Assembly (NCBI GenBank): GCA_020832545.1 | Contig: JAFIEK010000021.1 | Coordinates: 1 to 64,000 of the forward strand | Reading direction: 5' to 3' | DNA from: Pararhodobacter sp. | Lineage (GTDB): Bacteria > Pseudomonadota > Alphaproteobacteria > Rhodobacterales > Rhodobacteraceae | DNA length: 64,000 nt | Part shown: in pieces, positions 1-64,000 of the stretch | Layout of the letters: every line of letters begins with the position of its first letter | Numbering within the stretch: the stretch's first letter is position 1 | Program-made: the position numbers and the translations under genes | The notes under the pieces: model-generated | What the model was told of the DNA's origin: nothing | What the model saw: only the letters and a program-made list of their open reading frames with translations | The model's database searches: none

Positions 1-1
1 G

Positions 2-118
2 CTGTTCAGCGGGTTTCTGTCGCATTACTTCATCCATGATCGGTATGGCCGTCCACCCTCCGAGAATATCGACTTGAGAGAAAGCGTTCGTGCCGCCGCC
101 GAAAGCAGAAAATGCTGA
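2..118 (+). CDS. C-terminal tail of an unidentified protein (runs off the left edge)
   Basis: An open frame enters from the left edge and ends at TGA 116-118, giving about 38 residues (ending ...AAAESRKC). It has no recognisable motif. The frame is open and codon use looks plausible, but at this length chance is a real alternative. It ends about 90 bases before the IS3 fragment begins, so it may be the end of a gene beside an insertion scar. Confidence 0.22.
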   Translation: MFSGFLSHYFIHDRYGRPPSENIDLRESVRAAAESRKC

Positions 119-185
119 GCCATTATTACCTCACAACATCGAATATGTTCCCTTTGTGTTCTATTTTTGACTTCAAAGTCAAGCC

Positions 186-473
186 TTGGTGCATTTGCTA
201 CCTAAGACCGAATGTCTGAACGCGCACTGGTTCTTGACGCTTGCAGATGCGGCCGAAAAATTGGAGACTTGGCATAGATACTACAACGAGGAACGGCCTC
301 ACGGCGCAATCGGCAACAAGGTCCCGATCACGCTGACGAAATCGGGGGACACCACCAGCCTGTCACCCTGATCGAAGCCGGAAAACTCTGCCTTCGGGCG
401 GTCCAACGTTGGGGGTCGGATCAAACACAACCGGGCTCCGGTCGCGGCTGGATGAAAGATCAGTGGCAGGTCA
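186..473 (+). mobile_element. IS3-family right-end fragment (orfB C-terminus plus terminal sequence)
   Basis: From about 207 to 371 the frame encodes the last ~50 residues of an IS3-family (IS407-like) OrfB, including ECLNAHWF and YYNEERPHGAIG, the conserved end of the DDE transposase. The upstream DD part of the catalytic domain is missing, so this is a dead scar. The stretch 429-473, running from AACCGGGCTCC to AAGATCAGTGGCAGGTCA, looks like the right terminal repeat of such an element. Homology is lost just before ECLNAHWF, where a recombination junction is likely. An OrfB of the same group, truncated before this very part, occurs at 37.9-38.7 kb on the same strand. Confidence 0.75.
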
Positions 474-586
474 ACTCCACTGGCACGCATCGGTTCGCAC
501 ACTTTCTGGCTACAGCGCGCCAATCGATTTTCTCACATTATTTCTGAAGCTAGGATCAACGTCGGAGCGCCTAGCTTCATTGGCTG

Positions 587-1214
587 TCACGGAAGGGGAT
601 CAAGCCCCAGAAACTCATCGGCCAGCGGCCTCTGCAGCACTTTCGCCGCGGCCCAGGGCGCGCGCAGCCAGACCTCCCATTCGTCCGGTTCCGTCAGGAT
701 CACCGGCAACGCCTTGGGGTGAATGGGTGCCACGATTGCGTTGGGCTCCGTGATCAGGAAGGCGAAGAGGTCGTCGATGGTTTCGCCATCCTTGAGCATG
801 CGGATGCTGGTCCAGTGCATCCATCCGGATGCCGGCGAAGAACGCCTGCCGCTCGCCGGTCACGCTGAACCAGGCATTGCCGCCCCCCTTCCCGCCCCGC
901 GGCTCCGCAAAACGGGCGAGCGGCACGAGGCAGCGAAACTCAGGCGAGAGCCAGCGGCGCCAGTGCGGCGAGCCGGAATTGCGAACATTGGTGACGCCGC
1001 GATCGATGCCGGACTTGCTGTGGAACTGCCGCGGCGAGGGCAGTCCCCATCGCGCCTGGCTCAGAACGTGCCCCCCTCCTTCCCGCGTGACGACCGGCGC
1101 CATCCGGTCCGGATAGATGTCGCCGCTTTCGAGATTGCCCGCGCGGTTCTCCAGCCCCCGGAGGAGGCCCCGCATCGCTTCGACCGCCGTGCTGTGGTTG
1201 AACAAATTGCATAT
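587..1214 (-). pseudogene. SRAP-family (YedK/HMCES-type) gene, frameshifted
   Basis: SRAP proteins form a thiazolidine crosslink to abasic sites in single-stranded DNA through the Cys next to the initiator Met. Translation in one frame gives CNLFNHSTAVEAM... through ERQAFFAGIRM. The rest (HWTSIRMLKDGE, EPNAIVAPIHPKALPVIL, WLRAPW...LQRPL) lies in another frame. The switch falls at a tandem ATCCATCC at 819-826; removing one four-base unit restores a continuous FFAGIRMHWTSIRM reading. The expected start codon before Cys reads ATA (1212-1214), preceded by a good GGAGG. An ATG overlaps it out of frame and would give only unrelated sequence. Both lesions point to a dead gene, although rare ATA initiation cannot be excluded. 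Confidence 0.8.
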
Positions 1215-1293
1215 GCCTGCCTCCTGATTCACGGAGGGCAAGATCGCATGTTCATCCGGGCCTCCCGATTTCGAAAAGGCATCCGATACAAAG

Positions 1294-1315
1294 CGGCCCG
1301 CCACGCGGCGGGCCG
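1294..1315 (-). terminator. Probable terminator of nirK
   Basis: A perfect 9-bp stem (CGGCCCGCC / GGCGGGCCG) with a 4-base loop lies 28 bases past the nirK stop. On the minus strand it is followed by CTTTG. The U-run is short but the stem is very stable. Confidence 0.6.
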
Positions 1316-1342
1316 TGAAGCACTAGGACGAGTTGCCGGCGT

Positions 1343-2548
1343 TCAGTGCCCGTGGGCACCGGTGTCGAGTTCTGAATGCGGAATGACCTCGCCGCTTTCG
1401 TCAAGCGCGGCGAAGATCTCATGATCCTCTTCACCGTCGACGATGAGATACCCGGCGAGTCCCCGCTCAGCCCGCGACAGTGCATGGTCTACTAGCACGT
1501 AGCGCCCCGGCACTTCGCAGGTGAATTCGACGATGCCTGCACCGCCGGGCGCAACCTGCATCATCTGCGAGTCCCGAAGCGGCGGATTGGTTACTGAGCC
1601 CTCCAGATAGACGCGGTCAAAGATTTCGCCGATCACGTGGAAGCTTGACATCTTGTTCGGCCCGCCGACGCCGAAGAAGATCCGCACCGTCTCGCCCACC
1701 TGCGCGCGCAGCGGGTAGTGGTCGGTCAGCGCGCCGACATGGCCGTTGAATACGTAGTATTCCGGCTGTTCGTCCATGAGCTTGTCGAAGCTCTCGTGAA
1801 GCAGGCCGGACGAGCCGAAGCGTTCCTCGGTGTAGATCTCGCCCTGCATAACGTAGTATTCGTGATCCACCGACGTAAGCCCCTCTTCGGGTTCTATAAG
1901 AATGAGCCCGTACATGCCGTTCGAGATGTGCATGGCAACCGAAGGCACGGCGCAGTGGTAGACGTAGAGGCCCGGATTAAGCGCCTTGAAGCGGAAGCGC
2001 CGCTCTTCGCCGGGGTAAGCGGTCGTCGCCTCGGCGCCGCCGCCCGGGCCAGTCACGGCGTGGAAGTCAACGTTGTGGGCAAACCAACTGTCCTCGTGGT
2101 TGCGCAGCAGGACCTCCACCGTATCGCCGACGCGAACCCGCTGGAAGGGGCCGGGAACGGTGCCATTGAAGGTCCAGAATCGGTACGTCGCGTGCGCGTC
2201 AAGATGTGCCTCGATCTCGATCGTCTCAAGTTCGATCTGGACCGTCGCGGGCTCCCGCCGCTCGATCGGGGGCGGCACATTCGCTGGGTTCTCGGCGATG
2301 TCCGCCATGTCGGGATACAAGGGATTGACGGTATAGACGCGGCTACTGAGGCTTCCACCGTGCACGTCGTGGCTTGCCTGGTGGAGCATCCGGTTGGGAA
2401 AATCCCTGCGTTGAGCGAAGGCTGCGGGCGCGGCCAGGGTCGCGCCTGCAGCCAGGCCGGCAGTACCGAGAAGCAGACTGCGGCGATTGAGCTTAGGCTC
2501 CCGCACCGGATCGTGGGAGTTGCCGGGGCGGCGGACGTGCTCAGACAT
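1343..2548 (-). CDS. nirK: Copper-containing nitrite reductase (AniA-like class)
   Basis: NirK reduces nitrite to nitric oxide in the periplasm during denitrification. The 401-residue product starts with a Tat signal (NRRSLLL at 21-27, cleavage after AFA near residue 45), followed by two cupredoxin domains. All copper ligands are visible. Type 1: His158, Cys199, His207, Met212. Type 2: His163, His198, His355. The catalytic second-sphere Asp161 and His304 are also present. The short loop between Cys199 and His207, and EYYVFNGHVGALT, resemble Neisseria AniA and its relatives rather than the Alcaligenes/Achromobacter class. An AGGAG lies eight bases before the ATG. A probable electron-donor cytochrome c is encoded 197 bases upstream on the same strand. 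No nirV and no nitric oxide reductase gene are visible nearby. Confidence 0.96.
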   Translation of the reverse strand: MSEHVRRPGNSHDPVREPKLNRRSLLLGTAGLAAGATLAAPAAFAQRRDFPNRMLHQASHDVHGGSLSSRVYTVNPLYPDMADIAENPANVPPPIERREPATVQIELETIEIEAHLDAHATYRFWTFNGTVPGPFQRVRVGDTVEVLLRNHEDSWFAHNVDFHAVTGPGGGAEATTAYPGEERRFRFKALNPGLYVYHCAVPSVAMHISNGMYGLILIEPEEGLTSVDHEYYVMQGEIYTEERFGSSGLLHESFDKLMDEQPEYYVFNGHVGALTDHYPLRAQVGETVRIFFGVGGPNKMSSFHVIGEIFDRVYLEGSVTNPPLRDSQMMQVAPGGAGIVEFTCEVPGRYVLVDHALSRAERGLAGYLIVDGEEDHEIFAALDESGEVIPHSELDTGAHGH

Positions 2549-2649
2549 GTTCTTCTCCTCTGGAAGCTTGGGCGGAATCCGACAGGTTGGTCGGACCGCG
2601 CGATCTTACCGTGACTCGTTTGCGCGGCTGGGTGAACTGGCAAACAAAC

Positions 2650-2669
2650 GCCGGTAAATAGCGACCGGC
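2650..2669 (-). terminator. Weak terminator-like hairpin between cytochrome c and nirK
   Basis: GCCGGT and ACCGGC pair across an 8-base loop. In the minus direction the hairpin is followed by GTTTGTTTG. It could end or attenuate the cytochrome transcript ahead of nirK. The stem is only 6 bp, so this is tentative. Confidence 0.35.
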
Positions 2670-2745
2670 ATCCTCAAAGCACCGGCCGCGTCATTCGGTT
2701 AAGAAGACAGTCTTGACCGGGCGATGTCGCTTCTCGGCGATACGC

Positions 2746-3246
2746 TCAATCTGCCTCGCCCCCGGGCTCGTCTTCACCAATATCAGCCTCGGTGAATTGC
2801 GCTAGGTAGGCGTACATGTCCTCTGCGCCGGAACGCATCTGGAAGGCCATCGGGGAGCGCGCGCTGGTGTTACCACTCGCTTCCCTGGCAAAGTGTGTGG
2901 GATTCTGAACATAGGCGACGAAGTTCTCCTCATCCCAGATCAGGCCCTCTTCGCCGATCGCGACCAACACGTCGCTGTATCGAAAATCCTCGTCTGCGGT
3001 CGCGGCCTGAGCACCAACCACTCCATAGAGATTCGGGCCAACGCGACTGCCGCGCTGGATAACCTCGCCGGCGGAATCCTCGATCGTGTGGCAGGCCCGG
3101 CATTGACGGTACTGCGCCTCGCCAGCAACCGCATCACCTGTCGGCGCTGCAAGTTCGGCAGGCGCATTATCCTGTGCGTGGGCAGTCCAGCCGACAAGTG
3201 ACATGGTGGCGGCGGAGACGGCGAACAAGGCGGATCTGATCAGCAT
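2746..3246 (-). CDS. Periplasmic class I cytochrome c, probable donor to NirK
   Basis: The 166-residue protein starts with a Sec signal peptide ending near AHA-QD (residue 24/25). One haem c site, CRACH (Cys49, Cys52, His53), is followed by GPNLYGVVG and by an axial-Met region SPMAFQM (Met133 or Met137), the order seen in soluble cytochromes c2/c550. The C-terminal ~20 residues are acidic (EADIGEDEPGGEAD), which could help docking. In denitrifiers such proteins pass electrons from the bc1 complex to nitrite reductase. The position directly upstream of nirK on the same strand supports that role, but the partnership is inferred. A GAGGGA precedes the ATG. Confidence 0.85.
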   Translation of the reverse strand: MLIRSALFAVSAATMSLVGWTAHAQDNAPAELAAPTGDAVAGEAQYRQCRACHTIEDSAGEVIQRGSRVGPNLYGVVGAQAATADEDFRYSDVLVAIGEEGLIWDEENFVAYVQNPTHFAREASGNTSARSPMAFQMRSGAEDMYAYLAQFTEADIGEDEPGGEAD

Positions 3247-3332
3247 GGCGTTCCCTCACTTTGCATCGGACGCCGGGTAAACCGCTCGGGCGAGTTCCCT
3301 TGTGGGTTTTTCGGCACCAACAAGAGGAACAC

Positions 3333-3608
3333 TTAGTTTGGGAAAAGGTTCCACATGGCCGAGGCAGTGCAGCTCGGGCCGCCACGCTCAAGCGCCTGCA
3401 GCATGTCACGGTTTTCATTCACGACGATCTGCGCCGCTGCGAGGGCCAGCGCCAGATCCGGCTGGTCGAGCGTGACCTTCAGACAGCCATCATCGGCAGG
3501 AAGCATATAGACGGTGTCGCCCTCTCGCGCCTGCGGAGCCACCAGCATCTCGTCCGACAGTGCAACCTCCGCCGAATTGCCGACCTTTGTGGTCCGCGTC
3601 TCGCACAT
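3333..3608 (-). CDS. AbrB/SpoVT-type antitoxin-like protein, apparently orphan
   Basis: The N-terminal half (TTKVGNSAEVALSDEML, then REGDTVYMLP) is a swapped-hairpin AbrB/MazE DNA-binding domain of the type found in antidotes paired with Doc-like toxins. The C-terminal half (residues ~45-70, DLALALAAAQIVVNENRDMLQAL) matches the toxin-binding helix of that group, followed by an unusual tail. ATG at 3608 is chosen because GGAGG lies six bases before it; a longer frame starts at 3623. Downstream on this strand is the cytochrome c gene and no toxin is visible, so either the partner has been lost or the protein works alone as a regulator. Confidence 0.65.
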   Translation of the reverse strand: MCETRTTKVGNSAEVALSDEMLVAPQAREGDTVYMLPADDGCLKVTLDQPDLALALAAAQIVVNENRDMLQALERGGPSCTASAMWNLFPN

Positions 3609-3667
3609 GTCCGCCTCCATCAAAGAAATGCCAATATATTTGTCAGGGTGTCTTACGGCAAAGCCGC

Positions 3668-3931
3668 TTACCCCTGCCCCGCGTCACAGTAGCCCCGCCG
3701 CCGCTTGCGCGCCGCCATCGCCACGAGAGCGTCGATCGCGCTGATCCGCTCAGGATAATGGGTAGCCATCTCGCGGCCCCGGGTGCCCTGCCGGCCCCAC
3801 TCGCGCACCAGGCGGAACCCGCCGAACAGATCGCGCTGAACGCTCATCGCATAAAAGCGGCGCATTTTGAACTCCGGCTCGGTGCGCAGAAGAAGGATTT
3901 CGTCGAAAAGAAAATCGGTGGAAAATGTCAT
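3668..3931 (-). CDS. WGR-domain protein
   Basis: This 87-residue protein contains a WGR domain: RFYAMSVQRDLFGG, then LVREWGRQGT with Trp45-Gly46-Arg47. WGR domains occur in eukaryotic PARPs and as small stand-alone bacterial proteins, where they are assumed to bind nucleic acid. The basic tail (ARKRRRGY) fits such a role. A GGAGG lies about ten bases upstream of the ATG. The biological role in bacteria is unknown. The next gene downstream on this strand is the antitoxin-like gene, 59 bases away. Confidence 0.75.
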   Translation of the reverse strand: MTFSTDFLFDEILLLRTEPEFKMRRFYAMSVQRDLFGGFRLVREWGRQGTRGREMATHYPERISAIDALVAMAARKRRRGYCDAGQG

Positions 3932-4035
3932 GATCGTCAGCCTCCGCTGAACGCTGCTGGTCGATTCTGCCCGATTGCTTCAGACAAGCCAAGCACAAGT
4001 ATTCTGGCCCCTCACGGCCCGCTTCCGCGCTGTCG

Positions 4036-4230
4036 TCAGCCGGGAAGCGGTGCGGAAAACGCCTCGAGGTACGCAGCCGCGCGCACCTTCGCCTGCTGGG
4101 AGGCAGGGACATCCTCCAGATTGAGCAAAAAGGATGCCCCGAGGACGGGATCGGCATTCTTGTTCAGCTTCTGGCTGACGGCGGCGTGCAAGCGACGCCC
4201 GTTGTCTCCAGTGGACAGCTTGAGGGCATC
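4036..4230 (-). other. Unidentified C-terminal coding remnant
   Basis: An open minus-strand frame ends at 4036-4038 with a protein-like sequence (ASFLLNLEDVPASQQAK, then VRAAAYLEAFSAPLPG). It has no clear start, and its upstream half is antisense to the CBS remnant at 4141-4305. It may be the tail of a gene whose front was lost at a recombination junction near 4110-4140. No family was recognised. Confidence 0.25.
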
Positions 4231-4305
4231 GTGACCCGCTCAGACCTACTCGCCGTGCTGGCACGCCAGACAGTGCTGGCCGGAATCCGTGGGTGCGCCG
4301 TGTGA
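4141..4305 (+). pseudogene. CBS-domain C-terminal fragment
   Basis: The plus-strand frame reads DGIGILVQLLADGGVQATPVV and then GQLEGIVTRSDLLAVLAR before TGA at 4303-4305. This is the second half of a CBS domain of the kind found at the end of HPP-type and related membrane proteins. Upstream of 4141 the frame stays open but the sequence no longer resembles a CBS domain, and there is no start. It is therefore a decapitated remnant overlapping another fragment on the opposite strand. Confidence 0.55.
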
Positions 4306-4559
4306 AGCCCGGGGGTTTCAGAGGTGGTGAGGGCAAGACCCGCAGTGTTTGCTTCGGCAACATTTCCGTCAATCTGTCATGAAAGCTTGATAATATTTCG
4401 TTCTGGGAAGTATTTGCAGCAGATTGTCTTAGCATTGGCGGAAAAACATACAATTTCTTCTAAAATAGACGGCCGCGCATTGCGCAATCGTGAGAACATT
4501 GCCTGCAGCTGGGTGTAAACTGCCCCTCGGCACGCTTTTGATCTACGAAAGGCCATAGC
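4306..4559. other. dadA upstream region with a 10-bp palindrome
   Basis: There is no gene here. The region is AT-richer than its surroundings (around 4380-4470), as expected of a promoter. The perfect palindrome ATTGCGCAAT (4479-4488) lies about 70 bases before dadA and is a possible operator; I cannot name the regulator. GAAAGG about eight bases before the ATG is the ribosome-binding site. Confidence 0.35.
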
Positions 4560-5864
4560 ATGAAGATCATAATTCTGGGTTCGGGCGTCATCGGGGTGAC
4601 TTCGGCATGGTATCTGGCGCGGGCCGGCTTTGAAGTCGAGGTGATCGACCGTCAGCCCGACGTTGCGATGGAAACCTCGTTTGCCAATGCTGGCGAAATC
4701 AGCCCCGGCTATTCCTCGCCCTGGGCCGCGCCCGGCATCCCGCTCAAAGCGATCAAATGGATGTTCATGGAACATTCGCCCCTGATCATTCAACCGGGGA
4801 TGGACATGGCCAAACTGCGCTGGATGGCGCAAATGCTTGGCAATTGCACCAGCGCGGCTTATGCAGTGAACAAGGCGCGCATGGTGCGGTTGGCTGAGTA
4901 TTCGCGCGACTGCCTGACCGAGTTGCGCTCTCAGACCGGGATCAGCTTTGACGAGCGCCAGCAGGGAACGCTGCAGCTGTTCCGAACCCAGAAACAACTC
5001 GATGCCGCCGGAAAGGATATCGAAGTGCTGCGCGCGGGCGGCGTCGCGTTCGAACTTCTGGATGTCGCGGGCTGCCTTGCCGCCGAGCCGGGCCTGCGCG
5101 GATCGCAAGACCGGATCGTGGGCGGGCTGCGCCTGCCCGGTGACGAAACCGGTGATTGCTTGAAGTTCACCCAGGCGCTGGCAAGACGCGCCGCCGGGCT
5201 GGGGGTCACCTTCCGCCATGACACGACGATTACCCGCCTGAACATGGTTGAGGGTCGCGTGGCCTCGGTCACCACCACACAAGGCGAGATCACCGCGGAT
5301 GCCTTTGTCCTTGCGCTTGGCAGCTACTCACCCGCGCTGGTTGCGCCACTGGGCATGCATCTGCCTGTCTATCCGGTGAAGGGCTACTCCATCACGCTGC
5401 CCATCATCGACGAGGCGCGCGCGCCCGTTTCAACGGTGATGGACGAAACCCACAAGATTGCGATCACGCGGCTGGGCGACCGTATCCGGGTTGGTGGACT
5501 GGCCGAACTGGCCGGGTTCGATCTGACGCTGAATGACAAGCGGAAACGCACCTTGTTGCATTCCGTGCAAGCTTTGTTCGGCGGTGCCGGCGATACAACA
5601 AATGCCGAATTCTGGACCGGCCTCCGCCCGATGACCCCGGACGGCACGCCCGTGGTGGGGCGCTCGCCAGTGCCGAACCTGTTCATGAACACCGGTCACG
5701 GCACACTTGGCTGGACGATGGCGGCAGGCTCGGCGCGGGTTCTGACCGATATCGTTGCGGGCCGGGCAACCGAGATCGGCAGCACAGACCTGGGGTTCGA
5801 GCGGTATATGGGCCGGGCACGTCGCCCGCAATCTGTGCCTGGCCTTCGTCCGGCGGTGAGCTGA
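4560..5864 (+). CDS. dadA: D-amino acid dehydrogenase (small subunit type)
   Basis: DadA is a membrane-associated FAD enzyme that oxidises D-amino acids to 2-oxo acids and passes electrons to the respiratory chain. The 434-residue length is normal for the family. The N-terminal dinucleotide-binding motif (ILGSGVIGV, Gly8-x-Gly-x-x-Gly) is followed by IDRQP, where the acidic residue binds the ribose. The conserved [22 protein letters not shown] block and the C-terminal [17 protein letters not shown] / [12 protein letters not shown] block are characteristic of DadA. No alr or dadX lies next to it. In principle it could generate 2-ketoarginine from D-arginine and so feed the guanidino locus at 18-29 kb; that link is speculative. 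Confidence 0.93.
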
Positions 5865-6003
5865 CTGAGCGTCAGCCACATGTTTGACCGCAACTGATGC
5901 CCGCCTCCTGCTTTGGGGCGCACCCACCTGGTCCAGGTGTCGTCTCAGCCTTCCCGTGGCGCGCATCTGGCGCATTCTGGCCCTGCGTCAGACCGCCCGC
6001 GCC

Positions 6004-6444
6004 CTACCGATAACCGATGCCCATGACGTAGTCATAGAGCAAGCCCTCCTCCTGACGGACCTCCTGCAGAAGCGATTGCAGAATGTCGCTGGCATTCAGG
6101 ACACCAAGCGGCTTGCGCTCGGCGTCGAGCACAGGGATATTCTTCAGGCCATTGATCTTCATCAGGTTCCAAACCCCTTGCAACGGCTCTGTGGTCTCAA
6201 CGGCGATCGGGTCACGCGTCATCGCCTCAGTGACAGGTGCGGTGCAACTTGCACCCGCGCAGCGACCGGTCTGACGAACTATGTCCGTCTTTGTTAGAAC
6301 ACCCGCTATTCGTTCGCCCTCGTCGCAGACAACCAGCATGTTGCAGCCATCGTCGAGAAGTCGCGCAGCCTGCACCAGAGTGGAGCTCAGTCCGATGCAG
6401 CACAACCGCGCCCGGGCATGTGTCAGTAAATCCCGAACAAGCAT
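6004..6444 (-). CDS. Twin CBS-domain protein
   Basis: Two CBS domains fill the 146-residue protein. The first runs from MLVRDLLTHARARLCC to VLTKTDIVRQTG and the second from VTEAMTRDPIAVET to GVLNASDILQSLL. Between them, AGASCTAP carries a Cys. CBS pairs bind adenine nucleotides and usually sense energy or redox state. ATG at 6444 is chosen because GGAGGAGGCG lies directly before it; a longer frame begins at 6552. It is the last of three same-strand genes (6987 to 6004) that lead away from the nsrR region and could be co-transcribed. Confidence 0.85.
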   Translation of the reverse strand: MLVRDLLTHARARLCCIGLSSTLVQAARLLDDGCNMLVVCDEGERIAGVLTKTDIVRQTGRCAGASCTAPVTEAMTRDPIAVETTEPLQGVWNLMKINGLKNIPVLDAERKPLGVLNASDILQSLLQEVRQEEGLLYDYVMGIGYR

Positions 6445-6475
6445 CGCCTCCTCCATATGCTTCGCACGACAGTGT

Positions 6476-6757
6476 TCATAAGGCCTCCGGACGCGCGCGC
6501 CGGGGCGCTCCGACCGGAAAGCGCGCCTGTTGCAATACCGCGCCTTGCGCATCCACCGTCAGCCGAAGGGCGCGGGCGTTGTGATAGAATGTGAGTCGGA
6601 ACCGACCGGCATCTTTGTCGAAACCGGTCTCACAGCGGCTGGTGATCTGACCCTCGCGTAGCATCACCGGCACATGGGCAGGGTCAAGTTTGAAGCCCGC
6701 CGCAATCACTTCGGCATCGACAGTGAAGCCATCCGGTGTGACATCCACCCCGCTCAT
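6476..6757 (-). CDS. DUF6522-like small protein
   Basis: The 93-residue protein has the pattern I associate with DUF6522: FTVDAEVIAAGFKLDPAHVP, then MLREGQITSRCETGFDKDAG, then RFRLTFYHNARALRLTVD. Function is unknown. Family members tend to occur near denitrification and nitric-oxide-response genes in Rhodobacteraceae, as here. The start overlaps the stop of the preceding gene by four bases (ATGA), so translation is probably coupled. A single Cys lies in the most conserved segment. Confidence 0.7.
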   Translation of the reverse strand: MSGVDVTPDGFTVDAEVIAAGFKLDPAHVPVMLREGQITSRCETGFDKDAGRFRLTFYHNARALRLTVDAQGAVLQQARFPVGAPRRARPEAL

Positions 6758-6987
6758 GCCCCATCGCGCCAGTAGGCGTTCGCGGCGGCAATCGTGGCGA
6801 AATGTGTGGCCACGACCTGTGACACGGCAATCAGCGCATCCGCATCAGCGGCGTATTCCGGGCGCATCCGCTCGCGCTCGGCGGCATCGGGCTGGGTCAG
6901 TTTGACTGCCACGCGCGCGAGTTTCACCGCAAGGTCATAGCCCTGCGCCGGGGTTTCGGTCTTGAGGCTTGGTAACCAGTTTTCCAT
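6754..6987 (-). CDS. Small conserved hypothetical protein coupled to the DUF6522 gene
   Basis: This 77-residue, largely helical protein begins MENWLPSLKTETPAQGYDLA and ends IAAANAYWRDGA, with no cysteines or membrane segment. The ATG at 6987 is preferred over one nine bases upstream because AAAGGA sits eight bases before it. It overlaps the next gene by ATGA and heads a three-gene minus-strand group with the DUF6522 and twin-CBS genes. I do not recognise a characterised family. Confidence 0.6.
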   Translation of the reverse strand: MENWLPSLKTETPAQGYDLAVKLARVAVKLTQPDAAERERMRPEYAADADALIAVSQVVATHFATIAAANAYWRDGA

Positions 6988-7146
6988 CAGGTGCATCCTT
7001 TGCTGCTTCTTGGTGGGAATATTTGAGCTTCACTGTGGCGATCATCGTTCGGCACCGTCCACGCCGCTGATCAACAGTGCGCCGAGACAGGCAGTTCCTT
7101 CACCTTGCGGTCCAGCATGGACGGCGTTGCGATCACGGCGCTTTCC

Positions 7147-7569
7147 TCAGGCTGCGCTGTAGTCAAGTGAAGCCAGCGCGATATCGGCCAGTGTCGAACG
7201 GTCAAGATCGGCCAGGAACGAGCGCTCGGCCGATCGCAGGCGCGACTTCAACCTGCAACATGCTTCAATCGTGCAGGAACTCTCACCAGTGCCGAAGCAT
7301 TCGACCAGCGCCTGCCCCTCTTCCAGCAGGCGCACCACCTCACCCAGCCGAATCCCTGTCGGATCACGTGCCAGCACCGCACCGCCCCCGCCGCCGCGCC
7401 GGGTTTCGACGATGCCACCACGCGCCAGACGCTGCATGATCTTGGTTAGGTGGTGGCGTGACAGGCCGAACTCCTCGGCCAGTTCCGAAGTGGAAAAGGC
7501 CACATTTGGCGCTGATGCCATGCGCATCAGCATCCGCAGGCCATAATCGGTGAAGGAGGTCAGGCGCAT
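7147..7569 (-). CDS. nsrR: NsrR-type Rrf2 transcriptional regulator (nitric oxide sensor)
   Basis: NsrR is a repressor whose Fe-S cluster is destroyed by nitric oxide, releasing NO-detoxification genes. The 140-residue product has the Rrf2 winged helix (RLTSFTDYGLRMLM, then FGLSRHHLTKIMQRLARGG at 35-52). Its three cluster cysteines are Cys91, Cys99 and Cys105, the C-x7-C-x5-C spacing of NsrR, with an additional Cys104. The gene diverges from an operon encoding a truncated haemoglobin and a hemerythrin-type repair protein, which is classic NsrR-regulon content. A 25-bp interrupted palindrome lies between them. The assignment is strong; the DNA target is inferred. Confidence 0.92.
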   Translation of the reverse strand: MRLTSFTDYGLRMLMRMASAPNVAFSTSELAEEFGLSRHHLTKIMQRLARGGIVETRRGGGGGAVLARDPTGIRLGEVVRLLEEGQALVECFGTGESSCTIEACCRLKSRLRSAERSFLADLDRSTLADIALASLDYSAA

Positions 7570-7589
7570 CGGAATTCCTTGGCTTGCTT

Positions 7590-7614
7590 GAATAAGTATT
7601 TACATTACTTATTC
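7590..7614. promoter_or_regulatory. Candidate NsrR operator between nsrR and the NO-response operon
   Basis: Two perfect 9-bp arms, GAATAAGTA (7590-7598) and TACTTATTC (7606-7614), flank a 7-base spacer. The site is about 20 bases from nsrR and 55 bases before the first operon gene, a position from which one repressor could control both directions. The centre reads GTATTT-A-CATTAC, partly matching the GTATTT-N-AAATAC pattern found upstream of ctaD. Confidence 0.7.
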
Positions 7615-7669
7615 AGTAGGAGTATCTTGCACAAGACAATTCGCGATCCATTCAGAAGGGAATGTCACC

Positions 7670-8041
7670 ATGACGGCAAGTCAGAAGCACCAGGGCATTG
7701 TCGAAGAGTTGCTTGGATACTGGCAGGGAGCAGGGCCGCTGTGGAAACTCTACTGGGTTTACGGGGTCGCGCTCAGCGCAATCGGCGGCGCCTTTATCTT
7801 GACGGCGGTCCTGATGGATGCTCTGCCCGTTCCGTTGCTGCTGGTCTGCATCGGAGCCATCTTGATCTATACGGGCTTCATTCTGGTCAGTATCTGGCGC
7901 AGCGCGTTCAACATTTCCACGGACCCTATGGGCATCGACCGCGAGGCCTGGGGTTGGATCGCGCGCGTTCTGACCTTTGGTTGGGCGCTCAATGCGGCCG
8001 GAGGATCGCTGATGCTGCTCCAGGTCGCCATGCATTACTGA
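7670..8041 (+). CDS. Small inner-membrane protein of the NO-response operon
   Basis: The 123-residue protein has three predicted membrane segments: about residues 22-48 (LYWVYGVALSAIGGAFILTA), 53-75 (VPLLLVCIGAILIYTGFILV) and 97-118 (VLTFGWALNAAGGSLML). There are no haem or metal motifs. It is the first gene after the nsrR operator, with AAGGGA eight bases before the ATG, and is followed after nine bases by the truncated haemoglobin gene. A role in nitrosative stress is inferred from position only; I do not recognise a characterised family. Confidence 0.75.
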   Translation: MTASQKHQGIVEELLGYWQGAGPLWKLYWVYGVALSAIGGAFILTAVLMDALPVPLLLVCIGAILIYTGFILVSIWRSAFNISTDPMGIDREAWGWIARVLTFGWALNAAGGSLMLLQVAMHY

Positions 8042-8050
8042 AAGTGACCA

Positions 8051-8506
8051 ATGACCACTGCACCACAATTGCGCGCCACCGAAACCCGCCGCCCAGAACA
8101 AACTGCCCGATTGATGGCCGAAACCGGCCTGGATGAGGCATTGCTGCACAAATTGGTGCACCGGTTCTATGACAAGGTGCGCACCGACCCAATGCTTGCA
8201 CCCGTCTTTGCCGAACGCATTACTGATTGGGAACCGCATCTTGAGCGGATGGTTGCCTTCTGGTCGTCGGTGGCGCTGATGACCGGGCGATATCATGGGG
8301 CCCCGGTGCCGGCCCATGTCGGCCTGCCGGTCAATGAACTTCATTTTGTGCGATGGCTGGCGTTGTTTCGTCAGACCGCCAATGAAACTTGCCCGCCGGC
8401 CGGTGCCGCCCATGTCATCGAACGCGCGGAACGGATTGCGCGGTCGCTGCAGATGGCGATGCACGACGCGGCGCGCAGGGCCATCACCGCACCCACTCTA
8501 CGTTGA
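8051..8506 (+). CDS. Group III truncated haemoglobin
   Basis: Truncated haemoglobins bind haem in a 2-over-2 helical fold; several oxidise NO to nitrate or protect against nitrosative stress. The 151-residue sequence shows group III hallmarks: LLHKLVHRFYDKVRTDPMLAP in helix B/C (Tyr40 is the likely B10 residue), WEPHLERMVAFWSSVALMTGRYHG, and LPVNELHFVRWLALF, where His98 should be the proximal ligand. A 20-residue N-terminal extension precedes the globin core. The gene sits in an operon divergent from nsrR and is followed eight bases later by the hemerythrin gene, which strongly supports an NO-related role. Confidence 0.9.
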   Translation: MTTAPQLRATETRRPEQTARLMAETGLDEALLHKLVHRFYDKVRTDPMLAPVFAERITDWEPHLERMVAFWSSVALMTGRYHGAPVPAHVGLPVNELHFVRWLALFRQTANETCPPAGAAHVIERAERIARSLQMAMHDAARRAITAPTLR

Positions 8507-8513
8507 GGAAAGG

Positions 8514-9008
8514 ATGTTTCCCATGATTCCCCCTGCCCCGATCGACAGCCCGGCTGCGCTGACCCGATTCATCGAGCTGCACTATCATGAACGTCATCGC
8601 GAAGAGCTCCGTGATCTGGCGGCGATGGCCACGCGCGTCGAGCAGCGCCATGCCGGACACAATGGTGTCCCGGATGGGCTTTCGGTGCTGTTGCAGCGGA
8701 TGATCGGCACGATGGAAGTACACATGAAAAAGGAGGAACTGATCCTGTTTCCCGCCATCCGCCGAGGCGGCATGCCGGGGATCGAGACCCCCATTGCGGT
8801 CATGCGTGCCGATCATGACGAGCACGCCGAGGACATTGCCGAGATCCGCCGCCTGACCAACGACTTGCGTCCGCCTGTCGGAGCCTGTCGAACCTGGAGT
8901 GCCCTCTATGCCGGGCTGTCCGGCTTCCTTGACGCGCTGAAAGACCATATCGATCTAGAAAACGATATCCTGTTTCCGCCCTTCGAGCAGGCGGCGCGGC
9001 ATGCCTGA
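8514..9008 (+). CDS. Hemerythrin-domain protein, YtfE/RIC-like
   Basis: This 164-residue four-helix protein has the metal-binding pattern of the di-iron repair proteins: His25 in HYHERH, His70 with Glu74 in VHMKKEE, His101 and His104 in RADHDEH, and His145 with Glu149 in KDHIDLEND. YtfE-type proteins repair or sense nitrosatively damaged iron centres. The usual N-terminal Cys-containing DUF542/ScdA segment is absent, so only the hemerythrin half is present. The start at 8514 is chosen for GAGG five bases upstream; ATG 8523 is possible. The gene lies in the NsrR-type operon and its end overlaps the next ORF by eight bases. Confidence 0.88.
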   Translation: MFPMIPPAPIDSPAALTRFIELHYHERHREELRDLAAMATRVEQRHAGHNGVPDGLSVLLQRMIGTMEVHMKKEELILFPAIRRGGMPGIETPIAVMRADHDEHAEDIAEIRRLTNDLRPPVGACRTWSALYAGLSGFLDALKDHIDLENDILFPPFEQAARHA

Positions 9009-9282
9009 TCGTCTTGCGTCATCAACGGGTCCTGCCCATGCGGGCCAGATCAGGGAAATGGCCCGCGGTCCGAGAGCGACTGTCATGAGTTTCTCGCAGG
9101 CGGTTTTTTCGGTCGGTGCGCAGGATGACCAGAGCAGTCCTGTGCTGACCATCAGCGGGCTGATCGCCGATCAGATTCTGGATGCACTCGTCCTTGCCCT
9201 TGAAACGCGTGGCCAGTCGGCTGGCCACGTTTGTGAATACCTGTGTCGGACAAAGGCGGTGATGCATGACACCCCCCGCTAA
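9001..9282 (+). CDS. Hypothetical ORF overlapping both neighbours
   Basis: This 93-codon frame starts inside the last codons of the hemerythrin gene and ends 17 bases inside the cyclo-ligase-like gene, bridging an otherwise empty 257-base gap in a tight operon. The central segment (SSPVLTISGLIADQILDALVLALETRG) looks protein-like. The first 25 codons and the last are not distinctive, and there is no clear ribosome-binding site. It may be a real coupled gene, possibly with a later start at Met29, or non-coding spacer. Confidence 0.4.
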   Translation: MPDRLASSTGPAHAGQIREMARGPRATVMSFSQAVFSVGAQDDQSSPVLTISGLIADQILDALVLALETRGQSAGHVCEYLCRTKAVMHDTPR

Positions 9283-9961
9283 CCCGCCGCACAGTCGCAA
9301 CAGCTCGCCGCCCTGTCTGGCGGGCGAGATTGCACCGGACTACTTTGATCCGCTGGGCGTCGATCCGCAACAGGCGCTCGATGTCGCGCGCTGGCGCAAG
9401 GCCGAACGGATTCGCCTGCTCGCCGAGCGCCATGCCATGAGCGTGGCGGACCGGCAGGCCGCGGGCGAGGCAATCGCGCACCGTATCCGTCAGGTGATCG
9501 TGGCCGGATCAGAGTCTGTGCAGGGCCGCGTTCTGTCGGCATTCTGGCCGATCAAGGCCGAGCCGAACCTGCGCACCCTCCTGACGGACCTGCACCATCA
9601 AGGCGTCAGCATCGCACTGCCGGTTGTTGTGCAGAAAGCCGCCCCTCTGGTCTTTCGCCGCTGGACGCCCGAAACGGGGATGGAACGCGGCGACTGGAAC
9701 ATTCCCGTTCCCCCCTCCTCGGCCGAACGATTGACGCCGGATATCGCCATCGCGCCCCTGGTTGGTTGGGCTCCAGGAGGTTGGCGGCTAGGTTACGGTG
9801 GCGGGTATTTTGACCGCACGCTGGTCGCACTGGATCCACGCGCGTTCGTAATTGGTGTCGGGTTCCAGTCGGCAAAGCTGAAAACAATCTTTCCCCAACC
9901 CCATGATGTCGCCCTGGACCTGATCATCACTGAACGCGGAATGCAGTCCGCGCGCGACTGA
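9266..9961 (+). CDS. 5-formyltetrahydrofolate cyclo-ligase family protein
   Basis: The family converts 5-formyl-THF to 5,10-methenyl-THF using ATP. In the 231-residue protein the core runs from RWRKAERIRLLAERHAMSVADRQAAG to the C-terminus. The nucleotide/folate motif LGYGGGYFDRTL is intact, as are LSAFWPIKAEPNLR and DIAIAPLVGW. It is somewhat longer than the housekeeping enzyme owing to a ~35-residue N-terminal extension. Its place at the end of an NsrR-linked operon suggests a paralogue induced by NO, perhaps replenishing folate or formyl groups under stress; that is inference. The start overlaps the preceding hypothetical ORF, and an earlier or later start is possible. Confidence 0.85.
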   Translation: MTPPANPPHSRNSSPPCLAGEIAPDYFDPLGVDPQQALDVARWRKAERIRLLAERHAMSVADRQAAGEAIAHRIRQVIVAGSESVQGRVLSAFWPIKAEPNLRTLLTDLHHQGVSIALPVVVQKAAPLVFRRWTPETGMERGDWNIPVPPSSAERLTPDIAIAPLVGWAPGGWRLGYGGGYFDRTLVALDPRAFVIGVGFQSAKLKTIFPQPHDVALDLIITERGMQSARD

Positions 9962-10110
9962 AAACAGCGTCACAAGCACGTCCTGGTCGCCGTCGGAATC
10001 ATCGGTGCCGTCTGATTTTTCGGTGTCGCGCGAGTATCCGACCGCCTTTCCATCGCCGGTCAGCCGGAGCGATACAGTGGTGGAAAATCCGGATATTCAA
10101 ACACGCCATT

Positions 10111-11790
10111 TTATCGCTGATCAACGGCGACATCCCAGTCCTCGCGCTTGGGCAGTGTCTCGAAGGTGTGCTCCGGCGGTGGTGTCGGCAGGGTCCATTC
10201 CAGCGTGTCGGCGTGCTCGTTCCAGTAGTTGTTTTCGGTCACTCGCTTGCCCCAGCGCAGCGTGTAGAAGACCACGCCGATGAAGAACACGAACGAAGCG
10301 AAGGACAGGAAAGCACCTATCGACGAAATGTAGTTCCAGAGCGCATAGGCCTCCGGATAGTCGATATAGCGGCGCGGCATGCCCTGGCGGCCGAGGAAGT
10401 GCTGCGGGAAGAAAGCCAGATTCGAGCCGATGAACATCGCCCAGAAATGGATCTTGCCCGCCCATTCGGGGTATTGTCGCCCGGACATCTTGCCGATCCA
10501 GAAGTAGATCCCGGCAAAGAGCGCGAACACCGCCCCCAGCGACATCACGTAATGAAAGTGTGCGACGACGTAGTAGGTATCGTGATAGGTCCGGTCCACC
10601 GGTGCCTGCGCTACTACGATGCCCGTGACACCCCCAATCGTGAAGACCGAAAGGAACCCGAAAGCCCAGAGCATCGGCGTTTCGAAGGTGACCGAACCGC
10701 GCCACATCGTCGCGATCCAGCTGAAGATCTTGATGCCGGTGGGCACAGCGATTGTCATGGATGCCAGCATGAAATAGGATTGTTGCGTCACGGACATGCC
10801 GACCGTAAACATGTGGTGGGCCCAGACGACAAAGCCCAGCACTGCAATAGCGATCATCGCCCAGACCATTGGCAGGTAGCCGAAGATCGGCTTGCGCGCG
10901 AAGGTGGCAATGACATGGCTGATGATGCCAAACCCCGGCAGAATCACGATATACACTTCCGGATGGCCAAAAAACCACAGGATGTGCTGATACAGGATCG
11001 GATCACCGCCGCCCGCCGGGTTAAAGAAGGTGGTGCCGAAGTTGCGGTCGGTCAGCAGCATGGTGATGGCCCCGGCCAGCACCGGCAGCGCCAGCAGGAT
11101 CATCCAGGCCGTCACAAAAATCGACCAGGCAAAGAGCGGGACCTTGAACAGTGTCATACCCGGTGCGCGCATGTTTAGGAAGGTGGTGATGATGTTGATC
11201 GCGCCCAAGATAGACGAGGCACCAGAGACATGGACCGCAAAAATGGCGAAATCCATCGCATAGCCGGCCTCGGCCGTCGTCGATAGCGGCGGATACAGCA
11301 CCCAGCCCACGCCCGTCCCGGTGCCCAGTTCGCCACCACCGCCCGGAGCAAAGAGCGAGCAAACAGCGAGCGTGGACCCGGCGACATAGAGCCAGTAGCT
11401 GAGGTTGTTCAGGCGCGGGAACGCCATGTCCGGCGCGCCAATATGCAGAGGCATGAAGTAATTGCCGAAACCGCCGAACAGCGCCGGGATGACGACGAAG
11501 AACATCATCAGGATGCCATGCGCCGTTACCAGCACATTCCACAGATGACCGTTCGGCGTGCATTCGCCATCCGCGATCAGCCGTGCCCCTTCGGCGCACA
11601 TGTATTGCACGCCCGGTTCCATCAGCTCCATGCGCATATAGACCGTAAAGGCCACAGCGATGAACCCGACGACACCCGAGGTGAAGAGGTACAGGATACC
11701 AATATCCTTGTGGTTTGTTGACATGAACCAGCGGACGAAGAACCCTCGCGTCGCTGGATCCGGAAGTTCGTGGGAAACAGGGTTTGCCAT
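10111..11790 (-). CDS. ctaD: Cytochrome c oxidase subunit I (aa3 type)
   Basis: The 559-residue protein has twelve membrane segments and the full set of haem-copper oxidase residues: the haem a ligand His in [10 protein letters not shown]; Cu_B His and the cross-linked Tyr in [16 protein letters not shown]; the Cu_B pair in [11 protein letters not shown]; and the haem a3/haem a pair in [15 protein letters not shown]. It pumps protons while reducing oxygen with electrons from cytochrome c. No subunit II or III or assembly gene is adjacent, so this is a stand-alone ctaD, as in Paracoccus, where one ctaD is separate from the main operon. The neighbouring NO-response genes and a GTATTT-N-AAATAC site upstream suggest special regulation. 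Confidence 0.95.
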
Positions 11791-12159
11791 CTCATTCCCT
11801 CGCTATGAGCGCGCCAGGTCCACTGCCTCGCGCGAGCCTGCCTGCTCGAAGTCAGGCTTCAAGAAGAATCAGTATTTTAAATACCTATTAAAAATCCACA
11901 CCCATGACAACATGAAAATCGCGGCAGAATGTGCCGGGTTGACCAAGAGTGCCGCAGCGGCCAGGACATCTCTCACCCCAACGGTTTCTCTGAAGGCCTG
12001 GCCTTCAAATTTACAGTCTATATCTGATGCGTATCACATTAGTGATCCAGGACAGCCGTCCTCTCGCACGGCAGCGCAAATACCTGTGGCCTTCCCGTAA
12101 TAGATTCTTATGTTCATCATGCTGTCGAATGGCGACAGTGATTCATAAGGAATACAACC
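11791..12159. other. Intergenic region between ctaD and the small basic gene
   Basis: About 370 bases without a supported gene. The part near ctaD (11865-11900) is AT-rich and holds the palindrome listed separately. The rest shows no recognised structure; CATAAGGA just before 12160 is the ribosome-binding site of the small gene. Confidence 0.4.
11872..11884. promoter_or_regulatory. GTATTT-N-AAATAC palindrome upstream of ctaD
   Basis: A perfect 6+1+6 palindrome lies 82 bases before ctaD in an AT-rich segment. Its left half is also found at the centre of the nsrR operator (7596-7601). The spacing matches the half-site layout known for NsrR sites, so NsrR control of this oxidase gene is possible but unproven. 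Confidence 0.4.
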
Positions 12160-12291
12160 ATGGCCAAGGGCATGACTAAACGACGACGAGATGAGAAAAA
12201 GCCGAAGAAGAAAGTCGAGAAAGTGATCGCAGCCGCCCCCAGTCTTAAAAACTCCGTCGCCGTAAATGCGACAAAGCCGAAGTCAAGGTAA
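12160..12291 (+). CDS. Small lysine-rich basic protein, 43 residues
   Basis: The frame encodes MAKGMTKRRRDEKKPKK... and ends ...ATKPKSR, with 12 Lys and 4 Arg in 43 residues. AAGGA sits eight bases before the ATG. It resembles a family of tiny basic proteins that I recall from Alphaproteobacteria, with a KEAKKPKK-type core, whose function is unknown. It stands alone between ctaD (divergent) and a stable hairpin that may end its transcript. The intact frame, good ribosome-binding site and hairpin all argue that it is real. Confidence 0.65.
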   Translation: MAKGMTKRRRDEKKPKKKVEKVIAAAPSLKNSVAVNATKPKSR

Positions 12292-12299
12292 TACCACAG

Positions 12300-12358
12300 G
12301 TCGGCGGCCTCTCCGGGCTGACCTGTCATACGTAGTTTTTACCGGAGACGCCGCCGAC
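12300..12358. repeat. Long stem-loop after the small basic gene
   Basis: A 17-bp stem (12300-12316 with 12342-12358, one mismatch) encloses a 25-base loop containing GTTTTT. A 7-bp pairing (ACAGGTC / GACCTGT) overlaps the left arm as an alternative fold. It lies nine bases past the stop at 12291. No U-run follows, so it may be a 3'-protecting structure, a factor-dependent terminator or a small RNA element. Confidence 0.55.
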
Positions 12359-12514
12359 CATTACTTACAAAGTTGATGGTCTGCAATTCCCCTAAAGATA
12401 TTGCATGCGCGATGCAGACCGCGAAAGCGGGACGCATCGGCGTTCAACTACCTCAATAGAGCCAGCATCACACAGTATCCGGAAGGTGTTGGGCAAATTT
12501 CCCACCACTTGGTC

Positions 12515-13178
12515 TCAGCCAGAGTGGCACAGACGCCACAAAAACACCGCGCTCATGCCGAAGCTCACTGTAGCAATGATCGCCTTGACTACCGGCTTTG
12601 CAAGCGCTCTTACAAGCGGCGCGCCGACTAAAACTCAGCCCGGATTTCAGGGCATTCATGCAGTTCAGATCCGCCATGCCTCAAAGCGCAAACAGCGCCA
12701 GCAGGACAATTTTGAGATCACCGTTGAAGTAACCGCCATAAAGCCCAACGACGAAAAGTCTGAAAGCTCCTTCGGCTGTGATCGTTTGCGCCTTTTAGGC
12801 AGCCCACTGGCAAACCTTGTCGCCAAAAAGAAAGGGCAGGGTGGCTCCTAGAGGCAGGAAAGGAACCACCAGCGAGAAGGCTTCGTTTGACGAGATCAGT
12901 AAGAGGGCGGACCCGGCAAGTCCTCCCGTGAGGGTGATCACGACAAGGCGAAAAAGCGCTCTGCAATCAAAGGCCCGCAACTCCTGCCGAAAGCCCATGG
13001 CGCCGGCAAAGTGGCCGGGAAAGACCGCGACAGTGCTGGTCGCATTCGCGATCACCGGTGGCAAACCAATGAACACAAGTACAGGAAACGTCGGGAATGT
13101 TCCTCCGCCCGCGATCGTGTTCAGGATCCCTGCACCGAAAGCGGCGGCGATCAACACAAAAAAATCTATTCTGTTCAT
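12515..13178 (-). pseudogene. TauE/SafE sulfite-exporter family permease, decayed
   Basis: The first 127 codons read as a normal N-terminal half (DFFVLIAAAFGAGILNTIAGGG, then NATSTVAVFPGHFAGAMGFRQEL), ending at TAA after DKVCQWAA. The same frame continues with recognisable family sequence (FVVGLYGGYFNGDLKIVLLALFAL), meets a TGA, then reads GMADLNCMNALKSGL. About 70 codons are then missing and the reading frame changes. The last family segment (GAPLVRALAKPVVKAIIATV, FGMSAVFLWR) ends at 12515. Two stops plus a frame-shifting deletion make it clearly dead. TauE/SafE proteins export sulfite, sulfoacetate or similar anions. Confidence 0.85.
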
Positions 13179-13281
13179 CTCTTCGTGCTGAAAAGAGGGC
13201 GTGCACCGACAATTGGGCGACTTCCACGGTCTCTATGGACGCCAAGCTCCGCTAAGACACCCCTTATGAGTTAGGATGCGC

Positions 13282-13734
13282 TCAATGCTGGCCTTTCCCA
13301 CCATGTTCGCGCTCAGGCGGTTCGACATCAGTTACGGTCAGAAGCCACCGCGGGTTAGCGTGTGCATCCCATAAAAACTCCTGCCCTTTCTTGAGATCCA
13401 GGAGCGCTACGCCAAGTGGTGTCACCACTGAAATGTGCTGACGCGTCAGGTCAGTATCTTCCGGAAACACCAACACCACGGCTCTTTTCAGTCCGGTTGT
13501 TTCGTTTTTGTAGGTCACACGGCTGCCGATATCGACGACAGTGGGCGGGAATTGCTCCGGTGTGACGATCCGGGCGCGGGATATCTCGTCTATCAGTCGC
13601 GCAGCCAGCGCCGGATTGCGCTCCATCGCAGCTTCTGCAAGCGCCTCGATCCTCGCCTGATGGTCAGCATTGATCAAGATTTCCCGATGATGATCGCCAC
13701 GGGATTTGCTATCGCTTGTCAATTCGTCTGCCAT
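13282..13734 (-). CDS. Rnk/GreA C-terminal-domain protein, paralogue 1
   Basis: The C-terminal half (VVDIGSRVTYKNETTG, RAVVLVFPEDTDLT, ISVVTPLGVALLDLKKGQEF) is the FKBP-like fold shared by GreA/GreB and Rnk, which contact the secondary channel region of RNA polymerase. The N-terminal part (residues ~20-60, NADHQARIEALAEAAMERNP) is a short helical segment rather than the long GreA coiled coil, so Rnk-like rather than a cleavage factor. GreA acidic tip residues are not evident. ATG 13734 is chosen because AAGGAGG lies eight bases before it. Two further paralogues follow upstream on the same strand. Confidence 0.82.
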   Translation of the reverse strand: MADELTSDSKSRGDHHREILINADHQARIEALAEAAMERNPALAARLIDEISRARIVTPEQFPPTVVDIGSRVTYKNETTGLKRAVVLVFPEDTDLTRQHISVVTPLGVALLDLKKGQEFLWDAHANPRWLLTVTDVEPPEREHGGKGQH

Positions 13735-13819
13735 TGCCATGACCTCCTTGAGGTTGAATCTGTCGCCTTGGTTGCGGCAGTCGCTCCTGCGGACCCCCGA
13801 TGCACCGTTTGCGCGTCTT

Positions 13820-14227
13820 TTAGGCCGCTGCAGTATCGCGCGCGACCGCCAGAACACTGAGCGCACGTTCCTCACCCGCGCGCGTTTCCCAGCGGACGCA
13901 ATTTCCAGGTCGGAGCCCGAGAAGTGCCACACCGATCGGCGTGAGCACCGAGACCAGCCCTCGGCTGATGTCGGCCTCCTCGGGGAACACCAACGTTACC
14001 TGTTGCGCGCGACCGGTGAGTTCGTCCTGATAGGTCACGCTGCTGCCGACGGTGACGCAATCCATCGGTAACTTACTGGCCGCGACGAGCCTGGCTCGGC
14101 TGAGCTTGGTAACAAGTGGATAGGCCACCTCGGGGAACCGCCCCATCGCAGCTCCGGCCAGCGATTCAAGTCGTTCAACAAGGGTGGTATCAATGGTGGG
14201 GCGTGCAGCGCGCGGGGATCGAGACAT
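13820..14227 (-). CDS. Rnk/GreA C-terminal-domain protein, paralogue 2
   Basis: This 135-residue protein has the same layout as its neighbours: a short helical N-terminus (TTLVERLESLAGAAMGRFPEVA) and a GreA/Rnk C-terminal fold (CVTVGSSVTYQDELTG, QVTLVFPEEADIS, LVSVLTPIGVALLGLRPGN). It is clearly homologous to paralogue 1, and more distantly to paralogue 3. A GGAGG lies five bases before the ATG. Such small proteins may modulate transcription or nucleoside-diphosphate-kinase levels (Rnk); a specific target cannot be read from sequence. Confidence 0.82.
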   Translation of the reverse strand: MSRSPRAARPTIDTTLVERLESLAGAAMGRFPEVAYPLVTKLSRARLVAASKLPMDCVTVGSSVTYQDELTGRAQQVTLVFPEEADISRGLVSVLTPIGVALLGLRPGNCVRWETRAGEERALSVLAVARDTAAA

Positions 14228-14268
14228 GGTGTCCTCCTCAAAGTGATTTTTTAAAACGCGATGCGCGC

Positions 14269-14793
14269 TCAGTCGTAGTGCGCAAAGTCGTCTTCGGGCC
14301 GATGATGCACCGCCAGCACCGTCACCTCACCGGCGACACCGTCAGCATCAAGCAGTACAGTGCGCTGCCCTTCGGTCATACCAATCAGCGTCACGCCCAG
14401 AAAGGTACCGACCGGCAGGCGGTTGCGTTCGCGGTCCGGGTAACCCCAGTGATAGAGCGTGCGGGTCTGGGTCCGTTGTCCCCGAATGGCAAAGCACACG
14501 CGGCTTCCCCCGGTCACGGCATTAAGCGGCAGATCGACCGCGCCGGGCACATGCGCATCCGCCATCTTGGCGCGGATCAGCTGCGCCAGCCGTCCGAACA
14601 ATGCTCCGCCAAGATCGTCACAGCGTCGCCGGTGTTCCTGCAATTGCCAATAATCATGTGAATTCAGGACAGAGCGGATCGGGCGCAGGGCGGTGATATC
14701 GCGAGCCTCCGGCTCTGCAGGGGAGCGGGAGACAAATTTACGGGTTACCCCGGCGGACCCTGCCGGGCCGCTGGTTTGACGTTTGAAAGACAT
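14269..14793 (-). CDS. Rnk/GreA C-terminal-domain protein, divergent paralogue 3
   Basis: The 174-residue protein carries a basic ~35-residue N-terminal tail (SFKRQTSGPAG...RKFVSRS), a helical section (YWQLQEHRRRCDDLGGALFGRLAQLIR), and a divergent Rnk/GreA-like C-terminal domain (AVTGGSRVCFAIRGQRTQTRTL, VGTFLGVTLIGMTEGQR). The domain match is weaker than in the two neighbours but covers the same strands in the same order, followed by EVTVLAV. The gene is 41 bases upstream of paralogue 2 on the same strand, so the three may form one transcription unit. Confidence 0.65.
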   Translation of the reverse strand: MSFKRQTSGPAGSAGVTRKFVSRSPAEPEARDITALRPIRSVLNSHDYWQLQEHRRRCDDLGGALFGRLAQLIRAKMADAHVPGAVDLPLNAVTGGSRVCFAIRGQRTQTRTLYHWGYPDRERNRLPVGTFLGVTLIGMTEGQRTVLLDADGVAGEVTVLAVHHRPEDDFAHYD

Positions 14794-15190
14794 GGACGAC
14801 TCCTCGACGGGCAGGGCCCGCAGTTCTGACGCTTGGCTGGATGGTTTAATCCCCGAGGAAAGGCGTCAGTCGATGACCGCCTCTGCCCGGGGCAGAGAGC
14901 GCGTCAGCAGTGAACCGGCGTTGATACGGAACCTGCAATCAAGAGGAGCGAAGATCGACATGCCAGCGACGCTAGGAAGTGCGCACAGCGAAGTCAACGC
15001 CGGTGCGGGAAAGCAACGAATAACCCCGAGAAGTCGCATAAAGGGCACAGTCCAATAAGCCATGCACCTTTCCAGAGCCGGTTTTTCCTTTCTGCGAGGC
15101 TCAGTTGATGGCATGGATGCCCTCTCCCGACGGCATCGCAATGTGCCAAGGTGATGTTTGTTGAAGACATCACAAAAGGAGAGAGCACCC
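14794..15190. other. Intergenic region and left flank of the first IS110 element
   Basis: About 400 bases with no supported gene. The part from about 15110 (ATGGATGCCCTCTCCCGACGGCAT...) to 15190 resembles the left non-coding end of IS110-type elements. AAAGGAGAGAGCACCC directly precedes the transposase start. Short frames in the first half show no protein character. Confidence 0.4.
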
Positions 15191-16204
15191 ATGTCCGAAG
15201 TTACCATCATCGGGGTCGATCTTGCAAAGCGCGTTTTCCATTTGCACGGCGCGCGTGTGGATGGATCAGTTATCTTTCGCAAGAAGTTTTCGCGGGCTCA
15301 GTTGCTCGCGTTCTTTGCCCAACATTCGAGATGCATTGTTGCCATGCAAGCCTGCGCCACGGCGCACGGTTGGGGCCGCTAATTTGAGAATCTCGGCCAT
15401 GAGGTGCGATTGATCGCACCGATCTATGTGAAACTGTTTGTGAAGCGCCAGAAGAACGATGCGGCCGATGCCGGGGCGATTGCGGAGGGCGGCGTTGCGT
15501 CCGACCATGCGGTTTGTTGCTGTGAAGACGGAAGATCAGCAGGCGCGCGCCATGCTGAATCGAACACGCCAAATGTTTGTCGGTCAGCGCACCCAGATGA
15601 TCAACGCCTTGCGTGGGCATCTTGCCGAGCATGGCTTGGTCGCGGCTCGAGGGCCCGCCCATCCCAAGCGGCTTGCGGACGCCATCGCAGACGAAAACAT
15701 GGCTCTGCCAGACAACATTCGGGAGTTTGGCCGGCTGTATCTGGAACAGATTGATGGCCTGACCGTTCGGGTCGCCGAGCTTGACGAAAAGATGAAGCGC
15801 GCTGCCAAAGAAACCAATCTGGCGCGCCGGGCGCACACCATGCCTGGGGTCGGCCCTGTCACGGCTTTGGCGATCGAGGCATTTGCACCTGACTTGGCCA
15901 CCTTAAAGCGCGGACGCGATTTTGTTGCCTGGCTCGGGCTCGTGCCGAAACAGCGCTCGACTGGCGGGAAAACACGGCTTGGGAAGTCATCGAAGATGGG
16001 CCAGCGCGATATCCGCACACTTCTGGTGTCCGGTGCCATGGCCGTCCTTCTGGCGGTTGAGCGGTTCGATCCGCCGAAAAACGGCTGGCTGAAACGCCTG
16101 CTGACCCGCAAGCCGGTATGGTCGCCGCCATCGCGTTGGCGAACAAGATGGCGCGTGCCCTCTGGGCGATGACGACCAAACAGGAGAATTACAGAATGGC
16201 GTGA
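15191..16204 (+). pseudogene. IS110-family transposase, inactivated
   Basis: The reading begins EVTIIGVDLAKRVFHLHGA (first acidic residue of the RuvC-like DEDD site) and meets TAA at 15380-15382 where family members read on. The same frame then gives GHEVRLIAPIYVKLFVKRQKN with the second acidic cluster NDAADAGAIAE. Near 15485 the frame changes, continuing LRPTMRFVAVKTEDQQARAML through PGVGPVTALAIEAFA and WLGLVPKQRSTGGKTRLG, where the catalytic Ser of the Tnp domain lies. A second frame change near 16118 leads to MVAAIALANKMARALWAM and the natural stop. With one nonsense and two frameshift lesions it cannot make a full protein. Confidence 0.9.
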
Positions 16205-16541
16205 CCCTGAGCCACGGACAGGGAAACGGCATGGCCGCAAGGCCCGGGCAAGGTGATCGACCGACGGAGTAAGCGACACGGACTTCAAAGTTCAAGGCGG
16301 GGACACCCAGTCCCGGGGCTCGAGCGTCATAGCTCTCTGAACCGATGTGGGCCTTGCCTTCCGAACAGCATACCGGCCCGTGGCGTCAGACAAGCCACAT
16401 CATGAGGCCTGACACACGACCGATTGAAGTCCAGCCCAACCGTCAAAAAATCAGCTTGCAAAACCGGGGGCAATGGTATGGACCCCGCCGCCCGACAGCG
16501 GTGACACTTCAACATCCAGCGGATGAGAAAGGAGACATACC
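16205..16541 (+). ncRNA. IS110 non-coding interval, candidate bridge-RNA region
   Basis: These 337 bases separate two IS110-family transposase genes and contain no gene. IS110 elements encode a structured guide (bridge/seek) RNA in a non-coding end, so the interval may hold the 3' end of the dead element and the 5' end of the live one. CAAAATCAGC-type sequence followed by AAAACCGGGGGCAATGG around 16445-16480 looks like a right terminus. RNA structure was not computed. Confidence 0.3.
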
Positions 16542-17579
16542 ATGAATATCGTGAGGATCGGTCTGGATCTGGCTAAGACTGTGTTTCAGGTTCACGGCGT
16601 TGGCAGCGACGACCAAACCCTACTAAGGAAAACACTGCGGCGCGAAGCCGTCGTGCCGTTCTTTGCCCAGTTGCCGCCTTGCCTAGTCGGCATGGAAGCC
16701 TGCAGCGGCTCGCATTACTGGGCGCGGATACTGTCCGAGTTCCGGCACGAGGTCAGACTGATCTCGCCGCAATTCGTTACGCCGTACGTCAAATCGAACA
16801 AGAACGACCGCAACGATGCTGAAGCGATCTGTGAAGCTGTCGGACGTCCCTCGATGCGGTTCGTTCCACAAAAAACACCGGAACAACTGGAGATACAGGC
16901 CGTCCACCGCATCCGGCAGAGGCTGATCTCGGACCGGACGCGGCTTGTGAACCAGATTCGTGGCCTGCTTGCCGAACATGGTGTTGTGATCGCCCGCGAC
17001 ATCAGCCGTCTACGCCACGCCCTTCGGCAGATCGCGGGTGGCTGCCGCAGAGATGATGGCGTACCGGATATGATCCGCGAGCTCGTGATCGAAGTCCGGG
17101 AGGAGTTGGCTGGGCTCGACAAGCGCATCGCTTCCTTCAACTGCAGAATCCGAGTGCTGTTTCGGACGAATGAAGCCTGCCAGCGGATCGGCCGGATCGA
17201 GGGGATCAGTCCGATCACGGCGACAGCCTTGGTTGCGGCGGCCGGCGACCAGAGTTGCTTCCGGAACGGGCGGGAGTTCGCGGCTTGGCTCGGGCTGGTT
17301 CCCAGACAGAGATCGAGCGGCGGCAAGGCACGGCTCTTTGGCATCAGCAAGCGCGGAGATCGGCACCTGCGGACATTGATGATCCATGGCGCCCGAGCGG
17401 TCCTGGGTAAGGCCCATGGCAAGACGGATGCGAGAAGTATCTGGATCGGACGGCTGCGTGCGCGACGGCATCCAAATGTTGTAGCTGTCGCGCTGGCCAA
17501 CAAGAACGCGAGGATCATTTGGTCCGTCTTGGCGCGGAACGAACAATACGATCCGGCGCGCGGCACTGCAGTCGGTTGA
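16542..17579 (+). CDS. IS110-family transposase, intact
   Basis: A full-length 345-residue DEDD recombinase. The RuvC-like domain starts with RIGLDLAKTVFQVHGV (Asp8), continues with CLVGMEACSGSHYWAR and has the acidic cluster NKNDRNDAEAI. The C-terminal Tnp_20-type domain has RIEGISPITATALVA and WLGLVPRQRSSGGKARLFGIS, carrying the catalytic Ser, then RGDRHLRTLMIHGARA. The NKNDxNDAEAI pattern is shared with IS1111-like members of the family. These enzymes insert and excise without terminal inverted repeats, guided by an RNA from the element's own end. A GAAAGGAGA precedes the ATG. The gene appears uninterrupted and possibly active. Confidence 0.93.
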   Translation: MNIVRIGLDLAKTVFQVHGVGSDDQTLLRKTLRREAVVPFFAQLPPCLVGMEACSGSHYWARILSEFRHEVRLISPQFVTPYVKSNKNDRNDAEAICEAVGRPSMRFVPQKTPEQLEIQAVHRIRQRLISDRTRLVNQIRGLLAEHGVVIARDISRLRHALRQIAGGCRRDDGVPDMIRELVIEVREELAGLDKRIASFNCRIRVLFRTNEACQRIGRIEGISPITATALVAAAGDQSCFRNGREFAAWLGLVPRQRSSGGKARLFGISKRGDRHLRTLMIHGARAVLGKAHGKTDARSIWIGRLRARRHPNVVAVALANKNARIIWSVLARNEQYDPARGTAVG

Positions 17580-17930
17580 GGCCCCGAGAACACTGATCAA
17601 AGGCGCCGTCGCGCTCGAGAAATTGCAGCAACTTGGCTGGGGATGGTGAAAGGGTCGCTCCCATCGCTTTCTAAACCTGATGTGTGGACCGGCACGGCGC
17701 CTGCCGATGCCTCGGGGGCATTGAGGAGAAAGCACGCGGAAATCCATCGGGGCTCGCGGCGACGAATGTTCGGGCCGCTCAAAGAAGCCGGATATACGTC
17801 CGCAATTGCGAAACTCGATCCAGACCAGATCAGGGCGTTGCAATCAGGCGGGGGCCATATACATCCATACATGCGCAAATCGGCTGAGGGATTCATCTTG
17901 TGAATCCGGCGTGGTAGCTGGGATGCATGA
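17580..17930 (+). ncRNA. Right non-coding end of the intact IS110 element, candidate guide RNA
   Basis: There is no protein-like frame in these ~350 bases directly after the transposase. In IS1111-like elements the guide RNA is transcribed from the right, post-transposase end, so this is the preferred place to look. GGCGGGGGCCATATACATCC around 17847-17866 could be the element's right boundary region. Boundaries and structure are not established. Confidence 0.35.
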
Positions 17931-18106
17931 GTAGACCAACACCTCCGAGCTCCAAGACCCGGATCTGGCCAGCCGATAGGGAGTGAGCAAAACTTGATGG
18001 TAATGCTGCTATCTTGAGGGATGAGACTGAGAGGTGTTGTCACGTTAACGGGCCCGAGGTTGCCGGATCATTGATCTGGGCGTAGGTGGTGTTGATGCAA
18101 GCACAG
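17931..18106. other. Spacer between IS110 and the IS6 fragment
   Basis: No gene or recognised site. It lies between two mobile-element remnants and is probably flanking or terminal sequence of one of them. Confidence 0.3.
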
Positions 18107-18465
18107 AATATCAGCTACAAGCGTCACCGATTTCCGCCTCTGATCATGCACATGTCGTCTGACTCTACGCCTGGTTCAACTTGAGCCTTCGCGAAGTTGA
18201 AGAGATGATGCTGGAACGTGGCGTTGATGTTTCATTTGGGACCATCCGACGTTGGACCGTCAAGTTCGGCCCTCTGATTGCCCGCAGACTACGGCGCCGA
18301 CAGCCGCGCCCCGGGGATATTTGGCATTTGGATGAAGTAGTCGTGAAGATTGGGTGCCGGTCATACTGGCTTTGGCGGGCGGTCGATCAATACAGTGTCG
18401 TTCTTGAAGAAATCCCGCAGCCCAGACGGGGCAAGCGCGCAGCAAAGCGCCTTCTGAAACGCAAC
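18107..18465 (+). mobile_element. IS6-family transposase N-terminal fragment
   Basis: The translated pieces ISYKRHRFPP, then (after a frame change near 18160) LYAWFNLSLREVEEMMLERGVDVSFGTIRRW, FGPLIARRLRRRQPRPGDIWHLDEVVVKIG and YWLWRAVDQYSVVL...RRGKRAAKRLL are the N-terminal half of an IS6 DDE transposase. The first catalytic Asp lies in WHLDE. Homology stops at about 18465, where sequence belonging to the opposite-strand TPP-enzyme gene begins. The fragment is therefore fused to the tail of that gene, and the element's right part is missing. Confidence 0.85.
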
Positions 18466-20070
18466 CCGAAGATCATCACTGTAATGGACAAGCAAACATC
18501 CATCACTGTCAGAGGCCTCGGCAATGACAGTGGTCAGTTGCGCCGGGGTTGCTGCGGTTGCGACTGACCACCCGCAAGCGCGCGCGATTGCGGGCAGGTC
18601 GGGCGTCAGGATATCGACGCCAAGGGCGGGAACATTCAGCCTTTTCATCTCGGATTTGATCTCGCCATAGCCCTGATTGTCATAGAGCAGCATGATCACC
18701 TGCACCCCAGCCTCGATCGCGCTGGTCAGTTCTGCCAGCGTGAACTGTACGCCTCCGTCGCCTATCAGCGCGACAACAGGCTTGCCCTCAGCCAGAGCGG
18801 CGCCGATGGCGGCAGGCAGCCCGTAGCCCAGTGTGCCAAAGCCGGTGGCAGAGTTGAAATACCCCCCCGGACGGGACGATGCGAAGCCCAGATTGCCCGC
18901 ATAGACCGCCTGTGTGGAATCGCCAACGATAAGGGCATCGGTTAGGGTTTCGCGCACCCGCGCCAACAGCGCCAGATCACCCCGGATCGCCGGGTCCAGA
19001 CTGGCAAGCCCGGTCTGCGCCTGCGCGGCCCGCTCGGTACCCTGCCGGGGGGCTGAGGGTGTGATCGCCGCATGCAGGGCCTGAGCCGTCAGCGCGGCAC
19101 AGCCGATCAGGGCAAGCGTGGGTGGCCAGCCGCGTTGCGCCTGCGCCGGGTCGATATCGGCCCGGATCAGGGCGCCCGGAATGGCCAGGCCGCCATCCTC
19201 ATACATGTCGTAATCCGTCGGCCCCATCTCGGTCCCGATGGCGAGGACGACATCGGCATCGGCAATTAGCGCGCGGGTTTCGGGCATCGAGGCGCTGAGG
19301 GTGACGGCCAGCGGGTGGCCCGGTGGCAGTATGCCACGGGCATTCGTGCTCATGACCACCGGTGCATCCAGCGCTTCGGCCAGCGCGGGAAGACTTGTGG
19401 CGCTTAAAGCCCCGCCACCAGCCAGAATGACAGGGCTGCGCGCCCCGGCTAGAAGCATGGTTGCCTGTTCCAACAGCTGCGGGTCCGGCCCCGGGCGGGT
19501 GGTTCGCGCAGGGGCTTCGGGAACCGTCAGATGCCCGGCAGGCGCCAGCATCACATCGATGGGCAGTTCCAGATGCACGGGCCGGGGGCGGGCGCTGTCG
19601 AACACGGCAAAGGCCTCGGCCAGCGCGCCGGGCAGCTCCTCAGCCCGGTGAATGGTGCGGCTGAACGCGGCCACCCCAGCGACAAGGGCCTGTTGATTGG
19701 GCAATTCATGCAGCCACCCGGCGCCCGAACCCATGCGCCCATGGGCGTTGACCGTCGAGATCACCAGCATCGGCACCGAATCGCCATAGGCTTGGCCCAT
19801 GGGCGTCAGGATATTGGTCATCCCCGGCCCCGATATGATCAGGCAGACACCCGGCTTGCCGCTGGCGCGCGCATAGCCATCGGCCATGAAGCCCGCGCCC
19901 TGTTCATGGCGCGGCGTGACATGGCGGATACCGCTTCCCGCCAGCCCGCGATACAGCTCGATCGTATGCACACCAGGAATGCCGAAGACCGTATCGACAC
20001 CGTAAGCGGCGAGCAGTTTGATCAGATACATGCCTGTAGAAATCTGGCCTGCGGAAGTCTCGGTGTTCAT
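18361..20070 (-). CDS. TPP-dependent 2-oxo acid decarboxylase, 2-ketoarginine decarboxylase (AruI)-like, with altered C-terminus
   Basis: AruI decarboxylates 5-guanidino-2-oxopentanoate to 4-guanidinobutanal in the arginine transaminase route. This acetolactate-synthase-fold protein has the PYR-domain Glu56 in TPRHEQGAGFMADGYAR and the metal-TPP motif IGDGGVQF...LLYDNQGYG. Its N-terminal region (YGVDTVFGIPGVHTIELYRGLAGSGIRHV) resembles AruI more than biosynthetic acetolactate synthases. The ATG at 20070 overlaps the preceding permease stop by ATGA. The genuine sequence ends near codon 535 (CLLVHYSDDL). The last ~35 codons (RVAFQKAL...DRPPKPV) are antisense to an IS6 transposase fragment, so the natural end has been replaced. 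Activity may survive because the catalytic domains are complete. Confidence 0.78.
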   Translation of the reverse strand: MNTETSAGQISTGMYLIKLLAAYGVDTVFGIPGVHTIELYRGLAGSGIRHVTPRHEQGAGFMADGYARASGKPGVCLIISGPGMTNILTPMGQAYGDSVPMLVISTVNAHGRMGSGAGWLHELPNQQALVAGVAAFSRTIHRAEELPGALAEAFAVFDSARPRPVHLELPIDVMLAPAGHLTVPEAPARTTRPGPDPQLLEQATMLLAGARSPVILAGGGALSATSLPALAEALDAPVVMSTNARGILPPGHPLAVTLSASMPETRALIADADVVLAIGTEMGPTDYDMYEDGGLAIPGALIRADIDPAQAQRGWPPTLALIGCAALTAQALHAAITPSAPRQGTERAAQAQTGLASLDPAIRGDLALLARVRETLTDALIVGDSTQAVYAGNLGFASSRPGGYFNSATGFGTLGYGLPAAIGAALAEGKPVVALIGDGGVQFTLAELTSAIEAGVQVIMLLYDNQGYGEIKSEMKRLNVPALGVDILTPDLPAIARACGWSVATAATPAQLTTVIAEASDSDGCLLVHYSDDLRVAFQKALCCALAPSGLRDFFKNDTVLIDRPPKPV

Positions 20071-20882
20071 GCCCTGTCGCCTTTGTTGGAACGCATCTGC
20101 CAAGCGGTTCTACCAAGAATGACCGTCACTACCACCACGATCAGCACCACTGAAAGCGCTGCAATTGCCGGGTCTATATTGTCGCGCAGCCCCATCCACA
20201 TCAGGCGCGGCAGGGTCACGGCCTCTATCGAGGTGATGAACAATGTGACCGCGATTTCCTCCCACGACAGCACGAAGGTCAGAAACAGCGAAAGGACAAG
20301 GCTGAAACGGATGTTGGGCACAATAACCTTGAACACGCGCGTGCCCAGCCCCGCCCCCATCGAGCGCGCAGCCAGATCCATGCGCCGGTCGATCTGCGCC
20401 AGACCTACCGAGATAAGCACCACGGCAAAGGGCGACACCATCACCACATGCGCCATGACCACCCCGGCCCAGCGGTCATAGGCGATGAAATCGTTGAACT
20501 GCGACAGCGTCACCAGAAAGAAATACAGCGTCAGCGCCGAGACGACGGGCGGCGCCACCATGGGCAACAGCGCCAGCCCCATCAAGAGGCCGGTATGGCG
20601 CGGGCGCAGCATCCAGATGCCGATGGCAAAAGCCGCAGCAAGCGCGGTCGAGATCACCGCCGACACCACGCCCACCCGCACCGACAGCCATGCCCCCTGT
20701 CCCCAGAGCGGGTTTTCAATCAGCGCGCGGTAGTGGCGCAGCGACAGCTCGCCAGAGGGGATCGACAGAAACCGCGATGGCGTAAAGCTGACCGGTATCA
20801 CCGCTATCAGCGGCATCAGCAGAAACAGCGCCAGCAGGGCGGCAATGACACCGGCAAGAAGCCCGGGTTGAAGGCGAGTCAT
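20067..20882 (-). CDS. ABC transporter permease, PotC-type
   Basis: A 271-residue inner-membrane permease with six predicted membrane segments. The ATPase-coupling EAA loop, DLAARSMGAGLGTRVFKVIVPNI, lies near residue 170. Gene order (ATPase, binding protein, two permeases) and sequence type place it in the spermidine/putrescine (polyamine/opine) uptake family. It overlaps the first permease gene by four bases upstream and the TPP-enzyme gene by four bases downstream, so all three are probably co-translated. Confidence 0.9.
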   Translation of the reverse strand: MTRLQPGLLAGVIAALLALFLLMPLIAVIPVSFTPSRFLSIPSGELSLRHYRALIENPLWGQGAWLSVRVGVVSAVISTALAAAFAIGIWMLRPRHTGLLMGLALLPMVAPPVVSALTLYFFLVTLSQFNDFIAYDRWAGVVMAHVVMVSPFAVVLISVGLAQIDRRMDLAARSMGAGLGTRVFKVIVPNIRFSLVLSLFLTFVLSWEEIAVTLFITSIEAVTLPRLMWMGLRDNIDPAIAALSVVLIVVVVTVILGRTAWQMRSNKGDRA

Positions 20883-21700
20883 CGGGCGGTCCTTTCACCA
20901 AGCTGGCGCAGCATCAGCGCGATAAGCACGCCGACACCGGCCATCAGGACCACGCTCATCGCCGCTGCAAGGCCCCAGTTAGGGCTTTGGAACAGGCGCA
21001 GATAGATCAGCTCGGCCACCATCACGCTGCGCCCGCCGCCAAGGATGGCGGGGGTGATGAAAAAGCCCAGCGAAAAGACAAAGACCAGCAGCATGGCACC
21101 CATGATGCCGGGCCGCGTCATCGGCACGAAAAGCTGCCAGAAAATCCGCGTGCGCGAAGCACCCATGCTGCGCGCCGCCATCAGCACACGCTCATCGACA
21201 TTGCGCATGGCGGTAGCGATGGGAAAAACCGCAAAGGGGATCAGAAAATGAACCATCCCCACAACCACCCCGAATTCGTTGCGCACCATCACCAGCGGCC
21301 AGTCGATGATGCCCAGTTGCTGCAACCAGGTGTTGATCACGCCGCGGTTTGACAACAGCGCCAGCCAGCCGAAAGCACGGGTCAGAACCGAGATCCAGAA
21401 GGGAATGAGGATACACAGCTCCACCAGCAGCCGCGCCACCGGGCCGCTGCGCACCCAGATCAGCGCCAGCATATAGGCCGCCGCGACCGTGATTACCGTG
21501 ACCATCGCACAGATCCGCAAGGTTCGTATCAGAACGCTTTGCACCAAAGGATCGGTCAGCGCCGCGCGATACTGGTGCAGGCCCGGTTCAGGCAGTGTCA
21601 CGCTCCAGCGCATGACGCCCAGAAACGGGATCAGATAGGCCGCTGCCAGAAACAGCAAAAGCGGGCCCAGCAAAAGCATGTGGCGGCGGGTCATCGGCAT
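20879..21700 (-). CDS. ABC transporter permease, PotB-type
   Basis: The 273-residue partner permease has six predicted membrane segments and an EAA loop LMAARSMGASRTRIFWQLFVPM near residue 180. The N-terminus MTRRHMLLLGPLLLFLAAAYLIP is the first membrane segment. It lies 57 bases after the binding-protein gene and overlaps the second permease gene by four bases. The substrate is likely a cationic polyamine- or guanidine-like molecule by family and context. Confidence 0.9.
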   Translation of the reverse strand: MPMTRRHMLLLGPLLLFLAAAYLIPFLGVMRWSVTLPEPGLHQYRAALTDPLVQSVLIRTLRICAMVTVITVAAAYMLALIWVRSGPVARLLVELCILIPFWISVLTRAFGWLALLSNRGVINTWLQQLGIIDWPLVMVRNEFGVVVGMVHFLIPFAVFPIATAMRNVDERVLMAARSMGASRTRIFWQLFVPMTRPGIMGAMLLVFVFSLGFFITPAILGGGRSVMVAELIYLRLFQSPNWGLAAAMSVVLMAGVGVLIALMLRQLGERTAR

Positions 21701-21757
21701 CTCTCCGGCAGGTGTGCCACACCGGCCCGCGGGCCGGTGCGGCGAAACGTCGTCACA

Positions 21758-22873
21758 TCACGCCGAGATGATGCCCAGATAGGTGTCGAGCGCGGCGCCG
21801 TAATGCTCTTCGTACCACGCCATATCAAGCGGGATCTGCACGGCGAAGTTTTCCGGGTCGACGGGATTGTAGCGCGCTTCCTCGGGCGGAAGCATGGCAT
21901 CGGCGGCGGGGTTGGCCGGGCCCTGCCCCAGCATGCGGAACATGACCAGCTGCTTTTCTGGATCCTGCGCCGAGGCGATGAATTGCATCGCCGCCTCGCT
22001 GCCGGCGGGATTGTTGGCCAGAACGCCCATTGCGCCCGGTGCGATCAGGCCGTCGTTCCAGATGAAGCCGATCTCGCCCTCTGAATCCTCTTCGATCAGT
22101 TTCGCACGGGTTGACCAGACCAGCGCCATCGACGCATCGCCATTCATAAGCAGCGCCTGACTGTCGGCACCCCCGCCCCAGAAGCCGATGACATGCTCTT
22201 TGAACGCCTCGATCTTGGCATGCGCGCGGTCCAGATCCAGCGGGTAAAGCTGGTCGCGCGGCACGCCATCGGCCAGAAGGGCCGCTTCCCACATGCCCGC
22301 GCCCCACTGATACATCGCGCGGCGGCCCGGATACTTTTCGACATCAAAGAAATCGGCCATGCTGGTGGGCGGGTTGTCGCCAAAGCGGCGCGCGTCATAG
22401 GCAATGATGTAGCTGTAGAAATACGACGAGGCCGAATAGTCCCAGCCAAAGCCCGGGCGCATCTTGTCGCGGTCAACGATATCGTAATCGATGGCGGTCA
22501 TCAGATCACGCTTGCCCAGCGTTTCGGCCGAGAACGGGTCAACATCCACCAGATCCCAGCTTGGCCGCCCGGTTTCAGCCTGCGCGGCAATCGCGCCCTC
22601 GGTCGGGCCAGAGCCATCCTGACGCACGACGATGCCGGTCTCTGCCTCAAACGCCTGACCATAGGCCGCGTCATAGGCGGGCCCCGCATCGCCACCCCAG
22701 TTGACGAAAACCAGCTGCCCGGGTTGCGCCTGCGCCGGGCCTGCGCGCAGCCCGACGGCACCCACACCCAGCATCATCATCAGCCCGGTCGCAAATTCCC
22801 GCCGCGAAATCTGGCCACGCTTCAGCCGCGTTTGCAGAATGTCCACCGCGTCACGTTGAAAAGGTCCGTTCAT
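21758..22873 (-). CDS. Periplasmic binding protein of the polyamine-type ABC transporter
   Basis: The 371-residue protein has a Tat-type signal (SRREFATGLMMMLGVGAVGL, residues ~23-42) ending in AQA-QP near residue 50. The mature part begins GQLVFVNWGGDAGPAYDAAYG, the typical opening of PotD/PotF-like extracytoplasmic binding proteins, and includes WDLVDVDPFSAETLG and MALVWSTRA. Tat export suggests folding in the cytoplasm. GGGAG precedes the ATG. It is the second gene of the five-gene operon (ATPase, binding protein, two permeases, decarboxylase). Confidence 0.9.
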   Translation of the reverse strand: MNGPFQRDAVDILQTRLKRGQISRREFATGLMMMLGVGAVGLRAGPAQAQPGQLVFVNWGGDAGPAYDAAYGQAFEAETGIVVRQDGSGPTEGAIAAQAETGRPSWDLVDVDPFSAETLGKRDLMTAIDYDIVDRDKMRPGFGWDYSASSYFYSYIIAYDARRFGDNPPTSMADFFDVEKYPGRRAMYQWGAGMWEAALLADGVPRDQLYPLDLDRAHAKIEAFKEHVIGFWGGGADSQALLMNGDASMALVWSTRAKLIEEDSEGEIGFIWNDGLIAPGAMGVLANNPAGSEAAMQFIASAQDPEKQLVMFRMLGQGPANPAADAMLPPEEARYNPVDPENFAVQIPLDMAWYEEHYGAALDTYLGIISA

Positions 22874-22946
22874 TTTTCAATCTCCCGATTGGTTGCAGTG
22901 TTCTTGGTTTCGTTGTTCATCAAATCGTCGCGCATTGCTGGCGTGT

Positions 22947-23987
22947 TCACAGCATGAATGCCCGCTCACTTGACCAGGTTGCCCAGATTTCGGTGCCGGG
23001 CGTCAGGCCATCGGCCAGGTCCGCCGTGGGGACCGACAAAACCAGCTCGGCCCCGCCTTCGGTGCGCAGGTTCAGCCGCGTCACCCCGCCCAGATAGGTC
23101 AGATCCCGCAGCCGGGCGGCGACGGCATTGCCGCTGGCGGGGGCCTCAAGGGCGATCCGCATGTATTCAGGCCGGATCGCCAGATCGCCGCTGGCCTTGC
23201 CGTTCACAGTAATCGCGCGGCCCTCAAGCGTGCTGTTCACAACCGGCAGGACATTGATATCGCCCAGAAATTCGGCCACAAAACGGTTTTCAGGCCGCTC
23301 ATAGATGTCGCGCGGCGGGCCGATCTGTTGCAGGCGGCCAGCGTCGAAAATGGCGATGCGGCTGGACAGGGTCAGCGCCTCTTCCTGATCATGGGTGACA
23401 AAGACAAAGGTTGTGCCGGTTTCACGGTGCAGGCGGCGCATTTCATCCTGCATCTGGGTGCGCAGGTTGCGATCAAGCGCCGAGAACGGCTCGTCAAACA
23501 GCATCACCGGCGGCTCATAGGCCAGCGCGCGGGCCAAGGCCACGCGCTGCTGCTGGCCGCCCGACAGCCCGGCGGGGCGTTTGTGGCGGTGTTCGCCCAA
23601 GCCCACGATCTCGATGATCTCGGCCACGCGGCGCTGTATCTCGGCACGCCCGCGCCGCTGGACCTTCAGCGGAAAGGCGATGTTTTCCTCGACGGTCATG
23701 TGCGGAAACAGCGCATAGCCCTGAAACACCATGCCAAAGCCGCGCTCTTCGGGGGGAATATCCGTCATGTCGCGGCCATCGAGCATCAGGCGGCCGGTGG
23801 TGGGCGGCTCGAACCCGGACAACACCATCAGAAACGTCGTCTTGCCTGATCCGGAAGGGCCAAGCAACGTCAGGAACTCGCCGCGTGCGATTGTCAGCGT
23901 GACATCGGTCAGCGCCTTGAAGGTGCCAAAGCTCTTGCCGATGCCTGTCGCATCGATTTCAGCCGCTTTGCCTGGTGATCCTGCCAT
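22947..23987 (-). CDS. ABC transporter ATPase, PotA-type
   Basis: A 346-residue ATPase with Walker A GPSGSGKT (~43-50), Q-loop VFQGYALFPHMTVEENIAFPL, signature LSGGQQQRVALARAL, Walker B VMLFDEPFSALD and H-loop VTHDQEEAL, followed by a C-terminal TOBE-like domain (RPEYMRI...YLGGVTRLNLRTEGG). This is the PotA/FbpC layout. GGGGAGCAG immediately precedes the ATG. It heads the operon running away from the LysR gene, whose stop is 69 bases upstream. Confidence 0.92.
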   Translation of the reverse strand: MAGSPGKAAEIDATGIGKSFGTFKALTDVTLTIARGEFLTLLGPSGSGKTTFLMVLSGFEPPTTGRLMLDGRDMTDIPPEERGFGMVFQGYALFPHMTVEENIAFPLKVQRRGRAEIQRRVAEIIEIVGLGEHRHKRPAGLSGGQQQRVALARALAYEPPVMLFDEPFSALDRNLRTQMQDEMRRLHRETGTTFVFVTHDQEEALTLSSRIAIFDAGRLQQIGPPRDIYERPENRFVAEFLGDINVLPVVNSTLEGRAITVNGKASGDLAIRPEYMRIALEAPASGNAVAARLRDLTYLGGVTRLNLRTEGGAELVLSVPTADLADGLTPGTEIWATWSSERAFML

Positions 23988-24056
23988 CTGCTCCCCGGGT
24001 TTTCATTGTTGAGCCGCAGTGCGCCAGCACATACGAAACTAGGAAGCCTTGCAACC

Positions 24057-25001
24057 TCATGGCAACCGAAAATCCTTCGCTCTTTTGTGAAACGAAATTT
24101 GCCGTTCAGCCCCGGCACCCTCTTCGGCCAGCTCGGCGCGCAGCCAGTCTCGAAAGGCGGCGCTGGCCGGGTTGCCGGTTTTTTCCGATGGCATGACAAC
24201 GTAATAGGATTTCGCCGATTGCACCGCCAGATCAAAGGGCCGCACCAGTTTGCCGTCGGCCATCGCCTGCTGGCAGATGAACCTGTCGCCCATCGCCACG
24301 CCCTGCGCGGCCAGCGCCGCAGCATAGACCATGTTCATGTCTGAAAAGCAGACCCCACGCTTTGCCGCCGCGACGGGCAGACCCGCCACACGAAACCATG
24401 CCTCCCAATCGCTATGATCGTTCAGATGCAACAGTTCGACGCCGCGAAGCGCTTCGGGCCCCTCCAACCCGCCGATCCGGTTGAGCAGGATGGGGCTGCA
24501 AACCGGCACAAAATCAACCTCCTTGAGCAGTTCCACATCCATCCCCGGCTGTTCGCGAAAGCCGAAGGTGATGAACAGATCAACATCAGGATTGCTGACA
24601 TCATCCAGCCTGCGCGGTGACACAACGCTGACGGAAACATCCGGAAAAGCCCGCGAAAAGCCGCCGATCCGGGGGCACAGCCAGGAAGACGCAATCCCCG
24701 GCGGGCAGCTGACGACAAGCGCGCCGCTTACCCCGCGCGATGCATTGCGAAGCGCCGCGCCCGAGATCGTTGCCAGCGCGTGGCGCACCTCGTTGGCATA
24801 GGACAGCCCCTGCGGCGTCAGTTCAACCCGCGTACCCACCCGGTTCATCAGCCGGAACCCAAGCGTGTATTCAAGCAGGCGCAGCTGATGGCTGACCGCG
24901 CTGCGCGTCAGGTTCAGCTCTTCCGCCGCCTGCCAGACAGTGCCGTGGCGGGCAAAACATTCGAGCGCGCGCAGCGCCTGGGTCGATGGGATACGCGGCA
25001 T
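24057..25001 (-). CDS. LysR-family regulator (GcvA-like) of the guanidino locus
   Basis: The N-terminal helix-turn-helix (ALRALECFARHGTVWQAAEELNLTRSAVSHQLRLLE) is followed by a GcvA-type effector domain (SGALVVSCPPGIASSWLCPRI, VCSPILL, AALAAQGVAMGDRFI). ATG 25001 has GGAGG four bases upstream; longer in-frame starts are unlikely. It lies between the transporter operon, read in the same direction, and the divergent M20/amidinohydrolase/FAD-dehydrogenase operon, so it probably controls one or both. The 176-base divergent gap is AT-richer and contains GTGAA and TTCAC copies 27 bases apart. Confidence 0.9.
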   Translation of the reverse strand: MPRIPSTQALRALECFARHGTVWQAAEELNLTRSAVSHQLRLLEYTLGFRLMNRVGTRVELTPQGLSYANEVRHALATISGAALRNASRGVSGALVVSCPPGIASSWLCPRIGGFSRAFPDVSVSVVSPRRLDDVSNPDVDLFITFGFREQPGMDVELLKEVDFVPVCSPILLNRIGGLEGPEALRGVELLHLNDHSDWEAWFRVAGLPVAAAKRGVCFSDMNMVYAAALAAQGVAMGDRFICQQAMADGKLVRPFDLAVQSAKSYYVVMPSEKTGNPASAAFRDWLRAELAEEGAGAERQISFHKRAKDFRLP

Positions 25002-25177
25002 GCAACCTCCGTGCTGGTGCCAGCGTAGCGGTGCGGTGCCGGTTTCGCCAGTGTTTGGTGAATCATTTTTTCCATTCCCAAGAAAAGGTTTCACTAGTCG
25101 GAACAGGGAACGGGCGATACCGCTGGTGTCATGCACCCCTGTGCCCGGCTGGCCCGGCAACCGCCTGAGGAGCGACC

Positions 25178-26803
25178 TTGCACCCCAATGACTCGCCTGA
25201 TGCCCCGCAAACCGCTTTCACCGCCGCTCAGGGCAGCGCGCTGAAGCATATTGAAGCGCAGCGCGCCGCTTTGTCCGACTGGTGCGCCACAATTTTCGAT
25301 TTCGGTGAAACCGCCTGGCGCGAATACCGCTCTTGCGCATGGTATGTTGCACGGTTGCGGGAAGAAGGGTTTTCCGTTGAGGAGGGCTCGGCGGGGATGG
25401 ACACGGCTTTTTGCGCCGAATGGCACAACAGCCCCTGTGGCCCCGGCCCGGTGATTGGCCTTTATGCGGAATATGACGGCATTCCGGGCAATTGTCAGGC
25501 CGCCGAGCCCCGGCGCGCGCCCCGCTCCGGGCTGGGCTATCAGGCCGGGGGCCATACCGACCCGCATTCCGGGCTGGGTATTGCCGGGCTTGGCGCCGCG
25601 CTGGCGATCAAGGCGGCGATGGTGCGCCATGGCATTCCCGGCGGCATCCGGTTTACCGGCGAGCCGGCAGAAAAGCTCCGCGGCTCCAAGCCGATCCATG
25701 CGGCGAAGGGCTATTATGACGGGCTGGCCGCGATCCTGTCGTTCCATCCGTTCTACATGCTGCCGATGTGCAATACCGTGCGCTGGGATACGCATTGCGG
25801 TGCGGGCTATGCGATGGTCTATCGCTTTTTGTGCGATGCGCCTGAAAAATGGGCAGCCCAGGACGGCGCACCCATTCCGCAGGCACACAGCATGGTGCGT
25901 GCGCCCGGCGCGGGTGAGGCGCTGAACCTGATGTTCACCGCCAGCAAGGCTCTGCGCGATTCGGTTCTGACCCATCAAGGCGGCTGGACGATATCCGAGG
26001 CAGTGCTGACCCACGGGCAGGCCACCGCCGACAACCAGCCCGCCGGTCTGGCCGAGCTGCAATACATGATCCGGGTGCCGACGCTGGCGATGGCCGATGC
26101 CGTTACCGCCGCCCTTGATCGCAACGCCGAAGCGGCGGCCCTGATGACCGGTTGCCGGTGGGAGCGCCACTGGGTGTCCAAATCGCGCCCCGGTCTGGCC
26201 AACCACGCCATGGCGGGCATGGTCTGGGAAAACCTCAAGCAGCTTGGCGCGCCGCAGTGGAATGACGCGGCGCGCGATACCGCCCGCGCGATCCAACGTG
26301 AGCTGGGCTTGGTGCCGATGGATGACCCTTTCATCCCCGAGATGTCGCGCCTGACCGACCCGCAAAGTGCCGAGGCCGCGCTGCGCCGGGATCTGCCGCC
26401 CTCGCAAAGCCATTCCACCTCGGACGATTACACCGATATGTGCTGGCACGCCCCCACCGCGCGGTTCTATATCGCCCGCCCCGCGCTGCGCGCGCCTGCG
26501 GGTTTTGCCTATCCGGCCTGGGTGATGAACGCACTCGGCGGCATCCCGGCCACGATTGACCCGATGGTTGAACGCGCGGCACAGGTGCTCGCGGTTTCCG
26601 GGCTGAAGGTGCTGGAAGACAGCGCGCTGCGCACCCGCGCCATGGATGAGTTCACTGAACGTACCGGCGGCGGCATCGGCGGCAGCGACTGGATAGCGCC
26701 ACTGTGCGATTATGACCCGCCGCTGCATTTCCGCTGGCCGGAATATGTCACCACCCCGCGCGGCCACGACTGGTGGATTCCGGCCACCATGCCGGGGGCC
26801 TGA
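25178..26803 (+). CDS. M20-family amidohydrolase (AbgB-like)
   Basis: M20 enzymes hydrolyse amide bonds of N-acyl amino acids and small peptides with a di-metal site. This 541-residue protein resembles the AbgB branch: PGPVIGLYAEYDGIPGNCQ near residue 90, GHTDPHSGLGIAGLGAALAIK carrying metal-binding His residues, FTGEPAEKLRGSKP with the catalytic Glu region, and SFHPFYMLPM, then a dimerisation domain and SHSTSDDYTDMCW. The start is TTG at 25178, supported by GAGGAGCGACC just upstream and by the lack of a better ATG. A C-terminal segment ending PRGHDWWIPA is conserved in AbgB-like proteins. Its role may be to release a guanidino acid from an acylated form. Confidence 0.85.
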   Translation: MHPNDSPDAPQTAFTAAQGSALKHIEAQRAALSDWCATIFDFGETAWREYRSCAWYVARLREEGFSVEEGSAGMDTAFCAEWHNSPCGPGPVIGLYAEYDGIPGNCQAAEPRRAPRSGLGYQAGGHTDPHSGLGIAGLGAALAIKAAMVRHGIPGGIRFTGEPAEKLRGSKPIHAAKGYYDGLAAILSFHPFYMLPMCNTVRWDTHCGAGYAMVYRFLCDAPEKWAAQDGAPIPQAHSMVRAPGAGEALNLMFTASKALRDSVLTHQGGWTISEAVLTHGQATADNQPAGLAELQYMIRVPTLAMADAVTAALDRNAEAAALMTGCRWERHWVSKSRPGLANHAMAGMVWENLKQLGAPQWNDAARDTARAIQRELGLVPMDDPFIPEMSRLTDPQSAEAALRRDLPPSQSHSTSDDYTDMCWHAPTARFYIARPALRAPAGFAYPAWVMNALGGIPATIDPMVERAAQVLAVSGLKVLEDSALRTRAMDEFTERTGGGIGGSDWIAPLCDYDPPLHFRWPEYVTTPRGHDWWIPATMPGA

Positions 26804-26829
26804 CCGTTGTTTCATAAGGAGCCGTCACC

Positions 26830-27753
26830 ATGAACCTGCAGACCCAAACCGAGCCCTTCACCCTTCAGCGCCGCAACCCCGGCGGCGGCACCGCGCCGCT
26901 GAAGCGCTGGGGTTTTGCGAATGAGACTGACCGGCTGACCGATGTGCTTCTGGGCAGCCCCGCGCATCTGAAACATCTCGCCACCTCCAGCCTGTCGCGC
27001 AAGCATCTGCGCGAGGCGCCGTGCAACATTCAGGTGGCACAGGCCCAGCATGCCGAACTGGTTGCCGCCTATCAGCATTTCGGCGTCAAGGTGCATATGC
27101 ATGAGGCAGCACCAGAGCTGCCGATGCAGGTTTATGCCCGCGATTCCAGTGTCATGACCCCATATGGCGCGGTGATCACCGCGATGGCACAATGGTGGCG
27201 GCGCGGCGAGAATTATGCGGCCATCCGTACCTATGAGAAGCTGGGCATTCCGATCTATGACATGGTGACGGCAGGCACGTTTGAGGGCGGCGATTTCGCC
27301 GTGATCGAAGAGGGTTGCGTGCTGATTGGCTGCGGCGGGGCGCGCACCCAGGAAGAAGGCGCGCGCCAGGTCGCGGCCTGGTTCGAGGCCGAGGGATGGG
27401 AAGTCCGCATCGCCTTCATCGATGAATATTACGTGCATATCGACCTGATGGTAGTGCCGATTGCCGACAAGCTGACCGCCGTGTGCGAAACCTGCACCGA
27501 CCCTGCGATTGTTGACTGGCTCAAGGGCAAGGGTCATGAAATCATCGATGTGCCGTTTCAGGACACCATGGCGCTGGGGTGCAACTTTATGTCGCTGGGC
27601 GGTGACCGCGTCATTGCGCCAACCTCGTCACAGGCGCTGATCGGCAAGTTGCGCGCGCGGGGGTTTGAGGTGGCGGATGTGGAGATGTCGGAGATTTCGA
27701 AAACCGGCGGGGGCATCCATTGCATGGCCCAGTCGCTGAAGCGGCAGGCATGA
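26830..27753 (+). CDS. Amidinotransferase-superfamily hydrolase (DDAH/arginine-deiminase-like)
   Basis: The superfamily attacks guanidinium carbons with a catalytic Cys. In this 307-residue protein the expected residues are in place: Arg104-Asp105 (VYARDSSV), Glu152 and Asp155 (FEGGDF), His203-x-Asp205 (YVHIDLM) and Cys298 (GGGIHCMAQ). This pattern fits dimethylargininases and related guanidino hydrolases rather than glycine amidinotransferase, but the substrate cannot be fixed from sequence. The product would be citrulline- or ureido-type. AAGGA lies before the ATG. It lies 26 bases after the M20 gene and 28 bases before the FAD-dehydrogenase gene, in one operon. Confidence 0.88.
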   Translation: MNLQTQTEPFTLQRRNPGGGTAPLKRWGFANETDRLTDVLLGSPAHLKHLATSSLSRKHLREAPCNIQVAQAQHAELVAAYQHFGVKVHMHEAAPELPMQVYARDSSVMTPYGAVITAMAQWWRRGENYAAIRTYEKLGIPIYDMVTAGTFEGGDFAVIEEGCVLIGCGGARTQEEGARQVAAWFEAEGWEVRIAFIDEYYVHIDLMVVPIADKLTAVCETCTDPAIVDWLKGKGHEIIDVPFQDTMALGCNFMSLGGDRVIAPTSSQALIGKLRARGFEVADVEMSEISKTGGGIHCMAQSLKRQA

Positions 27754-27781
27754 ACGGGGCTGTCCGGTGTCTGGAGGGCAC

Positions 27782-29140
27782 ATGCTTGAAGAATTGCGCG
27801 CGGCATTGGGCCCCGCCGGGTGCCTGACGGGCGCCGACATCCCTGAAGCCGCGCGCTCAGACGCCAGCCGGTCCGGACACGCGCTGCCGCTGGCCTTGCT
27901 GCGCCCGGCCTCGGTCAGCGAGGTTTCGGCGGCGCTGACCATCTGCCACCGGCATGGCGTGCCGGTGGTGCCACAGGGCGGCATGACCGGGCTTGCGGGC
28001 GGGGCAAACCCTGATCCGGCCTCGGTCGCGCTGTCACTGTCGCGGCTGAGCGGTGTGGAAGAGATCGACGCCGAGGGGATGGCCATGGTGGTGCGCGCCG
28101 GGACCGTGCTGGAGACGGCGCAGGGAGCGGCGGAGGAAGCCGGGTTCCTGCTGCCCATCGATATGGGTGCGCGCGGATCTTGCCAGATCGGCGGGAATAT
28201 CGCCACCAATGCGGGCGGGCTGCGGGTACTCCGCGACGGCATGACCCGCGACAACCTGCTGGGGATCGAGGTGGTGCTTGCCGATGGCACGGTGCTGACC
28301 CGGCTGACAAAAGAGGTGAAAAACAATACTGGCTATGATCTGCGCCATCTCTTTGCCGGGTCTGAGGGTACGCTGGGGGTGATCACCCGCGCCGTAATCC
28401 GGCTGCGCCCGCTGCCCACCCCACGCCGCACCGCGCTGGCTGCCCTGCCGGATTTTGCCGCCGTGCTGCGCCTGTTGCATCTGGCACGTGCGCAGCTTCC
28501 CGGCCTTTCCGCGTTCGAGGCGATGTGGGACGACTATTTCGCCTTCAGCCAGTACCTGCTGCCCTATACGCTGTTCACAGATCCGCCGCCTTTTGCCGTC
28601 ATCCTTGAAGCGCCCGATGACCCCGCTTTCGACACACTGCTGGAACAGGCGCTTGAGGAAGGCGTGATCCTTGATGCCCTGATCGCACAATCGCTCAATG
28701 ATGCGCGCCGTTTCTGGACCCTGCGCGAAGGCGAGGCGATCGATGCGGCGCTGCCCGGGCTGATCAATCTTGACATCAGCCTCGCCACCCGTCGGCTGGA
28801 CGAGTTTGCCTGCCGCTGCCGGGCTGACCTGCTGGCCCGTTTTCACGGCGCGCATGTATCGTTCTTTGGTCATATCGCCGACAGCAACCTGCATGTCGCG
28901 GTCTGCCTTGCCGGTGGGGGCGATGCGGCGGAGATCCATGAAGTGGATGCAGTCGTCTATGGGCTTGTGCGCGAGTTCGGCGGCTCGATATCGGCGGAAC
29001 ACGGCGTCGGCATACTGAAGCGCGACTGGCTGGGCCATAGCCGGAGTGCTGCGGAACTTTCCGCCATGCAGGCGATCAAGGCCACGCTTGACCCGAAGGG
29101 AATACTGAACCCCGGCAAGGTGTTTGCGGCTTCTGCCTGA
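27782..29140 (+). CDS. FAD-linked 2-hydroxy acid dehydrogenase (GlcD-like)
   Basis: The N-terminal PCMH-type FAD domain (VVPQGGMTGLAGGANP, IGGNIATNAGGLRVLRDG, NNTGYDLRHLFAGSEGTLGVIT) and C-terminal FAD-oxidase domain (VSFFGHIADSNLHV, FGGSISAEHGVGILKRDWL) define the D-lactate/glycolate/D-2-hydroxyglutarate dehydrogenase family. It oxidises D-2-hydroxy acids to 2-oxo acids. ATG 27782 with GGAGG four bases upstream is preferred over a GTG at 27767. In this locus it could oxidise a 2-hydroxy guanidino acid such as argininate to the 2-oxo acid that an AruI-like decarboxylase would use; this is inference from context. Confidence 0.87.
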   Translation: MLEELRAALGPAGCLTGADIPEAARSDASRSGHALPLALLRPASVSEVSAALTICHRHGVPVVPQGGMTGLAGGANPDPASVALSLSRLSGVEEIDAEGMAMVVRAGTVLETAQGAAEEAGFLLPIDMGARGSCQIGGNIATNAGGLRVLRDGMTRDNLLGIEVVLADGTVLTRLTKEVKNNTGYDLRHLFAGSEGTLGVITRAVIRLRPLPTPRRTALAALPDFAAVLRLLHLARAQLPGLSAFEAMWDDYFAFSQYLLPYTLFTDPPPFAVILEAPDDPAFDTLLEQALEEGVILDALIAQSLNDARRFWTLREGEAIDAALPGLINLDISLATRRLDEFACRCRADLLARFHGAHVSFFGHIADSNLHVAVCLAGGGDAAEIHEVDAVVYGLVREFGGSISAEHGVGILKRDWLGHSRSAAELSAMQAIKATLDPKGILNPGKVFAASA

Positions 29141-29468
29141 GACAGATGAAAAGAATCGCCGCGCAGCCCTCTTGATCCGTTACCACCGACTGGAAGCATT
29201 CGAGGCATGGAAAATCGCGGCCAATGTCGTTTGATGCGAGATCGGCACGCCAACCTGAAGACTGGTTGAATTAATGTGACAACACCCTTGCAGGTCCTTT
29301 TTTGTGTCACAGTCCGAGCCGCAGCAGCAGTCGTCCGAGCGAAGAGCGATGCACCCGCAAACCGAGGCCAGCGGCCGTTTTTCCGTCAGTTCGCCGATTG
29401 TCAGATCCGGCACGCGGATATCTGGCTAAATATTCCTAAAGCAATACACCCAGAACACAGGAAAACCG
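29141..29468. other. Intergenic region with a possible IS630 scar
   Basis: There is no intact gene. The minus strand between about 29270 and 29413 carries a degenerate transposase-like segment, described separately. The remainder, next to the IS5 left end, shows nothing recognisable. Confidence 0.35.
29270..29413 (-). pseudogene. Possible IS630-family OrfA fragment, degenerate
   Basis: Reading the minus strand with one frame change gives MPDLTIGELT, then GLRVHRSSLGRLLLRLGL, then TKKDLQ. This resembles the helix-turn-helix end of an IS630-type OrfA (VHRSSLGRLLxRLGLxxKKxLQ). It is short and needs frame changes, so the call is tentative. Confidence 0.35.
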
Positions 29469-30313
29469 GCACCTAGGGTCAGGATGCATTGGTTTCCGCT
29501 GCGCCGCGTGATTCACGGCTCCGAAAACGGAGCGGTGACCTGAGCGATCTATACTGGCTGAGCGACACGCAGGTGGCCAAGTTGGAACCCTTTTTCCCGA
29601 AGTCCCACGGCAAGCCCCGTGTGGACGATAAGCGAGTTCTGAGTGGCATAATATTCATCAACCGCAATGGTTTACGGTGGCGCGATGCGCCTGCGGAGTA
29701 TGGGCCGCACAAGACCCTTTACAGCCGATGGAAACGATGGAGCGAAAAGGGGATCTTCGCCCGGATGCTTCTGGAACTGGCTGATCAAGGCGGGGGACTG
29801 ATGCGCTGATGATCGATGCGACGCATCTGAAGACGCACCGCACAGCCTCAAGCCTGGGGCTGAAAAAAGGGGGCGCTGCCGCCTGATCGGACGCACCAAG
29901 GGCGGGATGAACTCGAAACTGCACGCGGTAACAGACGCGGCTGGCCGCCCGCTGCGGATGTTTCTGACGGCTGGCCAGCGGAGTGATTGCATCGGTGCGC
30001 GCGCAATGCTGGACGGCCTGCCTCCCGCCGAACACCTGCTGGCGGACCGTGGATATGATGCGGACTGGTACCGCGAAGCCCTTGAATACAAGGGGATCAA
30101 GCCCTGTGCCCCATCCCGAAAAGGCCGCAAGACCCTCATCCCGCACGATGAGGCGCGTTATCGAAAGCGCCACATGATCGAGAACAGCTTCGCCCGCCTC
30201 AAGGACTAGCGACGGGTCGCAAACCGTTACGACAGGTGCCCGAAGGTCTTCCTGTCAGCGTGCGCCTTAGCTGCCGTGGTCATGTTCTGGTTATGAATCC
30301 TGACCCTAGGTGC
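29469..30313 (+). mobile_element. IS5-family (IS427-group-like) element, 845 bp, degenerate
   Basis: The element is bounded by 21-bp inverted repeats with one mismatch: GCACCTAGGGTCAGGAT at the left (29469-29489) and its complement ending at 30313. Inside is a single transposase in two frames. Size, ends and protein type fit the IS427 group, which targets TA- or CTAG-like sites. It separates the guanidino locus from the peptide-ABC locus, so the two regions may not have been neighbours originally. Confidence 0.85.
29540..30296 (+). pseudogene. IS5-family transposase with frameshift and amber codon
   Basis: The first frame encodes SDLYWLSDTQVAKLEPFFP, NGLRWRDAPAEYGPHKTLYSRW and then MIDATHLKTHRTASSLGLKKGG. 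Natural IS427-group elements use a programmed shift between OrfA and OrfB near 29810, but here a further frame change near 29873 separates LKKGG from RLIGRTKGGMNSKLHAVTDA. The second part (HLLADRGYDADWYREAL, RHMIENSFARLKD) meets TAG at 30207-30209 where relatives have Trp (KDWRRVATRYD), and then continues RRVANRYDRCPKVFLSA to 30296. The protein is dead. Confidence 0.85.
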
Positions 30314-30369
30314 GCGGTTGCTGTATCATTGAGCCTGGTATCGCGCTCTCGACCATCGGAGGACCCTAG

Positions 30370-30387
30370 CATTCCGAACTGGAATGA
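30370..30387. promoter_or_regulatory. Interrupted palindrome CATTCCGA-N4-GAATGA upstream of the binding-protein gene
   Basis: The 18-base box has four variable bases at its centre and lies 93 bases before the start of the solute-binding-protein gene. The same box, with different central bases, occurs at 36571-36588 beside the LysR gene. Two copies with identical arms at the two outer ends of one gene cluster make chance unlikely. Confidence 0.7.
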
Positions 30388-30479
30388 TTTCTCCCAAAAT
30401 AGGCAACAGCGGCCCTGCGCGATCGGGCGTATGATTCCGGAAAAGAAAAAACAACAAAACCACCATGGAGGATATGAAG

Positions 30480-32075
30480 ATGCTACATCGTCGCCTATGG
30501 ATGGCGCTTTGCCTGTCGACGGCACTCGCGCCCCAAGTCGCGCAGGCAGAGGGGCCCGTTGCCCCGCCGATCACCTTCCTGACCTGGCCCGCCGCCAGCT
30601 ATCAGCATTATTACGAGACCTCGAACTACATCGCCGAAAGCTGGCGCGAGCTGGGACTGGAGGTCACGCTGAACCCGCAGCCCTTCCCGGCGCCGATGTT
30701 GGGCATGTGGTTCACTGAGCGGGAATTCGACGTGGTTATGTCGGTGCTGTCCGGCTCACCTGCGCGGCTCGATCCTGAATTCTTCACCGTCACCCAGTTC
30801 ATTGAAGCGACCTCGGTTCCCGGCGGTATGAATGTCGGCGGTTTCCATTCTGAAAAACTGGAAGAGTTGCATTTCGAGCAGCGCCGCCTCTACGACCCCG
30901 AAGCGCGGCGCGAGATCATCCACCGCATCCAGGAGCTTTTGCACGACGAACAGCCCGAGGGGCTTATCGCGTCCGTCGTCAACACCATGGCAATCAATAC
31001 CAACGTCGCGCATCTGGATGACTACCGCGACTCGCCTGATGGTGTGCGCTCGATCTGGAACCTGATCCGGCTGGAACCGGCGGGCGATGCGACCGATGTC
31101 CGTCTGGGCTGGACCATAGATCAGGACAGCTGGAACCCGCTCGCCCTGCGCACGCTTGAGGATCTTGACCGCGTCAGCCTGATCTACGATCGGTTGGTTG
31201 TAACCGGCCCCGGCGGTAGGCCCGAAATGTGGGCCGCAACCGAGATCGAGGTTGTGGACGACACGACGATCGATGTGCGCCTGCGCGACGATCTGGTGTT
31301 CAACGACGGGACACCGGTAACGGCCGAAGATGTGGCCTTCAGCTTTCGCTTCCTGAAGGAGTACAGCGCCGTCTACTTCCGGTCGGTCCTCGAAAGCCTT
31401 ACGGATGCGCAGGCCACAGAGGAAGGCGTCCGTTTCACGCTCACCGGCCCTTCGGCCTCATTCGTGTCGCAGGCGCTAGGCCAGATCCCTATCCTGCCCG
31501 AGCATGTCTGGTCCGAAATGGAAGACCCGGCAAGCCACCCGAACACAGCGCCCGTGGGCTCGGGTCCCTACAATCTGGCCTACTGGCGGCAAGGGCAGGA
31601 AATTTCGTTCACCCGCAACGAAAACCACTTCATGGAGCCACGCGCTGACCTTCTGATGATCCAGTACGGCTCGGCTGAGGTCCTTGCCGCAGGCCTTAGG
31701 CGCGGCGAGATTGGCGTCTCGTTGCAACCGATCGTGCCGACGGTGGTGGACCTTTTCGAGACTGAAGAGCATCTGCACCTGATCCGCGCGCAGTCGAACG
31801 GACACATGTCGGCGCGTTACAACGTCGAGCATCCATTGCTTGCCAACAGGGCTGTGCGGCAGGCGCTGTCGTATGCGATTCCTCGTCAGCAGATCATTCA
31901 GGACATCCTGAACGACGACGCGGTAGCCATCGCCACGCCACTGGTGCCGGTTAATGCCTTCTGGTCGCACCCGGACCTGGAGGTGCAGGCGTATAACCTC
32001 GACCGCGCTCGCGCGATCCTGTCCGACGCCGGGTTCAGCTGGGATGACAGCGGTCGGCTGCGCATGCCCGACTGA
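30480..32075 (+). CDS. Peptide/nickel-type ABC transporter substrate-binding protein
   Basis: A family 5 solute-binding protein with a Sec signal (MLHRRLWMALCLSTALAPQVAQA-EG). The mature region has the family blocks DDTTIDVRLRDDLVFNDGTPVTAEDVAFSFRF and PVGSGPYNLAYWRQGQEISFTRNENHF, then RAVRQALSYAIPRQQI near the end. ATG 30480 is chosen because GGAGG lies eight bases before it; in-frame ATGs at 30465 and 30474 have no proper site. It is transcribed towards the permease and ATPase genes, which lie on the other strand, an unusual split. A strong terminator follows 17 bases after the stop. Confidence 0.88.
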   Translation: MLHRRLWMALCLSTALAPQVAQAEGPVAPPITFLTWPAASYQHYYETSNYIAESWRELGLEVTLNPQPFPAPMLGMWFTEREFDVVMSVLSGSPARLDPEFFTVTQFIEATSVPGGMNVGGFHSEKLEELHFEQRRLYDPEARREIIHRIQELLHDEQPEGLIASVVNTMAINTNVAHLDDYRDSPDGVRSIWNLIRLEPAGDATDVRLGWTIDQDSWNPLALRTLEDLDRVSLIYDRLVVTGPGGRPEMWAATEIEVVDDTTIDVRLRDDLVFNDGTPVTAEDVAFSFRFLKEYSAVYFRSVLESLTDAQATEEGVRFTLTGPSASFVSQALGQIPILPEHVWSEMEDPASHPNTAPVGSGPYNLAYWRQGQEISFTRNENHFMEPRADLLMIQYGSAEVLAAGLRRGEIGVSLQPIVPTVVDLFETEEHLHLIRAQSNGHMSARYNVEHPLLANRAVRQALSYAIPRQQIIQDILNDDAVAIATPLVPVNAFWSHPDLEVQAYNLDRARAILSDAGFSWDDSGRLRMPD

Positions 32076-32091
32076 GGCCGTTGAAATGGCG

Positions 32092-32125
32092 AAGGGGCCC
32101 GGGCATCGCTGCCCGGGCCCCTTTT
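32092..32125 (+). terminator. Strong intrinsic terminator
   Basis: A perfect 14-bp stem (32092-32105 with 32110-32123) and TCGC loop precede TTTT. It lies 17 bases after the binding-protein stop. The stem is symmetrical enough, with AAAA-type sequence on the other strand, to serve the convergent operon as well. Confidence 0.92.
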
Positions 32126-32141
32126 GCATTCACGCTCTGCC

Positions 32142-32600
32142 TCAGTTGGCCGCAGCTGTGGCTTGCGCGATGATCTCGTGCAGGCGTTGACGATAGGCTT
32201 CCGGCAGCCCCAGCGCCTTGGCGCCCCGGTGAATTGGGACGACATAGTTGTCGTTGGGAGCATGCGGGCCGCTTTTGTTGGGGATGTGATAAGTTACCGT
32301 TTCCAGCGCCTCGCCGTCTGCAGTGAATACTGTGACAGGCTTGTGCGCCCAGCGTCCCTCCTTGATCCCGGCCGAAGTATCGAGCGCAGCCATGTCGGCG
32401 TCGGAAAGCTCATAATGCACCCCCCACGTCTCGGCGCCCGGCACATGCGCCAACGTGCAGCCGCCATGCGCAGGATCGCTGCATTTAGCAAAGCGCATCT
32501 CGTGATCGGGCAGGCGGGCGACAGCGAGCGGCTTGGCCGACGGGCAGACGCTGTGCATCAACTCGATATCCATCAGGTTGCAATAGGCGAAATAGTTCAT
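32142..32600 (-). CDS. Gamma-glutamylcyclotransferase-like protein lacking the catalytic Glu
   Basis: The 152-residue protein has the GGCT/AIG2-like fold: N-terminal NYFAYCNLMD, central ETWGVHYELSDADMAALDTSAGI, and a strand HKPVTVFTADGEALETVTYHIP. Active cyclotransferases have YGSN at the N-terminus and a catalytic Glu in LDxxEG. Here these read YCNL and LDTSAG, with Ala77 in place of Glu. Either the enzyme is inactive and acts as a binding protein, or catalysis differs. It is the last gene of the ABC operon, one base after the ATPase stop, so it may act on the imported gamma-glutamyl or amide compound. Confidence 0.75.
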   Translation of the reverse strand: MNYFAYCNLMDIELMHSVCPSAKPLAVARLPDHEMRFAKCSDPAHGGCTLAHVPGAETWGVHYELSDADMAALDTSAGIKEGRWAHKPVTVFTADGEALETVTYHIPNKSGPHAPNDNYVVPIHRGAKALGLPEAYRQRLHEIIAQATAAAN

Positions 32601-32601
32601 C

Positions 32602-33654
32602 TCAGATCCTCTTGATAATGTCAGGGTCGGTTGTGGTGGCGGTGTCTGCGGCCCTTTCCCAGGTGTCGGGATCGAGCGCGGCGGGTCGCAGGGCCTCCAT
32701 CTCGTCGGTGCGATGGCAGCGGGCCCAGTGGCCGGGAGCGATGTCGCGCATTGGCGGATCGGTGCGGCAGCGCGCTTGTGCAAAGGGGCAGCGGTCGGCA
32801 AAGCGGCAGCCGGCGGGCGGTCGCTCCAGATCCGGCGGACGGCCGGGGATCGAAATCGGCTCGACCGCAGCGCCAAGGCGCGGCAGGGCATTGTAAAGGC
32901 CCAGGGTATAGGGATGCGCGGGTGCCGCGATCACTTGCGCAGTCGGGCCGGCCTCGACGATCATGCCGCCGTACATCACGACAATGCGCTCGCAATTTTC
33001 GATTACAAGGCCCAGATCGTGCGTCACCAGTAGCATCGCGAAGCCAAGTTCCTCCTGCAACTGGTTCAGGCGGCGGAAGATCTGGTCCTGCACGATGACA
33101 TCCAGCGCGGTCGTCGGCTCGTCAGCCAGAAGCACCGGCGGGCGCAGCGCCAGTGCCATGGCGATCAGAACTCGCTGGCGCATCCCGCCTGAGAACTGGT
33201 GCGGAAAGTCATCGATCCGCGACGAATCCACGCCCACCATCTCGAACAGCTCTCGGATGCGGGCGCGGACCTTGTCGCGCGGCCAGTTCTCATGCGCGAG
33301 GATCGCCTCGGCAATCTGCGCGCTGACGCGCATAACCGGATTGAGCGCGTTGAGAGCACTTTGCGCGATCATGGCGATGCCCGACCAGCGCGCGCGCCGC
33401 CAGACCACCGGATCGGCGGTCACCAGATCGATGTCTTGAAACCGGATCGCGCCCTTCTCAATCGCAGCATTGGGAGGCATGACGCCCATCACCGCCTTCA
33501 GAAGCGTGCTTTTCCCGCAGCCGGATTCGCCCACGATGCCGACGCTTTCGCCCGCATCGACGCTCAGATGAACATCGCGCAGGGCGGCGGCCGTGCCTGT
33601 GCGCGTGGCATAGCCCAGATGCAGCCCGTCGATTTCCAGAATGGGCGGGCTCAT
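32602..33654 (-). CDS. Peptide-type ABC transporter ATPase, DppD/OppD-like
   Basis: A 350-residue ATPase: Walker [11 protein letters not shown]-loop [16 protein letters not shown], signature [15 protein letters not shown], Walker [13 protein letters not shown], and H-loop VTHDLGLV. The C-terminal oligopeptide/dipeptide domain has four Cys ([16 protein letters not shown]), as in DppD. The start overlaps the upstream permease stop by four bases. The extended tail after the Cys region ([18 protein letters not shown]) is common in this family. Confidence 0.92.
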
Positions 33655-34511
33655 ACTGTCCTCAGTCGTGGATTGATGACCTGCTCATATGCGCGGCCGA
33701 TGAAATAGACTGCCGACACCAAAACCATGATGGCGATGCCAGGCGGCACCACCCACCAGGGCGCGCGGTACATGACCTGGCTTGCGTAAGCGTCGTAAAG
33801 GATTGAGCCCCAGCTGATCACGTTCGGGTCGCCGAAGCCCAGAAAGCCGATGCTCGCCTCGGTAATGATCGCCCAAGCCAGTGCGAAGGCGGTGCTGACC
33901 AGCGCCAGCGGCAGGACGTTCGGCGCTATCTCCCGAAACAGGATCGCCCAGTCGCTGGCGCCGGTGGTGCGCGCGGCGGCGACGAAAGGCATCTCGCGCA
34001 GGGACAGGACCTGGGCGCGGATCACCCGTGCGGTCGAGCGCCACATGACGATGGTCATGGCAAAGATAATCGTCCAGATGCTGCGCCCGGACATGGCCAG
34101 GACGACGATGATGAAGGGCAGGAAGGGCAGGCCGAGAAATATGTCGGTGATCCGCATCAGGATCGCGTCGGTTCGGCCGCCGAAATAGCCCGCGATCAAC
34201 CCAATGTTGAGCCCGATAAGCACGGTCCCAATTGCTGTCATGCCGCCGACCAGAAAGGCAGGTCGCGCGCCGTAAAGTAGCTGGCTGGCGATATCGCGGC
34301 CCATCAGCGTCGTGCCCAGCCAGTGCTGAGCCGACGGACCGGACAAGCGTATCAGGCGGCCGTCCGCGCCATAGTTTCGCACCATGGGGTCGAAAGGCGC
34401 AATCCAGGGGCCGAACATGGCGAGCACCGCGAAGACGCCCAGCACGAGCAGCGCAATCCGCCCTGAAGGGATGTCCCAGACCGCCGCAAGAAAGGATCTT
34501 AGCATGCGCAT
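33651..34511 (-). CDS. Peptide-type ABC transporter permease, DppC-like
   Basis: An inner-membrane permease with an N-terminal membrane segment ([24 protein letters not shown]), the DppC-specific [21 protein letters not shown] block, and an EAA loop [24 protein letters not shown] near residue 175. ATG 34511 is chosen because AGGTGAG lies five bases before it and the dppB-like stop is just upstream. ATG 34505 is also possible. It overlaps the ATPase gene by four bases. Confidence 0.9.
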
Positions 34512-34515
34512 TTTC

Positions 34516-35487
34516 TCACCTGTAAACGATGCGGGGATCGAGCAGGCCGTATAGAAGATCGGCCACGAAGGTACCAAGGATCGTCAAAACCGCGATCAGC
34601 AGGAATGCGGCCTGCACCACCGGATAGTCCGATCGCGTGATCCCCTCGATCATCAGGAGTCCTAGGCCGGGCCAACTGAAGACCGTCTCGATCACAACAG
34701 AGCCAGCCACCGACCACCCTAGGATCATCGGCATCGTCGTAGCCAGCGGCAGAAGCGAGTTGCGCATGGCATGCCTGTAAAGCACCCGACTTTCGCGCAG
34801 CCCCTTCATCCGGGCGAGTTCGACATAGTCTTCGCCAATGGTACTGAGCATCGTCGAACGCATCAGGAGCAGCGGAAAGCAGAGGTTGTAGAGCGTGTTG
34901 ACGAAGAACGGGAGTGCCAGATGGTGCAAGAAATCGAGTGTCAGATACATCCGCCATGACGGATCCGGGAAACGGCCCGGGGTGACGATATGGCCGGTAG
35001 GGAACCAGTTTAGCCAGATCGAGAATACGAGGATCGCCAACATTCCCAGCCAGAAAACCGGCGCCGATTGCAGTGCGGTCGCGGCCAGCACCACGTTGCC
35101 TTCGACGCGCCCGCCGCGATACCAGGCCAGCAGCGCGCCGCCAAACGCACCGATCATATAGGCCGCGATCATCGATGGAAGGATCAGCAACAGCGTATTC
35201 ACCAACCGCAGCTCGATCTGTTCCCAGACCGGCCGCGAGGTGCGGAACGACAGGCCGAAATCGAACTGCGCCAGATTGACAAGATAGACAAGATACTGCT
35301 CGATCAGCGGCCGGTCGAGGCCGAAGCGCGCGCGCATCGCCTCGCGCGCCTCGGCATCCAGCGCCGGGCTGATCACCGTCGCCGTTGGGTCGCCCGGCAG
35401 CAGGCGAAAGAGGAAGAACATCAGCGTGATCATCGCGAAAAGCGTGATTGCCATGTGGAAAAACCGGCGCAGGATATAGCGTCCCAT
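34516..35487 (-). CDS. Peptide-type ABC transporter permease, DppB-like
   Basis: A 323-residue permease starting MGRYILRRFFHMAITLFAMITLMFFLFRLLPGDP, the typical first membrane segment and motif of DppB/OppB. The EAA loop is DYVELARMKGLRESRVLYRHAMRN, and the C-terminus ends ADLLYGLLDPRIVYR. GGAGGAG lies directly before the ATG, and its start shares one base with the stop of the second ATPase gene (TGATG), so translation is coupled. Confidence 0.92.
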   Translation of the reverse strand: MGRYILRRFFHMAITLFAMITLMFFLFRLLPGDPTATVISPALDAEAREAMRARFGLDRPLIEQYLVYLVNLAQFDFGLSFRTSRPVWEQIELRLVNTLLLILPSMIAAYMIGAFGGALLAWYRGGRVEGNVVLAATALQSAPVFWLGMLAILVFSIWLNWFPTGHIVTPGRFPDPSWRMYLTLDFLHHLALPFFVNTLYNLCFPLLLMRSTMLSTIGEDYVELARMKGLRESRVLYRHAMRNSLLPLATTMPMILGWSVAGSVVIETVFSWPGLGLLMIEGITRSDYPVVQAAFLLIAVLTILGTFVADLLYGLLDPRIVYR

Positions 35488-36476
35488 CACTCCTCCTCGC
35501 GCGCTGGAAGCGGGTTGATGCAGGCGGCGCTGTGCACCGCTTCCGCGCTCAGGGCAGGGTCGCTCGCGGCGCAGGCTCGCAGCGCGCGCGGGCAGCGCGG
35601 CGCGAAGCGGCAACCCGGGGGCAACGCGCTCGCGTCGGGGATGGCACCGTGAATCGCGGGTGCGGCGCGCTTCGCCCCTGGCTCGGGGTTCGGAATGGCA
35701 GAGACCAGCGCTGCAGTATAGGGGTGGCGCGGCGCCGTCAGCACCTGCTGGGTCGGTCCAATCTCGACGATGCGGCCCAAATACATGATCGCCAGCCGAT
35801 CGCAAACCGCTCCGACCGTCGCTAAGTCGTGCGTTATGTAGAGAAGTGCGATGCCACGCTCGCGCACGAGCCGACGAAGCAACCGGATGATGCCCCATTT
35901 GATCGACACGTCCAGCATCGAAATCGGCTCATCTGCAACCAGCACTTCGGGCTCCAGCACGATGGCGCGCGCGATGCAGACACGCTGGCGCTGCCCACCC
36001 GAGATCTGGTGCGGAAACTTGTGCAGATACTGCTCGACCGGCGACAGCCCCGCCTGTTCCAGCGCCGCGATGACGCGCGCCTGCATCGCCGCTCCGCGCT
36101 GTACGCCCTGGTAGATCAGTGGCCGCGCCACGATCTCACCGATAGTGTGCTGCGGGTTGAGCGAGCCATAAGGGTCCTGAAAGATCATCTGCACGCGGCG
36201 GTGAAAAGCGCGCCGGTCCGTTCGACGTAGCGCCTGCGCATCGGTGCCCCCGAAGCGGACGCTCCCGGCCCCCGGTTCCTCCAGCCCCACAAGCAACCGA
36301 CCCATTGTCGACTTGCCGCAGCCGGACTCGCCCACCAGCCCAAGCACCTCGCCCGCCTGCAATGTAAAGCTGACGCCATCGACCGCGCGCAGCACCTGGT
36401 CGCGGCGCGCGTCGAAAATGGCGCGCAGCCCGCTGGCAAGCTGGTAATGCTTGGCAAGATTCTCCACCGCAATCAT
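35487..36476 (-). CDS. Peptide-type ABC transporter ATPase, DppF/OppF-like
   Basis: The second ATPase has Walker [13 protein letters not shown]-loop MIFQDPYGSLNPQHTIGEI, signature ISGGQRQRVCIARAI, Walker B VLVADEPISMLD, H-loop ITHDLATV and the C-terminal Cys-containing peptide-transporter domain (PGCRFAPRCPRALRAC). The start is uncertain. ATG 36476 begins MIAVENLAKHYQLASG, the expected N-terminus, but has no good ribosome site; an in-frame ATG at 36551 would add 25 residues and place the start close to the divergent operator. It is the first gene of the minus-strand operon. Confidence 0.88.
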   Translation of the reverse strand: MIAVENLAKHYQLASGLRAIFDARRDQVLRAVDGVSFTLQAGEVLGLVGESGCGKSTMGRLLVGLEEPGAGSVRFGGTDAQALRRTDRRAFHRRVQMIFQDPYGSLNPQHTIGEIVARPLIYQGVQRGAAMQARVIAALEQAGLSPVEQYLHKFPHQISGGQRQRVCIARAIVLEPEVLVADEPISMLDVSIKWGIIRLLRRLVRERGIALLYITHDLATVGAVCDRLAIMYLGRIVEIGPTQQVLTAPRHPYTAALVSAIPNPEPGAKRAAPAIHGAIPDASALPPGCRFAPRCPRALRACAASDPALSAEAVHSAACINPLPAREEE

Positions 36477-36570
36477 GTCGGCATCGCATCGGCTATGGCG
36501 TTCATCGGCTTCATGCGCCGGATAATGGGTCGATCGCGACGCATTGTACATTGCCGTTCTGTGTGCCTAT

Positions 36571-36588
36571 CATTCCGATACAGAATGA
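36571..36588. promoter_or_regulatory. Interrupted palindrome CATTCCGA-N4-GAATGA in the LysR / ABC divergent promoter
   Basis: It lies 16 bases before the LysR gene and about 95 bases before the preferred start of the ATPase gene. The arms TCATTC / GAATGA form a perfect inverted repeat with T-N11-A character, as bound by LysR proteins. It matches the box at 30370-30387 at all 14 non-central positions. Confidence 0.75.
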
Positions 36589-36603
36589 CCGAGGATCGAT
36601 TCC

Positions 36604-37533
36604 ATGCGCCGAACACTTCCTTCGACTCGCGACCTGTGCTGTTTCGAGGCAGTCGTGCGCAACGGCTCGGTTACTCGTGCGGCGCAGGAGCTCAACATGA
36701 CGCAAAGCGCCGTCAGTCGCCGCGTCTCGTTTCTGGAGGGGATGTTGGGTCAGAAACTGTTCATCCGCGAAAGACAGAAGGTGATCCCGACGTTGGCGGC
36801 GCAGGAGTATGCAGAGAACCTGCACCAGTTGATCAATGGTATCGAGGTGGCGACAACGCGAATTCTGACGCATGGCCGCAAAGGCGGCGCGCTGGTTCTG
36901 GCCTGTCTGCCGACCTTTGGTTCGCGATGGTTGGTGCCACGACTGAACGGGTTTCTGGACAGCAACCCGGGCATCGACATCAACCTCGTCTCCAAGATCT
37001 CGCGCTTTTCCTTTGAGGGCGAGGGCCCGCACGCAGCGATCTATTTCGGTGCCGGCGACTGGCCCGGCGCCGAGATGCGCTACTTGATGGACGAAACGGT
37101 GGTGCCGGTGGCAGCCCCCTCGCTCATCGGCTCCCGACCGCTAGCCGACGCGACCGGGCTGGCAAACATGACGCTGATCCAGCACACGACGCGGCCGACG
37201 CTCTGGCGCGACTGGCTGGATTTCGCGGGCGTGCCCTCGGTCAATGGGACCGTCGGGCCGAAATTCGAATATTACGCCCTGGTGATTGAGGCGGCGGTGG
37301 CCGGGATCGGTGTTGCGCTCCTGCCTGAGTTCCTTGTCCGGCGCGAATTGAAAAGTGGGCTCCTGCTGCGTGCCGTTGAACTCCCGATGCGTTGCCATGA
37401 GGCGTATTACTACGTATTTCCGCGCAAGTTCGCCGAAAACCCAAATGTTGCCTGCTTTGGTACGTGGCTGAAACACGAAATCGACACGTTCGTCAAACTT
37501 GGCGATCCTGCCGCCGTCGATTCAGGCTCATAA
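36604..37533 (+). CDS. LysR-family regulator of the peptide-ABC locus
   Basis: The 309-residue protein begins RTLPSTRDLCCFEAVVRNGSVTRAAQELNMTQSAVSRRVSFLE (winged helix-turn-helix) and has a GcvA-like effector domain (ALVLACLPTFGSRWLVPRL, VAAPSLI, EAAVAGIGVALLPEFLV). It diverges from the ATPase/permease operon. The shared box beside it and before the distant binding-protein gene argues that it controls both transcription units. The ligand is presumably the transported compound or a product of it. Confidence 0.9.
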   Translation: MRRTLPSTRDLCCFEAVVRNGSVTRAAQELNMTQSAVSRRVSFLEGMLGQKLFIRERQKVIPTLAAQEYAENLHQLINGIEVATTRILTHGRKGGALVLACLPTFGSRWLVPRLNGFLDSNPGIDINLVSKISRFSFEGEGPHAAIYFGAGDWPGAEMRYLMDETVVPVAAPSLIGSRPLADATGLANMTLIQHTTRPTLWRDWLDFAGVPSVNGTVGPKFEYYALVIEAAVAGIGVALLPEFLVRRELKSGLLLRAVELPMRCHEAYYYVFPRKFAENPNVACFGTWLKHEIDTFVKLGDPAAVDSGS

Positions 37534-37617
37534 CGGGCTGATCTGTCTAAAACAGGTTTGATCAAAGGCGTTCGTGAAGTGCCGATATGAGATCGTAACT
37601 TGTCGGCCCGGGCTCGG

Positions 37618-37787
37618 CATTTGGTGGATCGGGCTTAGGATGAATCTGTCTGGATCGGATGCCCAGATCTTGCAGATGTATTCGTAGGGCGTGCGGCCGC
37701 CGAGCGTCTTTAGTCTACGCGCAAGATTATCGGCCGCCATGAAGTCAGTGAGATGCGCCCGGCGTTAGTTGTGGTTGTCCCTGCAGA
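37618..37787 (-). pseudogene. IS481-family transposase C-terminal fragment
   Basis: The minus-strand reading RRAHLTDFMAADNLARRLKTLGGRTPYEYICKIW, then SDPDRFILSPIHQMP, is the last ~50 residues of an IS481 transposase (NFARRLKTLxGLTPYE..., NPIHQMPG). TAA interrupts the frame just before RRAHL. The body of the transposase is absent. Confidence 0.7.
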
Positions 37788-37904
37788 ACCTATACAACCC
37801 GGGCTGGTTTCGACAATTCGGACCGATCTGAACCCCGAAAACTGGACCGTTTGAAGCTGGAGTTTTCCGCTACGCTTTCCCGGCTGGGAGAGGAGTGGAA
37901 TCGT

Positions 37905-38741
37905 ATGAAGGCGAGCAAGTTTTCGGACGCGCAGAAGGCGTTCATCCTGAAGCAAGGCGGGGATCAGCCAAGCGACCTACTTTGCCTGGAAGAAGAAATA
38001 CGCCGGGCTCTTGGCCGACGAGATGCGGCGGCTCAAGCAGCTCGAGGACGAGAACGCCCGCCTGAAGAAGATCGTGGCCGACCTGACCTTGGACAGGGAG
38101 ATGCTGCAGGACGTCATCCGCCGAAAGCTCTGAAGCCTAGTCGCAAGCGCGAACTGGTTCGCGGGATGTGCAGCGACTGGGCGGTATCGATCCGGACGGC
38201 CTGTGGGGCCATCGGGTTCGACCGGTCCTCGTTCCACTACAAGTCCCGCCGCACCGATCAGGCTGCCGTGGCGAAGCGGATCCGTGAGATCTGCGAGACG
38301 CGTGTCCGGTATGGCTACCGACGCGTTCACGTCCTGCTGGACCGCGAAGGCTGGGGCATCAACATCAAGAAGGTCTATCGCATTTACAAGGAGTTGGGGA
38401 TGCAGCTACGCAACAAGACACCCAAGCGCCGGGTCAAGGCCAAACTGCGGGACGTTCGCGCAGAGGCAGTTGGTCCCAATGACGTCTGGGCGATGGACTT
38501 CGTACATGACCAACTGGCGACAGGTAAGAAGTTGCGGGTCCTCACGGTGGTCGACACCTTCTCCCGCTACGTTCCCGTTCTGGACGTGCGCCACAGCTAC
38601 CGCGGCGAGGATGTGGTCGCGACGCTTGATCGCGTGTGCCAAAAGATTGGCTATCCGAAGACGATCCGGGTCGATCAGGGAACAGAGTTCGTGTCGCGCG
38701 ACATGGACCTCTGGGCCTGCGCGCGCCCGCGCCGTTTTTAA
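37905..38741 (+). pseudogene. IS3-family (IS407-group) orfAB, internally deleted and truncated
   Basis: OrfA starts MKASKFSDAQKAFILKQG at 37905. It lacks about 40 bases encoding the middle of its helix-turn-helix, then continues in another frame with QATYFAWKKKYAGLLADEM through RLKKIVADLTLDREMLQDV to TGA 38131-38133. OrfB reads ELVRGMCSDWAVSIRTACGAIGF, YGYRRVHVLLDREGWGI and the DDE region NDVWAMDFVHDQL...VVDTFSRYVPVLDV, IRVDQGTEFVSRDMDLWA. It ends near 38724, where another IS3 fragment begins on the opposite strand. The missing C-terminus corresponds to the piece seen at 207-371. Confidence 0.88.
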
Positions 38742-38996
38742 AAACTCGATCTCGAGCGCCTGGCGGCCGACAAGCCTTTCGAGCGCCGCGATCCGCGTTT
38801 CGTATTCTGGAAGCAATTCCTCTTCGATGGCGTCATCGTCGAACTCGCCGCGCTCATACTTGTCGATCCAGATCGGGATCAGCGTGCGGCAGATGTCGTG
38901 CTTCTGGCTGAGCGCGCGCATCGACTCGCCGTTGAAATAGGCTTCGGCGACTTCGCGTTTCTTGGACGTGCTGTGACGACGGTGCTTCTTGGTCAT
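38725..38996 (-). pseudogene. IS3-family OrfA fragment of a different subgroup
   Basis: From ATG 38996 the minus strand reads MTKKHRRHSTSKKREVAEAY, FNGESMRALSQKHDICRTLI, then WIDKYERGEFDDDAIEEEL and RIAALERLVGRQALEIEFLK. This is an OrfA with helix-turn-helix and leucine-rich coiled coil, common in Alphaproteobacteria. After EFLK it is cut off by the IS3 element above. No OrfB partner remains. Confidence 0.8.
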
Positions 38997-39000
38997 GCGG

Positions 39001-39266
39001 TTCCGCTTAAAAGAACCACAACCAGTCAATATCATCAGCTCAAACTGTCCAGCCCGAGGGGCGCACTCCATCCGTGGCCAACTTTTGCACTGCCGTTCTC
39101 ACAAGGACAGTTTTCAGGTTTGCGGCTGTATGGACGACATCGGCAACACCCGCATGGGAAAACGCCGACGGATGCGATGGTCCCCCAAAGGCGCTCACCG
39201 AGTCGCAGTTACAAGAGCAGCCGTGCTCGACGATAGGCTCTCAGTCTCATCCCTCGAGATAGCAGC
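39001..39266. other. Insertion-scar spacer with a possible transposase tail
   Basis: The frame from 39153 (GKRRRMRWSPKGAHRVAVTRAAVLDDRL) resembles the MRWSPxGAH C-terminal motif of a transposase group I cannot name with certainty. It ends at 39268-39270. The rest of the segment has no recognised content and is probably the terminal sequence of lost elements. Confidence 0.35.
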
Positions 39267-39695
39267 ATGACCACCAAGTTTTACCCACTCCCCCCGGCGC
39301 GTGCCGTTTTGCCGGTCATGGCCGCGCAGGGTGGGGGCTGCATGCTGTGCATCGCATCAGATGCAGGCAAACTGGCCACGCCCGGCGAAGTGGCCATCGG
39401 CACGGCCATGGCCGGGATCATCATGTTCTGCCGCGCGATGGCGTATGAAGCCAAGCGTGACGGCATCCGCGTCAACTGCCTGACGCCCTCCATTGTCGAG
39501 GGCACACCTCTGCACGAGCGCTTGATGGATGACCCGTTCGCGGGCAAGCTTTTTGGCAAGGCCAAGGCGATGGCGCATCTGGGGGTCGTTACGCCAGAGG
39601 ATCTGGCGGCCATGGCGGTCTTTCTGGCCAGCCCGCAGGCCGCGCGGGTGATCGGGCAGACCATATCCGTGACGGGTGGCATTTCCGCCATCTGA
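39267..39695 (+). pseudogene. Short-chain dehydrogenase/reductase, 5'-truncated
   Basis: The frame joins a typical SDR at its beta-5 region (RAVLPVMAAQGGGCMLCIAS) and runs to a normal end (LVxPED-like VVTPEDLAAMAVFLAS, IGQTISVTGGISAI). The N-terminal Rossmann half with the Gly-rich NAD(P) motif is missing; it was lost at the transposase scar immediately upstream. The YxxxK catalytic position reads IGTAM, so the active-site Tyr and Lys are absent even in the retained half. It is followed 24 bases later by the acyl-CoA dehydrogenase gene and was probably once the first gene, or an early gene, of that operon. Confidence 0.75.
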
Positions 39696-39719
39696 AGGCA
39701 TTCGGCAAAAGGGGGAACC

Positions 39720-40892
39720 ATGCCGCAATCAGGTTTTGACACGCTGGGGGACAGCGCGCTTTTCTGCACCGACGAGCATCGTGCGCTGCGCACCCAGTTG
39801 CGCCGCTTTGTCGAAAACGAGATCAAGCCGCAGGCGCAAGCCTGGGAAGAGGCCGGTTTCGTGCCGCGCGATGTGCTGCGGCAGATGGGCGCGCTGGGGT
39901 TCTTTGGCATCCGCTACCCTGATGAGCTGGGCGGCAGCGGCATGGACCAGATGGCCAGCGTCATTCTGGCCGAGGAACTGGGGCGCTCCACCTTTGCTGG
40001 CGTGGCGATCACGGTGCTGGTGCATACCGACATGGCCTCGGTTCATATCTACAACGCCGGGACCGAGGCACAGAAACGCCACTGGATGCCGCGTATGATC
40101 ACCGGTGAGGTGATCTGCGCTGTCGCGGTGACCGAGCCCGGCGCGGGGTCGGATGTAAAGGGCATCCGCACCACGGCGCGGCGCAGCGGCGACAAATTCA
40201 TCCTGAACGGCACCAAGATGTTCATCACCAATGGCGTTCTTGGCGATGTTTATTGTGTGGCCGCGCGCACCGATGGCGCGCCGGGCTCCAGCGGCGGGGT
40301 GACAATGTTCATCGTCGAAAAGGGCACGCCGGGGTTCTCGGTCTCGCGCGCGCTGGACAAACACGGCTGGCGCAGTTCCGACACGGCCGAGTTGTCGCTG
40401 GTCGATTGCGCCGTGCCCGCCGAGAACGTGCTGGGGCAGGAGGGGCGCGGGTTTTACGAGATCATGAAGAATTTCCAGAACGAACGGCTGGTTCTGGGCG
40501 CGATGACGATGGGCGAGGCGCAGGCGGCGCTGGAACTGACGCTGGACTATCTGCGCGAGCGACAGGCATTTGGTGCGCCGCTGTGGCAAAAACAGGCCAT
40601 TCGCCAACGAATTTCAATGCTGGCCGCGCGGGTCGAGGCCGCGCGCGCGCTGATCTATGCCACCGCCTTGCGACTGTCGAATGGCGAAGATCAGGTGCGC
40701 GAGGTCTCGATGATCAAGGCGCTGTGCGGCGAGTTGGTGAATGAGGTCATGTATGATTGCGTGCAGTTCCATGGTGGCATGGGTTTCATGCGCGAAAGCA
40801 CCATCGAACGCATGGCGCGGGATGCGCGTGTGCAGGCCATTGGCGGCGGCGCGACCGAGGTGATGCTGGAAGAAGTGGCCAAGCGGTTATGA
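39720..40892 (+). CDS. Acyl-CoA dehydrogenase
   Basis: A 390-residue FAD enzyme introducing a 2,3-double bond into an acyl-CoA. Family signatures are present: AVTEPGAGSDVKGIRTTARR (first ACAD motif), ILNGTKMFITNG, and the C-terminal FHGGMGFMRESTIERMARDAR. The terminal motif is IGGGATEVM, with Gly where medium-chain enzymes have the catalytic Glu of EGT. This is usual in the isovaleryl/long-chain branch, where the base lies on another helix. It overlaps the lyase gene by four bases. Neighbours suggest a branched or dicarboxylic acyl-CoA as substrate. Confidence 0.92.
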   Translation: MPQSGFDTLGDSALFCTDEHRALRTQLRRFVENEIKPQAQAWEEAGFVPRDVLRQMGALGFFGIRYPDELGGSGMDQMASVILAEELGRSTFAGVAITVLVHTDMASVHIYNAGTEAQKRHWMPRMITGEVICAVAVTEPGAGSDVKGIRTTARRSGDKFILNGTKMFITNGVLGDVYCVAARTDGAPGSSGGVTMFIVEKGTPGFSVSRALDKHGWRSSDTAELSLVDCAVPAENVLGQEGRGFYEIMKNFQNERLVLGAMTMGEAQAALELTLDYLRERQAFGAPLWQKQAIRQRISMLAARVEAARALIYATALRLSNGEDQVREVSMIKALCGELVNEVMYDCVQFHGGMGFMRESTIERMARDARVQAIGGGATEVMLEEVAKRL

Positions 40893-41746
40893 GCGCCGTG
40901 TCATGGCTGTTCGTTCCCGGAAATGACGCACGCAAGATGGATCGTGCCGCGCAATCGGGGGCTGATGCGCTGATCCTGGATCTGGAAGATGCCGTGGCGC
41001 CTGAGGACAAGGCGCAGGCGCGGGCATTGGTGACTGAAGCGCTGCGCAACCCGGCACCGGTGCCGCGCTGGGTGCGCATCAACGCGCTTGGCACGGGGCT
41101 GGCCGAGGCTGATCTGGCCGCTGTCCTGCCCGCCGGGCCTGCCGGGATCATGCTGCCCAAATGCGAGGGGCCGGAAGATCTGGACCGTCTTGCGGAACTG
41201 ATGGGCGGGCAGGGGCGGGCATTGCCGGTGGTGGCGATCGCAACCGAGACCGTGCGCGCCCTACGCCAGTTGATGCGCCGCGACTGGTCGCACCCGTTGT
41301 TGCACGCGCTCGCTTGGGGCGGCGAAGACCTTGCCGCCGATCTGGGTGCCATACGCAACCGGGGCAGCGACGGCCGCTATCTGGGGCCGTTCTCGCTGGC
41401 CCGTGACACGGCGCTTTTGGCCGCGCATGAGGCCGGGGTTGAGGTGCTGGATGCCGTGTTCACCGATTTCCGCGATGCCGAGGGACTGCGTGCCGAGGCA
41501 GAGGACGCCGCCGCGCTGGGGTTCACCGGGAAAATGGCGATCCACCCCGCGCAGATCCCGGTCATTCAGAAAGCCTTCACGCCAGATCCGGCGCGCGTGG
41601 ACTGGGCGTACCGCGTGATCAGCGCGATGGAGGGCGGCGGTGTTGCACAACTTGACGGCATCATGCTGGATCGCCCGCATCTGCGTCAGGCCCGGCGCAT
41701 TCTGGCGCGGGCCGCGCACCCGAATGAAACCAATGTCAGTGGTTGA
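40889..41746 (+). CDS. HpcH/HpaI-type (CitE-like) CoA-ester lyase
   Basis: The 285-residue protein is a CitE-fold enzyme: VSWLFVPGNDARKMDRAAQSG, ADALILDLEDAVAPEDK (Mg-binding Glu/Asp), PKCEGPEDLDRL, LAWGGEDLAADLG and GFTGKMAIHPAQIPVI. Relatives cleave malyl-CoA, citramalyl-CoA or similar 3-hydroxy-acyl-CoAs, or hydrolyse malyl-CoA. ATG 40889 overlaps the acyl-CoA dehydrogenase stop (ATGA), so a much longer upstream frame is rejected. Together with the dehydrogenase and CoA-transferase it suggests a route resembling itaconate or methylsuccinate degradation. Confidence 0.9.
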   Translation: MSAVSWLFVPGNDARKMDRAAQSGADALILDLEDAVAPEDKAQARALVTEALRNPAPVPRWVRINALGTGLAEADLAAVLPAGPAGIMLPKCEGPEDLDRLAELMGGQGRALPVVAIATETVRALRQLMRRDWSHPLLHALAWGGEDLAADLGAIRNRGSDGRYLGPFSLARDTALLAAHEAGVEVLDAVFTDFRDAEGLRAEAEDAAALGFTGKMAIHPAQIPVIQKAFTPDPARVDWAYRVISAMEGGGVAQLDGIMLDRPHLRQARRILARAAHPNETNVSG

Positions 41747-41861
41747 GATCGGTCACTCGGTGTGGGCTGCTCCATTCTCGGTCGCCTGGCCCACCCCAGG
41801 ACCCGGTCGGAATTGATGGCATCAGGATGTAGGGACCTGTGTGCTACAGGAGGGGCGGTGC

Positions 41862-42233
41862 CTAATTCCGCGTGCGCGCCGTCGCGGTGGCGCTGCCGTC
41901 TTGCAGCCGTCTGACAATCTCGGCAGCCTCGACGGCGCTGTACTGGCTGGTGATCAGGATACGCCCGTCGGGGATCGGCACCCGGATCATTGCCGATACA
42001 GCAAGCCTGCCGTCGATCAGTATGTCCAGGGTGCGGGCGACATTCTCACGGGTCAGCGCATGGAATGCGTCCCGGCCCGCCTTGTCCAGTTCGATGTGGA
42101 TCTCGTTGATGCCGTTGCCGTCAACCTGTGTCCGGGCAGTGGCGATGCCAAGCGCCAGCGGCTCTGCCTGTCCCGCGACGGGGGACAGGGCCATACCGAG
42201 CACTCCAAGGATAAGGGCGACGCGCAATATCAT
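41862..42233 (-). CDS. Stand-alone SecD P1-head-like periplasmic protein
   Basis: The 123-residue protein has a signal peptide (MILRVALILGVLGMALSPVAGQA-EP). Its mature region, EIHIELDKAGRDAFHALTRENVARTLDILIDGRL, then AVSAMIRVPIPDGRILIT and SAVEAAEIVRRLQDG, closely follows the head subdomain of SecD's large periplasmic domain (LTxxNVGxxLAIxLDGxV...). No SecD membrane segments are present. Free-standing copies of this domain have no known function. It is transcribed against the surrounding catabolic genes and may have been inserted between the lyase gene and the LysR gene. Confidence 0.72.
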   Translation of the reverse strand: MILRVALILGVLGMALSPVAGQAEPLALGIATARTQVDGNGINEIHIELDKAGRDAFHALTRENVARTLDILIDGRLAVSAMIRVPIPDGRILITSQYSAVEAAEIVRRLQDGSATATARTRN

Positions 42234-42512
42234 GGCCAGATGTCACACCTGTCAGAGGTTTAGAAATAGTTAACTTCACGCAGACGACCGCACAACGCAA
42301 ACCAAAGGTGAAGGTAATGCTGATGTCGCCCCTTGCCAACACAGACGCGCAGCTGTGAAGGGACGCGCTGCAAATTCTGCCGCAGTAGCGCGACAGGAAA
42401 CGGGCCGGTCAATCCCGGCAACACTGTTCAAACTGCCTGCAAGCTGCCTGCCGACAGCGAATTGGTGGCGATTGCGCAGTGTTGGTCCCAATGCCCGGTC
42501 AAGGATCTCAGG
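42234..42512. other. Intergenic region upstream of the SecD-head gene
   Basis: About 280 bases without a supported gene. It should contain the promoter for the SecD-head gene (minus strand). No convincing palindrome or hairpin was seen. Confidence 0.3.
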
Positions 42513-43457
42513 TTAAGACGAAATGTTATGGATCAGGCTTCGGGCAGCTTGCCATCGCTCCTCGACAATCGCATCGTGAACGAGATGTCGGGTCAGCGCG
42601 GCCATGCGTTCGCGGACAACGGTTGGCGGGGCATCGCGGTTGGTGACCATGTAAAGGGTGCGGATCGGGCGCGGATCTGACACGGGACGCGCTACTAGCT
42701 GGCCCGTGGCGAGCAGTTCGGGCACCAGAACCTTCGGCGCAAGCGTGCATCCCAACCCTTCGATCAGGGCAGCCTGTGTTGCCGCGACTGATGCAAGTTG
42801 GATCCGGGCTGCCGCCTCCAGCCGCGCAAGCGCGCCCGGCCGGTCGACAAGCGCGCGGGCAAGCACGCCGCTTTGCAGCAGCATGAGGGGAAGCCTTGCC
42901 ATCTCCTCAAAGGTGATCGGCTCAGGCACGTGCCCGATGATCGAGGGTGCGCCAATGCAGAACAGCTCTTCAGTGAGTAGCGGCTCGCGTTCAGTATGCG
43001 CTTCTTGCGGCGGGTTGAAGATCAACGCCAGGTCCAGCGCGCTTTCCCTCAACGAAGCATGCGTCGTGCCTGAGAGAGCCTCGCGCAGCAGCAGCCGCAC
43101 CTTGGGATAGTCGTTCAGCACGGTCCGCATCAGCGCGGCGCCGATCACCTTGATGACCGAATATGGCATGCCGATGGTGATCTCGCCGGACACTTCGGCC
43201 TGCCCGTCACGGACATCCTCAACCGCCGCGTCCATCGCGGCCAGGATTGGCTGGGCGTGCTGCATCAGCCGCAGCCCCGCCGCCGTTGGTTCCATCCCTC
43301 TCGGCTTGCGTTCGAACAGTTGCGCGGCGAGTTCGGCCTCAAGGTTGGCTATGTGATGACTGAGTGCCGAGGCCGCGACGTTGCAGTGATCCGCTGCCCG
43401 CGAGAGGCTTTTCAGGCGGCAGACTGCCGCAAAGTATTTCAGCTGACGTGTGTCCAT
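42513..43457 (-). CDS. LysR-family regulator of the acyl-CoA/TRAP locus
   Basis: The 314-residue protein starts at ATG 43457 (MDTRQLKYFAAVCRLKSLSRAADHCNVAASALSHHIANLE). It has the CbbR/Nac-like effector domain with EITIGMPYSVIKVIGAAL, LALIFNPPQEA and QAALIEGLGCTLAPKVLVPEL. It diverges from the CoA-transferase gene across 97 bases holding an inverted repeat. The divergent position makes it the likely regulator of the CoA-transferase/lyase/TRAP operon, and perhaps of the upstream dehydrogenase and lyase genes. Confidence 0.9.
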   Translation of the reverse strand: MDTRQLKYFAAVCRLKSLSRAADHCNVAASALSHHIANLEAELAAQLFERKPRGMEPTAAGLRLMQHAQPILAAMDAAVEDVRDGQAEVSGEITIGMPYSVIKVIGAALMRTVLNDYPKVRLLLREALSGTTHASLRESALDLALIFNPPQEAHTEREPLLTEELFCIGAPSIIGHVPEPITFEEMARLPLMLLQSGVLARALVDRPGALARLEAAARIQLASVAATQAALIEGLGCTLAPKVLVPELLATGQLVARPVSDPRPIRTLYMVTNRDAPPTVVRERMAALTRHLVHDAIVEERWQAARSLIHNISS

Positions 43458-43462
43458 ATGGT

Positions 43463-43477
43463 TTCTATATTTTAGAA
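43463..43477. promoter_or_regulatory. Candidate LysR box TTCTA-N5-TAGAA
   Basis: A perfect 5-bp inverted repeat around TATTT lies six bases upstream of the LysR start and about 80 bases before the CoA-transferase start. Its T-N11-A content is that of LysR recognition sites. The surrounding DNA is AT-rich. Confidence 0.5.
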
Positions 43478-43554
43478 CGCATCGTTTAGACAATTATATT
43501 TTTAATGGCTCGTTTCTTCGGGTTAGATTGCGTTCGCATCGGGAGGGCCAACGC

Positions 43555-44712
43555 ATGACACAGATCGCACCGCTGACCGGAATCCGCGTTGTCGAGATGA
43601 GCCACATGGTCATGGGGCCGTCAGCGGGCATGTTCCTGGCCTTCCTTGGCGCCGAGGTGATCAAGATTGAGCCGCCCCAAGGTGACAAGACCCGCGATCT
43701 GACGGGCATGGGCGCGGGCTTTTTCCCAACCTTCAACCGCGGCAAGAAGTCGGTAACGCTGGATCTGAAGACTGAGCGCGATCTTGAGCGGTTGAATCAG
43801 CTTCTGGCGACGGCCGATGTCTTTGTCGAAAACTTCCGCGATGAGACGCTTGCGGCCATGGGCCTCGCGCCCGACGCGTTGCGCACCCGCTTTCCGCAGC
43901 TGATCATCGCCTCGTGCAAGGGCTTCCTGAAGGGCCCCTATGAAAAGCGTGCGGCGATGGATGAGGTCGTGCAGATGATGACCGGCATGGCCTATATGAC
44001 CGGCCCTACCGGCCGCCCGTTGCGCATCGGGTCTTCAGCCAATGATATCATGGGCGGGCTTTTCGCGGCCTATTCCGTTCTGGCAGCCTTGCGTGAACGT
44101 GATCGGCAGGGCACCGGTGCGGCGCTGCGCGTCGGGCTATTCGAGAACTGCCTGCTGCTGGTCGCGCAGCACATGGTGCAATTCGCCATCGAGGGTACCG
44201 AAAGCCCGCCGATGCCCGAACGCGTTTTCTCATGGCCGGTTTATGACCTGTTCACGTCCCGCGACGGTCGGCTGATCTTTGTCGGCGCGGCGACGGATGG
44301 ACAGTGGGAAAAGCTGTGTGGCGCGCTGGAACTGCAAGAGTTTCTGGCCGATCCCTGCTTGCAGACGCGTCCACAACAGATCGCCGCGCGCGACCGGACG
44401 ATACCGGTGATCGCAGGCGTGATCGGCGGGCGCGACTATGCCGATCTGATCGATACATTCGAGCGCGCGGGCCTGCTGTACGCCCCGGTCGCGCGCCCGG
44501 CCGAGATGTATGACGATCCGCATGTCAATCGTCCGGGGGGCCTGTTTGAGTCCAGCTACCCGGAAAAGCGCGATTTCCGCGCGCCGGGGTTGCCGGTCGA
44601 GATCAACGCGCATCCGCTGGTCGCGACTGAGCTTGGCGTGCCGTCGATCGGTCAGCACAACGATGAGATCCTTGCCAGACTCGTCCGGTCTACGGTGAAT
44701 GGCAATGGCTGA
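43555..44712 (+). CDS. Family III (CaiB/Frc-type) CoA-transferase
   Basis: Family III transferases move CoA between carboxylic acids through an aspartyl-CoA anhydride. This 385-residue protein has PLTGIRVVEMSHMVMGPSAGMFLAFLGAEVIKIEPP at the N-terminus, the catalytic Asp in RAAMDEVVQMMTGMAYMTG (residue ~144), and IMGGLFAAYSVLAAL and VGLFENCLLLVAQHM. ATG 43555 is preceded by GGGAGGGCC. It is the first gene of the operon divergent from the LysR gene and would activate the incoming acid. The downstream lyase gene overlaps it by 14 bases. Confidence 0.92.
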   Translation: MTQIAPLTGIRVVEMSHMVMGPSAGMFLAFLGAEVIKIEPPQGDKTRDLTGMGAGFFPTFNRGKKSVTLDLKTERDLERLNQLLATADVFVENFRDETLAAMGLAPDALRTRFPQLIIASCKGFLKGPYEKRAAMDEVVQMMTGMAYMTGPTGRPLRIGSSANDIMGGLFAAYSVLAALRERDRQGTGAALRVGLFENCLLLVAQHMVQFAIEGTESPPMPERVFSWPVYDLFTSRDGRLIFVGAATDGQWEKLCGALELQEFLADPCLQTRPQQIAARDRTIPVIAGVIGGRDYADLIDTFERAGLLYAPVARPAEMYDDPHVNRPGGLFESSYPEKRDFRAPGLPVEINAHPLVATELGVPSIGQHNDEILARLVRSTVNGNG

Positions 44713-45658
44713 CACGCGCCTCGCCTATCCGGAGGGACGGCTGATCCTGCGCGATGTCACCTTGCGCGACGGGTTGCAACTGACCCGCAGTTGGCCATCG
44801 ACAGACCAGAAGCGCGCGCTGCTTGAGGCGCTGTATTCAGCCGGTCTGCGGCATTTTGAGGTGGGCTCTTTCCTGCCCGCCGACCGGATGCCGCAATTCG
44901 CCGATGTGCGCGATATTGTCGATGCGGTTGCGGTGCTACCGGGCGCGCATGGGGTTGCGCTTGCCCTGAACGAGCGCGGTGCGCGCGATGCACTGGCGAC
45001 GCAAGTGCCTGAAATTACGGTCGTTCTATCAGCATCCGAGGCGCATAATCAGGCCAATGCGCGGCGCAGCAAAAAGGAGTCGCTTGCGGCTGTTGCCCGG
45101 ATTACAGCCCTGCGCGACGCTGAGCGCCGCGATACGATTGTGAATGCGGGCATCGCAATGGCCTTTGGCTGTTCGCTCTCAGGCGAGGTTGAGGAGGACA
45201 CGGTTCTGCGCCTCGTCGAGCAATGCCTAGAGGCAGGTGCCGACATGGTCGGGCTGGCCGATACCGTGGGCTATGGTGGCCCCCGCCAGATCGCGCAGAT
45301 GGCCCGGCGCATGTCCGCGCTTTGTGGCCAGCGGCCCTGGGTGCTTCATCTGCATGACACGCGCGGGCTGGGGCTGGCCAATGCCGCTGCTGCGATGAAC
45401 GAGGGCTGCCGCGTGTTCGATGCCTCGTTGGGGGGGCTGGGTGGGTGCCCTTTTGCACCGGGTGCGTCGGGCAACATTGTGCTGGAGGATCTCGCCTTCC
45501 TCGCCGTGCAGATGGGGTTCGACACCGACATCGGGCTGGAGGCCCTCATCGCCGCGCGCCCTCATCTGTCCGACAGCCTGCCGGGCGAGGTGATGCACGG
45601 CGCGCTGGCGCAAGCGGGCCTGCCGCAAACCGGAAGCGGGCAGAGAGCATTGTACTGA
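44699..45658 (+). CDS. HMG-CoA-lyase-like enzyme
   Basis: A DRE-TIM-fold lyase of 319 residues with RDVTLRDGLQLT (catalytic Asp/Arg), HLHDTRGLGLANA (metal-binding His pair) and GGLGGCPFAPGASGNI with the loop Cys. These features define 3-hydroxy-3-methylglutaryl-CoA lyase and relatives, which split 3-hydroxy-3-alkyl acyl-CoAs into an acyl-CoA and a 3-oxo acid. A second possible start is 44705. It overlaps the CoA-transferase gene and is followed by the TRAP transporter, so its substrate is likely the CoA ester of the imported acid. Confidence 0.9.
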   Translation: MAMADTRLAYPEGRLILRDVTLRDGLQLTRSWPSTDQKRALLEALYSAGLRHFEVGSFLPADRMPQFADVRDIVDAVAVLPGAHGVALALNERGARDALATQVPEITVVLSASEAHNQANARRSKKESLAAVARITALRDAERRDTIVNAGIAMAFGCSLSGEVEEDTVLRLVEQCLEAGADMVGLADTVGYGGPRQIAQMARRMSALCGQRPWVLHLHDTRGLGLANAAAAMNEGCRVFDASLGGLGGCPFAPGASGNIVLEDLAFLAVQMGFDTDIGLEALIAARPHLSDSLPGEVMHGALAQAGLPQTGSGQRALY

Positions 45659-45705
45659 GAATTTGCTGAATGGGTCGGAGGACCCGCACCAAGGGAGGAA
45701 TGACA

Positions 45706-46698
45706 ATGAAACAAACGGTAATCCTGTCGGCCGCCGCACTGGCGCTGACCACGATGGCTGTCAGCGCCCAGACACCCATGCGCTGCAGTCACCAGTTGCC
45801 ACCGACCCACGCAATCGCCGGTGTGATCGACCGCTGGGCCGAGCGGGTTGAAGAGCTGTCGGAAGGCGAGATCGATGTGCAGGTCTTTGGCGCGTCCTCG
45901 CTTGTCGGCGCGAACGAGAACATCATCGCCGTCGCACGCAGTGAGATCGAATGCGCGTTCTCGGTCAACTTCCAATGGGGCCGCACGCTGCCGATCATGA
46001 CCGTGACTGTCGCGCCCTATGCCTTCTCAGACATGAACATCTGGCGCAACTGGCATGATTCCGAGGCCGCCGAATTCCTCAACGAACAGATTGCCGGGCG
46101 AGGACTGGTCAATGTGGCATGGCTGTTCCAGACCAACTCCTCGGTCTTCACAGCGCGCGGCAGGCAACTGGTCACGCCTGAGGATTTTCAGGGGATGAAG
46201 CTCCGCGGCCTGACACCAGCCTTTGATGCCGCACTCGGTGCCTTGGGTGCTGTGCCAAGCGCCATGCCCGGCTCGGACGTCTATCAGGCGCTGGCCACCG
46301 GCGTCATCGATGGCGCGATCACCGATGTCGCCGCAGCGGTGGCACGGCGTTATTACGAAGTGCAGGATCATTTCAGCGTGGTTCCGGCGATCTCGGTCTA
46401 TTTCAACGGCTATGTGAACCCGCGCTTTCATGCCGGGCTCAGCGATACCGGTCGCGAGGCGCTGGATCAGGCGGGGCGCGAGGCGGCACTCTGGGCTGTC
46501 GAGGCCGCCGAGGCAGCCATCGCCGCAGCACCTGAACAGCTGCGCGCGCAAGGCGTGACGGTCTATGAGCTGTCTGATGCCGAGAACGCCGCACTTGAAG
46601 CGGTCATGCGCCCCGCATTCGATGCCGCGCTGCGCACCGAGGCCGACGAGGCGGCGCGTCTGCTGGACTTGATCGACGCCTTGCGCGCCGATCTCTGA
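45706..46698 (+). CDS. dctP: TRAP transporter substrate-binding protein
   Basis: A 330-residue DctP-family periplasmic receptor with a Sec signal (MKQTVILSAAALALTTMAVSA-QT), then MRCSHQLPPTHAIAGVIDRWAERVEELS, VFGASSLVGANENIIAVARSEIE, and the signature Arg region LKLRGLTPAFDAALGALGA (Arg contacting the substrate carboxylate). ATG 45706 has GGAGG seven bases upstream. It lies 47 bases after the lyase gene and directly before dctQ and dctM. The preceding genes indicate a dicarboxylate or branched hydroxy acid as ligand. Confidence 0.93.
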   Translation: MKQTVILSAAALALTTMAVSAQTPMRCSHQLPPTHAIAGVIDRWAERVEELSEGEIDVQVFGASSLVGANENIIAVARSEIECAFSVNFQWGRTLPIMTVTVAPYAFSDMNIWRNWHDSEAAEFLNEQIAGRGLVNVAWLFQTNSSVFTARGRQLVTPEDFQGMKLRGLTPAFDAALGALGAVPSAMPGSDVYQALATGVIDGAITDVAAAVARRYYEVQDHFSVVPAISVYFNGYVNPRFHAGLSDTGREALDQAGREAALWAVEAAEAAIAAAPEQLRAQGVTVYELSDAENAALEAVMRPAFDAALRTEADEAARLLDLIDALRADL

Positions 46699-46702
46699 CC
46701 CG

Positions 46703-47230
46703 ATGTCCGGACCAGATCATACCAGAGAAGCGCGTGACGCTCCGTTCCCCGAACGGGTCGTCGCGCCTCTCAGCCGGATTGCCGGGGCGATCAGCAGCCT
46801 TGTCATTCTCATCGCATTCGGGCTGACGATCTATGCGGTGGCCATGCGCTATATCCTCAACCGTGCGCCCATGTGGACCGATGAATTGCTGGGCTATCTT
46901 CTGGTGGCGCTGATCATGGCGGGCATGACCGAGGCCTACCGCAGGCATGACCATATCTCCATCGACCTTGTGACAGCCGGATTGCGGGGGCGCGCCGCCC
47001 GGCTGAAAAACATCTGGGCCGATCTCTGCGTGCTGGTGCTGGCACTTCTGCTTGCCCGCGCGGCCTGGGACTCGGTTACCTTCTCGCGCGCCTTCGGCTT
47101 TTACTCGATCGGCCCCTTGGAGGCGCCGATGTGGATACCGATGACCCCGGTCTTTCTGGGGTTCGCGCTACTCGCGCTCATGGCGCTCGCGCGGCTGGCC
47201 GGGCGCTTCTGGCCGGGGGCGGGCGCATGA
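46703..47230 (+). CDS. dctQ: TRAP transporter small permease
   Basis: The 175-residue DctQ protein has four predicted membrane helices and the family core AMRYILNRAPMWTDELLGYLLVALIMAGMTEAYRRHDHISIDLV. It lies four bases after dctP and overlaps dctM by four bases. It partners the large permease in Na+- or H+-coupled uptake. Confidence 0.92.
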   Translation: MSGPDHTREARDAPFPERVVAPLSRIAGAISSLVILIAFGLTIYAVAMRYILNRAPMWTDELLGYLLVALIMAGMTEAYRRHDHISIDLVTAGLRGRAARLKNIWADLCVLVLALLLARAAWDSVTFSRAFGFYSIGPLEAPMWIPMTPVFLGFALLALMALARLAGRFWPGAGA

Positions 47231-48510
47231 CGGGTGCATTGATCCTCGGGGGTCTTCTTATCCTACTGCTCACCGGCATTCCGGTCTTTGCCGCGCTGGG
47301 GCTTGTCGCTGCCGTCGTGCTCGTACTGTTCGAGGGGCATACGAGTTCGATGGCCGACACGGTGTTCTCGCATCTCAACAAACCCATTCTGGTGACCATA
47401 CCGCTATTCCTGCTCATGGCGCAGGTTCTGGTCCGCGCAAAGGTCGTCGATGATCTGTTCGAAATGACGCACACGCTGATCGGACATGTGCGCGGCGGCC
47501 TCGGGGTTGCGACGGTCGGTGCCTGCACGATTTTCTCGTCCATTTCGGGGTCTTCCGTCGCCACCGCCCTGTCGGTCGGGGCCTCGGCCATTCCGCAGAT
47601 GGAGAAATACCGCTATCCGCGCGGCGCGGCGCTTGGTGCCGTCGCCGCCGGCGGCACGCTGGGCATCCTTATCCCGCCATCCGGGCCGATGATCCTGTAT
47701 TCCGTCGTCTCGGATGCGTCGATCGGGGCGCTGTTTCTTGCGGGCATCGTGCCCGGGCTGCTTCTGGCCACGATCTTCTCGGTCTGGTGCATCGCAAGTG
47801 CCATGTTCCGGCGCGACGATCGCCCGCCCTTTGCCGGTTTCGCCGCGATCGGCACAGCGGTGCGCAAATCGATCTGGGCGGTGCTTGCCCCTCCGGTGGT
47901 CATGGGCGGGATCTATCTGGGCGTCTTCACCGCCTCGGAGGCGGCGGCTGTCGGCGTGGCCTATGCGCTTTTCGTCGCCGTCGTTGTCTACAGGAACTTC
48001 GGCTGGCGTGACCTCTGGATCTGCACGCAGGGGGCGATGCGGACCTCGATGATGGTTTTCCTGATCATTGCCTCAGCGGCGATGTTTGGACATGCGATTA
48101 CCATCATCCGCCTGCCGATGGCCTTGGCGGAGATGGTGACACAGATGGGGCTGGGGCCGATCGGGTTTTTGCTGATGGTCATGGCGATGATCTTCGTGAT
48201 GGGGATGTTCTTTGAATCCATCGCCATCATACTGATCACCACGCCGATCCTGTTGCCCGCCCTGATCGCGCTGGAGATTGATCTGATCTGGTACGGCGTC
48301 CTTCTGATGATCAACCTAGAACTGGCGATGATCACACCGCCGGTCGGCATGAACCTGTTTGCCATCAAGGGTATCACCGACGCGCCCATGAAGGATGTTA
48401 TCCGGGGGGCGCTGCCCTATGTGCTGCTGATGCTGGTTGGCCTGATGCTGCTGCTTGCCTTTCCCGGGCTCGCAACCTGGCTTCCCTACAGCGCGGGCTT
48501 TGGCAGGTGA
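47227..48510 (+). CDS. dctM: TRAP transporter large permease
   Basis: The 427-residue DctM protein has about twelve membrane segments, with SSISGSSVATALSVGASAIPQME and AAGGTLGILIPPSGPMILYSVV, the conserved hairpins forming the substrate and ion sites. ATG 47227 overlaps the dctQ stop. It completes a dctPQM set at the end of the CoA-transferase/lyase operon. Confidence 0.94.
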   Translation: MTGALILGGLLILLLTGIPVFAALGLVAAVVLVLFEGHTSSMADTVFSHLNKPILVTIPLFLLMAQVLVRAKVVDDLFEMTHTLIGHVRGGLGVATVGACTIFSSISGSSVATALSVGASAIPQMEKYRYPRGAALGAVAAGGTLGILIPPSGPMILYSVVSDASIGALFLAGIVPGLLLATIFSVWCIASAMFRRDDRPPFAGFAAIGTAVRKSIWAVLAPPVVMGGIYLGVFTASEAAAVGVAYALFVAVVVYRNFGWRDLWICTQGAMRTSMMVFLIIASAAMFGHAITIIRLPMALAEMVTQMGLGPIGFLLMVMAMIFVMGMFFESIAIILITTPILLPALIALEIDLIWYGVLLMINLELAMITPPVGMNLFAIKGITDAPMKDVIRGALPYVLLMLVGLMLLLAFPGLATWLPYSAGFGR

Positions 48511-48598
48511 GGCAGAGGCCAACAGTGGTCGCTGACCAGCAACGATGCGGGGCTAAGCATGAACCATGACCTAGAACCCGGCAGCCTCTGCGCATGTT

Positions 48599-48895
48599 TC
48601 AGAACCCTATCCACGCCAGGCCTGCGTAGGCCAGAACCCCGATTGCCATCGTCGCTATGACGTGGTTGGTCGAAAGTGCGACAGAAAGCGCCACTACAGC
48701 GGCAACCCAGGTCTGAAATGATTGCCCGGCCAAAGAAGCCGCCACCAGGCTGACCACGATCAGTCCGGGGACATCATCGAGCATCCAAGCGTAGCGCGAT
48801 GCCCGAATGCTGTCGCCTGCGAACAATCCGACGACTCTGATAGAGAAGGCCGCGAACGCCAGAACGAGGATAAGTGCCCAATAGGGACTGGTCAT
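48599..48895 (-). CDS. azlD: AzlD-like branched-chain amino acid exporter small subunit
   Basis: A 98-residue membrane protein with four hydrophobic segments (WALILVLAFAAFSIRVVGLFAG, DDVPGLIVVSLVAASLAG, TWVAAVVALSVALST, IATMAIGVLAYAGLAW), typical of AzlD. It overlaps azlC by four bases. AzlCD export branched-chain amino acids or analogues. Confidence 0.85.
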   Translation of the reverse strand: MTSPYWALILVLAFAAFSIRVVGLFAGDSIRASRYAWMLDDVPGLIVVSLVAASLAGQSFQTWVAAVVALSVALSTNHVIATMAIGVLAYAGLAWIGF

Positions 48896-49572
48896 GCCAC
48901 GGCGCTCCTGTGGCGTCGCACGGCATATGAGGCAAGCAAGCCGCAGAGCGTGCCCGCGACGATTGCAAAGGCCTTGGGCAAGCCAAGCAGAACAACTGCG
49001 ATGGTTGCCCCGAACGCGACCAGCCAGGGCAAAGCGTTTGGCCGCCCGCGCCAGAGCCCTCTCGCCATGGCGATAAACGCAGCGGTGAATGCAAAGCCAA
49101 GGCCGAATTTTTCCAGATCAGGCAGGACGGCACCGACAATGGCGCCAGCCGTTGTGGACATCGTCCAGACACTGATCATGACAAGCCCGGACCCAATCAG
49201 GAACGATGCGCCGATTGCCGGGGCCTTTGCACGCTCCGACATCGTGAGGGCCCAGTTCTCGTCGCCAGTGATGTGGATTGCGAACAGTCTGACCCGCAAG
49301 GGAAGCCCCTGCAGCACCTCTGACAAAGACGCGATGATCCCGATGTAGCGCAGGTTGAGAGCGGCCCCGGCGAGGGCTGCGCCAAGCACGGCAGACGTGT
49401 TTGCAAACTGTTCCACGGCAACGATCTGGGATGACCCGGCGTGAACGGCGGCACTCATCAAGCCGACACCCCACCAGGGAAAACCAACCTGAGCGGCCAG
49501 AAGCCCGAATGCGAAGCCATACAGCGCCGCGCCGGCGGCCAGTGGGAGGATTGCGATTGCACCATGTTTCAT
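48892..49572 (-). CDS. azlC: AzlC-like branched-chain amino acid exporter large subunit
   Basis: The 226-residue protein begins AIAILPLAAGAALYGFAFGLLAAQVG and contains MSAAVHAGSSQIVAVEQFAN and ALNLRYIGIIASLSEVL, the conserved AzlC core, with membrane helices throughout. It diverges from an Lrp/AsnC regulator, the arrangement known for azl operons controlled by an Lrp-type protein. Confidence 0.9.
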   Translation of the reverse strand: MKHGAIAILPLAAGAALYGFAFGLLAAQVGFPWWGVGLMSAAVHAGSSQIVAVEQFANTSAVLGAALAGAALNLRYIGIIASLSEVLQGLPLRVRLFAIHITGDENWALTMSERAKAPAIGASFLIGSGLVMISVWTMSTTAGAIVGAVLPDLEKFGLGFAFTAAFIAMARGLWRGRPNALPWLVAFGATIAVVLLGLPKAFAIVAGTLCGLLASYAVRRHRSAVA

Positions 49573-49674
49573 GCAACAAGAAATACAGATCCTGCATGAT
49601 GTGTTACACTGAAAAAATTACTGTTTAGCGATGTGATAGCATCATAATACGCGAAAAATAGAGATAAAAGAAAC

Positions 49675-50127
49675 ATGGATGCAACGGACCGGAAGCTGCT
49701 GTCGGCACTACAGCAGAACGCAAAGACCTCTGTTCAGGAGCTGGCTGAACGCGCTGCGATCTCAACGGCTTCGGTCCAGCGCCGCGTGAAGGCAATGCGT
49801 GATGCCGGTGTCATCCGGAAAGACGTGGTGGTTCTCGACCCTGAAAAGCTTGGCCTCGGCGTGACGGCGATTGTGGCCGTTGAGCTTGAGAGAGACCGGG
49901 TGGATCAGATCGACGCCTTCAAGCGCAAGGCGCGGGAAGACCGGCAGGTGACACATTTCTACTGCATCGCCGGGGACGCCGATTTCATGATGATCGTCAT
50001 GGCCAAAGACATCGCGGATTACGAGGCGTTCACCCACAGGTTCTTTTTCGCGGACAAGAATGTCCGGAAGTTCAGAACGTCGATTGTGATCTCAACCGAG
50101 AAAGCGACATTGGAGATACCGATCTGA
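49675..50127 (+). CDS. Lrp/AsnC-family regulator
   Basis: A 150-residue regulator with an N-terminal helix-turn-helix (DATDRKLLSALQQNAKTSVQELAERAAISTASVQRRVKAM) and a C-terminal RAM effector domain (VTAIVAVELERDRVDQIDAF, VTHFYCIAGDADFMMIVMAKD). It diverges from azlCD across an AT-rich 102-base gap and most likely controls the exporter in response to an amino acid. Confidence 0.92.
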   Translation: MDATDRKLLSALQQNAKTSVQELAERAAISTASVQRRVKAMRDAGVIRKDVVVLDPEKLGLGVTAIVAVELERDRVDQIDAFKRKAREDRQVTHFYCIAGDADFMMIVMAKDIADYEAFTHRFFFADKNVRKFRTSIVISTEKATLEIPI

Positions 50128-50323
50128 TCATCAGAAACATGTTCTTGGCGATGTCGCAGAGAAGGCGCTGATCAGGCATCCGCATTTTGTCACGCCATGG
50201 CGTTGCGGTCTTGTCTTTATGGTTGCAGTACCCGACAAAAAGTGTCAGATAAACGCCACTCCAGCCGCCCAGCGTGCCAGACACACCTTGTTTTCAGGCA
50301 ATCACGGCGATGGAGGGCTTTCG

Positions 50324-51097
50324 ATGTCCCGGCTTGACAGCTTTGCCCCTGTACTTGTGCAGCGCGGCTTTGCGCCCAATCTGATCTTTGGGCAGGTCGA
50401 CAGCCTGCGCCAGATCTCGCCGGGGTATTGTCGTTTGCGGCTGAGCAGCACCGATCTGGCGCGTTTCGGCCGCGATGCGCTGCACTTCCGTCTGCTATTG
50501 CCGCCGCGCGACCGTCCGCCGGTCTGGCCGCGCATGGGCGATGACGGTCGCACGCTCTAGCCCGAAGGGGCGGATGCGCTGCACCGCCCGGTCTATACCT
50601 TTCGTCGGCTTGATACCCACGCGGGCTGGGCCGATGTTGATATTTTCCTGCACGAAGGCGGACGCGTCACCGATTGGACGACGCAGGCCCGGCCCTTTGA
50701 AACCGTGGGACTGATGGGCCCGGCGGGGCGGTCGCTGGGCACGCCGGAATGGATTGCCCTGTTTGGCGACGAAACCGCCATGCCAGCGATTGCCCGGCAC
50801 CTTGCCGCCCTGCCTCGTCAGACACGCGGCGCCGCGTTCATCCTGTGCGACCCCGCCGACCGGCAGGCACTGTTGCATCCGCCGGGCCTGCACCTGCACT
50901 GGTTGAACCGGGGCACGGGCGACACGCTTTGCGCAGCACTGTCCGATCTGAAACTGCCTGCAAGTACCAACCGGCTTGTCTGGTTCGCGGCTGAGAAGAC
51001 GCAGGCCGACCGCGCCCGCACCTTGCTGCATGATCTGCGCTGCCTGACGCGGCAGGAAACCCATGTGACCGCCTACTGGCGCCACGACACCAGCTGA
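50324..51097 (+). pseudogene. Siderophore-interacting protein (SIP) gene with an internal amber codon
   Basis: SIP proteins are FAD-containing ferric-siderophore reductases. The frame runs 258 codons from ATG 50324 (GGAGG seven bases upstream). It contains YCRLRLSSTDLARFGRDALHFRLLLPP, PVYTFRRLDTHAGWADVDIFLHEGG, LMGPAGRSL, LFGDETAMPAIARHLAAL and LVWFAAEKTQADRARTLL. TAG at 50558-50560 interrupts it at codon 79, in RTL*PEGADAL. There is no other lesion, so this looks like a recent loss. The FAD-binding domain precedes the NADPH-binding domain as in the family. Confidence 0.85.
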
Positions 51098-51181
51098 ACC
51101 CTGACGGCGCTGCCGTTAGTGCCAGCCATTCGCAAGCACCCCCCTCAAAAAAGGCCTTCCGGGCCAATAATGGAGACGACC

Positions 51182-51901
51182 ATGCCCCTGCTGAAAAACG
51201 GGCGTGCGGTTTTGCTTGTAACCGCTGCCAGTATCGCCCTGCTTCCCGCCCCCCTTATGGCACAGACTGATGCCACTGCCGCCCCTGTGGCTGGCGGCCT
51301 GCTGGGGCGGATCACTTACTTCGCCACCCGTCTTCCCCGCGCGCTTGAGGATGTGCCGGCCACTGTCACGGTTATCGATGGCGAGGATATCGAGGCGCAG
51401 GGTATCAGCGACATGCAGCAACTGACGCGCTATGTCCCCGGCCTGACCGTCAACCGCCAGATCAACGCCGCCCAGCCGTTCAACGATTTTGACGGCTTCA
51501 ACATGCGCGGCGTCGGGGGCAACCGGGTGCTTATGATGGTTGATGGCTCGCGCGATTATCTGGATATGAATTTTACCCGCCAGGCCGAGGTGGTGCGCGG
51601 CCCCGGCTCGGTTTTGTGGGGGGCGGATGCGCTGGGGGGCGTGGTGGCGTTGCGCACCATCGACCCCGAAGACGTGCTTCAGGGCCGCCAGCGCGGCGGA
51701 ACGGCGCGCATCGGTTTTAACGGCTTCAACCGCGAAAGCAACGCCGCCGCCACTTTTGCGCAACGCTTCTCCGACAGCCTGTCGGTGCTGGTGGGTTACT
51801 CCAGGCTTCAGGCGCGCGAGCCCCGGCTGTCACGTGCGCGGCGCAATGGCGGGCTTTACTGCGATATACTTGGCGGCTGCCCGTCGAGGCAATCGTTGTG
51901 A
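51182..51901 (+). pseudogene. TonB-dependent receptor, truncated after the plug domain
   Basis: The signal peptide (MPLLKNGRAVLLVTAASIALLPAPLMA-QT) and plug domain (RALEDVPATVTVIDGEDIEAQG, PGLTVNRQINAAQPF, GFNMRGVGGNRVLMMVDGSRDY, QAEVVRGPGSVLWGADALGGVV) are intact and resemble haem/haemoglobin receptors. After the first strands of the barrel (ATFAQRFSDSLSVLVGYSRLQ) the frame runs into an unrelated dctQ remnant at about 51875 and stops at 51901. The 22-stranded barrel is missing, so it cannot function. Confidence 0.88.
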
Positions 51902-52357
51902 TGTTCTGCATCGTCATGCTTCAGTTCATCTCGCGCAATGTCTTCTCCTCGCCCCCGGTCTGGACCGAGGATGTCGCACGCTACATGATGGTCTGGACCG
52001 GCCTTTTGGGCGCCACCCTGTCGTTCAAGACCAAGGCCGATGCGGTGCTGATGCAAAGCATCTTTCCCCCGCCGCCCGCATTTTCTGAGCTATCTGTCGG
52101 ATGGCGTGCATACCATAGCCGTTCTGGGCTTCATCGGGCCGGTGGTCTGGTATTGTTTCTAAAATATCCGTGGTGATTTTGGCCGCGGCTATCTTGGCCG
52201 CCAAAGCGGCCTTGTCGCCGATACGCTGGGCATTTCCATGCTCTGGATTGTTGCGGTGGTGCCAATCACCATGATTGTGATTTTCATCCACCTGTGCGCG
52301 CACTGGGCTCAGGACGGGTTGCAGGCGGCTGAGTCCGATCAGAGCGTTCCGGGCTGA
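51876..52357 (+). pseudogene. TRAP small permease (dctQ) remnant fused to the TonB receptor fragment
   Basis: The reading LPVEAIVVMFCIVMLQFISRNVFSS, PVWTEDVARYMMVWTGLLGATLSFKTKADAVLM is a DctQ core distinct from the complete dctQ at 46.7 kb. It lacks the first helix and shifts frame near 52080 (then FLSYLSDGVHTIAVLGFIGPVVWY*). It resumes in yet another frame with LVADTLGISMLWIVAVVPITMIVIFIHLCAHW to TGA 52355-52357. The partner genes are absent. It is the joining point of a deletion between two unrelated loci. Confidence 0.8.
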
Positions 52358-52609
52358 CGATCACTTGCGCAACGGGCATCGGGCTGGTTGTGCGGGGCCG
52401 CCCGACCGCGCATCACCACAGTCAGCATTGCCAGATTGTTGGTGCGGCGATACACGCGATGTTTTCCTTGTCACAACAGGCTTGCTACGTCCGTGCCTAT
52501 ACCTGCATTCGGCAGCAGAGATCGGCAACGGTTATCGGCAATATCTTGCCTTTTGCGCAAAAAAGTGCTTATAAAGACAATGAGTTTCGTATAGCTAAGA
52601 TCGGCAAAA
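52358..52609. other. Gap between the dctQ remnant and fic
   Basis: About 250 bases with no supported gene; short frames here lack protein character. It presumably holds the fic promoter, with an AT-rich stretch at 52550-52600. Confidence 0.35.
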
Positions 52610-53812
52610 ATGTTAGAAACACCCGGCAGGATCGAGCCATGCTTCTTTGAAGAGCATATACCTGCCAGCCTGGCGGACCTGTCGGTCGAAATCCAGCGCG
52701 AGGCGACCCGACTGGGACAGGGACTGCACCCGGACAGCGCAGCTGAGTTGGCCGACCTTGTCAGGGTGATGAACTGCTACTACTCAAACCTGATCGAAGG
52801 TCACAACACGCGGCCGCGCGACATTGAGCGCGCTCTCGCAGGGGCGGAGTTGGAAGAAGAGACGCGCCCGCTCGCACTGGAAGCGCGCGCGCATGTCATC
52901 GCCCAGCGCTCCATCGACAAGATGCATCGGGAGGGCGTCTTGCCCAGGCCCACATCTGTCGAGTTCCTGACTTGGGTGCACAAAGCCTTTTACGATGAGA
53001 TGCCCGATGAATTTCGGCGCATCGAACACCCGGATGGAACGACGGAACCCATCATTGCGGGTCATATGCGGCAAGAAGGGGACCGCGAAGTTGCCGTCGG
53101 GCGTCATCTGCCCCCGGCCTCGGGCCGGATCGCAGCCTTCATGGAGCATTTCGACAAACGGTTCCAGATCGCGGCGCGCTCGGCGAGCGGGCGGATCATC
53201 GCGATCGCGTCAGCGCACCATCGGCTCAACTACATCCACCCTTTCCCCGACGGGAATGGGCGTGTCAGCCGCCTGATGTCGCATGCGATGGCCCTTGACG
53301 CCGGCATCGGCGGTCAAGGGCTGTGGTCTGTTTCACGCGGACTGGCACGCGGGTTGTTGGACCGGGGCGAATACAAGCGCATGATGGATTTGGCCGACAG
53401 CCCACGACGCGGCGACCGCGACGGGCGGGGCAACCTGTCTGAGGCCGCACTGAAGACATATTGCGAATGGTTCCTGAAGGTTACACTGGATCAGATCACG
53501 TTTTCGGCGAAACTGTTTGACCTGCGCGGTCTGGAAAAGCGCTATCGGCGCCTGGTTCAGGACACGATAGACGACAAGCGCGCCCCTGACCTGATCTCGG
53601 CAGTCCTGCGGTTTGGCGCGCTGGAGCGCGGCGACGCGCAGATCGTGCTCAAGACGTCCGAGCGCACAGCCCGCAATACGCTCAGCAAACTCACTTCGGC
53701 AGGATATTTGTCATCCGCCTCACCAAAAACGCCCGTGCGGCTGTCATTTCCTCTGGACTACCGGGAGCGCCTTTTTCCCAATCTGTTTGCCGACGAGAAC
53801 TTGCCTGCCTGA
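52610..53812 (+). CDS. Fic-domain protein with N-terminal autoinhibitory motif
   Basis: Fic enzymes transfer AMP (or other phosphate-containing groups) to target hydroxyls. The active-site loop HPFPDGNGRVSRLM, near residue 209, is complete. The inhibitory helix motif S/TxxxE(G/N) is Ser59-NLI-Glu63-Gly64, N-terminal to the Fic core, so this is a class II Fic protein whose Glu63 should block ATP until displaced. A C-terminal winged-helix-like region (SAVLRFGALERGDAQIVLKTSERTARNTLSKLTSAGYL) suggests DNA binding. No antitoxin or partner gene is adjacent. The ribosome site is weak, so the exact start is uncertain. Confidence 0.9.
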   Translation: MLETPGRIEPCFFEEHIPASLADLSVEIQREATRLGQGLHPDSAAELADLVRVMNCYYSNLIEGHNTRPRDIERALAGAELEEETRPLALEARAHVIAQRSIDKMHREGVLPRPTSVEFLTWVHKAFYDEMPDEFRRIEHPDGTTEPIIAGHMRQEGDREVAVGRHLPPASGRIAAFMEHFDKRFQIAARSASGRIIAIASAHHRLNYIHPFPDGNGRVSRLMSHAMALDAGIGGQGLWSVSRGLARGLLDRGEYKRMMDLADSPRRGDRDGRGNLSEAALKTYCEWFLKVTLDQITFSAKLFDLRGLEKRYRRLVQDTIDDKRAPDLISAVLRFGALERGDAQIVLKTSERTARNTLSKLTSAGYLSSASPKTPVRLSFPLDYRERLFPNLFADENLPA

Positions 53813-54081
53813 CAGGGCTGATCCCCCCGCCCCGCAGATCGCACGCTGTCAGGGCACGCCAAAGCAAGGGTCCGCGCCTTGATCCACGGCGCGCGCCACC
53901 TCTTTCAAGCCCATCCAAATCTCTGTCCAAAAGTGGGGGAGTTTGTTCACAATTGGTATTTGACGTCTTGCAGAGGATCTGGAGCATTTGCTTCACACAG
54001 CAGCCTCAGCGCGATTTCGGACCAGGACACCTGAGTCCTGCCAGCGGTCCGGCAGGGTTCAGATAGCTTCCCAGATCTACA
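53813..54081. other. Gap between fic and the convergent glucan synthase gene
   Basis: The 269 bases hold no supported gene. A convergent terminator would be expected; no clean hairpin with a U-run was recognised. Confidence 0.35.
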
Positions 54082-57000
54082 TCAACTGGTCGCGATGCGC
54101 AGGTGGACGGTTCGGGTTAGTCCTTCGTCAGGGAACTCCACGCGCTCGCCGCTTTCCGCCTTGCCGTCGATGGTAAAGGAAAGGATTTCACCGACCTGCC
54201 CCTGCTGCTTTTCGCATATCACCTCAATCACACCACCGCTTCGCACCAGCCGCGCGGTAAAACCGTCCCAGTCAGGCGGCAGGCAGGGGCGGATCACAAG
54301 CCCGCCTCCACATAACCGCAGCCCGAGGATATGTTCCACCGCCAGCTGCCAGCTCCATCCTGCGGCGCCGGTATACCAGCTCCACCCGCCGCGCCCCAGA
54401 TGCGGGGCAACACCACCGATATCGGCAGCCATGGCATAGGGTTCTGTCAGGTAGCGCTCGGCCGTCGCGCGCGAACCGGCCTGACGAACGGGGTTGAGAC
54501 GGTCGAACACCGCCTTCGCGCGCGCACCATCACCAAGCTCGGAAAAGGCGATCCCCAGCCAGGCGGCGGCATGGGAATACTGTCCGCCATTCTCGCGGAT
54601 GCCCGGTGGGTAGGCGCGGATATAGCCGGGATCTCGCGCTGTGGTATCGAATGGTGGGTCAAGCAGGCGAACGATGGTGTCATCGTCGCGCATCAGGTTT
54701 CGGGACGCTGCATTCATGGCGCGCCGGGCGCGCCCGCCCTCGCCCGCGTGTGACAGCACCGCCCATGATTGCGAGATTGAGTCGATCCGGCATTCGCTGT
54801 TTTTCGCCGAGCCGAGGGGTTGCCCCTCGTCGTCGCGCGCGCGTAAATACCACTCGCCGTCCCAGCCCGCAGCCTCGACGGTGCGGCTCAGATCGTCCAG
54901 CCGATCACGCCAGAGTGGCGCCAGATCATCCCGCCCGGCGGCAGCGCACAGGTCCAGAAATCCGCGTATCGTGGCGATCAGGAACCAGCCAAGCCAGACG
55001 CTCTGGCCACGCCCCTTGGCGCCCACGCGATCCATCCCGTCGTTCCAGTCGCCAGTGCCGATCAGAGGCAACCCGGCGTCGCCCAATACATGGGCGCGCT
55101 GAAGTGCGCGCTCGCAATGGTCAAGGAGCGGCCCTGCATCAGCGGCATGCCCGAAGAGGGCGTAGCGGTCATGCTCAAGATCGCTCAGCGGGGGGGCTGC
55201 CAAGAAGGGCACGATCTCGGACAGGATCAGGGCATCGCCGGTAGCCCTGACATAGGCGGCGGTTGCGTAGGGCAGCCAAAGCAGATCGTCTGAGCAGCGC
55301 GTGCGCACCCCACGCCCCTCGGGCGGGTGCCACCAGTGCAGGACATCCCCTTCCTCGAACTGAAAAGCAGCGGCGCGCAGTATATGCGCGCGCGCCGTCT
55401 GCGGGTCGCCATGCAACAGCGACAACACGTCCTGAAGCTGATCACGAAACCCGAACGCACCGCTGGCCTGATAGAACCCGGCGCGCGCATTGATCCGCGA
55501 ACTGACGGTTTGATAGGGCAGCCAGCGGTTGACCATGATGTCAAACGCCGGATCGGGGGTTTGCACCTGCACGGCATTCAGTCGCGATGTCCAGGCCTCG
55601 CGCACCCGGTCAAATTCGGCGCGCACGCGCGCGGCATCGCTCCAGTGCCCGACCAGCGCGGTCGCGGCCTCGGCGTTTTCCCCCTGACCAAGCAGGAAAT
55701 GCGCCTCGACGCTTTCGCCTGCCGGAATGTCGAGATGAATCTGATAGGCCGCGCAGACATCGCCGGTGTAATCGCTTGCCTCGCCCAGATTCCAGCGCCG
55801 CAGGGCTTCGGGGCTGGCCAAGTCGCCCTGCCAGCCAAGGAAATCGGGGCGCGAACAGGTCACGCTATGCGCGGCGTGGCTGGAAGAGAGGAATGCCACA
55901 CGTCCGGCAAAGACCGGGTTGCGCGCGTTTCGGGCGATCAACGCGCGCGCCGTGCCGTCATAGGCGGCCATCAGGAACGGGTCAGGCCGCCCCGCCACCG
56001 CGCCCAGAAGCCAGTCGGCAAAATAGGTTGCGGTAATGCGGCGCGGCTGGGTGCCGCGATTGTGCAGACGCAACTGGACAAGCTTGACCGGATCATGAGT
56101 TGCAACGCAGACCCGCAATTCCTGCTCAAGTCCCTGCGTGGCGCTGTGCCATGCCGTGATCCCAGTGCCATGGCGCACCCGGAACGCGGCACTTCCGCCT
56201 GCGGGAAGCGGTGTCGGCGTCCAGGTATGCCCGCTCACCTCATCCCGAAGATAAAGCGCCTCGACCTGCGGGTCGCTGACCGGATCGTTGCGCCAGGGCG
56301 TCAACCGGTTCTCACCGCTGTTGATTGCCCAGCTCCAGCCAAGCCCGGCCTCGGTGACGATGGTACCGAAATCGGGGTTGGCAAGGACATTGGCCCAGGG
56401 CGCGGGGGGTGGCCCGGCCTGATCGAGCGCGATGACATAATCGCCGCTCTCGCGGCAGAACCCGCCATAACCGTTTTCCAGCATCAGCCCCGACGGCGGT
56501 GACAGCGCGGCCAGAGCACTGAGCTCTGGCATGGCGTCCTGCGGACCTGACGGCGCGAAATGTGGTGGCTTGGGCCGGTCCGGGTGCAATCTGGCAAGCT
56601 GCGCCTCCAGCGAACCGTTGTCTGCATCAAGCATGACCGAGGCCGCCGCCTCGATCGCCGCCACGGAGCCGGGCGCACCGGGATCGACCGCCACAAGGTG
56701 AATCCCGCCCTTGTGCCCCAACAGTTCCTGCGCTCCGGCGTCACGAAGTTGCGCGACAAGGCGCTCGCGCACCGGCTCGACATAGCCCGGAATACCCTCG
56801 TGGAGGATGACAAGGTCAATGCGCAATCCGCTGTCGCGCCACAGCCTGTGCGCGGCAAGCAGCGTCGCCGTAAGACTGCGCGCGCGCCCCTCGCCAACCC
56901 GCAAGGCCAGGATTGGCGCATCGCCCGATATCCCATGCGCCCAGAGGTCTGGCTGCGCCGAGGACTTTACTCGGAAATCCGGAAATCGCCCGGTTTCGCG

Positions 57001-60000
57001 CGGTCCGGGGCACAGCAACTCTGACAGCAAAGTCTGGGCCTTTGGCAGATCCGATGGCGCCAGCCCGTAGCCCTGCACGCTGCGCGCCGCTTGCGTGCCT
57101 GCCGCTTCAAGCGCCCAGTCAAGCGTGGTCAGCGTGGCGAAGCGCCTTGCCGAGTCCTCGGCATCAGAGCGCGTTTCGCCAACGATGGTAACAAAGGCGA
57201 TCTCGCTGCGGCCATGCGGCGGAAGCGTCACCTCGGCCTGCAACGCCATCACCGGGTCAAGTGTCCAACCGGTCCGCGCCTCAAGTGACCCGCCGACAAG
57301 CGCCGCCGGGGCCGCCCCGTCCCCGTGACGGCCAAGAAAGGCGCGGCGATCAGTCTCATAGCCTGATACACGGGCGGTTCCGTCATCGCAAACCATCCGG
57401 TGCAAAAGCACGGGATGATGCTCTTCGGGGCGGCGCCCCCTGCGGCTGAAGATCAGACCGTCCATTGCCGACACATGGCCGCTGGCCACGAACAACCGGC
57501 TGAAGGCCGGGTGGCGGTCGTGGTCCTCCACAGGGGAAAGCACCACCTCGGCACAACTGGTGATCGACAGCTTGCGGGGGTGGTCGGTTTCGTTGACCAG
57601 CGCTATTCGTCGGATCTCGATCATGTCGCCGGGCGCGATGCCGACCAGCAGGCTCATGGCGATGCCGTTCTGGCGATGATGGTATTCAACCATATGCTGA
57701 TGCAACACCACCCGCCGAGGATCACCCGCGCCATCGTCAGCCGCCGGTCTGCCCAAGCTCCATAGCGCGCCATCCCCGCAGTCGCGAAGATACAGGCTGC
57801 GCCCGCCCAACCCGTCCACATCCCCGCCGATCGCCCTGGTCAGCAAGTGCCGATGCCACCAGAGGCTGCCACCAACACCATCACCCAGCCGCGCTGTCAT
57901 GTCCGCATTGGCAATTGCGTGATGCAGACGACCGCGACCATCCGCTGCCGGCAACCAGGGATGCAGTGCCGGAACCGTATCGGTCGTACCATCGGGCTGC
58001 GGCAGGGTTTCATCGACGCGCTCTTCTTCGACTGGCAGTTCCCATGGAATCCGCTCACTCAGCAGCAGTTCCACCGTGCGCATATGGGGATCGGCATGAA
58101 ACCAGTTCACCAGCATGTCGTCACACAGCGCATTGCCAAGCGCTGCAAGCCCCATGCCGTGGTGATGTGCCATATACGAGCGCACTGGCACGAAGCTTTC
58201 CCCCACCGGAACCCGATCAGCGGTGAAATCGGCCGCCTCGTAATACCCGTAGCGCCCCATCATCCCTATTTCAGCCAGTGTGCGCAGGTTCGCCAAGGCG
58301 GCCTTAGGACGCAGTTGCAGCGCCAGAAGCGTGGCATAGGGCGCAATCACCAGATCGCGCGTCAACCCGCGCCGAACGCCAAGGCCCGGCACCCCGAATG
58401 CGTGGTAACGATATTTCCCTTCAGGATCCTGTGCGGCATAGCCCGATTCCGAGATACCCCAGGGCACCCCAAGGCGCGCGCTATAGGCGCGCTGCATATC
58501 CACAGCCGTGCGGTCGCTCTGACCCAGCAATGTCGAGGCCGGGCTACGTTGCAGCAAGCGCGGCATGAGGTATTCGAACATCGAGCCGTTCCAGGACACC
58601 AATGCAAGGCCCCTGCCCTTGCCGGTCACGGGCCTGCCAAGCTGGAACCAGTGCTCCGGGCGCACATCGCCCTTGGCGATGGCAAAATAGCTTGCCAGCC
58701 GCGCTTCCGAGGCGAGCAGATCGTAGCGGTTGGAATCAAGCCGCCCGACCCCGACATCGTAACCGATAAAGAACAGCCGCGTATTTGGATCAAGCAGCAT
58801 CCGGAAATCCATCCCGAGTGCCCAGTCCCGCGCCCGAGCCGAAATGACAAGCAAGGCGCGCTCCAGCTCGGCATGGGTCTGTGCTGCCGCCTCCAGCGCA
58901 CGATCGAGCGCGTCGATCCACGCACGCGACAACCCGCTTTCCAGAAGCGCGCCCTGCGCCATGAGCCGCTGGCGGGCGACCGCAAATGCCGCCGCTGAAC
59001 CGGCAAGCGGCAGATCGAAAGGCAACACGTTCTCTACCGTCCAGGCCCGCGCGGCGCATTCGGCAGGCACCTGGGCCAGAATCGAGCGCCAGCCCTGCTG
59101 CGCGTCCAGGTCGCGCCTCATCGCGCTCAGATGGTGCCGGGTACGTTCCAGCCATATCTGCACCTCGCGCAACGATTCGGCTGGCACAACCTCGCTGGCC
59201 AGGATGGCATCTCGCACGCAGACCTCCAGCGCCGGCATCATATCGTCGCAAAACCGTGCCAAGACTTCAGACCATTCTGTGCGCAGATTGCGAACCCGTA
59301 TGGCACACACCTGCATGTCGTGCAGCACCTGCGGGCAACCGTTCGGGAATACCCGGGTGTTTGCCTCCATGGCTGACGTTTCCGCCAGCAGAGCAAGCGT
59401 ATCGTGCAGCCCGTCCCAGCGCGCGGCGCCGAAGGCAGGTTCAAGCCGCGCGGCCTGCGCCGCCTGGGCCAGCGTGATCAGGCTGACCGCCAGGTTGCCG
59501 CTGTCAACGGTTGACACATAGCGCGGCTCCAGCGGCACCAGATGACGGGTTTCGTACCAGTTGAGCAGATGGCCACGCCAGCTTTGCAGCCGGTCCATAG
59601 TATCGAGCGTGTTGCGCGTGCGCGCAACCAATTCTGGCAGACCCAGATGCCCTAGGCGCCACGCAGTCAGCGACGACAGAAGCATCATCCCGATATTCGT
59701 GGGCGAGGTCCGGTGCGCAACTCCGACCTGCGGCGCTTCCTGGTAGTTGTCAGGCGGAAGCCAGTTGTCCTCGGGGCGTACGAAGGTTTCGAAGAACAGC
59801 CAGCTACGCCGGGCAACCCGCCGCAAGAAGGCACGGTCGCGCGCATCGAACGCTACCTCGGGCTCCTCTGCAGAGCGGCTGACGACCAGCGCGATCTCGG
59901 GTGCGGCGAACCACAAAGCCAGCAGCCCGGTTGCTGCAGCTATAGCTGTCGGATCAATCATGGCAAGCACGACACCGGCCAGAAAGGCAATCGCGGGCGC

Positions 60001-62586
60001 GTGCCACATCACCTGCCAGACCGCGCGCCGGGATCCGTGCCGGGCAAGGCGGTCTGCGACCTGTGCCGCCGGAGTCCATTCCAGCAGCCGCCGGCCACGC
60101 CATAATCGCCACAGGGTGCGCAGAATGGCATCAAGCGCCGTCACTGCATCATTGACAATGAAGATGACCGCCAATGCCCAGCGCCCCGCATGTTCGCGTG
60201 CCCGCAAGAGCGTCAAGCGCACTGCCCCGCGCCTGCGCCCGCCGGCAAAGCCGGTAACCAGGTCGGTGAACAGATGTGCGCCCGGCACCAGAACCGCCAG
60301 CCCGGTCCAGATCCAGGGGTTGCCGGGCAGCACGGTCCAGCCCGCCAGCACCAGTGCTATCAGACTGACCGGCACCAGCGAGCGGCGCAGATTGTCCAGC
60401 AGTTTCCAGCGCCCCAGCAGCGTGAAACGGTTTGCCAGTTTCGTGCCATCGGGTCCGGGAACACGCCGGCCCAGCCAAGGCAGAAGCTGCCAGTCGCCGC
60501 GGATCCAGCGATGCATCCGCGTAGATTGTTCCGGATACCCTTGTGGGAACCCCTCATAAACCACAATGTCACTGGTCAACCCGACACGGCCATGCAGACC
60601 TTCGAACAGATCATGACTGAGTATCCGTCCCTCGGGAACCCGCCCTGCCAGGCTGCGCGCGAATGTGGCAACCTCATAAAGACCCTTGCCGGTGAAAGTG
60701 CCTTCGCCGAACAGGTCCTGATAGACATCGGACACCGCGCGCGAATAAATATCAATCGCAGTGTCACCGCCATACAAGCGTGCGAACAGCGTATGTGTTG
60801 CCACTTCGGGCGAAATTTCCACCCTCGGCTGAAGAACGGTATAGCCCCCAAGCACCTGTCCGGAGTCCGGATCAAAACGCGCCGTGTTTAGCGGATGCGC
60901 CAGCGTTCCCACCAGCCGGTTGACCGAGCCCGGCGGCAGCTTCGTGTCGGCATCAACGGTCAGCACGAACCGGACTCGGCGCAATGCGCGCGTGTTGCCG
61001 ACCCGGCAATGAAAGGCATCTCGTTCGCCAGTCAGGATCAGGACGTTGAGCTGTTCGAGCTTGCCGCGTTTGCGTTCCCAGCCCATCCAGCAACCTTCAG
61101 CCGGGTTGTGAATCCGTGCGCGGTGCAGCAAATGGAACGGGCCGACGCCGCGCCCGTCGCCATAGCGCGCGTTCAGCGCCTCGATGGCTGCAACCAGCGC
61201 GCGCTCGATCTCGGTATCTTGTGGCAGCGTGCGGGTATGGGCGTCAGCGTAATCGCTGAGCAGGACGAATTGCAGCATCGGATCGAGGTTTGACAGCCGG
61301 TGCGCCTCAAGCGTCTTTGCCAGTTCGGCGGCGTCTTCGGGCTTTGACACCAGCGCCGGAATTGCGATGGCTGTGCGGCAGTCAGGGGCGATAGCGCGGC
61401 GGAAGTCCATCTTTGGCAAGCGTCGCGGTGCAACCAGAAGCGTGACCAGCCAGTTGATCAGTGTAATTCCGATCACCGACGCGGGCACCAGCATCAGGGC
61501 CATGCCCGAAACCCAGGTCAGCGGCCCGGCGGCCAGCCACCAAAGATAAGCTGCGGGAACCACCAGCGCGATCAGGCACGCCAGCCCCAGCGCTACGGCG
61601 TACAGTGTTCCGCAGTGCTGCACCGCCGCAAGGCGCAGGCGCCCGATGATCGGCCGACGCGTTCCGAGGCGTGCCTCGAAATCTCGCATCCCCTCGCCCA
61701 GCAGCCACCAGCCGACATGGCCCCGAAGCGGATCGCCCGAATAACGGCTGCAATGGGCGACCAGCGCCGCGGCAATCTCGCATTCGTTGTGACGGCACTT
61801 TGTGCTGATTGCCTCGATGGCCTTTCGGCAATCGTCGCGGCTGCGGAACTCCATCCGCTGGTATACCCCAGCAGGATCCTGGGCCAGAATCTCTTCGACG
61901 AGACTCGAGGCATCGAAAACCACCTTCCAGTCGATCGTTTTCAGAACCGACAGTGTTGCAATTGCCCTTGCGATGCATTCCGATGCGTCAAGCCCCTCCG
62001 GCAACTCCACCAGTTGCTCACGCGACAATGGTGGAATAACGGCCGGAAAGCGTTGGCTTACGGCCGCAATCAGCACCTCCAGCGCCGCGACCCGCAGCAT
62101 CGTCGGGAAAGCCCACAACTCGGCGATATCGAGCGGCGCGCGGTCCTGATAGGCACGCAGGAAGCGCACGCAGACCGGCAGCGACAGCTGCATCTGCGAC
62201 GCCGCAAGCAATCCGTGCGCCATGGCGTGAATACGCGGCACCCCGGCGCGGCGATCAGTCTGCCTTGACCTGGTAGCAACCGCCTGGGGCGGCAGCGCGC
62301 GCAGCCGGTTCAGGAATGCGGGGGGCAGGTCTGCGCGGATCTGGCGCAACGCGCGACGCAGATGATAGTCGTTGTCGAGCATCCACTCGGCCGCGGTCAG
62401 GTTCTCGGGGTCGGCCGCGCGCGCGCCAGCCAATGCGCGCGGCACCCAGTCACTTATTGCACCAAGCTCCGCCAGGGCGGGCGGCGGCCGAGGCGGCCAG
62501 TCATGCAAATGATGCCCGGAAGCGAGAGCCCATGCAGCCCGCACTTCGGGCGGTTGGACGGTCCAGCTATTCGAGGGTTCGCTCAT
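54082..62586 (-). CDS. ndvB: Cyclic beta-1,2-glucan synthase
   Basis: This 2,834-residue inner-membrane enzyme makes periplasmic cyclic beta-1,2-glucans (NdvB/ChvB/Cgs), used in osmoadaptation and host interaction. Membrane helices lie near residues 335-390 and again about 740-930. Between them is the GT84 domain, with VLTVDADTKLPPGSVNRLVG at ~540 (DxD-like site) and MHRWIRGDWQLLPWLG at ~690. The C-terminal third holds GH94-like phosphorylase domains with GTGDWNDGMDRVGAKG at ~2510 (the conserved Asp region) that set ring size. Length matches known Cgs proteins. The start overlaps the stop of the universal-stress gene by four bases, linking synthesis to a stress regulon. It is a single unbroken frame. 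Confidence 0.95.
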   Translation of the reverse strand: MSEPSNSWTVQPPEVRAAWALASGHHLHDWPPRPPPALAELGAISDWVPRALAGARAADPENLTAAEWMLDNDYHLRRALRQIRADLPPAFLNRLRALPPQAVATRSRQTDRRAGVPRIHAMAHGLLAASQMQLSLPVCVRFLRAYQDRAPLDIAELWAFPTMLRVAALEVLIAAVSQRFPAVIPPLSREQLVELPEGLDASECIARAIATLSVLKTIDWKVVFDASSLVEEILAQDPAGVYQRMEFRSRDDCRKAIEAISTKCRHNECEIAAALVAHCSRYSGDPLRGHVGWWLLGEGMRDFEARLGTRRPIIGRLRLAAVQHCGTLYAVALGLACLIALVVPAAYLWWLAAGPLTWVSGMALMLVPASVIGITLINWLVTLLVAPRRLPKMDFRRAIAPDCRTAIAIPALVSKPEDAAELAKTLEAHRLSNLDPMLQFVLLSDYADAHTRTLPQDTEIERALVAAIEALNARYGDGRGVGPFHLLHRARIHNPAEGCWMGWERKRGKLEQLNVLILTGERDAFHCRVGNTRALRRVRFVLTVDADTKLPPGSVNRLVGTLAHPLNTARFDPDSGQVLGGYTVLQPRVEISPEVATHTLFARLYGGDTAIDIYSRAVSDVYQDLFGEGTFTGKGLYEVATFARSLAGRVPEGRILSHDLFEGLHGRVGLTSDIVVYEGFPQGYPEQSTRMHRWIRGDWQLLPWLGRRVPGPDGTKLANRFTLLGRWKLLDNLRRSLVPVSLIALVLAGWTVLPGNPWIWTGLAVLVPGAHLFTDLVTGFAGGRRRGAVRLTLLRAREHAGRWALAVIFIVNDAVTALDAILRTLWRLWRGRRLLEWTPAAQVADRLARHGSRRAVWQVMWHAPAIAFLAGVVLAMIDPTAIAAATGLLALWFAAPEIALVVSRSAEEPEVAFDARDRAFLRRVARRSWLFFETFVRPEDNWLPPDNYQEAPQVGVAHRTSPTNIGMMLLSSLTAWRLGHLGLPELVARTRNTLDTMDRLQSWRGHLLNWYETRHLVPLEPRYVSTVDSGNLAVSLITLAQAAQAARLEPAFGAARWDGLHDTLALLAETSAMEANTRVFPNGCPQVLHDMQVCAIRVRNLRTEWSEVLARFCDDMMPALEVCVRDAILASEVVPAESLREVQIWLERTRHHLSAMRRDLDAQQGWRSILAQVPAECAARAWTVENVLPFDLPLAGSAAAFAVARQRLMAQGALLESGLSRAWIDALDRALEAAAQTHAELERALLVISARARDWALGMDFRMLLDPNTRLFFIGYDVGVGRLDSNRYDLLASEARLASYFAIAKGDVRPEHWFQLGRPVTGKGRGLALVSWNGSMFEYLMPRLLQRSPASTLLGQSDRTAVDMQRAYSARLGVPWGISESGYAAQDPEGKYRYHAFGVPGLGVRRGLTRDLVIAPYATLLALQLRPKAALANLRTLAEIGMMGRYGYYEAADFTADRVPVGESFVPVRSYMAHHHGMGLAALGNALCDDMLVNWFHADPHMRTVELLLSERIPWELPVEEERVDETLPQPDGTTDTVPALHPWLPAADGRGRLHHAIANADMTARLGDGVGGSLWWHRHLLTRAIGGDVDGLGGRSLYLRDCGDGALWSLGRPAADDGAGDPRRVVLHQHMVEYHHRQNGIAMSLLVGIAPGDMIEIRRIALVNETDHPRKLSITSCAEVVLSPVEDHDRHPAFSRLFVASGHVSAMDGLIFSRRGRRPEEHHPVLLHRMVCDDGTARVSGYETDRRAFLGRHGDGAAPAALVGGSLEARTGWTLDPVMALQAEVTLPPHGRSEIAFVTIVGETRSDAEDSARRFATLTTLDWALEAAGTQAARSVQGYGLAPSDLPKAQTLLSELLCPGPRETGRFPDFRVKSSAQPDLWAHGISGDAPILALRVGEGRARSLTATLLAAHRLWRDSGLRIDLVILHEGIPGYVEPVRERLVAQLRDAGAQELLGHKGGIHLVAVDPGAPGSVAAIEAAASVMLDADNGSLEAQLARLHPDRPKPPHFAPSGPQDAMPELSALAALSPPSGLMLENGYGGFCRESGDYVIALDQAGPPPAPWANVLANPDFGTIVTEAGLGWSWAINSGENRLTPWRNDPVSDPQVEALYLRDEVSGHTWTPTPLPAGGSAAFRVRHGTGITAWHSATQGLEQELRVCVATHDPVKLVQLRLHNRGTQPRRITATYFADWLLGAVAGRPDPFLMAAYDGTARALIARNARNPVFAGRVAFLSSSHAAHSVTCSRPDFLGWQGDLASPEALRRWNLGEASDYTGDVCAAYQIHLDIPAGESVEAHFLLGQGENAEAATALVGHWSDAARVRAEFDRVREAWTSRLNAVQVQTPDPAFDIMVNRWLPYQTVSSRINARAGFYQASGAFGFRDQLQDVLSLLHGDPQTARAHILRAAAFQFEEGDVLHWWHPPEGRGVRTRCSDDLLWLPYATAAYVRATGDALILSEIVPFLAAPPLSDLEHDRYALFGHAADAGPLLDHCERALQRAHVLGDAGLPLIGTGDWNDGMDRVGAKGRGQSVWLGWFLIATIRGFLDLCAAAGRDDLAPLWRDRLDDLSRTVEAAGWDGEWYLRARDDEGQPLGSAKNSECRIDSISQSWAVLSHAGEGGRARRAMNAASRNLMRDDDTIVRLLDPPFDTTARDPGYIRAYPPGIRENGGQYSHAAAWLGIAFSELGDGARAKAVFDRLNPVRQAGSRATAERYLTEPYAMAADIGGVAPHLGRGGWSWYTGAAGWSWQLAVEHILGLRLCGGGLVIRPCLPPDWDGFTARLVRSGGVIEVICEKQQGQVGEILSFTIDGKAESGERVEFPDEGLTRTVHLRIATS

Positions 62587-63623
62587 GCGTGCAAAGCCGC
62601 GCGCGCCGGGGCGGTGGCCACCGCTTGGCGTGCACCGGTGCGCTGCGATACATCCGTATCAGAGCGAACGATCAGCAACGGCGTGGCGCTGTGAAGGCTC
62701 AGGTGGGCCGCGACGCTCCCGAAATGAAGGCCGGGCAGATGGCGGAAACCACTTCCACGCGCCGAGAGCACGACGAGATCGAACGTCTCCTCGCGCGTCA
62801 GCTCAAGCAGCCGGTGACGCGGATCCGTCCCGCCAATGACCTGTGTCCGGACCACGACGCCCTGTTCGGCGAGCACGCCGCGCTGGCGCTCAAGATAACC
62901 GCGTGCGGCACGGTTGTTGCGGTCAATGATACGTTCGCGCAACTCTGCGTCTCCGGGCTCGGGCGGGGTGGGGCAAACGAACTCGGGCGGCGTGACGACC
63001 TGCACGAGCACGACCCCGGCACCGGTTGAGCGTGCAATCCGCGTTGCGGTCGGTTGCGCGCTCTCGGCCCAACAGGAGCCGTCCAGCGGGACCAGAATAC
63101 GCCGGTAATTCGGCGCGCATTGGTCGTCTTCAGGCACCAACAGTACCTTTCCACGCGCGCGTTCAAGAACGGCACGCGTCGTAGCCCCCATCCCGACCGC
63201 GCAATCCCCGTCTTCGACACCCTCGCCGAACCGGCCGATGACGATGAATTCCGCCCCTCGCCGCTCTGCCTCATGGCAGATCTCTGCAACCGGGCGCCCC
63301 TCGGTCAGGACGATCTGGGCATCGACGCCGGCGCGCTCGACCATCCGGGCAAGCGCTGACCCGGCCTCGCGGCGCTGCGCCTCCCATTCGACAGGGTCGG
63401 GCGGCAGATCATTGTCGAAATGGGGAGCAAGCACCCGAATGAGAATCAACTGGCCGTCCATGGCGCTGGACAGCGCACTGGCATGCGCCAGCACCCGGCG
63501 CCCATGACGCGATCGATCGACGCAGGCCAGAATGACGGGCTTCGCCCTGTTGGTGCCTGCAAATTGGGGGAATGATATTTCGGCAGCGCCGGTAGCCGTA
63601 TTCGGTCTCATGGTCTGTGGCAT
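62583..63623 (-). CDS. Tandem universal stress protein (UspA family)
   Basis: Two UspA domains occupy the 346-residue product. The first runs from PVILACVDRSRHGRRVLAHASALSSAMDG to VLERARGKVLLVPE. The second runs from YRRILVPLDGSCWAESAQPTATRIA to GSGFRHLPGLHFGSVAAHLSLHSATPLLIV. The G-x2-G-x9-G(S/T)-type ATP-binding signature is clearest in the second domain. Tandem Usp proteins are induced under oxygen limitation and stationary phase. The four-base overlap with the glucan synthase gene indicates one transcript, with Usp first. Confidence 0.9.
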   Translation of the reverse strand: MPQTMRPNTATGAAEISFPQFAGTNRAKPVILACVDRSRHGRRVLAHASALSSAMDGQLILIRVLAPHFDNDLPPDPVEWEAQRREAGSALARMVERAGVDAQIVLTEGRPVAEICHEAERRGAEFIVIGRFGEGVEDGDCAVGMGATTRAVLERARGKVLLVPEDDQCAPNYRRILVPLDGSCWAESAQPTATRIARSTGAGVVLVQVVTPPEFVCPTPPEPGDAELRERIIDRNNRAARGYLERQRGVLAEQGVVVRTQVIGGTDPRHRLLELTREETFDLVVLSARGSGFRHLPGLHFGSVAAHLSLHSATPLLIVRSDTDVSQRTGARQAVATAPARAALHA

Positions 63624-63938
63624 GGTCTCTGCTCCGGGTTAACGCGCAGCACCGGAAAGGATGCCGCGCTCTGGACAAGCCGAAAGGGGCAAGTTGCCCG
63701 CCTTGACTGCGCATTGCGTCCGAGTGCCCTTTCCTACCGCACCGGCTCAGGTGCAGCGTGGCGCCCGGGATTCTCTGTGCCCGATATCGTTCTGCTTCGG
63801 ACGCTCGTTAATTACTGGCGTCCATATAGGCAGCGCGGTGCGGCCTTGCTCAAAAACCTGGTCGCCCGACAGGAGCAATGTCTGCTCCGTCAGGCAGTTC
63901 TTTTCACTCGCCTCACATAAACCTCCTTTTGCCTGAAA
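63624..63938. other. Upstream region of the usp-ndvB operon
   Basis: The 315 bases show no supported gene; a short plus-strand frame lacks protein character. The promoter for the usp gene should lie here. No FNR-type TTGAT-N4-ATCAA site was seen. Confidence 0.4.
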
Positions 63939-64000
63939 TCATTTGAGCGCGTTGGCGAGATAGCGCACCGCATCCCCAGGTGTTGCAAACTTCGGATAGT
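63939..64000 (-). CDS. C-terminus of a gene running off the right edge
   Basis: The minus strand ends in YPKFATPGDAVRYLANALK followed by TGA at 63939-63941. The sequence is protein-like, but too short to assign to a family. Confidence 0.45.
   Translation of the reverse strand, partial: YPKFATPGDAVRYLANALK

Follow-up and report, generated by a model that had tools for sequence, protein, structure and literature searches.

Which compound does a nine-gene locus in Pararhodobacter sp. take up and degrade, and which of its genes belong together? The first-pass annotation of the 64,000-nucleotide stretch analysed here (the window) had proposed a catabolic locus for a guanidino acid. We recovered the nine open reading frames between 18.4 and 29.1 kb, as well as dadA, at the positions given there, and family matches were found for them (Table 1). 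The PermB/PermC and PermC/TPP reading-frame pairs each overlap via ATGA, with the ATG of the TPP gene overlapping the PermC stop codon by 4 bp; on the opposite strand, gaps of 26 bp and 13 bp separate the M20 gene from the DDAH-like gene and the latter from the GlcD gene. Family scans of the nine locus genes detected neither an aldehyde dehydrogenase nor a transaminase, and there was no AruH-type aminotransferase alongside the decarboxylase among them. The locus has no arginase-family (PF00491) gene either; the genome's PF00491 matches map to three other contigs.

Table 1. Positions of the locus genes and of dadA in the window, with the matches on which each assignment rests.
Feature	Module	Coordinates	Strand	Supporting match
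dadA, D-amino acid dehydrogenase		4560-5864		NF001933, 691.6 bits (cut-off 383)
TPP-dependent 2-oxo acid decarboxylase, AruI-like	optional	18361..20070	-	NF005712
PotC-like ABC permease (PermC)	core	20067..20882	-	PF00528
PotB-like ABC permease (PermB)	core	20879..21700	-	PF00528
Solute-binding protein	core	21758..22873	-	SBP_bac_8; top PDB 4eq7/4euo
PotA-like ABC ATPase	core	22947..23987	-	PF00005, PF08402
GcvA-like LysR regulator, divergent to M20	core	24057..25001	-	PF00126, PF03466
M20-fold amidohydrolase, uncharacterised subfamily	core	25178..26803	+	TIGR01891 below cut-off; predicted model
DDAH/ADI-family Cys guanidino hydrolase (candidate)	core	26830..27753	+	PF19420, PF02274
GlcD/D-2-hydroxyglutarate-dehydrogenase-like FAD 2-hydroxy-acid dehydrogenase	optional	27767..29140	+	PF01565, PF02913

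Conservation was assessed in 80 loci, the best of 280 relatives of a single query protein; hence the sample is biased towards close relatives (48 of the 80 are titled Mesorhizobium). A seven-gene core, comprising the four ABC-transporter genes, the LysR gene and the genes for the M20 and DDAH-like hydrolases, was intact in all 65 neighbourhoods of adequate length (the count leaves out 15 loci with short flanks, and neighbour matches were dropped when they covered under half of the query). These core loci come from Rhizobiales and Rhodobacteraceae. Because the same seven genes recur in every long-enough neighbourhood, the arrangement is not due to chance. Among the core proteins, conservation is highest for the DDAH-like protein, with a median identity to the window protein of 85.7%, against 53–71% for the other core proteins, in a comparison where the 80 loci had been selected by the DDAH-like protein itself and matches under 45% identity were dropped. 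The proposal that a guanidino-type Cys hydrolase forms the centre of a conserved catabolic neighbourhood is supported. Its extension to a fixed unit of six enzymes is not, as the TPP gene is present in 14/65 core loci and the GlcD gene in 17/65; with 47 of the 65 lacking TPP, GlcD and LldD alike, a reading of the six enzymes as one pathway is likewise unsupported. Nor did we find support for dadA as a feeder of this pathway: there was one weak match (28%, L122) among 120 loci (L034-L153), although most of these extend only ~10 kb to either side of the DDAH gene, and a dadA gene 21 kb away, as here, would have escaped detection.

The TPP and GlcD genes tend to occur together. Both were found in 13 of the 65 core loci, TPP alone in one, GlcD alone in four and neither in 47 (Fisher p = 1.9e-9, not corrected for descent). 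The two genes were absent from every Mesorhizobium locus sampled, and when only the 25 sufficiently long loci outside Mesorhizobium were counted (both, 13; TPP only, 1; GlcD only, 4; neither, 7) the association was weaker (p = 0.007, again uncorrected for descent). The window TPP enzyme scored 717.5 bits with NF005712, '5-guanidino-2-oxopentanoate decarboxylase' (cut-off 500), and 253.4 bits with the acetolactate synthase model TIGR00118 (cut-off 538.35), scores on which we rejected an acetolactate synthase. We regard it as an AruI-like family member with predicted activity on 2-ketoarginine. A sevenfold preference for 5-amino-2-oxopentanoate has been described for the S. meliloti AruI homologue IlvB1 (PMC7268258). 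In a tree of TPP enzymes (L037, whose genes are apparently broken into shorter frames, was omitted), those of the core loci group with agmatinase-linked ones at a local support of only 0.69. The GlcD-like protein has 3pm9 as its top PDB match, followed by 6lpn (mitochondrial D-2-hydroxyglutarate dehydrogenase). Its value as a substrate marker is weakened by a 59% identical relative that occurs on its own, downstream of a sulfate ABC operon (L162).

The arginine transaminase pathway of Pseudomonas aeruginosa consists of AruH/AruI, followed by guanidinobutyrase. The locus shares with it an AruI-type 5-guanidino-2-oxo acid decarboxylase and, putatively, the intermediate 4-guanidinobutyrate. Unlike that pathway, the locus has no aminotransferase or ureohydrolase; it carries instead a FAD 2-hydroxy-acid dehydrogenase, a DDAH-like hydrolase with an M20 enzyme, and binding-protein-dependent uptake encoded in the same operon. 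The suggestion that the AruI-like enzyme works here with a FAD dehydrogenase rather than an aminotransferase accords with the presence of GlcD in 13 of the 14 TPP loci, but it does not describe the whole genome: a second AruI-like gene (~50% identical) adjoins an aminotransferase gene (L063), in a cluster with an ADI-family protein that retains an Asp lost from the window hydrolase (see below), and so the usual arrangement is also present elsewhere. A P. aeruginosa record (L155) has an agmatinase, a TPP enzyme (53% identical) and a FAD oxidoreductase within 7.5 kb, in a stretch that we take to be the gbuA region, PA1416-PA1421. As in the window, the decarboxylase (NF005712, 883.5 bits) lies beside a FAD oxidoreductase (41% identical to GlcD) and near a guanidino-hydrolase gene. 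However, guanidino removal there falls to the agmatinase family (TIGR01230 above cut-off), the transporters are different, and no M20 or DDAH-like gene is annotated in the stretch shown.

The DDAH-like protein belongs to the DDAH/arginine deiminase family and retains its catalytic Cys-His-Glu and its guanidinium- and carboxylate-binding residues. The catalytic residues C298, H203 and E152 and the guanidinium-binding D105 are present in 51/51 aligned rows, as is R124, while R172 is present in 50/51; the roles given for these and the other site residues are those of DDAH. What differs is that the amino-binding Asp/Asn is replaced by Met, and the protein scores far below the family cut-offs: 89.0, 87.7 and 75.9 bits with the DDAH models (cut-offs 340, 300 and 450), and 41.2 and 50.8 bits with the arginine deiminase models TIGR01078 and NF002381 (489.1 and 414). 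The position in question corresponds to Asp60 of P. aeruginosa DDAH, which binds the alpha-amino group. It is M99 in the window and Met in the 15 closest sequences, window included. A further 32 sequences, less closely related, have Tyr, Arg, Phe or Lys here, whereas L066, the genome's own paralogue and DDAH itself have Asp. In a 14-sequence alignment, the catalytic residues, both Args and M99 were all invariant. The AlphaFold model of this protein (mean pLDDT 51.5) was left out of the analysis. One locus (L048) has a DDAH-like gene that is 84% identical and no other core gene. There the gene lies directly downstream of amino-acid-type transporter genes (SBP_bac_3, two permeases and an ATPase) without an M20 gene, and its product has the same Met; this layout would allow for a substrate resembling an amino acid and for a function that does not depend on M20.

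The top PDB match of the binding protein is 4eq7/4euo (E 1.5e-55), and its closest solved relatives are the GABA receptor Atu4243 and GABA sensors (Pf622, iGABASnFR); mannopine and agropine receptors are also on its list of PDB matches. The GABA-site W202 and R205 are retained in 83/83 binding proteins, a set in which three contigs appear under two identifiers (L044/L078, L045/L076, L046/L086). In the GABA site, D228 hydrogen-bonds the amino group of GABA (PMC12999171). Unlike in the GABA-binding proteins, this position is Gly (G280) in 83/83 sequences, the GABA-site Thr is Ala in 83/83, and Tyr264 is Gln in 82/83. W59, W253, R256 and G280 of the window protein are identical throughout the 83 sequences, and Asp62 is likewise present in all of them. 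Loss of an acidic residue would be odd for a receptor with a cationic ligand, unless Asp62 replaces it. Taken together, the change of Asp to Met99 in the hydrolase and of Asp to Gly280 in the binding protein make a substrate that carries a free amino group less likely.

The M20 assignment is weaker. The protein scored 92.9 bits with TIGR01891, under the cut-off of 153.75, and had no Pfam match at E <= 0.001. Foldseek searches with its AlphaFold model (pLDDT 67.5; 162 of 541 residues under 50) returned HmrA as the top match (E 1.1e-12, query TM 0.48, rmsd 10.6); PM20D2 (a beta-alanyl-lysine dipeptidase) and N-acylglutamine aminoacylase are also among the nearest structures. The overall fold is thus shared with M20D amidohydrolases (HmrA, PM20D2, AbgB-type), but the metal site differs: the usual motifs are HACGH and PAEE, whereas GHTDPH and PAEK, along with SFHP, are found in 19/19 aligned sequences (duplicate pair L045/L076 included). 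A ureidase role is doubtful, because the model appears nearer to dipeptidases and aminoacylases than to carbamoylases and because three loci (L069, L071, L072) have this M20 plus a separate carbamoylase-family gene (TIGR01879 above cut-off).

From gene order, conservation, protein families and residue changes we infer every substrate and the order of the steps. Our leading, though tentative, explanation, which we hold at somewhat below an even chance, is a transferable island for the uptake and breakdown of a guanidino acid that has no free amino group, perhaps argininate or 2-ketoarginine feeding into 4-guanidinobutyrate. The core, under LysR control, would import the compound through a GABA-receptor-like ABC transporter. 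The DDAH-like Cys hydrolase would attack the guanidinium group, converting guanidino to ureido with release of ammonia, and the M20 enzyme, acting before or after it, would split a C-N amide or ureido bond to yield an omega-amino acid such as GABA, which would pass to general metabolism. The accessory pair, present in this genome and about a fifth of core loci (13/65), may widen the substrate range: the FAD dehydrogenase would oxidise a 2-hydroxy acid (argininate) to 2-ketoarginine, the AruI-like enzyme would decarboxylate this to 4-guanidinobutyraldehyde, and an unlinked dehydrogenase would produce 4-guanidinobutyrate, the most likely core substrate. In favour of this explanation are the recurrence of the seven-gene core, the strong conservation of the DDAH-like protein, the residues kept and replaced in this protein and in the GABA-receptor-like binding protein, the NF005712 score well above cut-off, the co-occurrence of TPP and GlcD, the agmatinase-TPP-FAD stretch of P. 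aeruginosa, and the neighbours of distant DDAH relatives described below. Against it stand L048, the M20 model, the M20 loci with a separate carbamoylase-family gene, the acidic residue missing from the binding protein, the solitary GlcD relative of L162, the preference of IlvB1, the lack of an aldehyde dehydrogenase or transaminase among the nine locus genes, the 0.69 tree support, and the weaker TPP-GlcD association outside Mesorhizobium. A more specific version, in which the locus is a widespread alphaproteobacterial substitute for guanidinobutyrase, acting on omega-guanidino acids, that is fed by argininate via the FAD dehydrogenase and the AruI-like enzyme, and that combines amino-blind deimination by a DDAH-family enzyme with ureido hydrolysis by an M20-fold enzyme of altered metal site, seems to us unlikely.

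A close rival, somewhat unlikely on its own account, is an island for N-acyl-arginine or an arginine-containing, dipeptide-like amide. Imported arginine with an acyl-blocked alpha-amino group would either be turned into acyl-citrulline by the DDAH-like enzyme or be deacylated first by M20, and the hydroxy-acid dehydrogenases and decarboxylase would handle a 2-hydroxyacyl part or the freed arginine skeleton. A blocked amino group suits the residue changes in both hydrolase and binding protein, and the predicted M20 fold, nearest to HmrA, PM20D2 and N-acylglutamine aminoacylase, is consistent with it. GlcD co-occurs with an FMN-dependent LldD-type oxidase in 11/65 loci, a combination that hydroxyacyl parts of both chiralities would require, and a gamma-glutamyltransferase gene is next in line in one relative (L034). 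However, the binding protein most resembles receptors for small GABA-like acids, the mannopine and agropine matches notwithstanding. In addition, the name of the TPP family refers to a guanidino-oxo acid, and a closely similar pair has an agmatinase-family gene in its vicinity. Ordinary catabolism of arginine or methylarginine, with the DDAH-like enzyme as a dimethylarginine or arginine hydrolase behind a new transporter, would explain the DDAH/ADI family membership, the AruI-like enzyme and the 84% identical gene behind an amino-acid-type ABC transporter. We consider it distinctly unlikely, given the low DDAH model scores, the Met at the amino-binding position and the lack of an aminotransferase in the locus, whereas the ADI-family protein of the genome's separate AruI-aminotransferase-ADI-family cluster keeps the Asp.

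Two further readings are improbable, and to a similar degree. M20 might make 4-guanidinobutyrate from a 4-guanidinobutyramide-type amide, with deimination by the DDAH-like enzyme and the ureido acid handled elsewhere. The predicted M20 fold would be suitable for small amides, and in three rhizobial records an amidase gene comes before that of a distant DDAH relative, but that amidase is annotated as a different family, and the binding protein retains a putative carboxylate-binding Arg for which the amide has no carboxylate. Alternatively, the compound might lack a guanidine altogether, with the DDAH-like enzyme acting on another group, like 2-nitroimidazole nitrohydrolase (among its weak PDB matches), and TPP/GlcD serving an unrelated 2-hydroxy acid. 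The missing acidic residue of the binding protein would fit; however, the guanidinium-binding Asp and Glu positions are kept in 51/51 rows, and the co-travelling decarboxylase matches a guanidino-oxo acid family. A literature search found nothing useful on cyanophycin dipeptide as a substrate.

Argininate and 4-guanidinobutyrate are known metabolites. No bacterial locus of this kind was among the literature matches listed, and the gene set looks undescribed as a unit, though assembled from known enzyme families. It is common to many soil and water alphaproteobacteria, and its probable role is the import and degradation of an arginine-like compound. The conserved seven-gene island of rhizobia and Rhodobacteraceae, in which both the binding protein and the hydrolase seem to lack the contact to a free amino group, offers concrete genes to test. 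In three records the DDAH-like protein is annotated as 'dimethylarginine dimethylaminohydrolase family protein'. Our reading would correct this label, as the residues argue against a dimethylarginine substrate.

More distant DDAH relatives are accompanied by a carbamoylase gene in 7/24 loci (L062 and L068 are apparently the same 181,257-base replicon), and in the three rhizobial records mentioned above by an amidase and a class III aminotransferase. Such neighbours would fit a guanidino to ureido to omega-amino acid route. For relatives at 57-62% identity, no catabolic context was seen in the six loci fetched; in four (L049-L052, not L053 or L054; Pfam scan for L049 and L054 only), pheS and pheT flank the gene. 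Around the core, neighbour families c8, c14, c20, c43, c52 and others appeared by eye to be ordinary flanking genes.

ORF calls on the window bore out the gene positions given in the first-pass annotation (see table). ATGA overlaps occur at the permease/permease and permease/TPP junctions on the minus strand, and gaps of 26 and 13 bp separate the plus-strand genes, a spacing that makes two divergent operons likely. Peptide/nickel-type ABC genes (SBP_bac_5, NikB/DppB-like permease) and another GcvA-like LysR gene adjoin the locus at 30465-37533. Two related IS110-type transposase genes, at 15459-16172 (seemingly partial) and 16542-17579, lie between dadA and the locus; their longest repeats are 72-74% alike in DNA.

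Genes of the catabolic locus in the window
Feature	Position	Strand	Basis
LysR, ATPase, binding protein, two permeases, TPP enzyme	25001 down to 18361	minus	ORFs and family matches
M20-type hydrolase, DDAH/ADI-family hydrolase, GlcD-like FAD oxidase	25178-29140	plus	ORFs and family matches

A genome scan with the window DDAH-like protein as query returned 280 relatives. The best 80 of these were fetched (48 titled Mesorhizobium), and 65 of the 80 were long enough, with at least 9 kb before and at least 5 kb after the DDAH-like gene. The first-pass annotation had proposed searching other genomes for the same six-enzyme neighbourhood. What recurs is a seven-gene core (ATPase, binding protein, two permeases, LysR, M20 and DDAH-like genes), complete in all 65 long-enough loci from the best 80 of 280, while the AruI-like decarboxylase (TPP) and the FAD dehydrogenase (GlcD) proved optional. 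The DDAH-like protein, which served as the query for selecting the 80 loci, has a median identity to the window of 85.7%; medians of the remaining core proteins range from 53 to 71%. Plasmid records of Pararhizobium, Phyllobacterium and Roseovarius carry the core under their own annotation; in the Rhizobium sp. RCAM05350 record, several core genes are apparently split into shorter frames. A search of 248 genomes of the window's family gave 29 with a DDAH-like relative (E <= 1e-40); in six of them, counting the window, that protein is at least 84% identical. In four own-family loci (L049, L050, L051 and L052), a gene for a DDAH-like protein with 58-62% identity to that of the window sits between pheS and pheT, where a guanidino hydrolase would not be expected.

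Among the 65 core loci, TPP is found in 14, GlcD in 17 and both in 13. An FMN-dependent oxidase of LldD type occurs in 11, each of which also has GlcD; the window has TPP and GlcD and lacks LldD. Since TPP occurs in so few and 47 of the 65 have none of the three, the decarboxylase and dehydrogenases are an add-on to the core, and most sampled core loci do without the decarboxylase. The association of TPP with GlcD gives a raw Fisher value of 1.9e-9 over the 65 loci, kinship ignored. No Mesorhizobium locus among the 65 has TPP or GlcD; across the 25 long-enough loci outside Mesorhizobium (table 13, 1, 4, 7), p = 0.007, again ignoring kinship. Phyllobacterium T1018 has another FAD oxidoreductase, 41% identical to GlcD, in place of TPP. 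A gamma-glutamyltransferase gene directly follows GlcD in Pararhizobium qamdonense (L034, 17774-19519), and ORFs of its cluster likewise follow GlcD in L092, L096, L097 and L109.

The window TPP enzyme is over the NF005712 cut-off. A P. aeruginosa copy (L155) scores higher, at 883.5 bits, so the family name does not prove AruI function. A FastTree phylogeny of 23 sequences places the TPP enzymes of core loci in one clade (support 1.00) and those of Caballeronia, P. aeruginosa, Roseateles and Psychrobacter in another (0.98); the split of these two from all others, aminotransferase-linked enzymes included, has a support of only 0.69. In L155, which we take to be the gbuA region, a gene over the agmatinase model cut-off lies 3.5 kb before TPP and an FAD-binding oxidoreductase follows; the Roseateles order is agmatinase, TPP, aldehyde dehydrogenase. 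These agmatinase contexts support the TPP enzyme as a putative guanidino-oxo acid decarboxylase that an FAD dehydrogenase can feed. The earlier proposal of an AruI-like decarboxylase supplied in this way thus gains from gene context, but its name should not be given too much weight: the S. meliloti AruI homologue IlvB1 was sevenfold more active on 5-amino-2-oxopentanoate (PMC7268258).

We aligned the DDAH-like protein with P. aeruginosa DDAH, whose numbering was checked on its chain sequence. Window D105, E152, H203 and C298 align with DDAH D66, E114, H162 and C249, and window R124 and R172 with R85 and R132, which bind the carboxylate. The D60 position, which contacts the alpha-amino group in DDAH, is Met99 in the window; arginine deiminases have Asn there. 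All seven window residues are invariant among 14 aligned sequences. A 51-row alignment comprised the window, relatives, the own-genome paralogue (counted twice) and DDAH. The four catalytic/guanidinium residues and R124 are kept in 51/51 rows and R172 in 50/51, and the Met99 position holds Met (15), Tyr (16), Arg (11), Phe (3), Lys (2) or Asp (4: L066, both paralogue rows and DDAH). Because most rows have a residue other than Asp, its loss is a trait of most of the wider DDAH-like subfamily, not confined to the core. The window protein scores far under the cut-offs of the DDAH and ADI equivalog models.

The best solved relatives of the binding protein are Atu4243 (4eq7, 4euo) and two GABA sensors; mannopine, agropine and spermidine receptors rank behind these among its structural matches. 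The GABA site of iGABASnFR2 comprises W9, T13, F100, Y102, W202, R205, D228 and Y264; D228 forms a hydrogen bond with the GABA amino group (PMC12999171). The window counterparts are W59, A63, Y151, Y153, W253, R256, G280 and Q317. W59, A63, Y151, W253, R256 and G280 do not vary among 83 binding proteins; at position 153, 60/83 have Phe and 23/83 Tyr, and at position 317, 82/83 have Gln. Asp62, which flanks the site (Ser12 in the GABA sensor chain), is invariant too. R205 presumably binds the carboxylate. The D228-to-G280 change reads as a loss of the primary-amine contact, which alone is no indication of guanidine. The binding protein PA4985, encoded close to AruSR, offers a useful parallel: it is reported to prefer GABA and 5-aminovalerate and showed no L-arginine binding (PMC11113362).

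The M20 assignment scores 92.9 bits, under the cut-off of 153.75, and the enzyme has no Pfam match; the assignment is otherwise supported by fold. Its AlphaFold model has a mean pLDDT of 67.5, with 162 of 541 residues under 50, some of them in two motif regions (122-127 and 411-434). The best matches of this predicted model are HmrA, human PM20D2 (a beta-alanyl-lysine dipeptidase), N-acylglutamine aminoacylase and 5-nitroanthranilate aminohydrolase, with hydantoinase/carbamoylase-family amidases and ureidoglycolate hydrolase from rank 37 downward among the best 50. The motifs GHTDPH, PAEK and SFHP are present in 19/19 M20 sequences down to 50% identity, Arthrobacter among them; the PAEK Lys occupies the position of a Glu metal ligand in related enzymes. 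Ten plasmid records have a relative at about 50%, and four were inspected (L069-L072). In three of the four (Shinella, Arthrobacter, Sinorhizobium) a gene for a TPP enzyme, 38-54% identical, lies close by, and M20 and TPP may thus have become associated before the core arose. L069, L071 and L072 each have, in addition, another gene that exceeds the TIGR01879 (hydantoinase/carbamoylase family) cut-off, which argues against the M20 enzyme being the ureidase. The Shinella and Sinorhizobium clusters also hold carbamoylase, polysaccharide-deacetylase-type, aminotransferase and class II aldolase genes beside an AruI-like TPP gene; the Arthrobacter cluster has a D-2-hydroxy-acid-dehydrogenase-like gene, Amidohydro_3, TPP and succinate-semialdehyde dehydrogenase.

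The locus is real and conserved and is built of known families; its substrate is putative. Our tentative preference is for uptake and breakdown of a guanidino carboxylate. The transporter would import a carboxylate without a free amino group, the DDAH-like enzyme would attack its guanidinium, and the M20 enzyme would hydrolyse a C-N bond. The optional GlcD-TPP pair would admit 2-hydroxy acids (argininate to 2-ketoarginine, 4-guanidinobutyraldehyde and 4-guanidinobutyrate). N-acyl-arginine, a rather unlikely substrate in our judgement, would explain the residue changes in the DDAH-like and binding proteins equally well, and the M20 fold suits it better than it does the guanidino carboxylate.

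Ordinary arginine chemistry seems improbable and draws its support from two loci. In L048, an own-family locus among the six, the DDAH-like gene (84% identical) is the last of five same-strand genes (9822-15532), after SBP_bac_3, two BPD_transp_1 and ABC_tran genes, which by family indicate an amino-acid-type transporter; none of the other core genes, M20 included, was found beside it, and its product keeps Met99 (alignment row L009). The arrangement suggests that the DDAH-like enzyme can function independently of M20 and be served by a different transporter, and its substrate may resemble an amino acid. The other, elsewhere in the own genome (L063, G000:C88:23001-33966; 6607-10861), has a further AruI-like gene at about 50% identity. 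This gene is preceded by an aminotransferase gene, a TetR-like gene (assigned by eye) and an ADI-family gene and, again by eye, adjoins apparent amino-acid ABC genes; a similar layout is annotated on Phaeobacter and Sulfitobacter plasmids (L160, L161).

Four carbamoylase queries were run against 24 loci whose DDAH relative is distant or lies outside the core; seven matched (L038, L039, L059, L062, L065, L068 and L071, with L062 and L068 apparently one replicon) and 17 did not. In three rhizobial records (L039, L064, L065) the DDAH relative is preceded by an amidase gene, and a class III aminotransferase gene lies divergently, together with one for 3-keto-5-aminohexanoate cleavage. Such a layout is consistent with conversion of a guanidino compound to a ureido compound and then to an omega-amino acid; it is an analogy drawn from a minority of relatives and is no evidence on the window enzymes. 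A published description of the locus was not found among the open-access papers listed, judged by titles and abstract openings; as far as this search reaches, the locus is undescribed as a unit.

Elsewhere in the window, acyl-CoA dehydrogenase, HpcH/CitE-like lyase, CaiB-type CoA-transferase, HMG-CoA-lyase-like and TRAP transporter genes at 39720-48510, with a LysR gene inside the group (42513-43493), are possibly a second catabolic operon. A 2834-residue protein encoded at 54082-62586 has GH94, glucoamylase-like and glycosyltransferase domains, the domain set of cyclic beta-1,2-glucan synthases.
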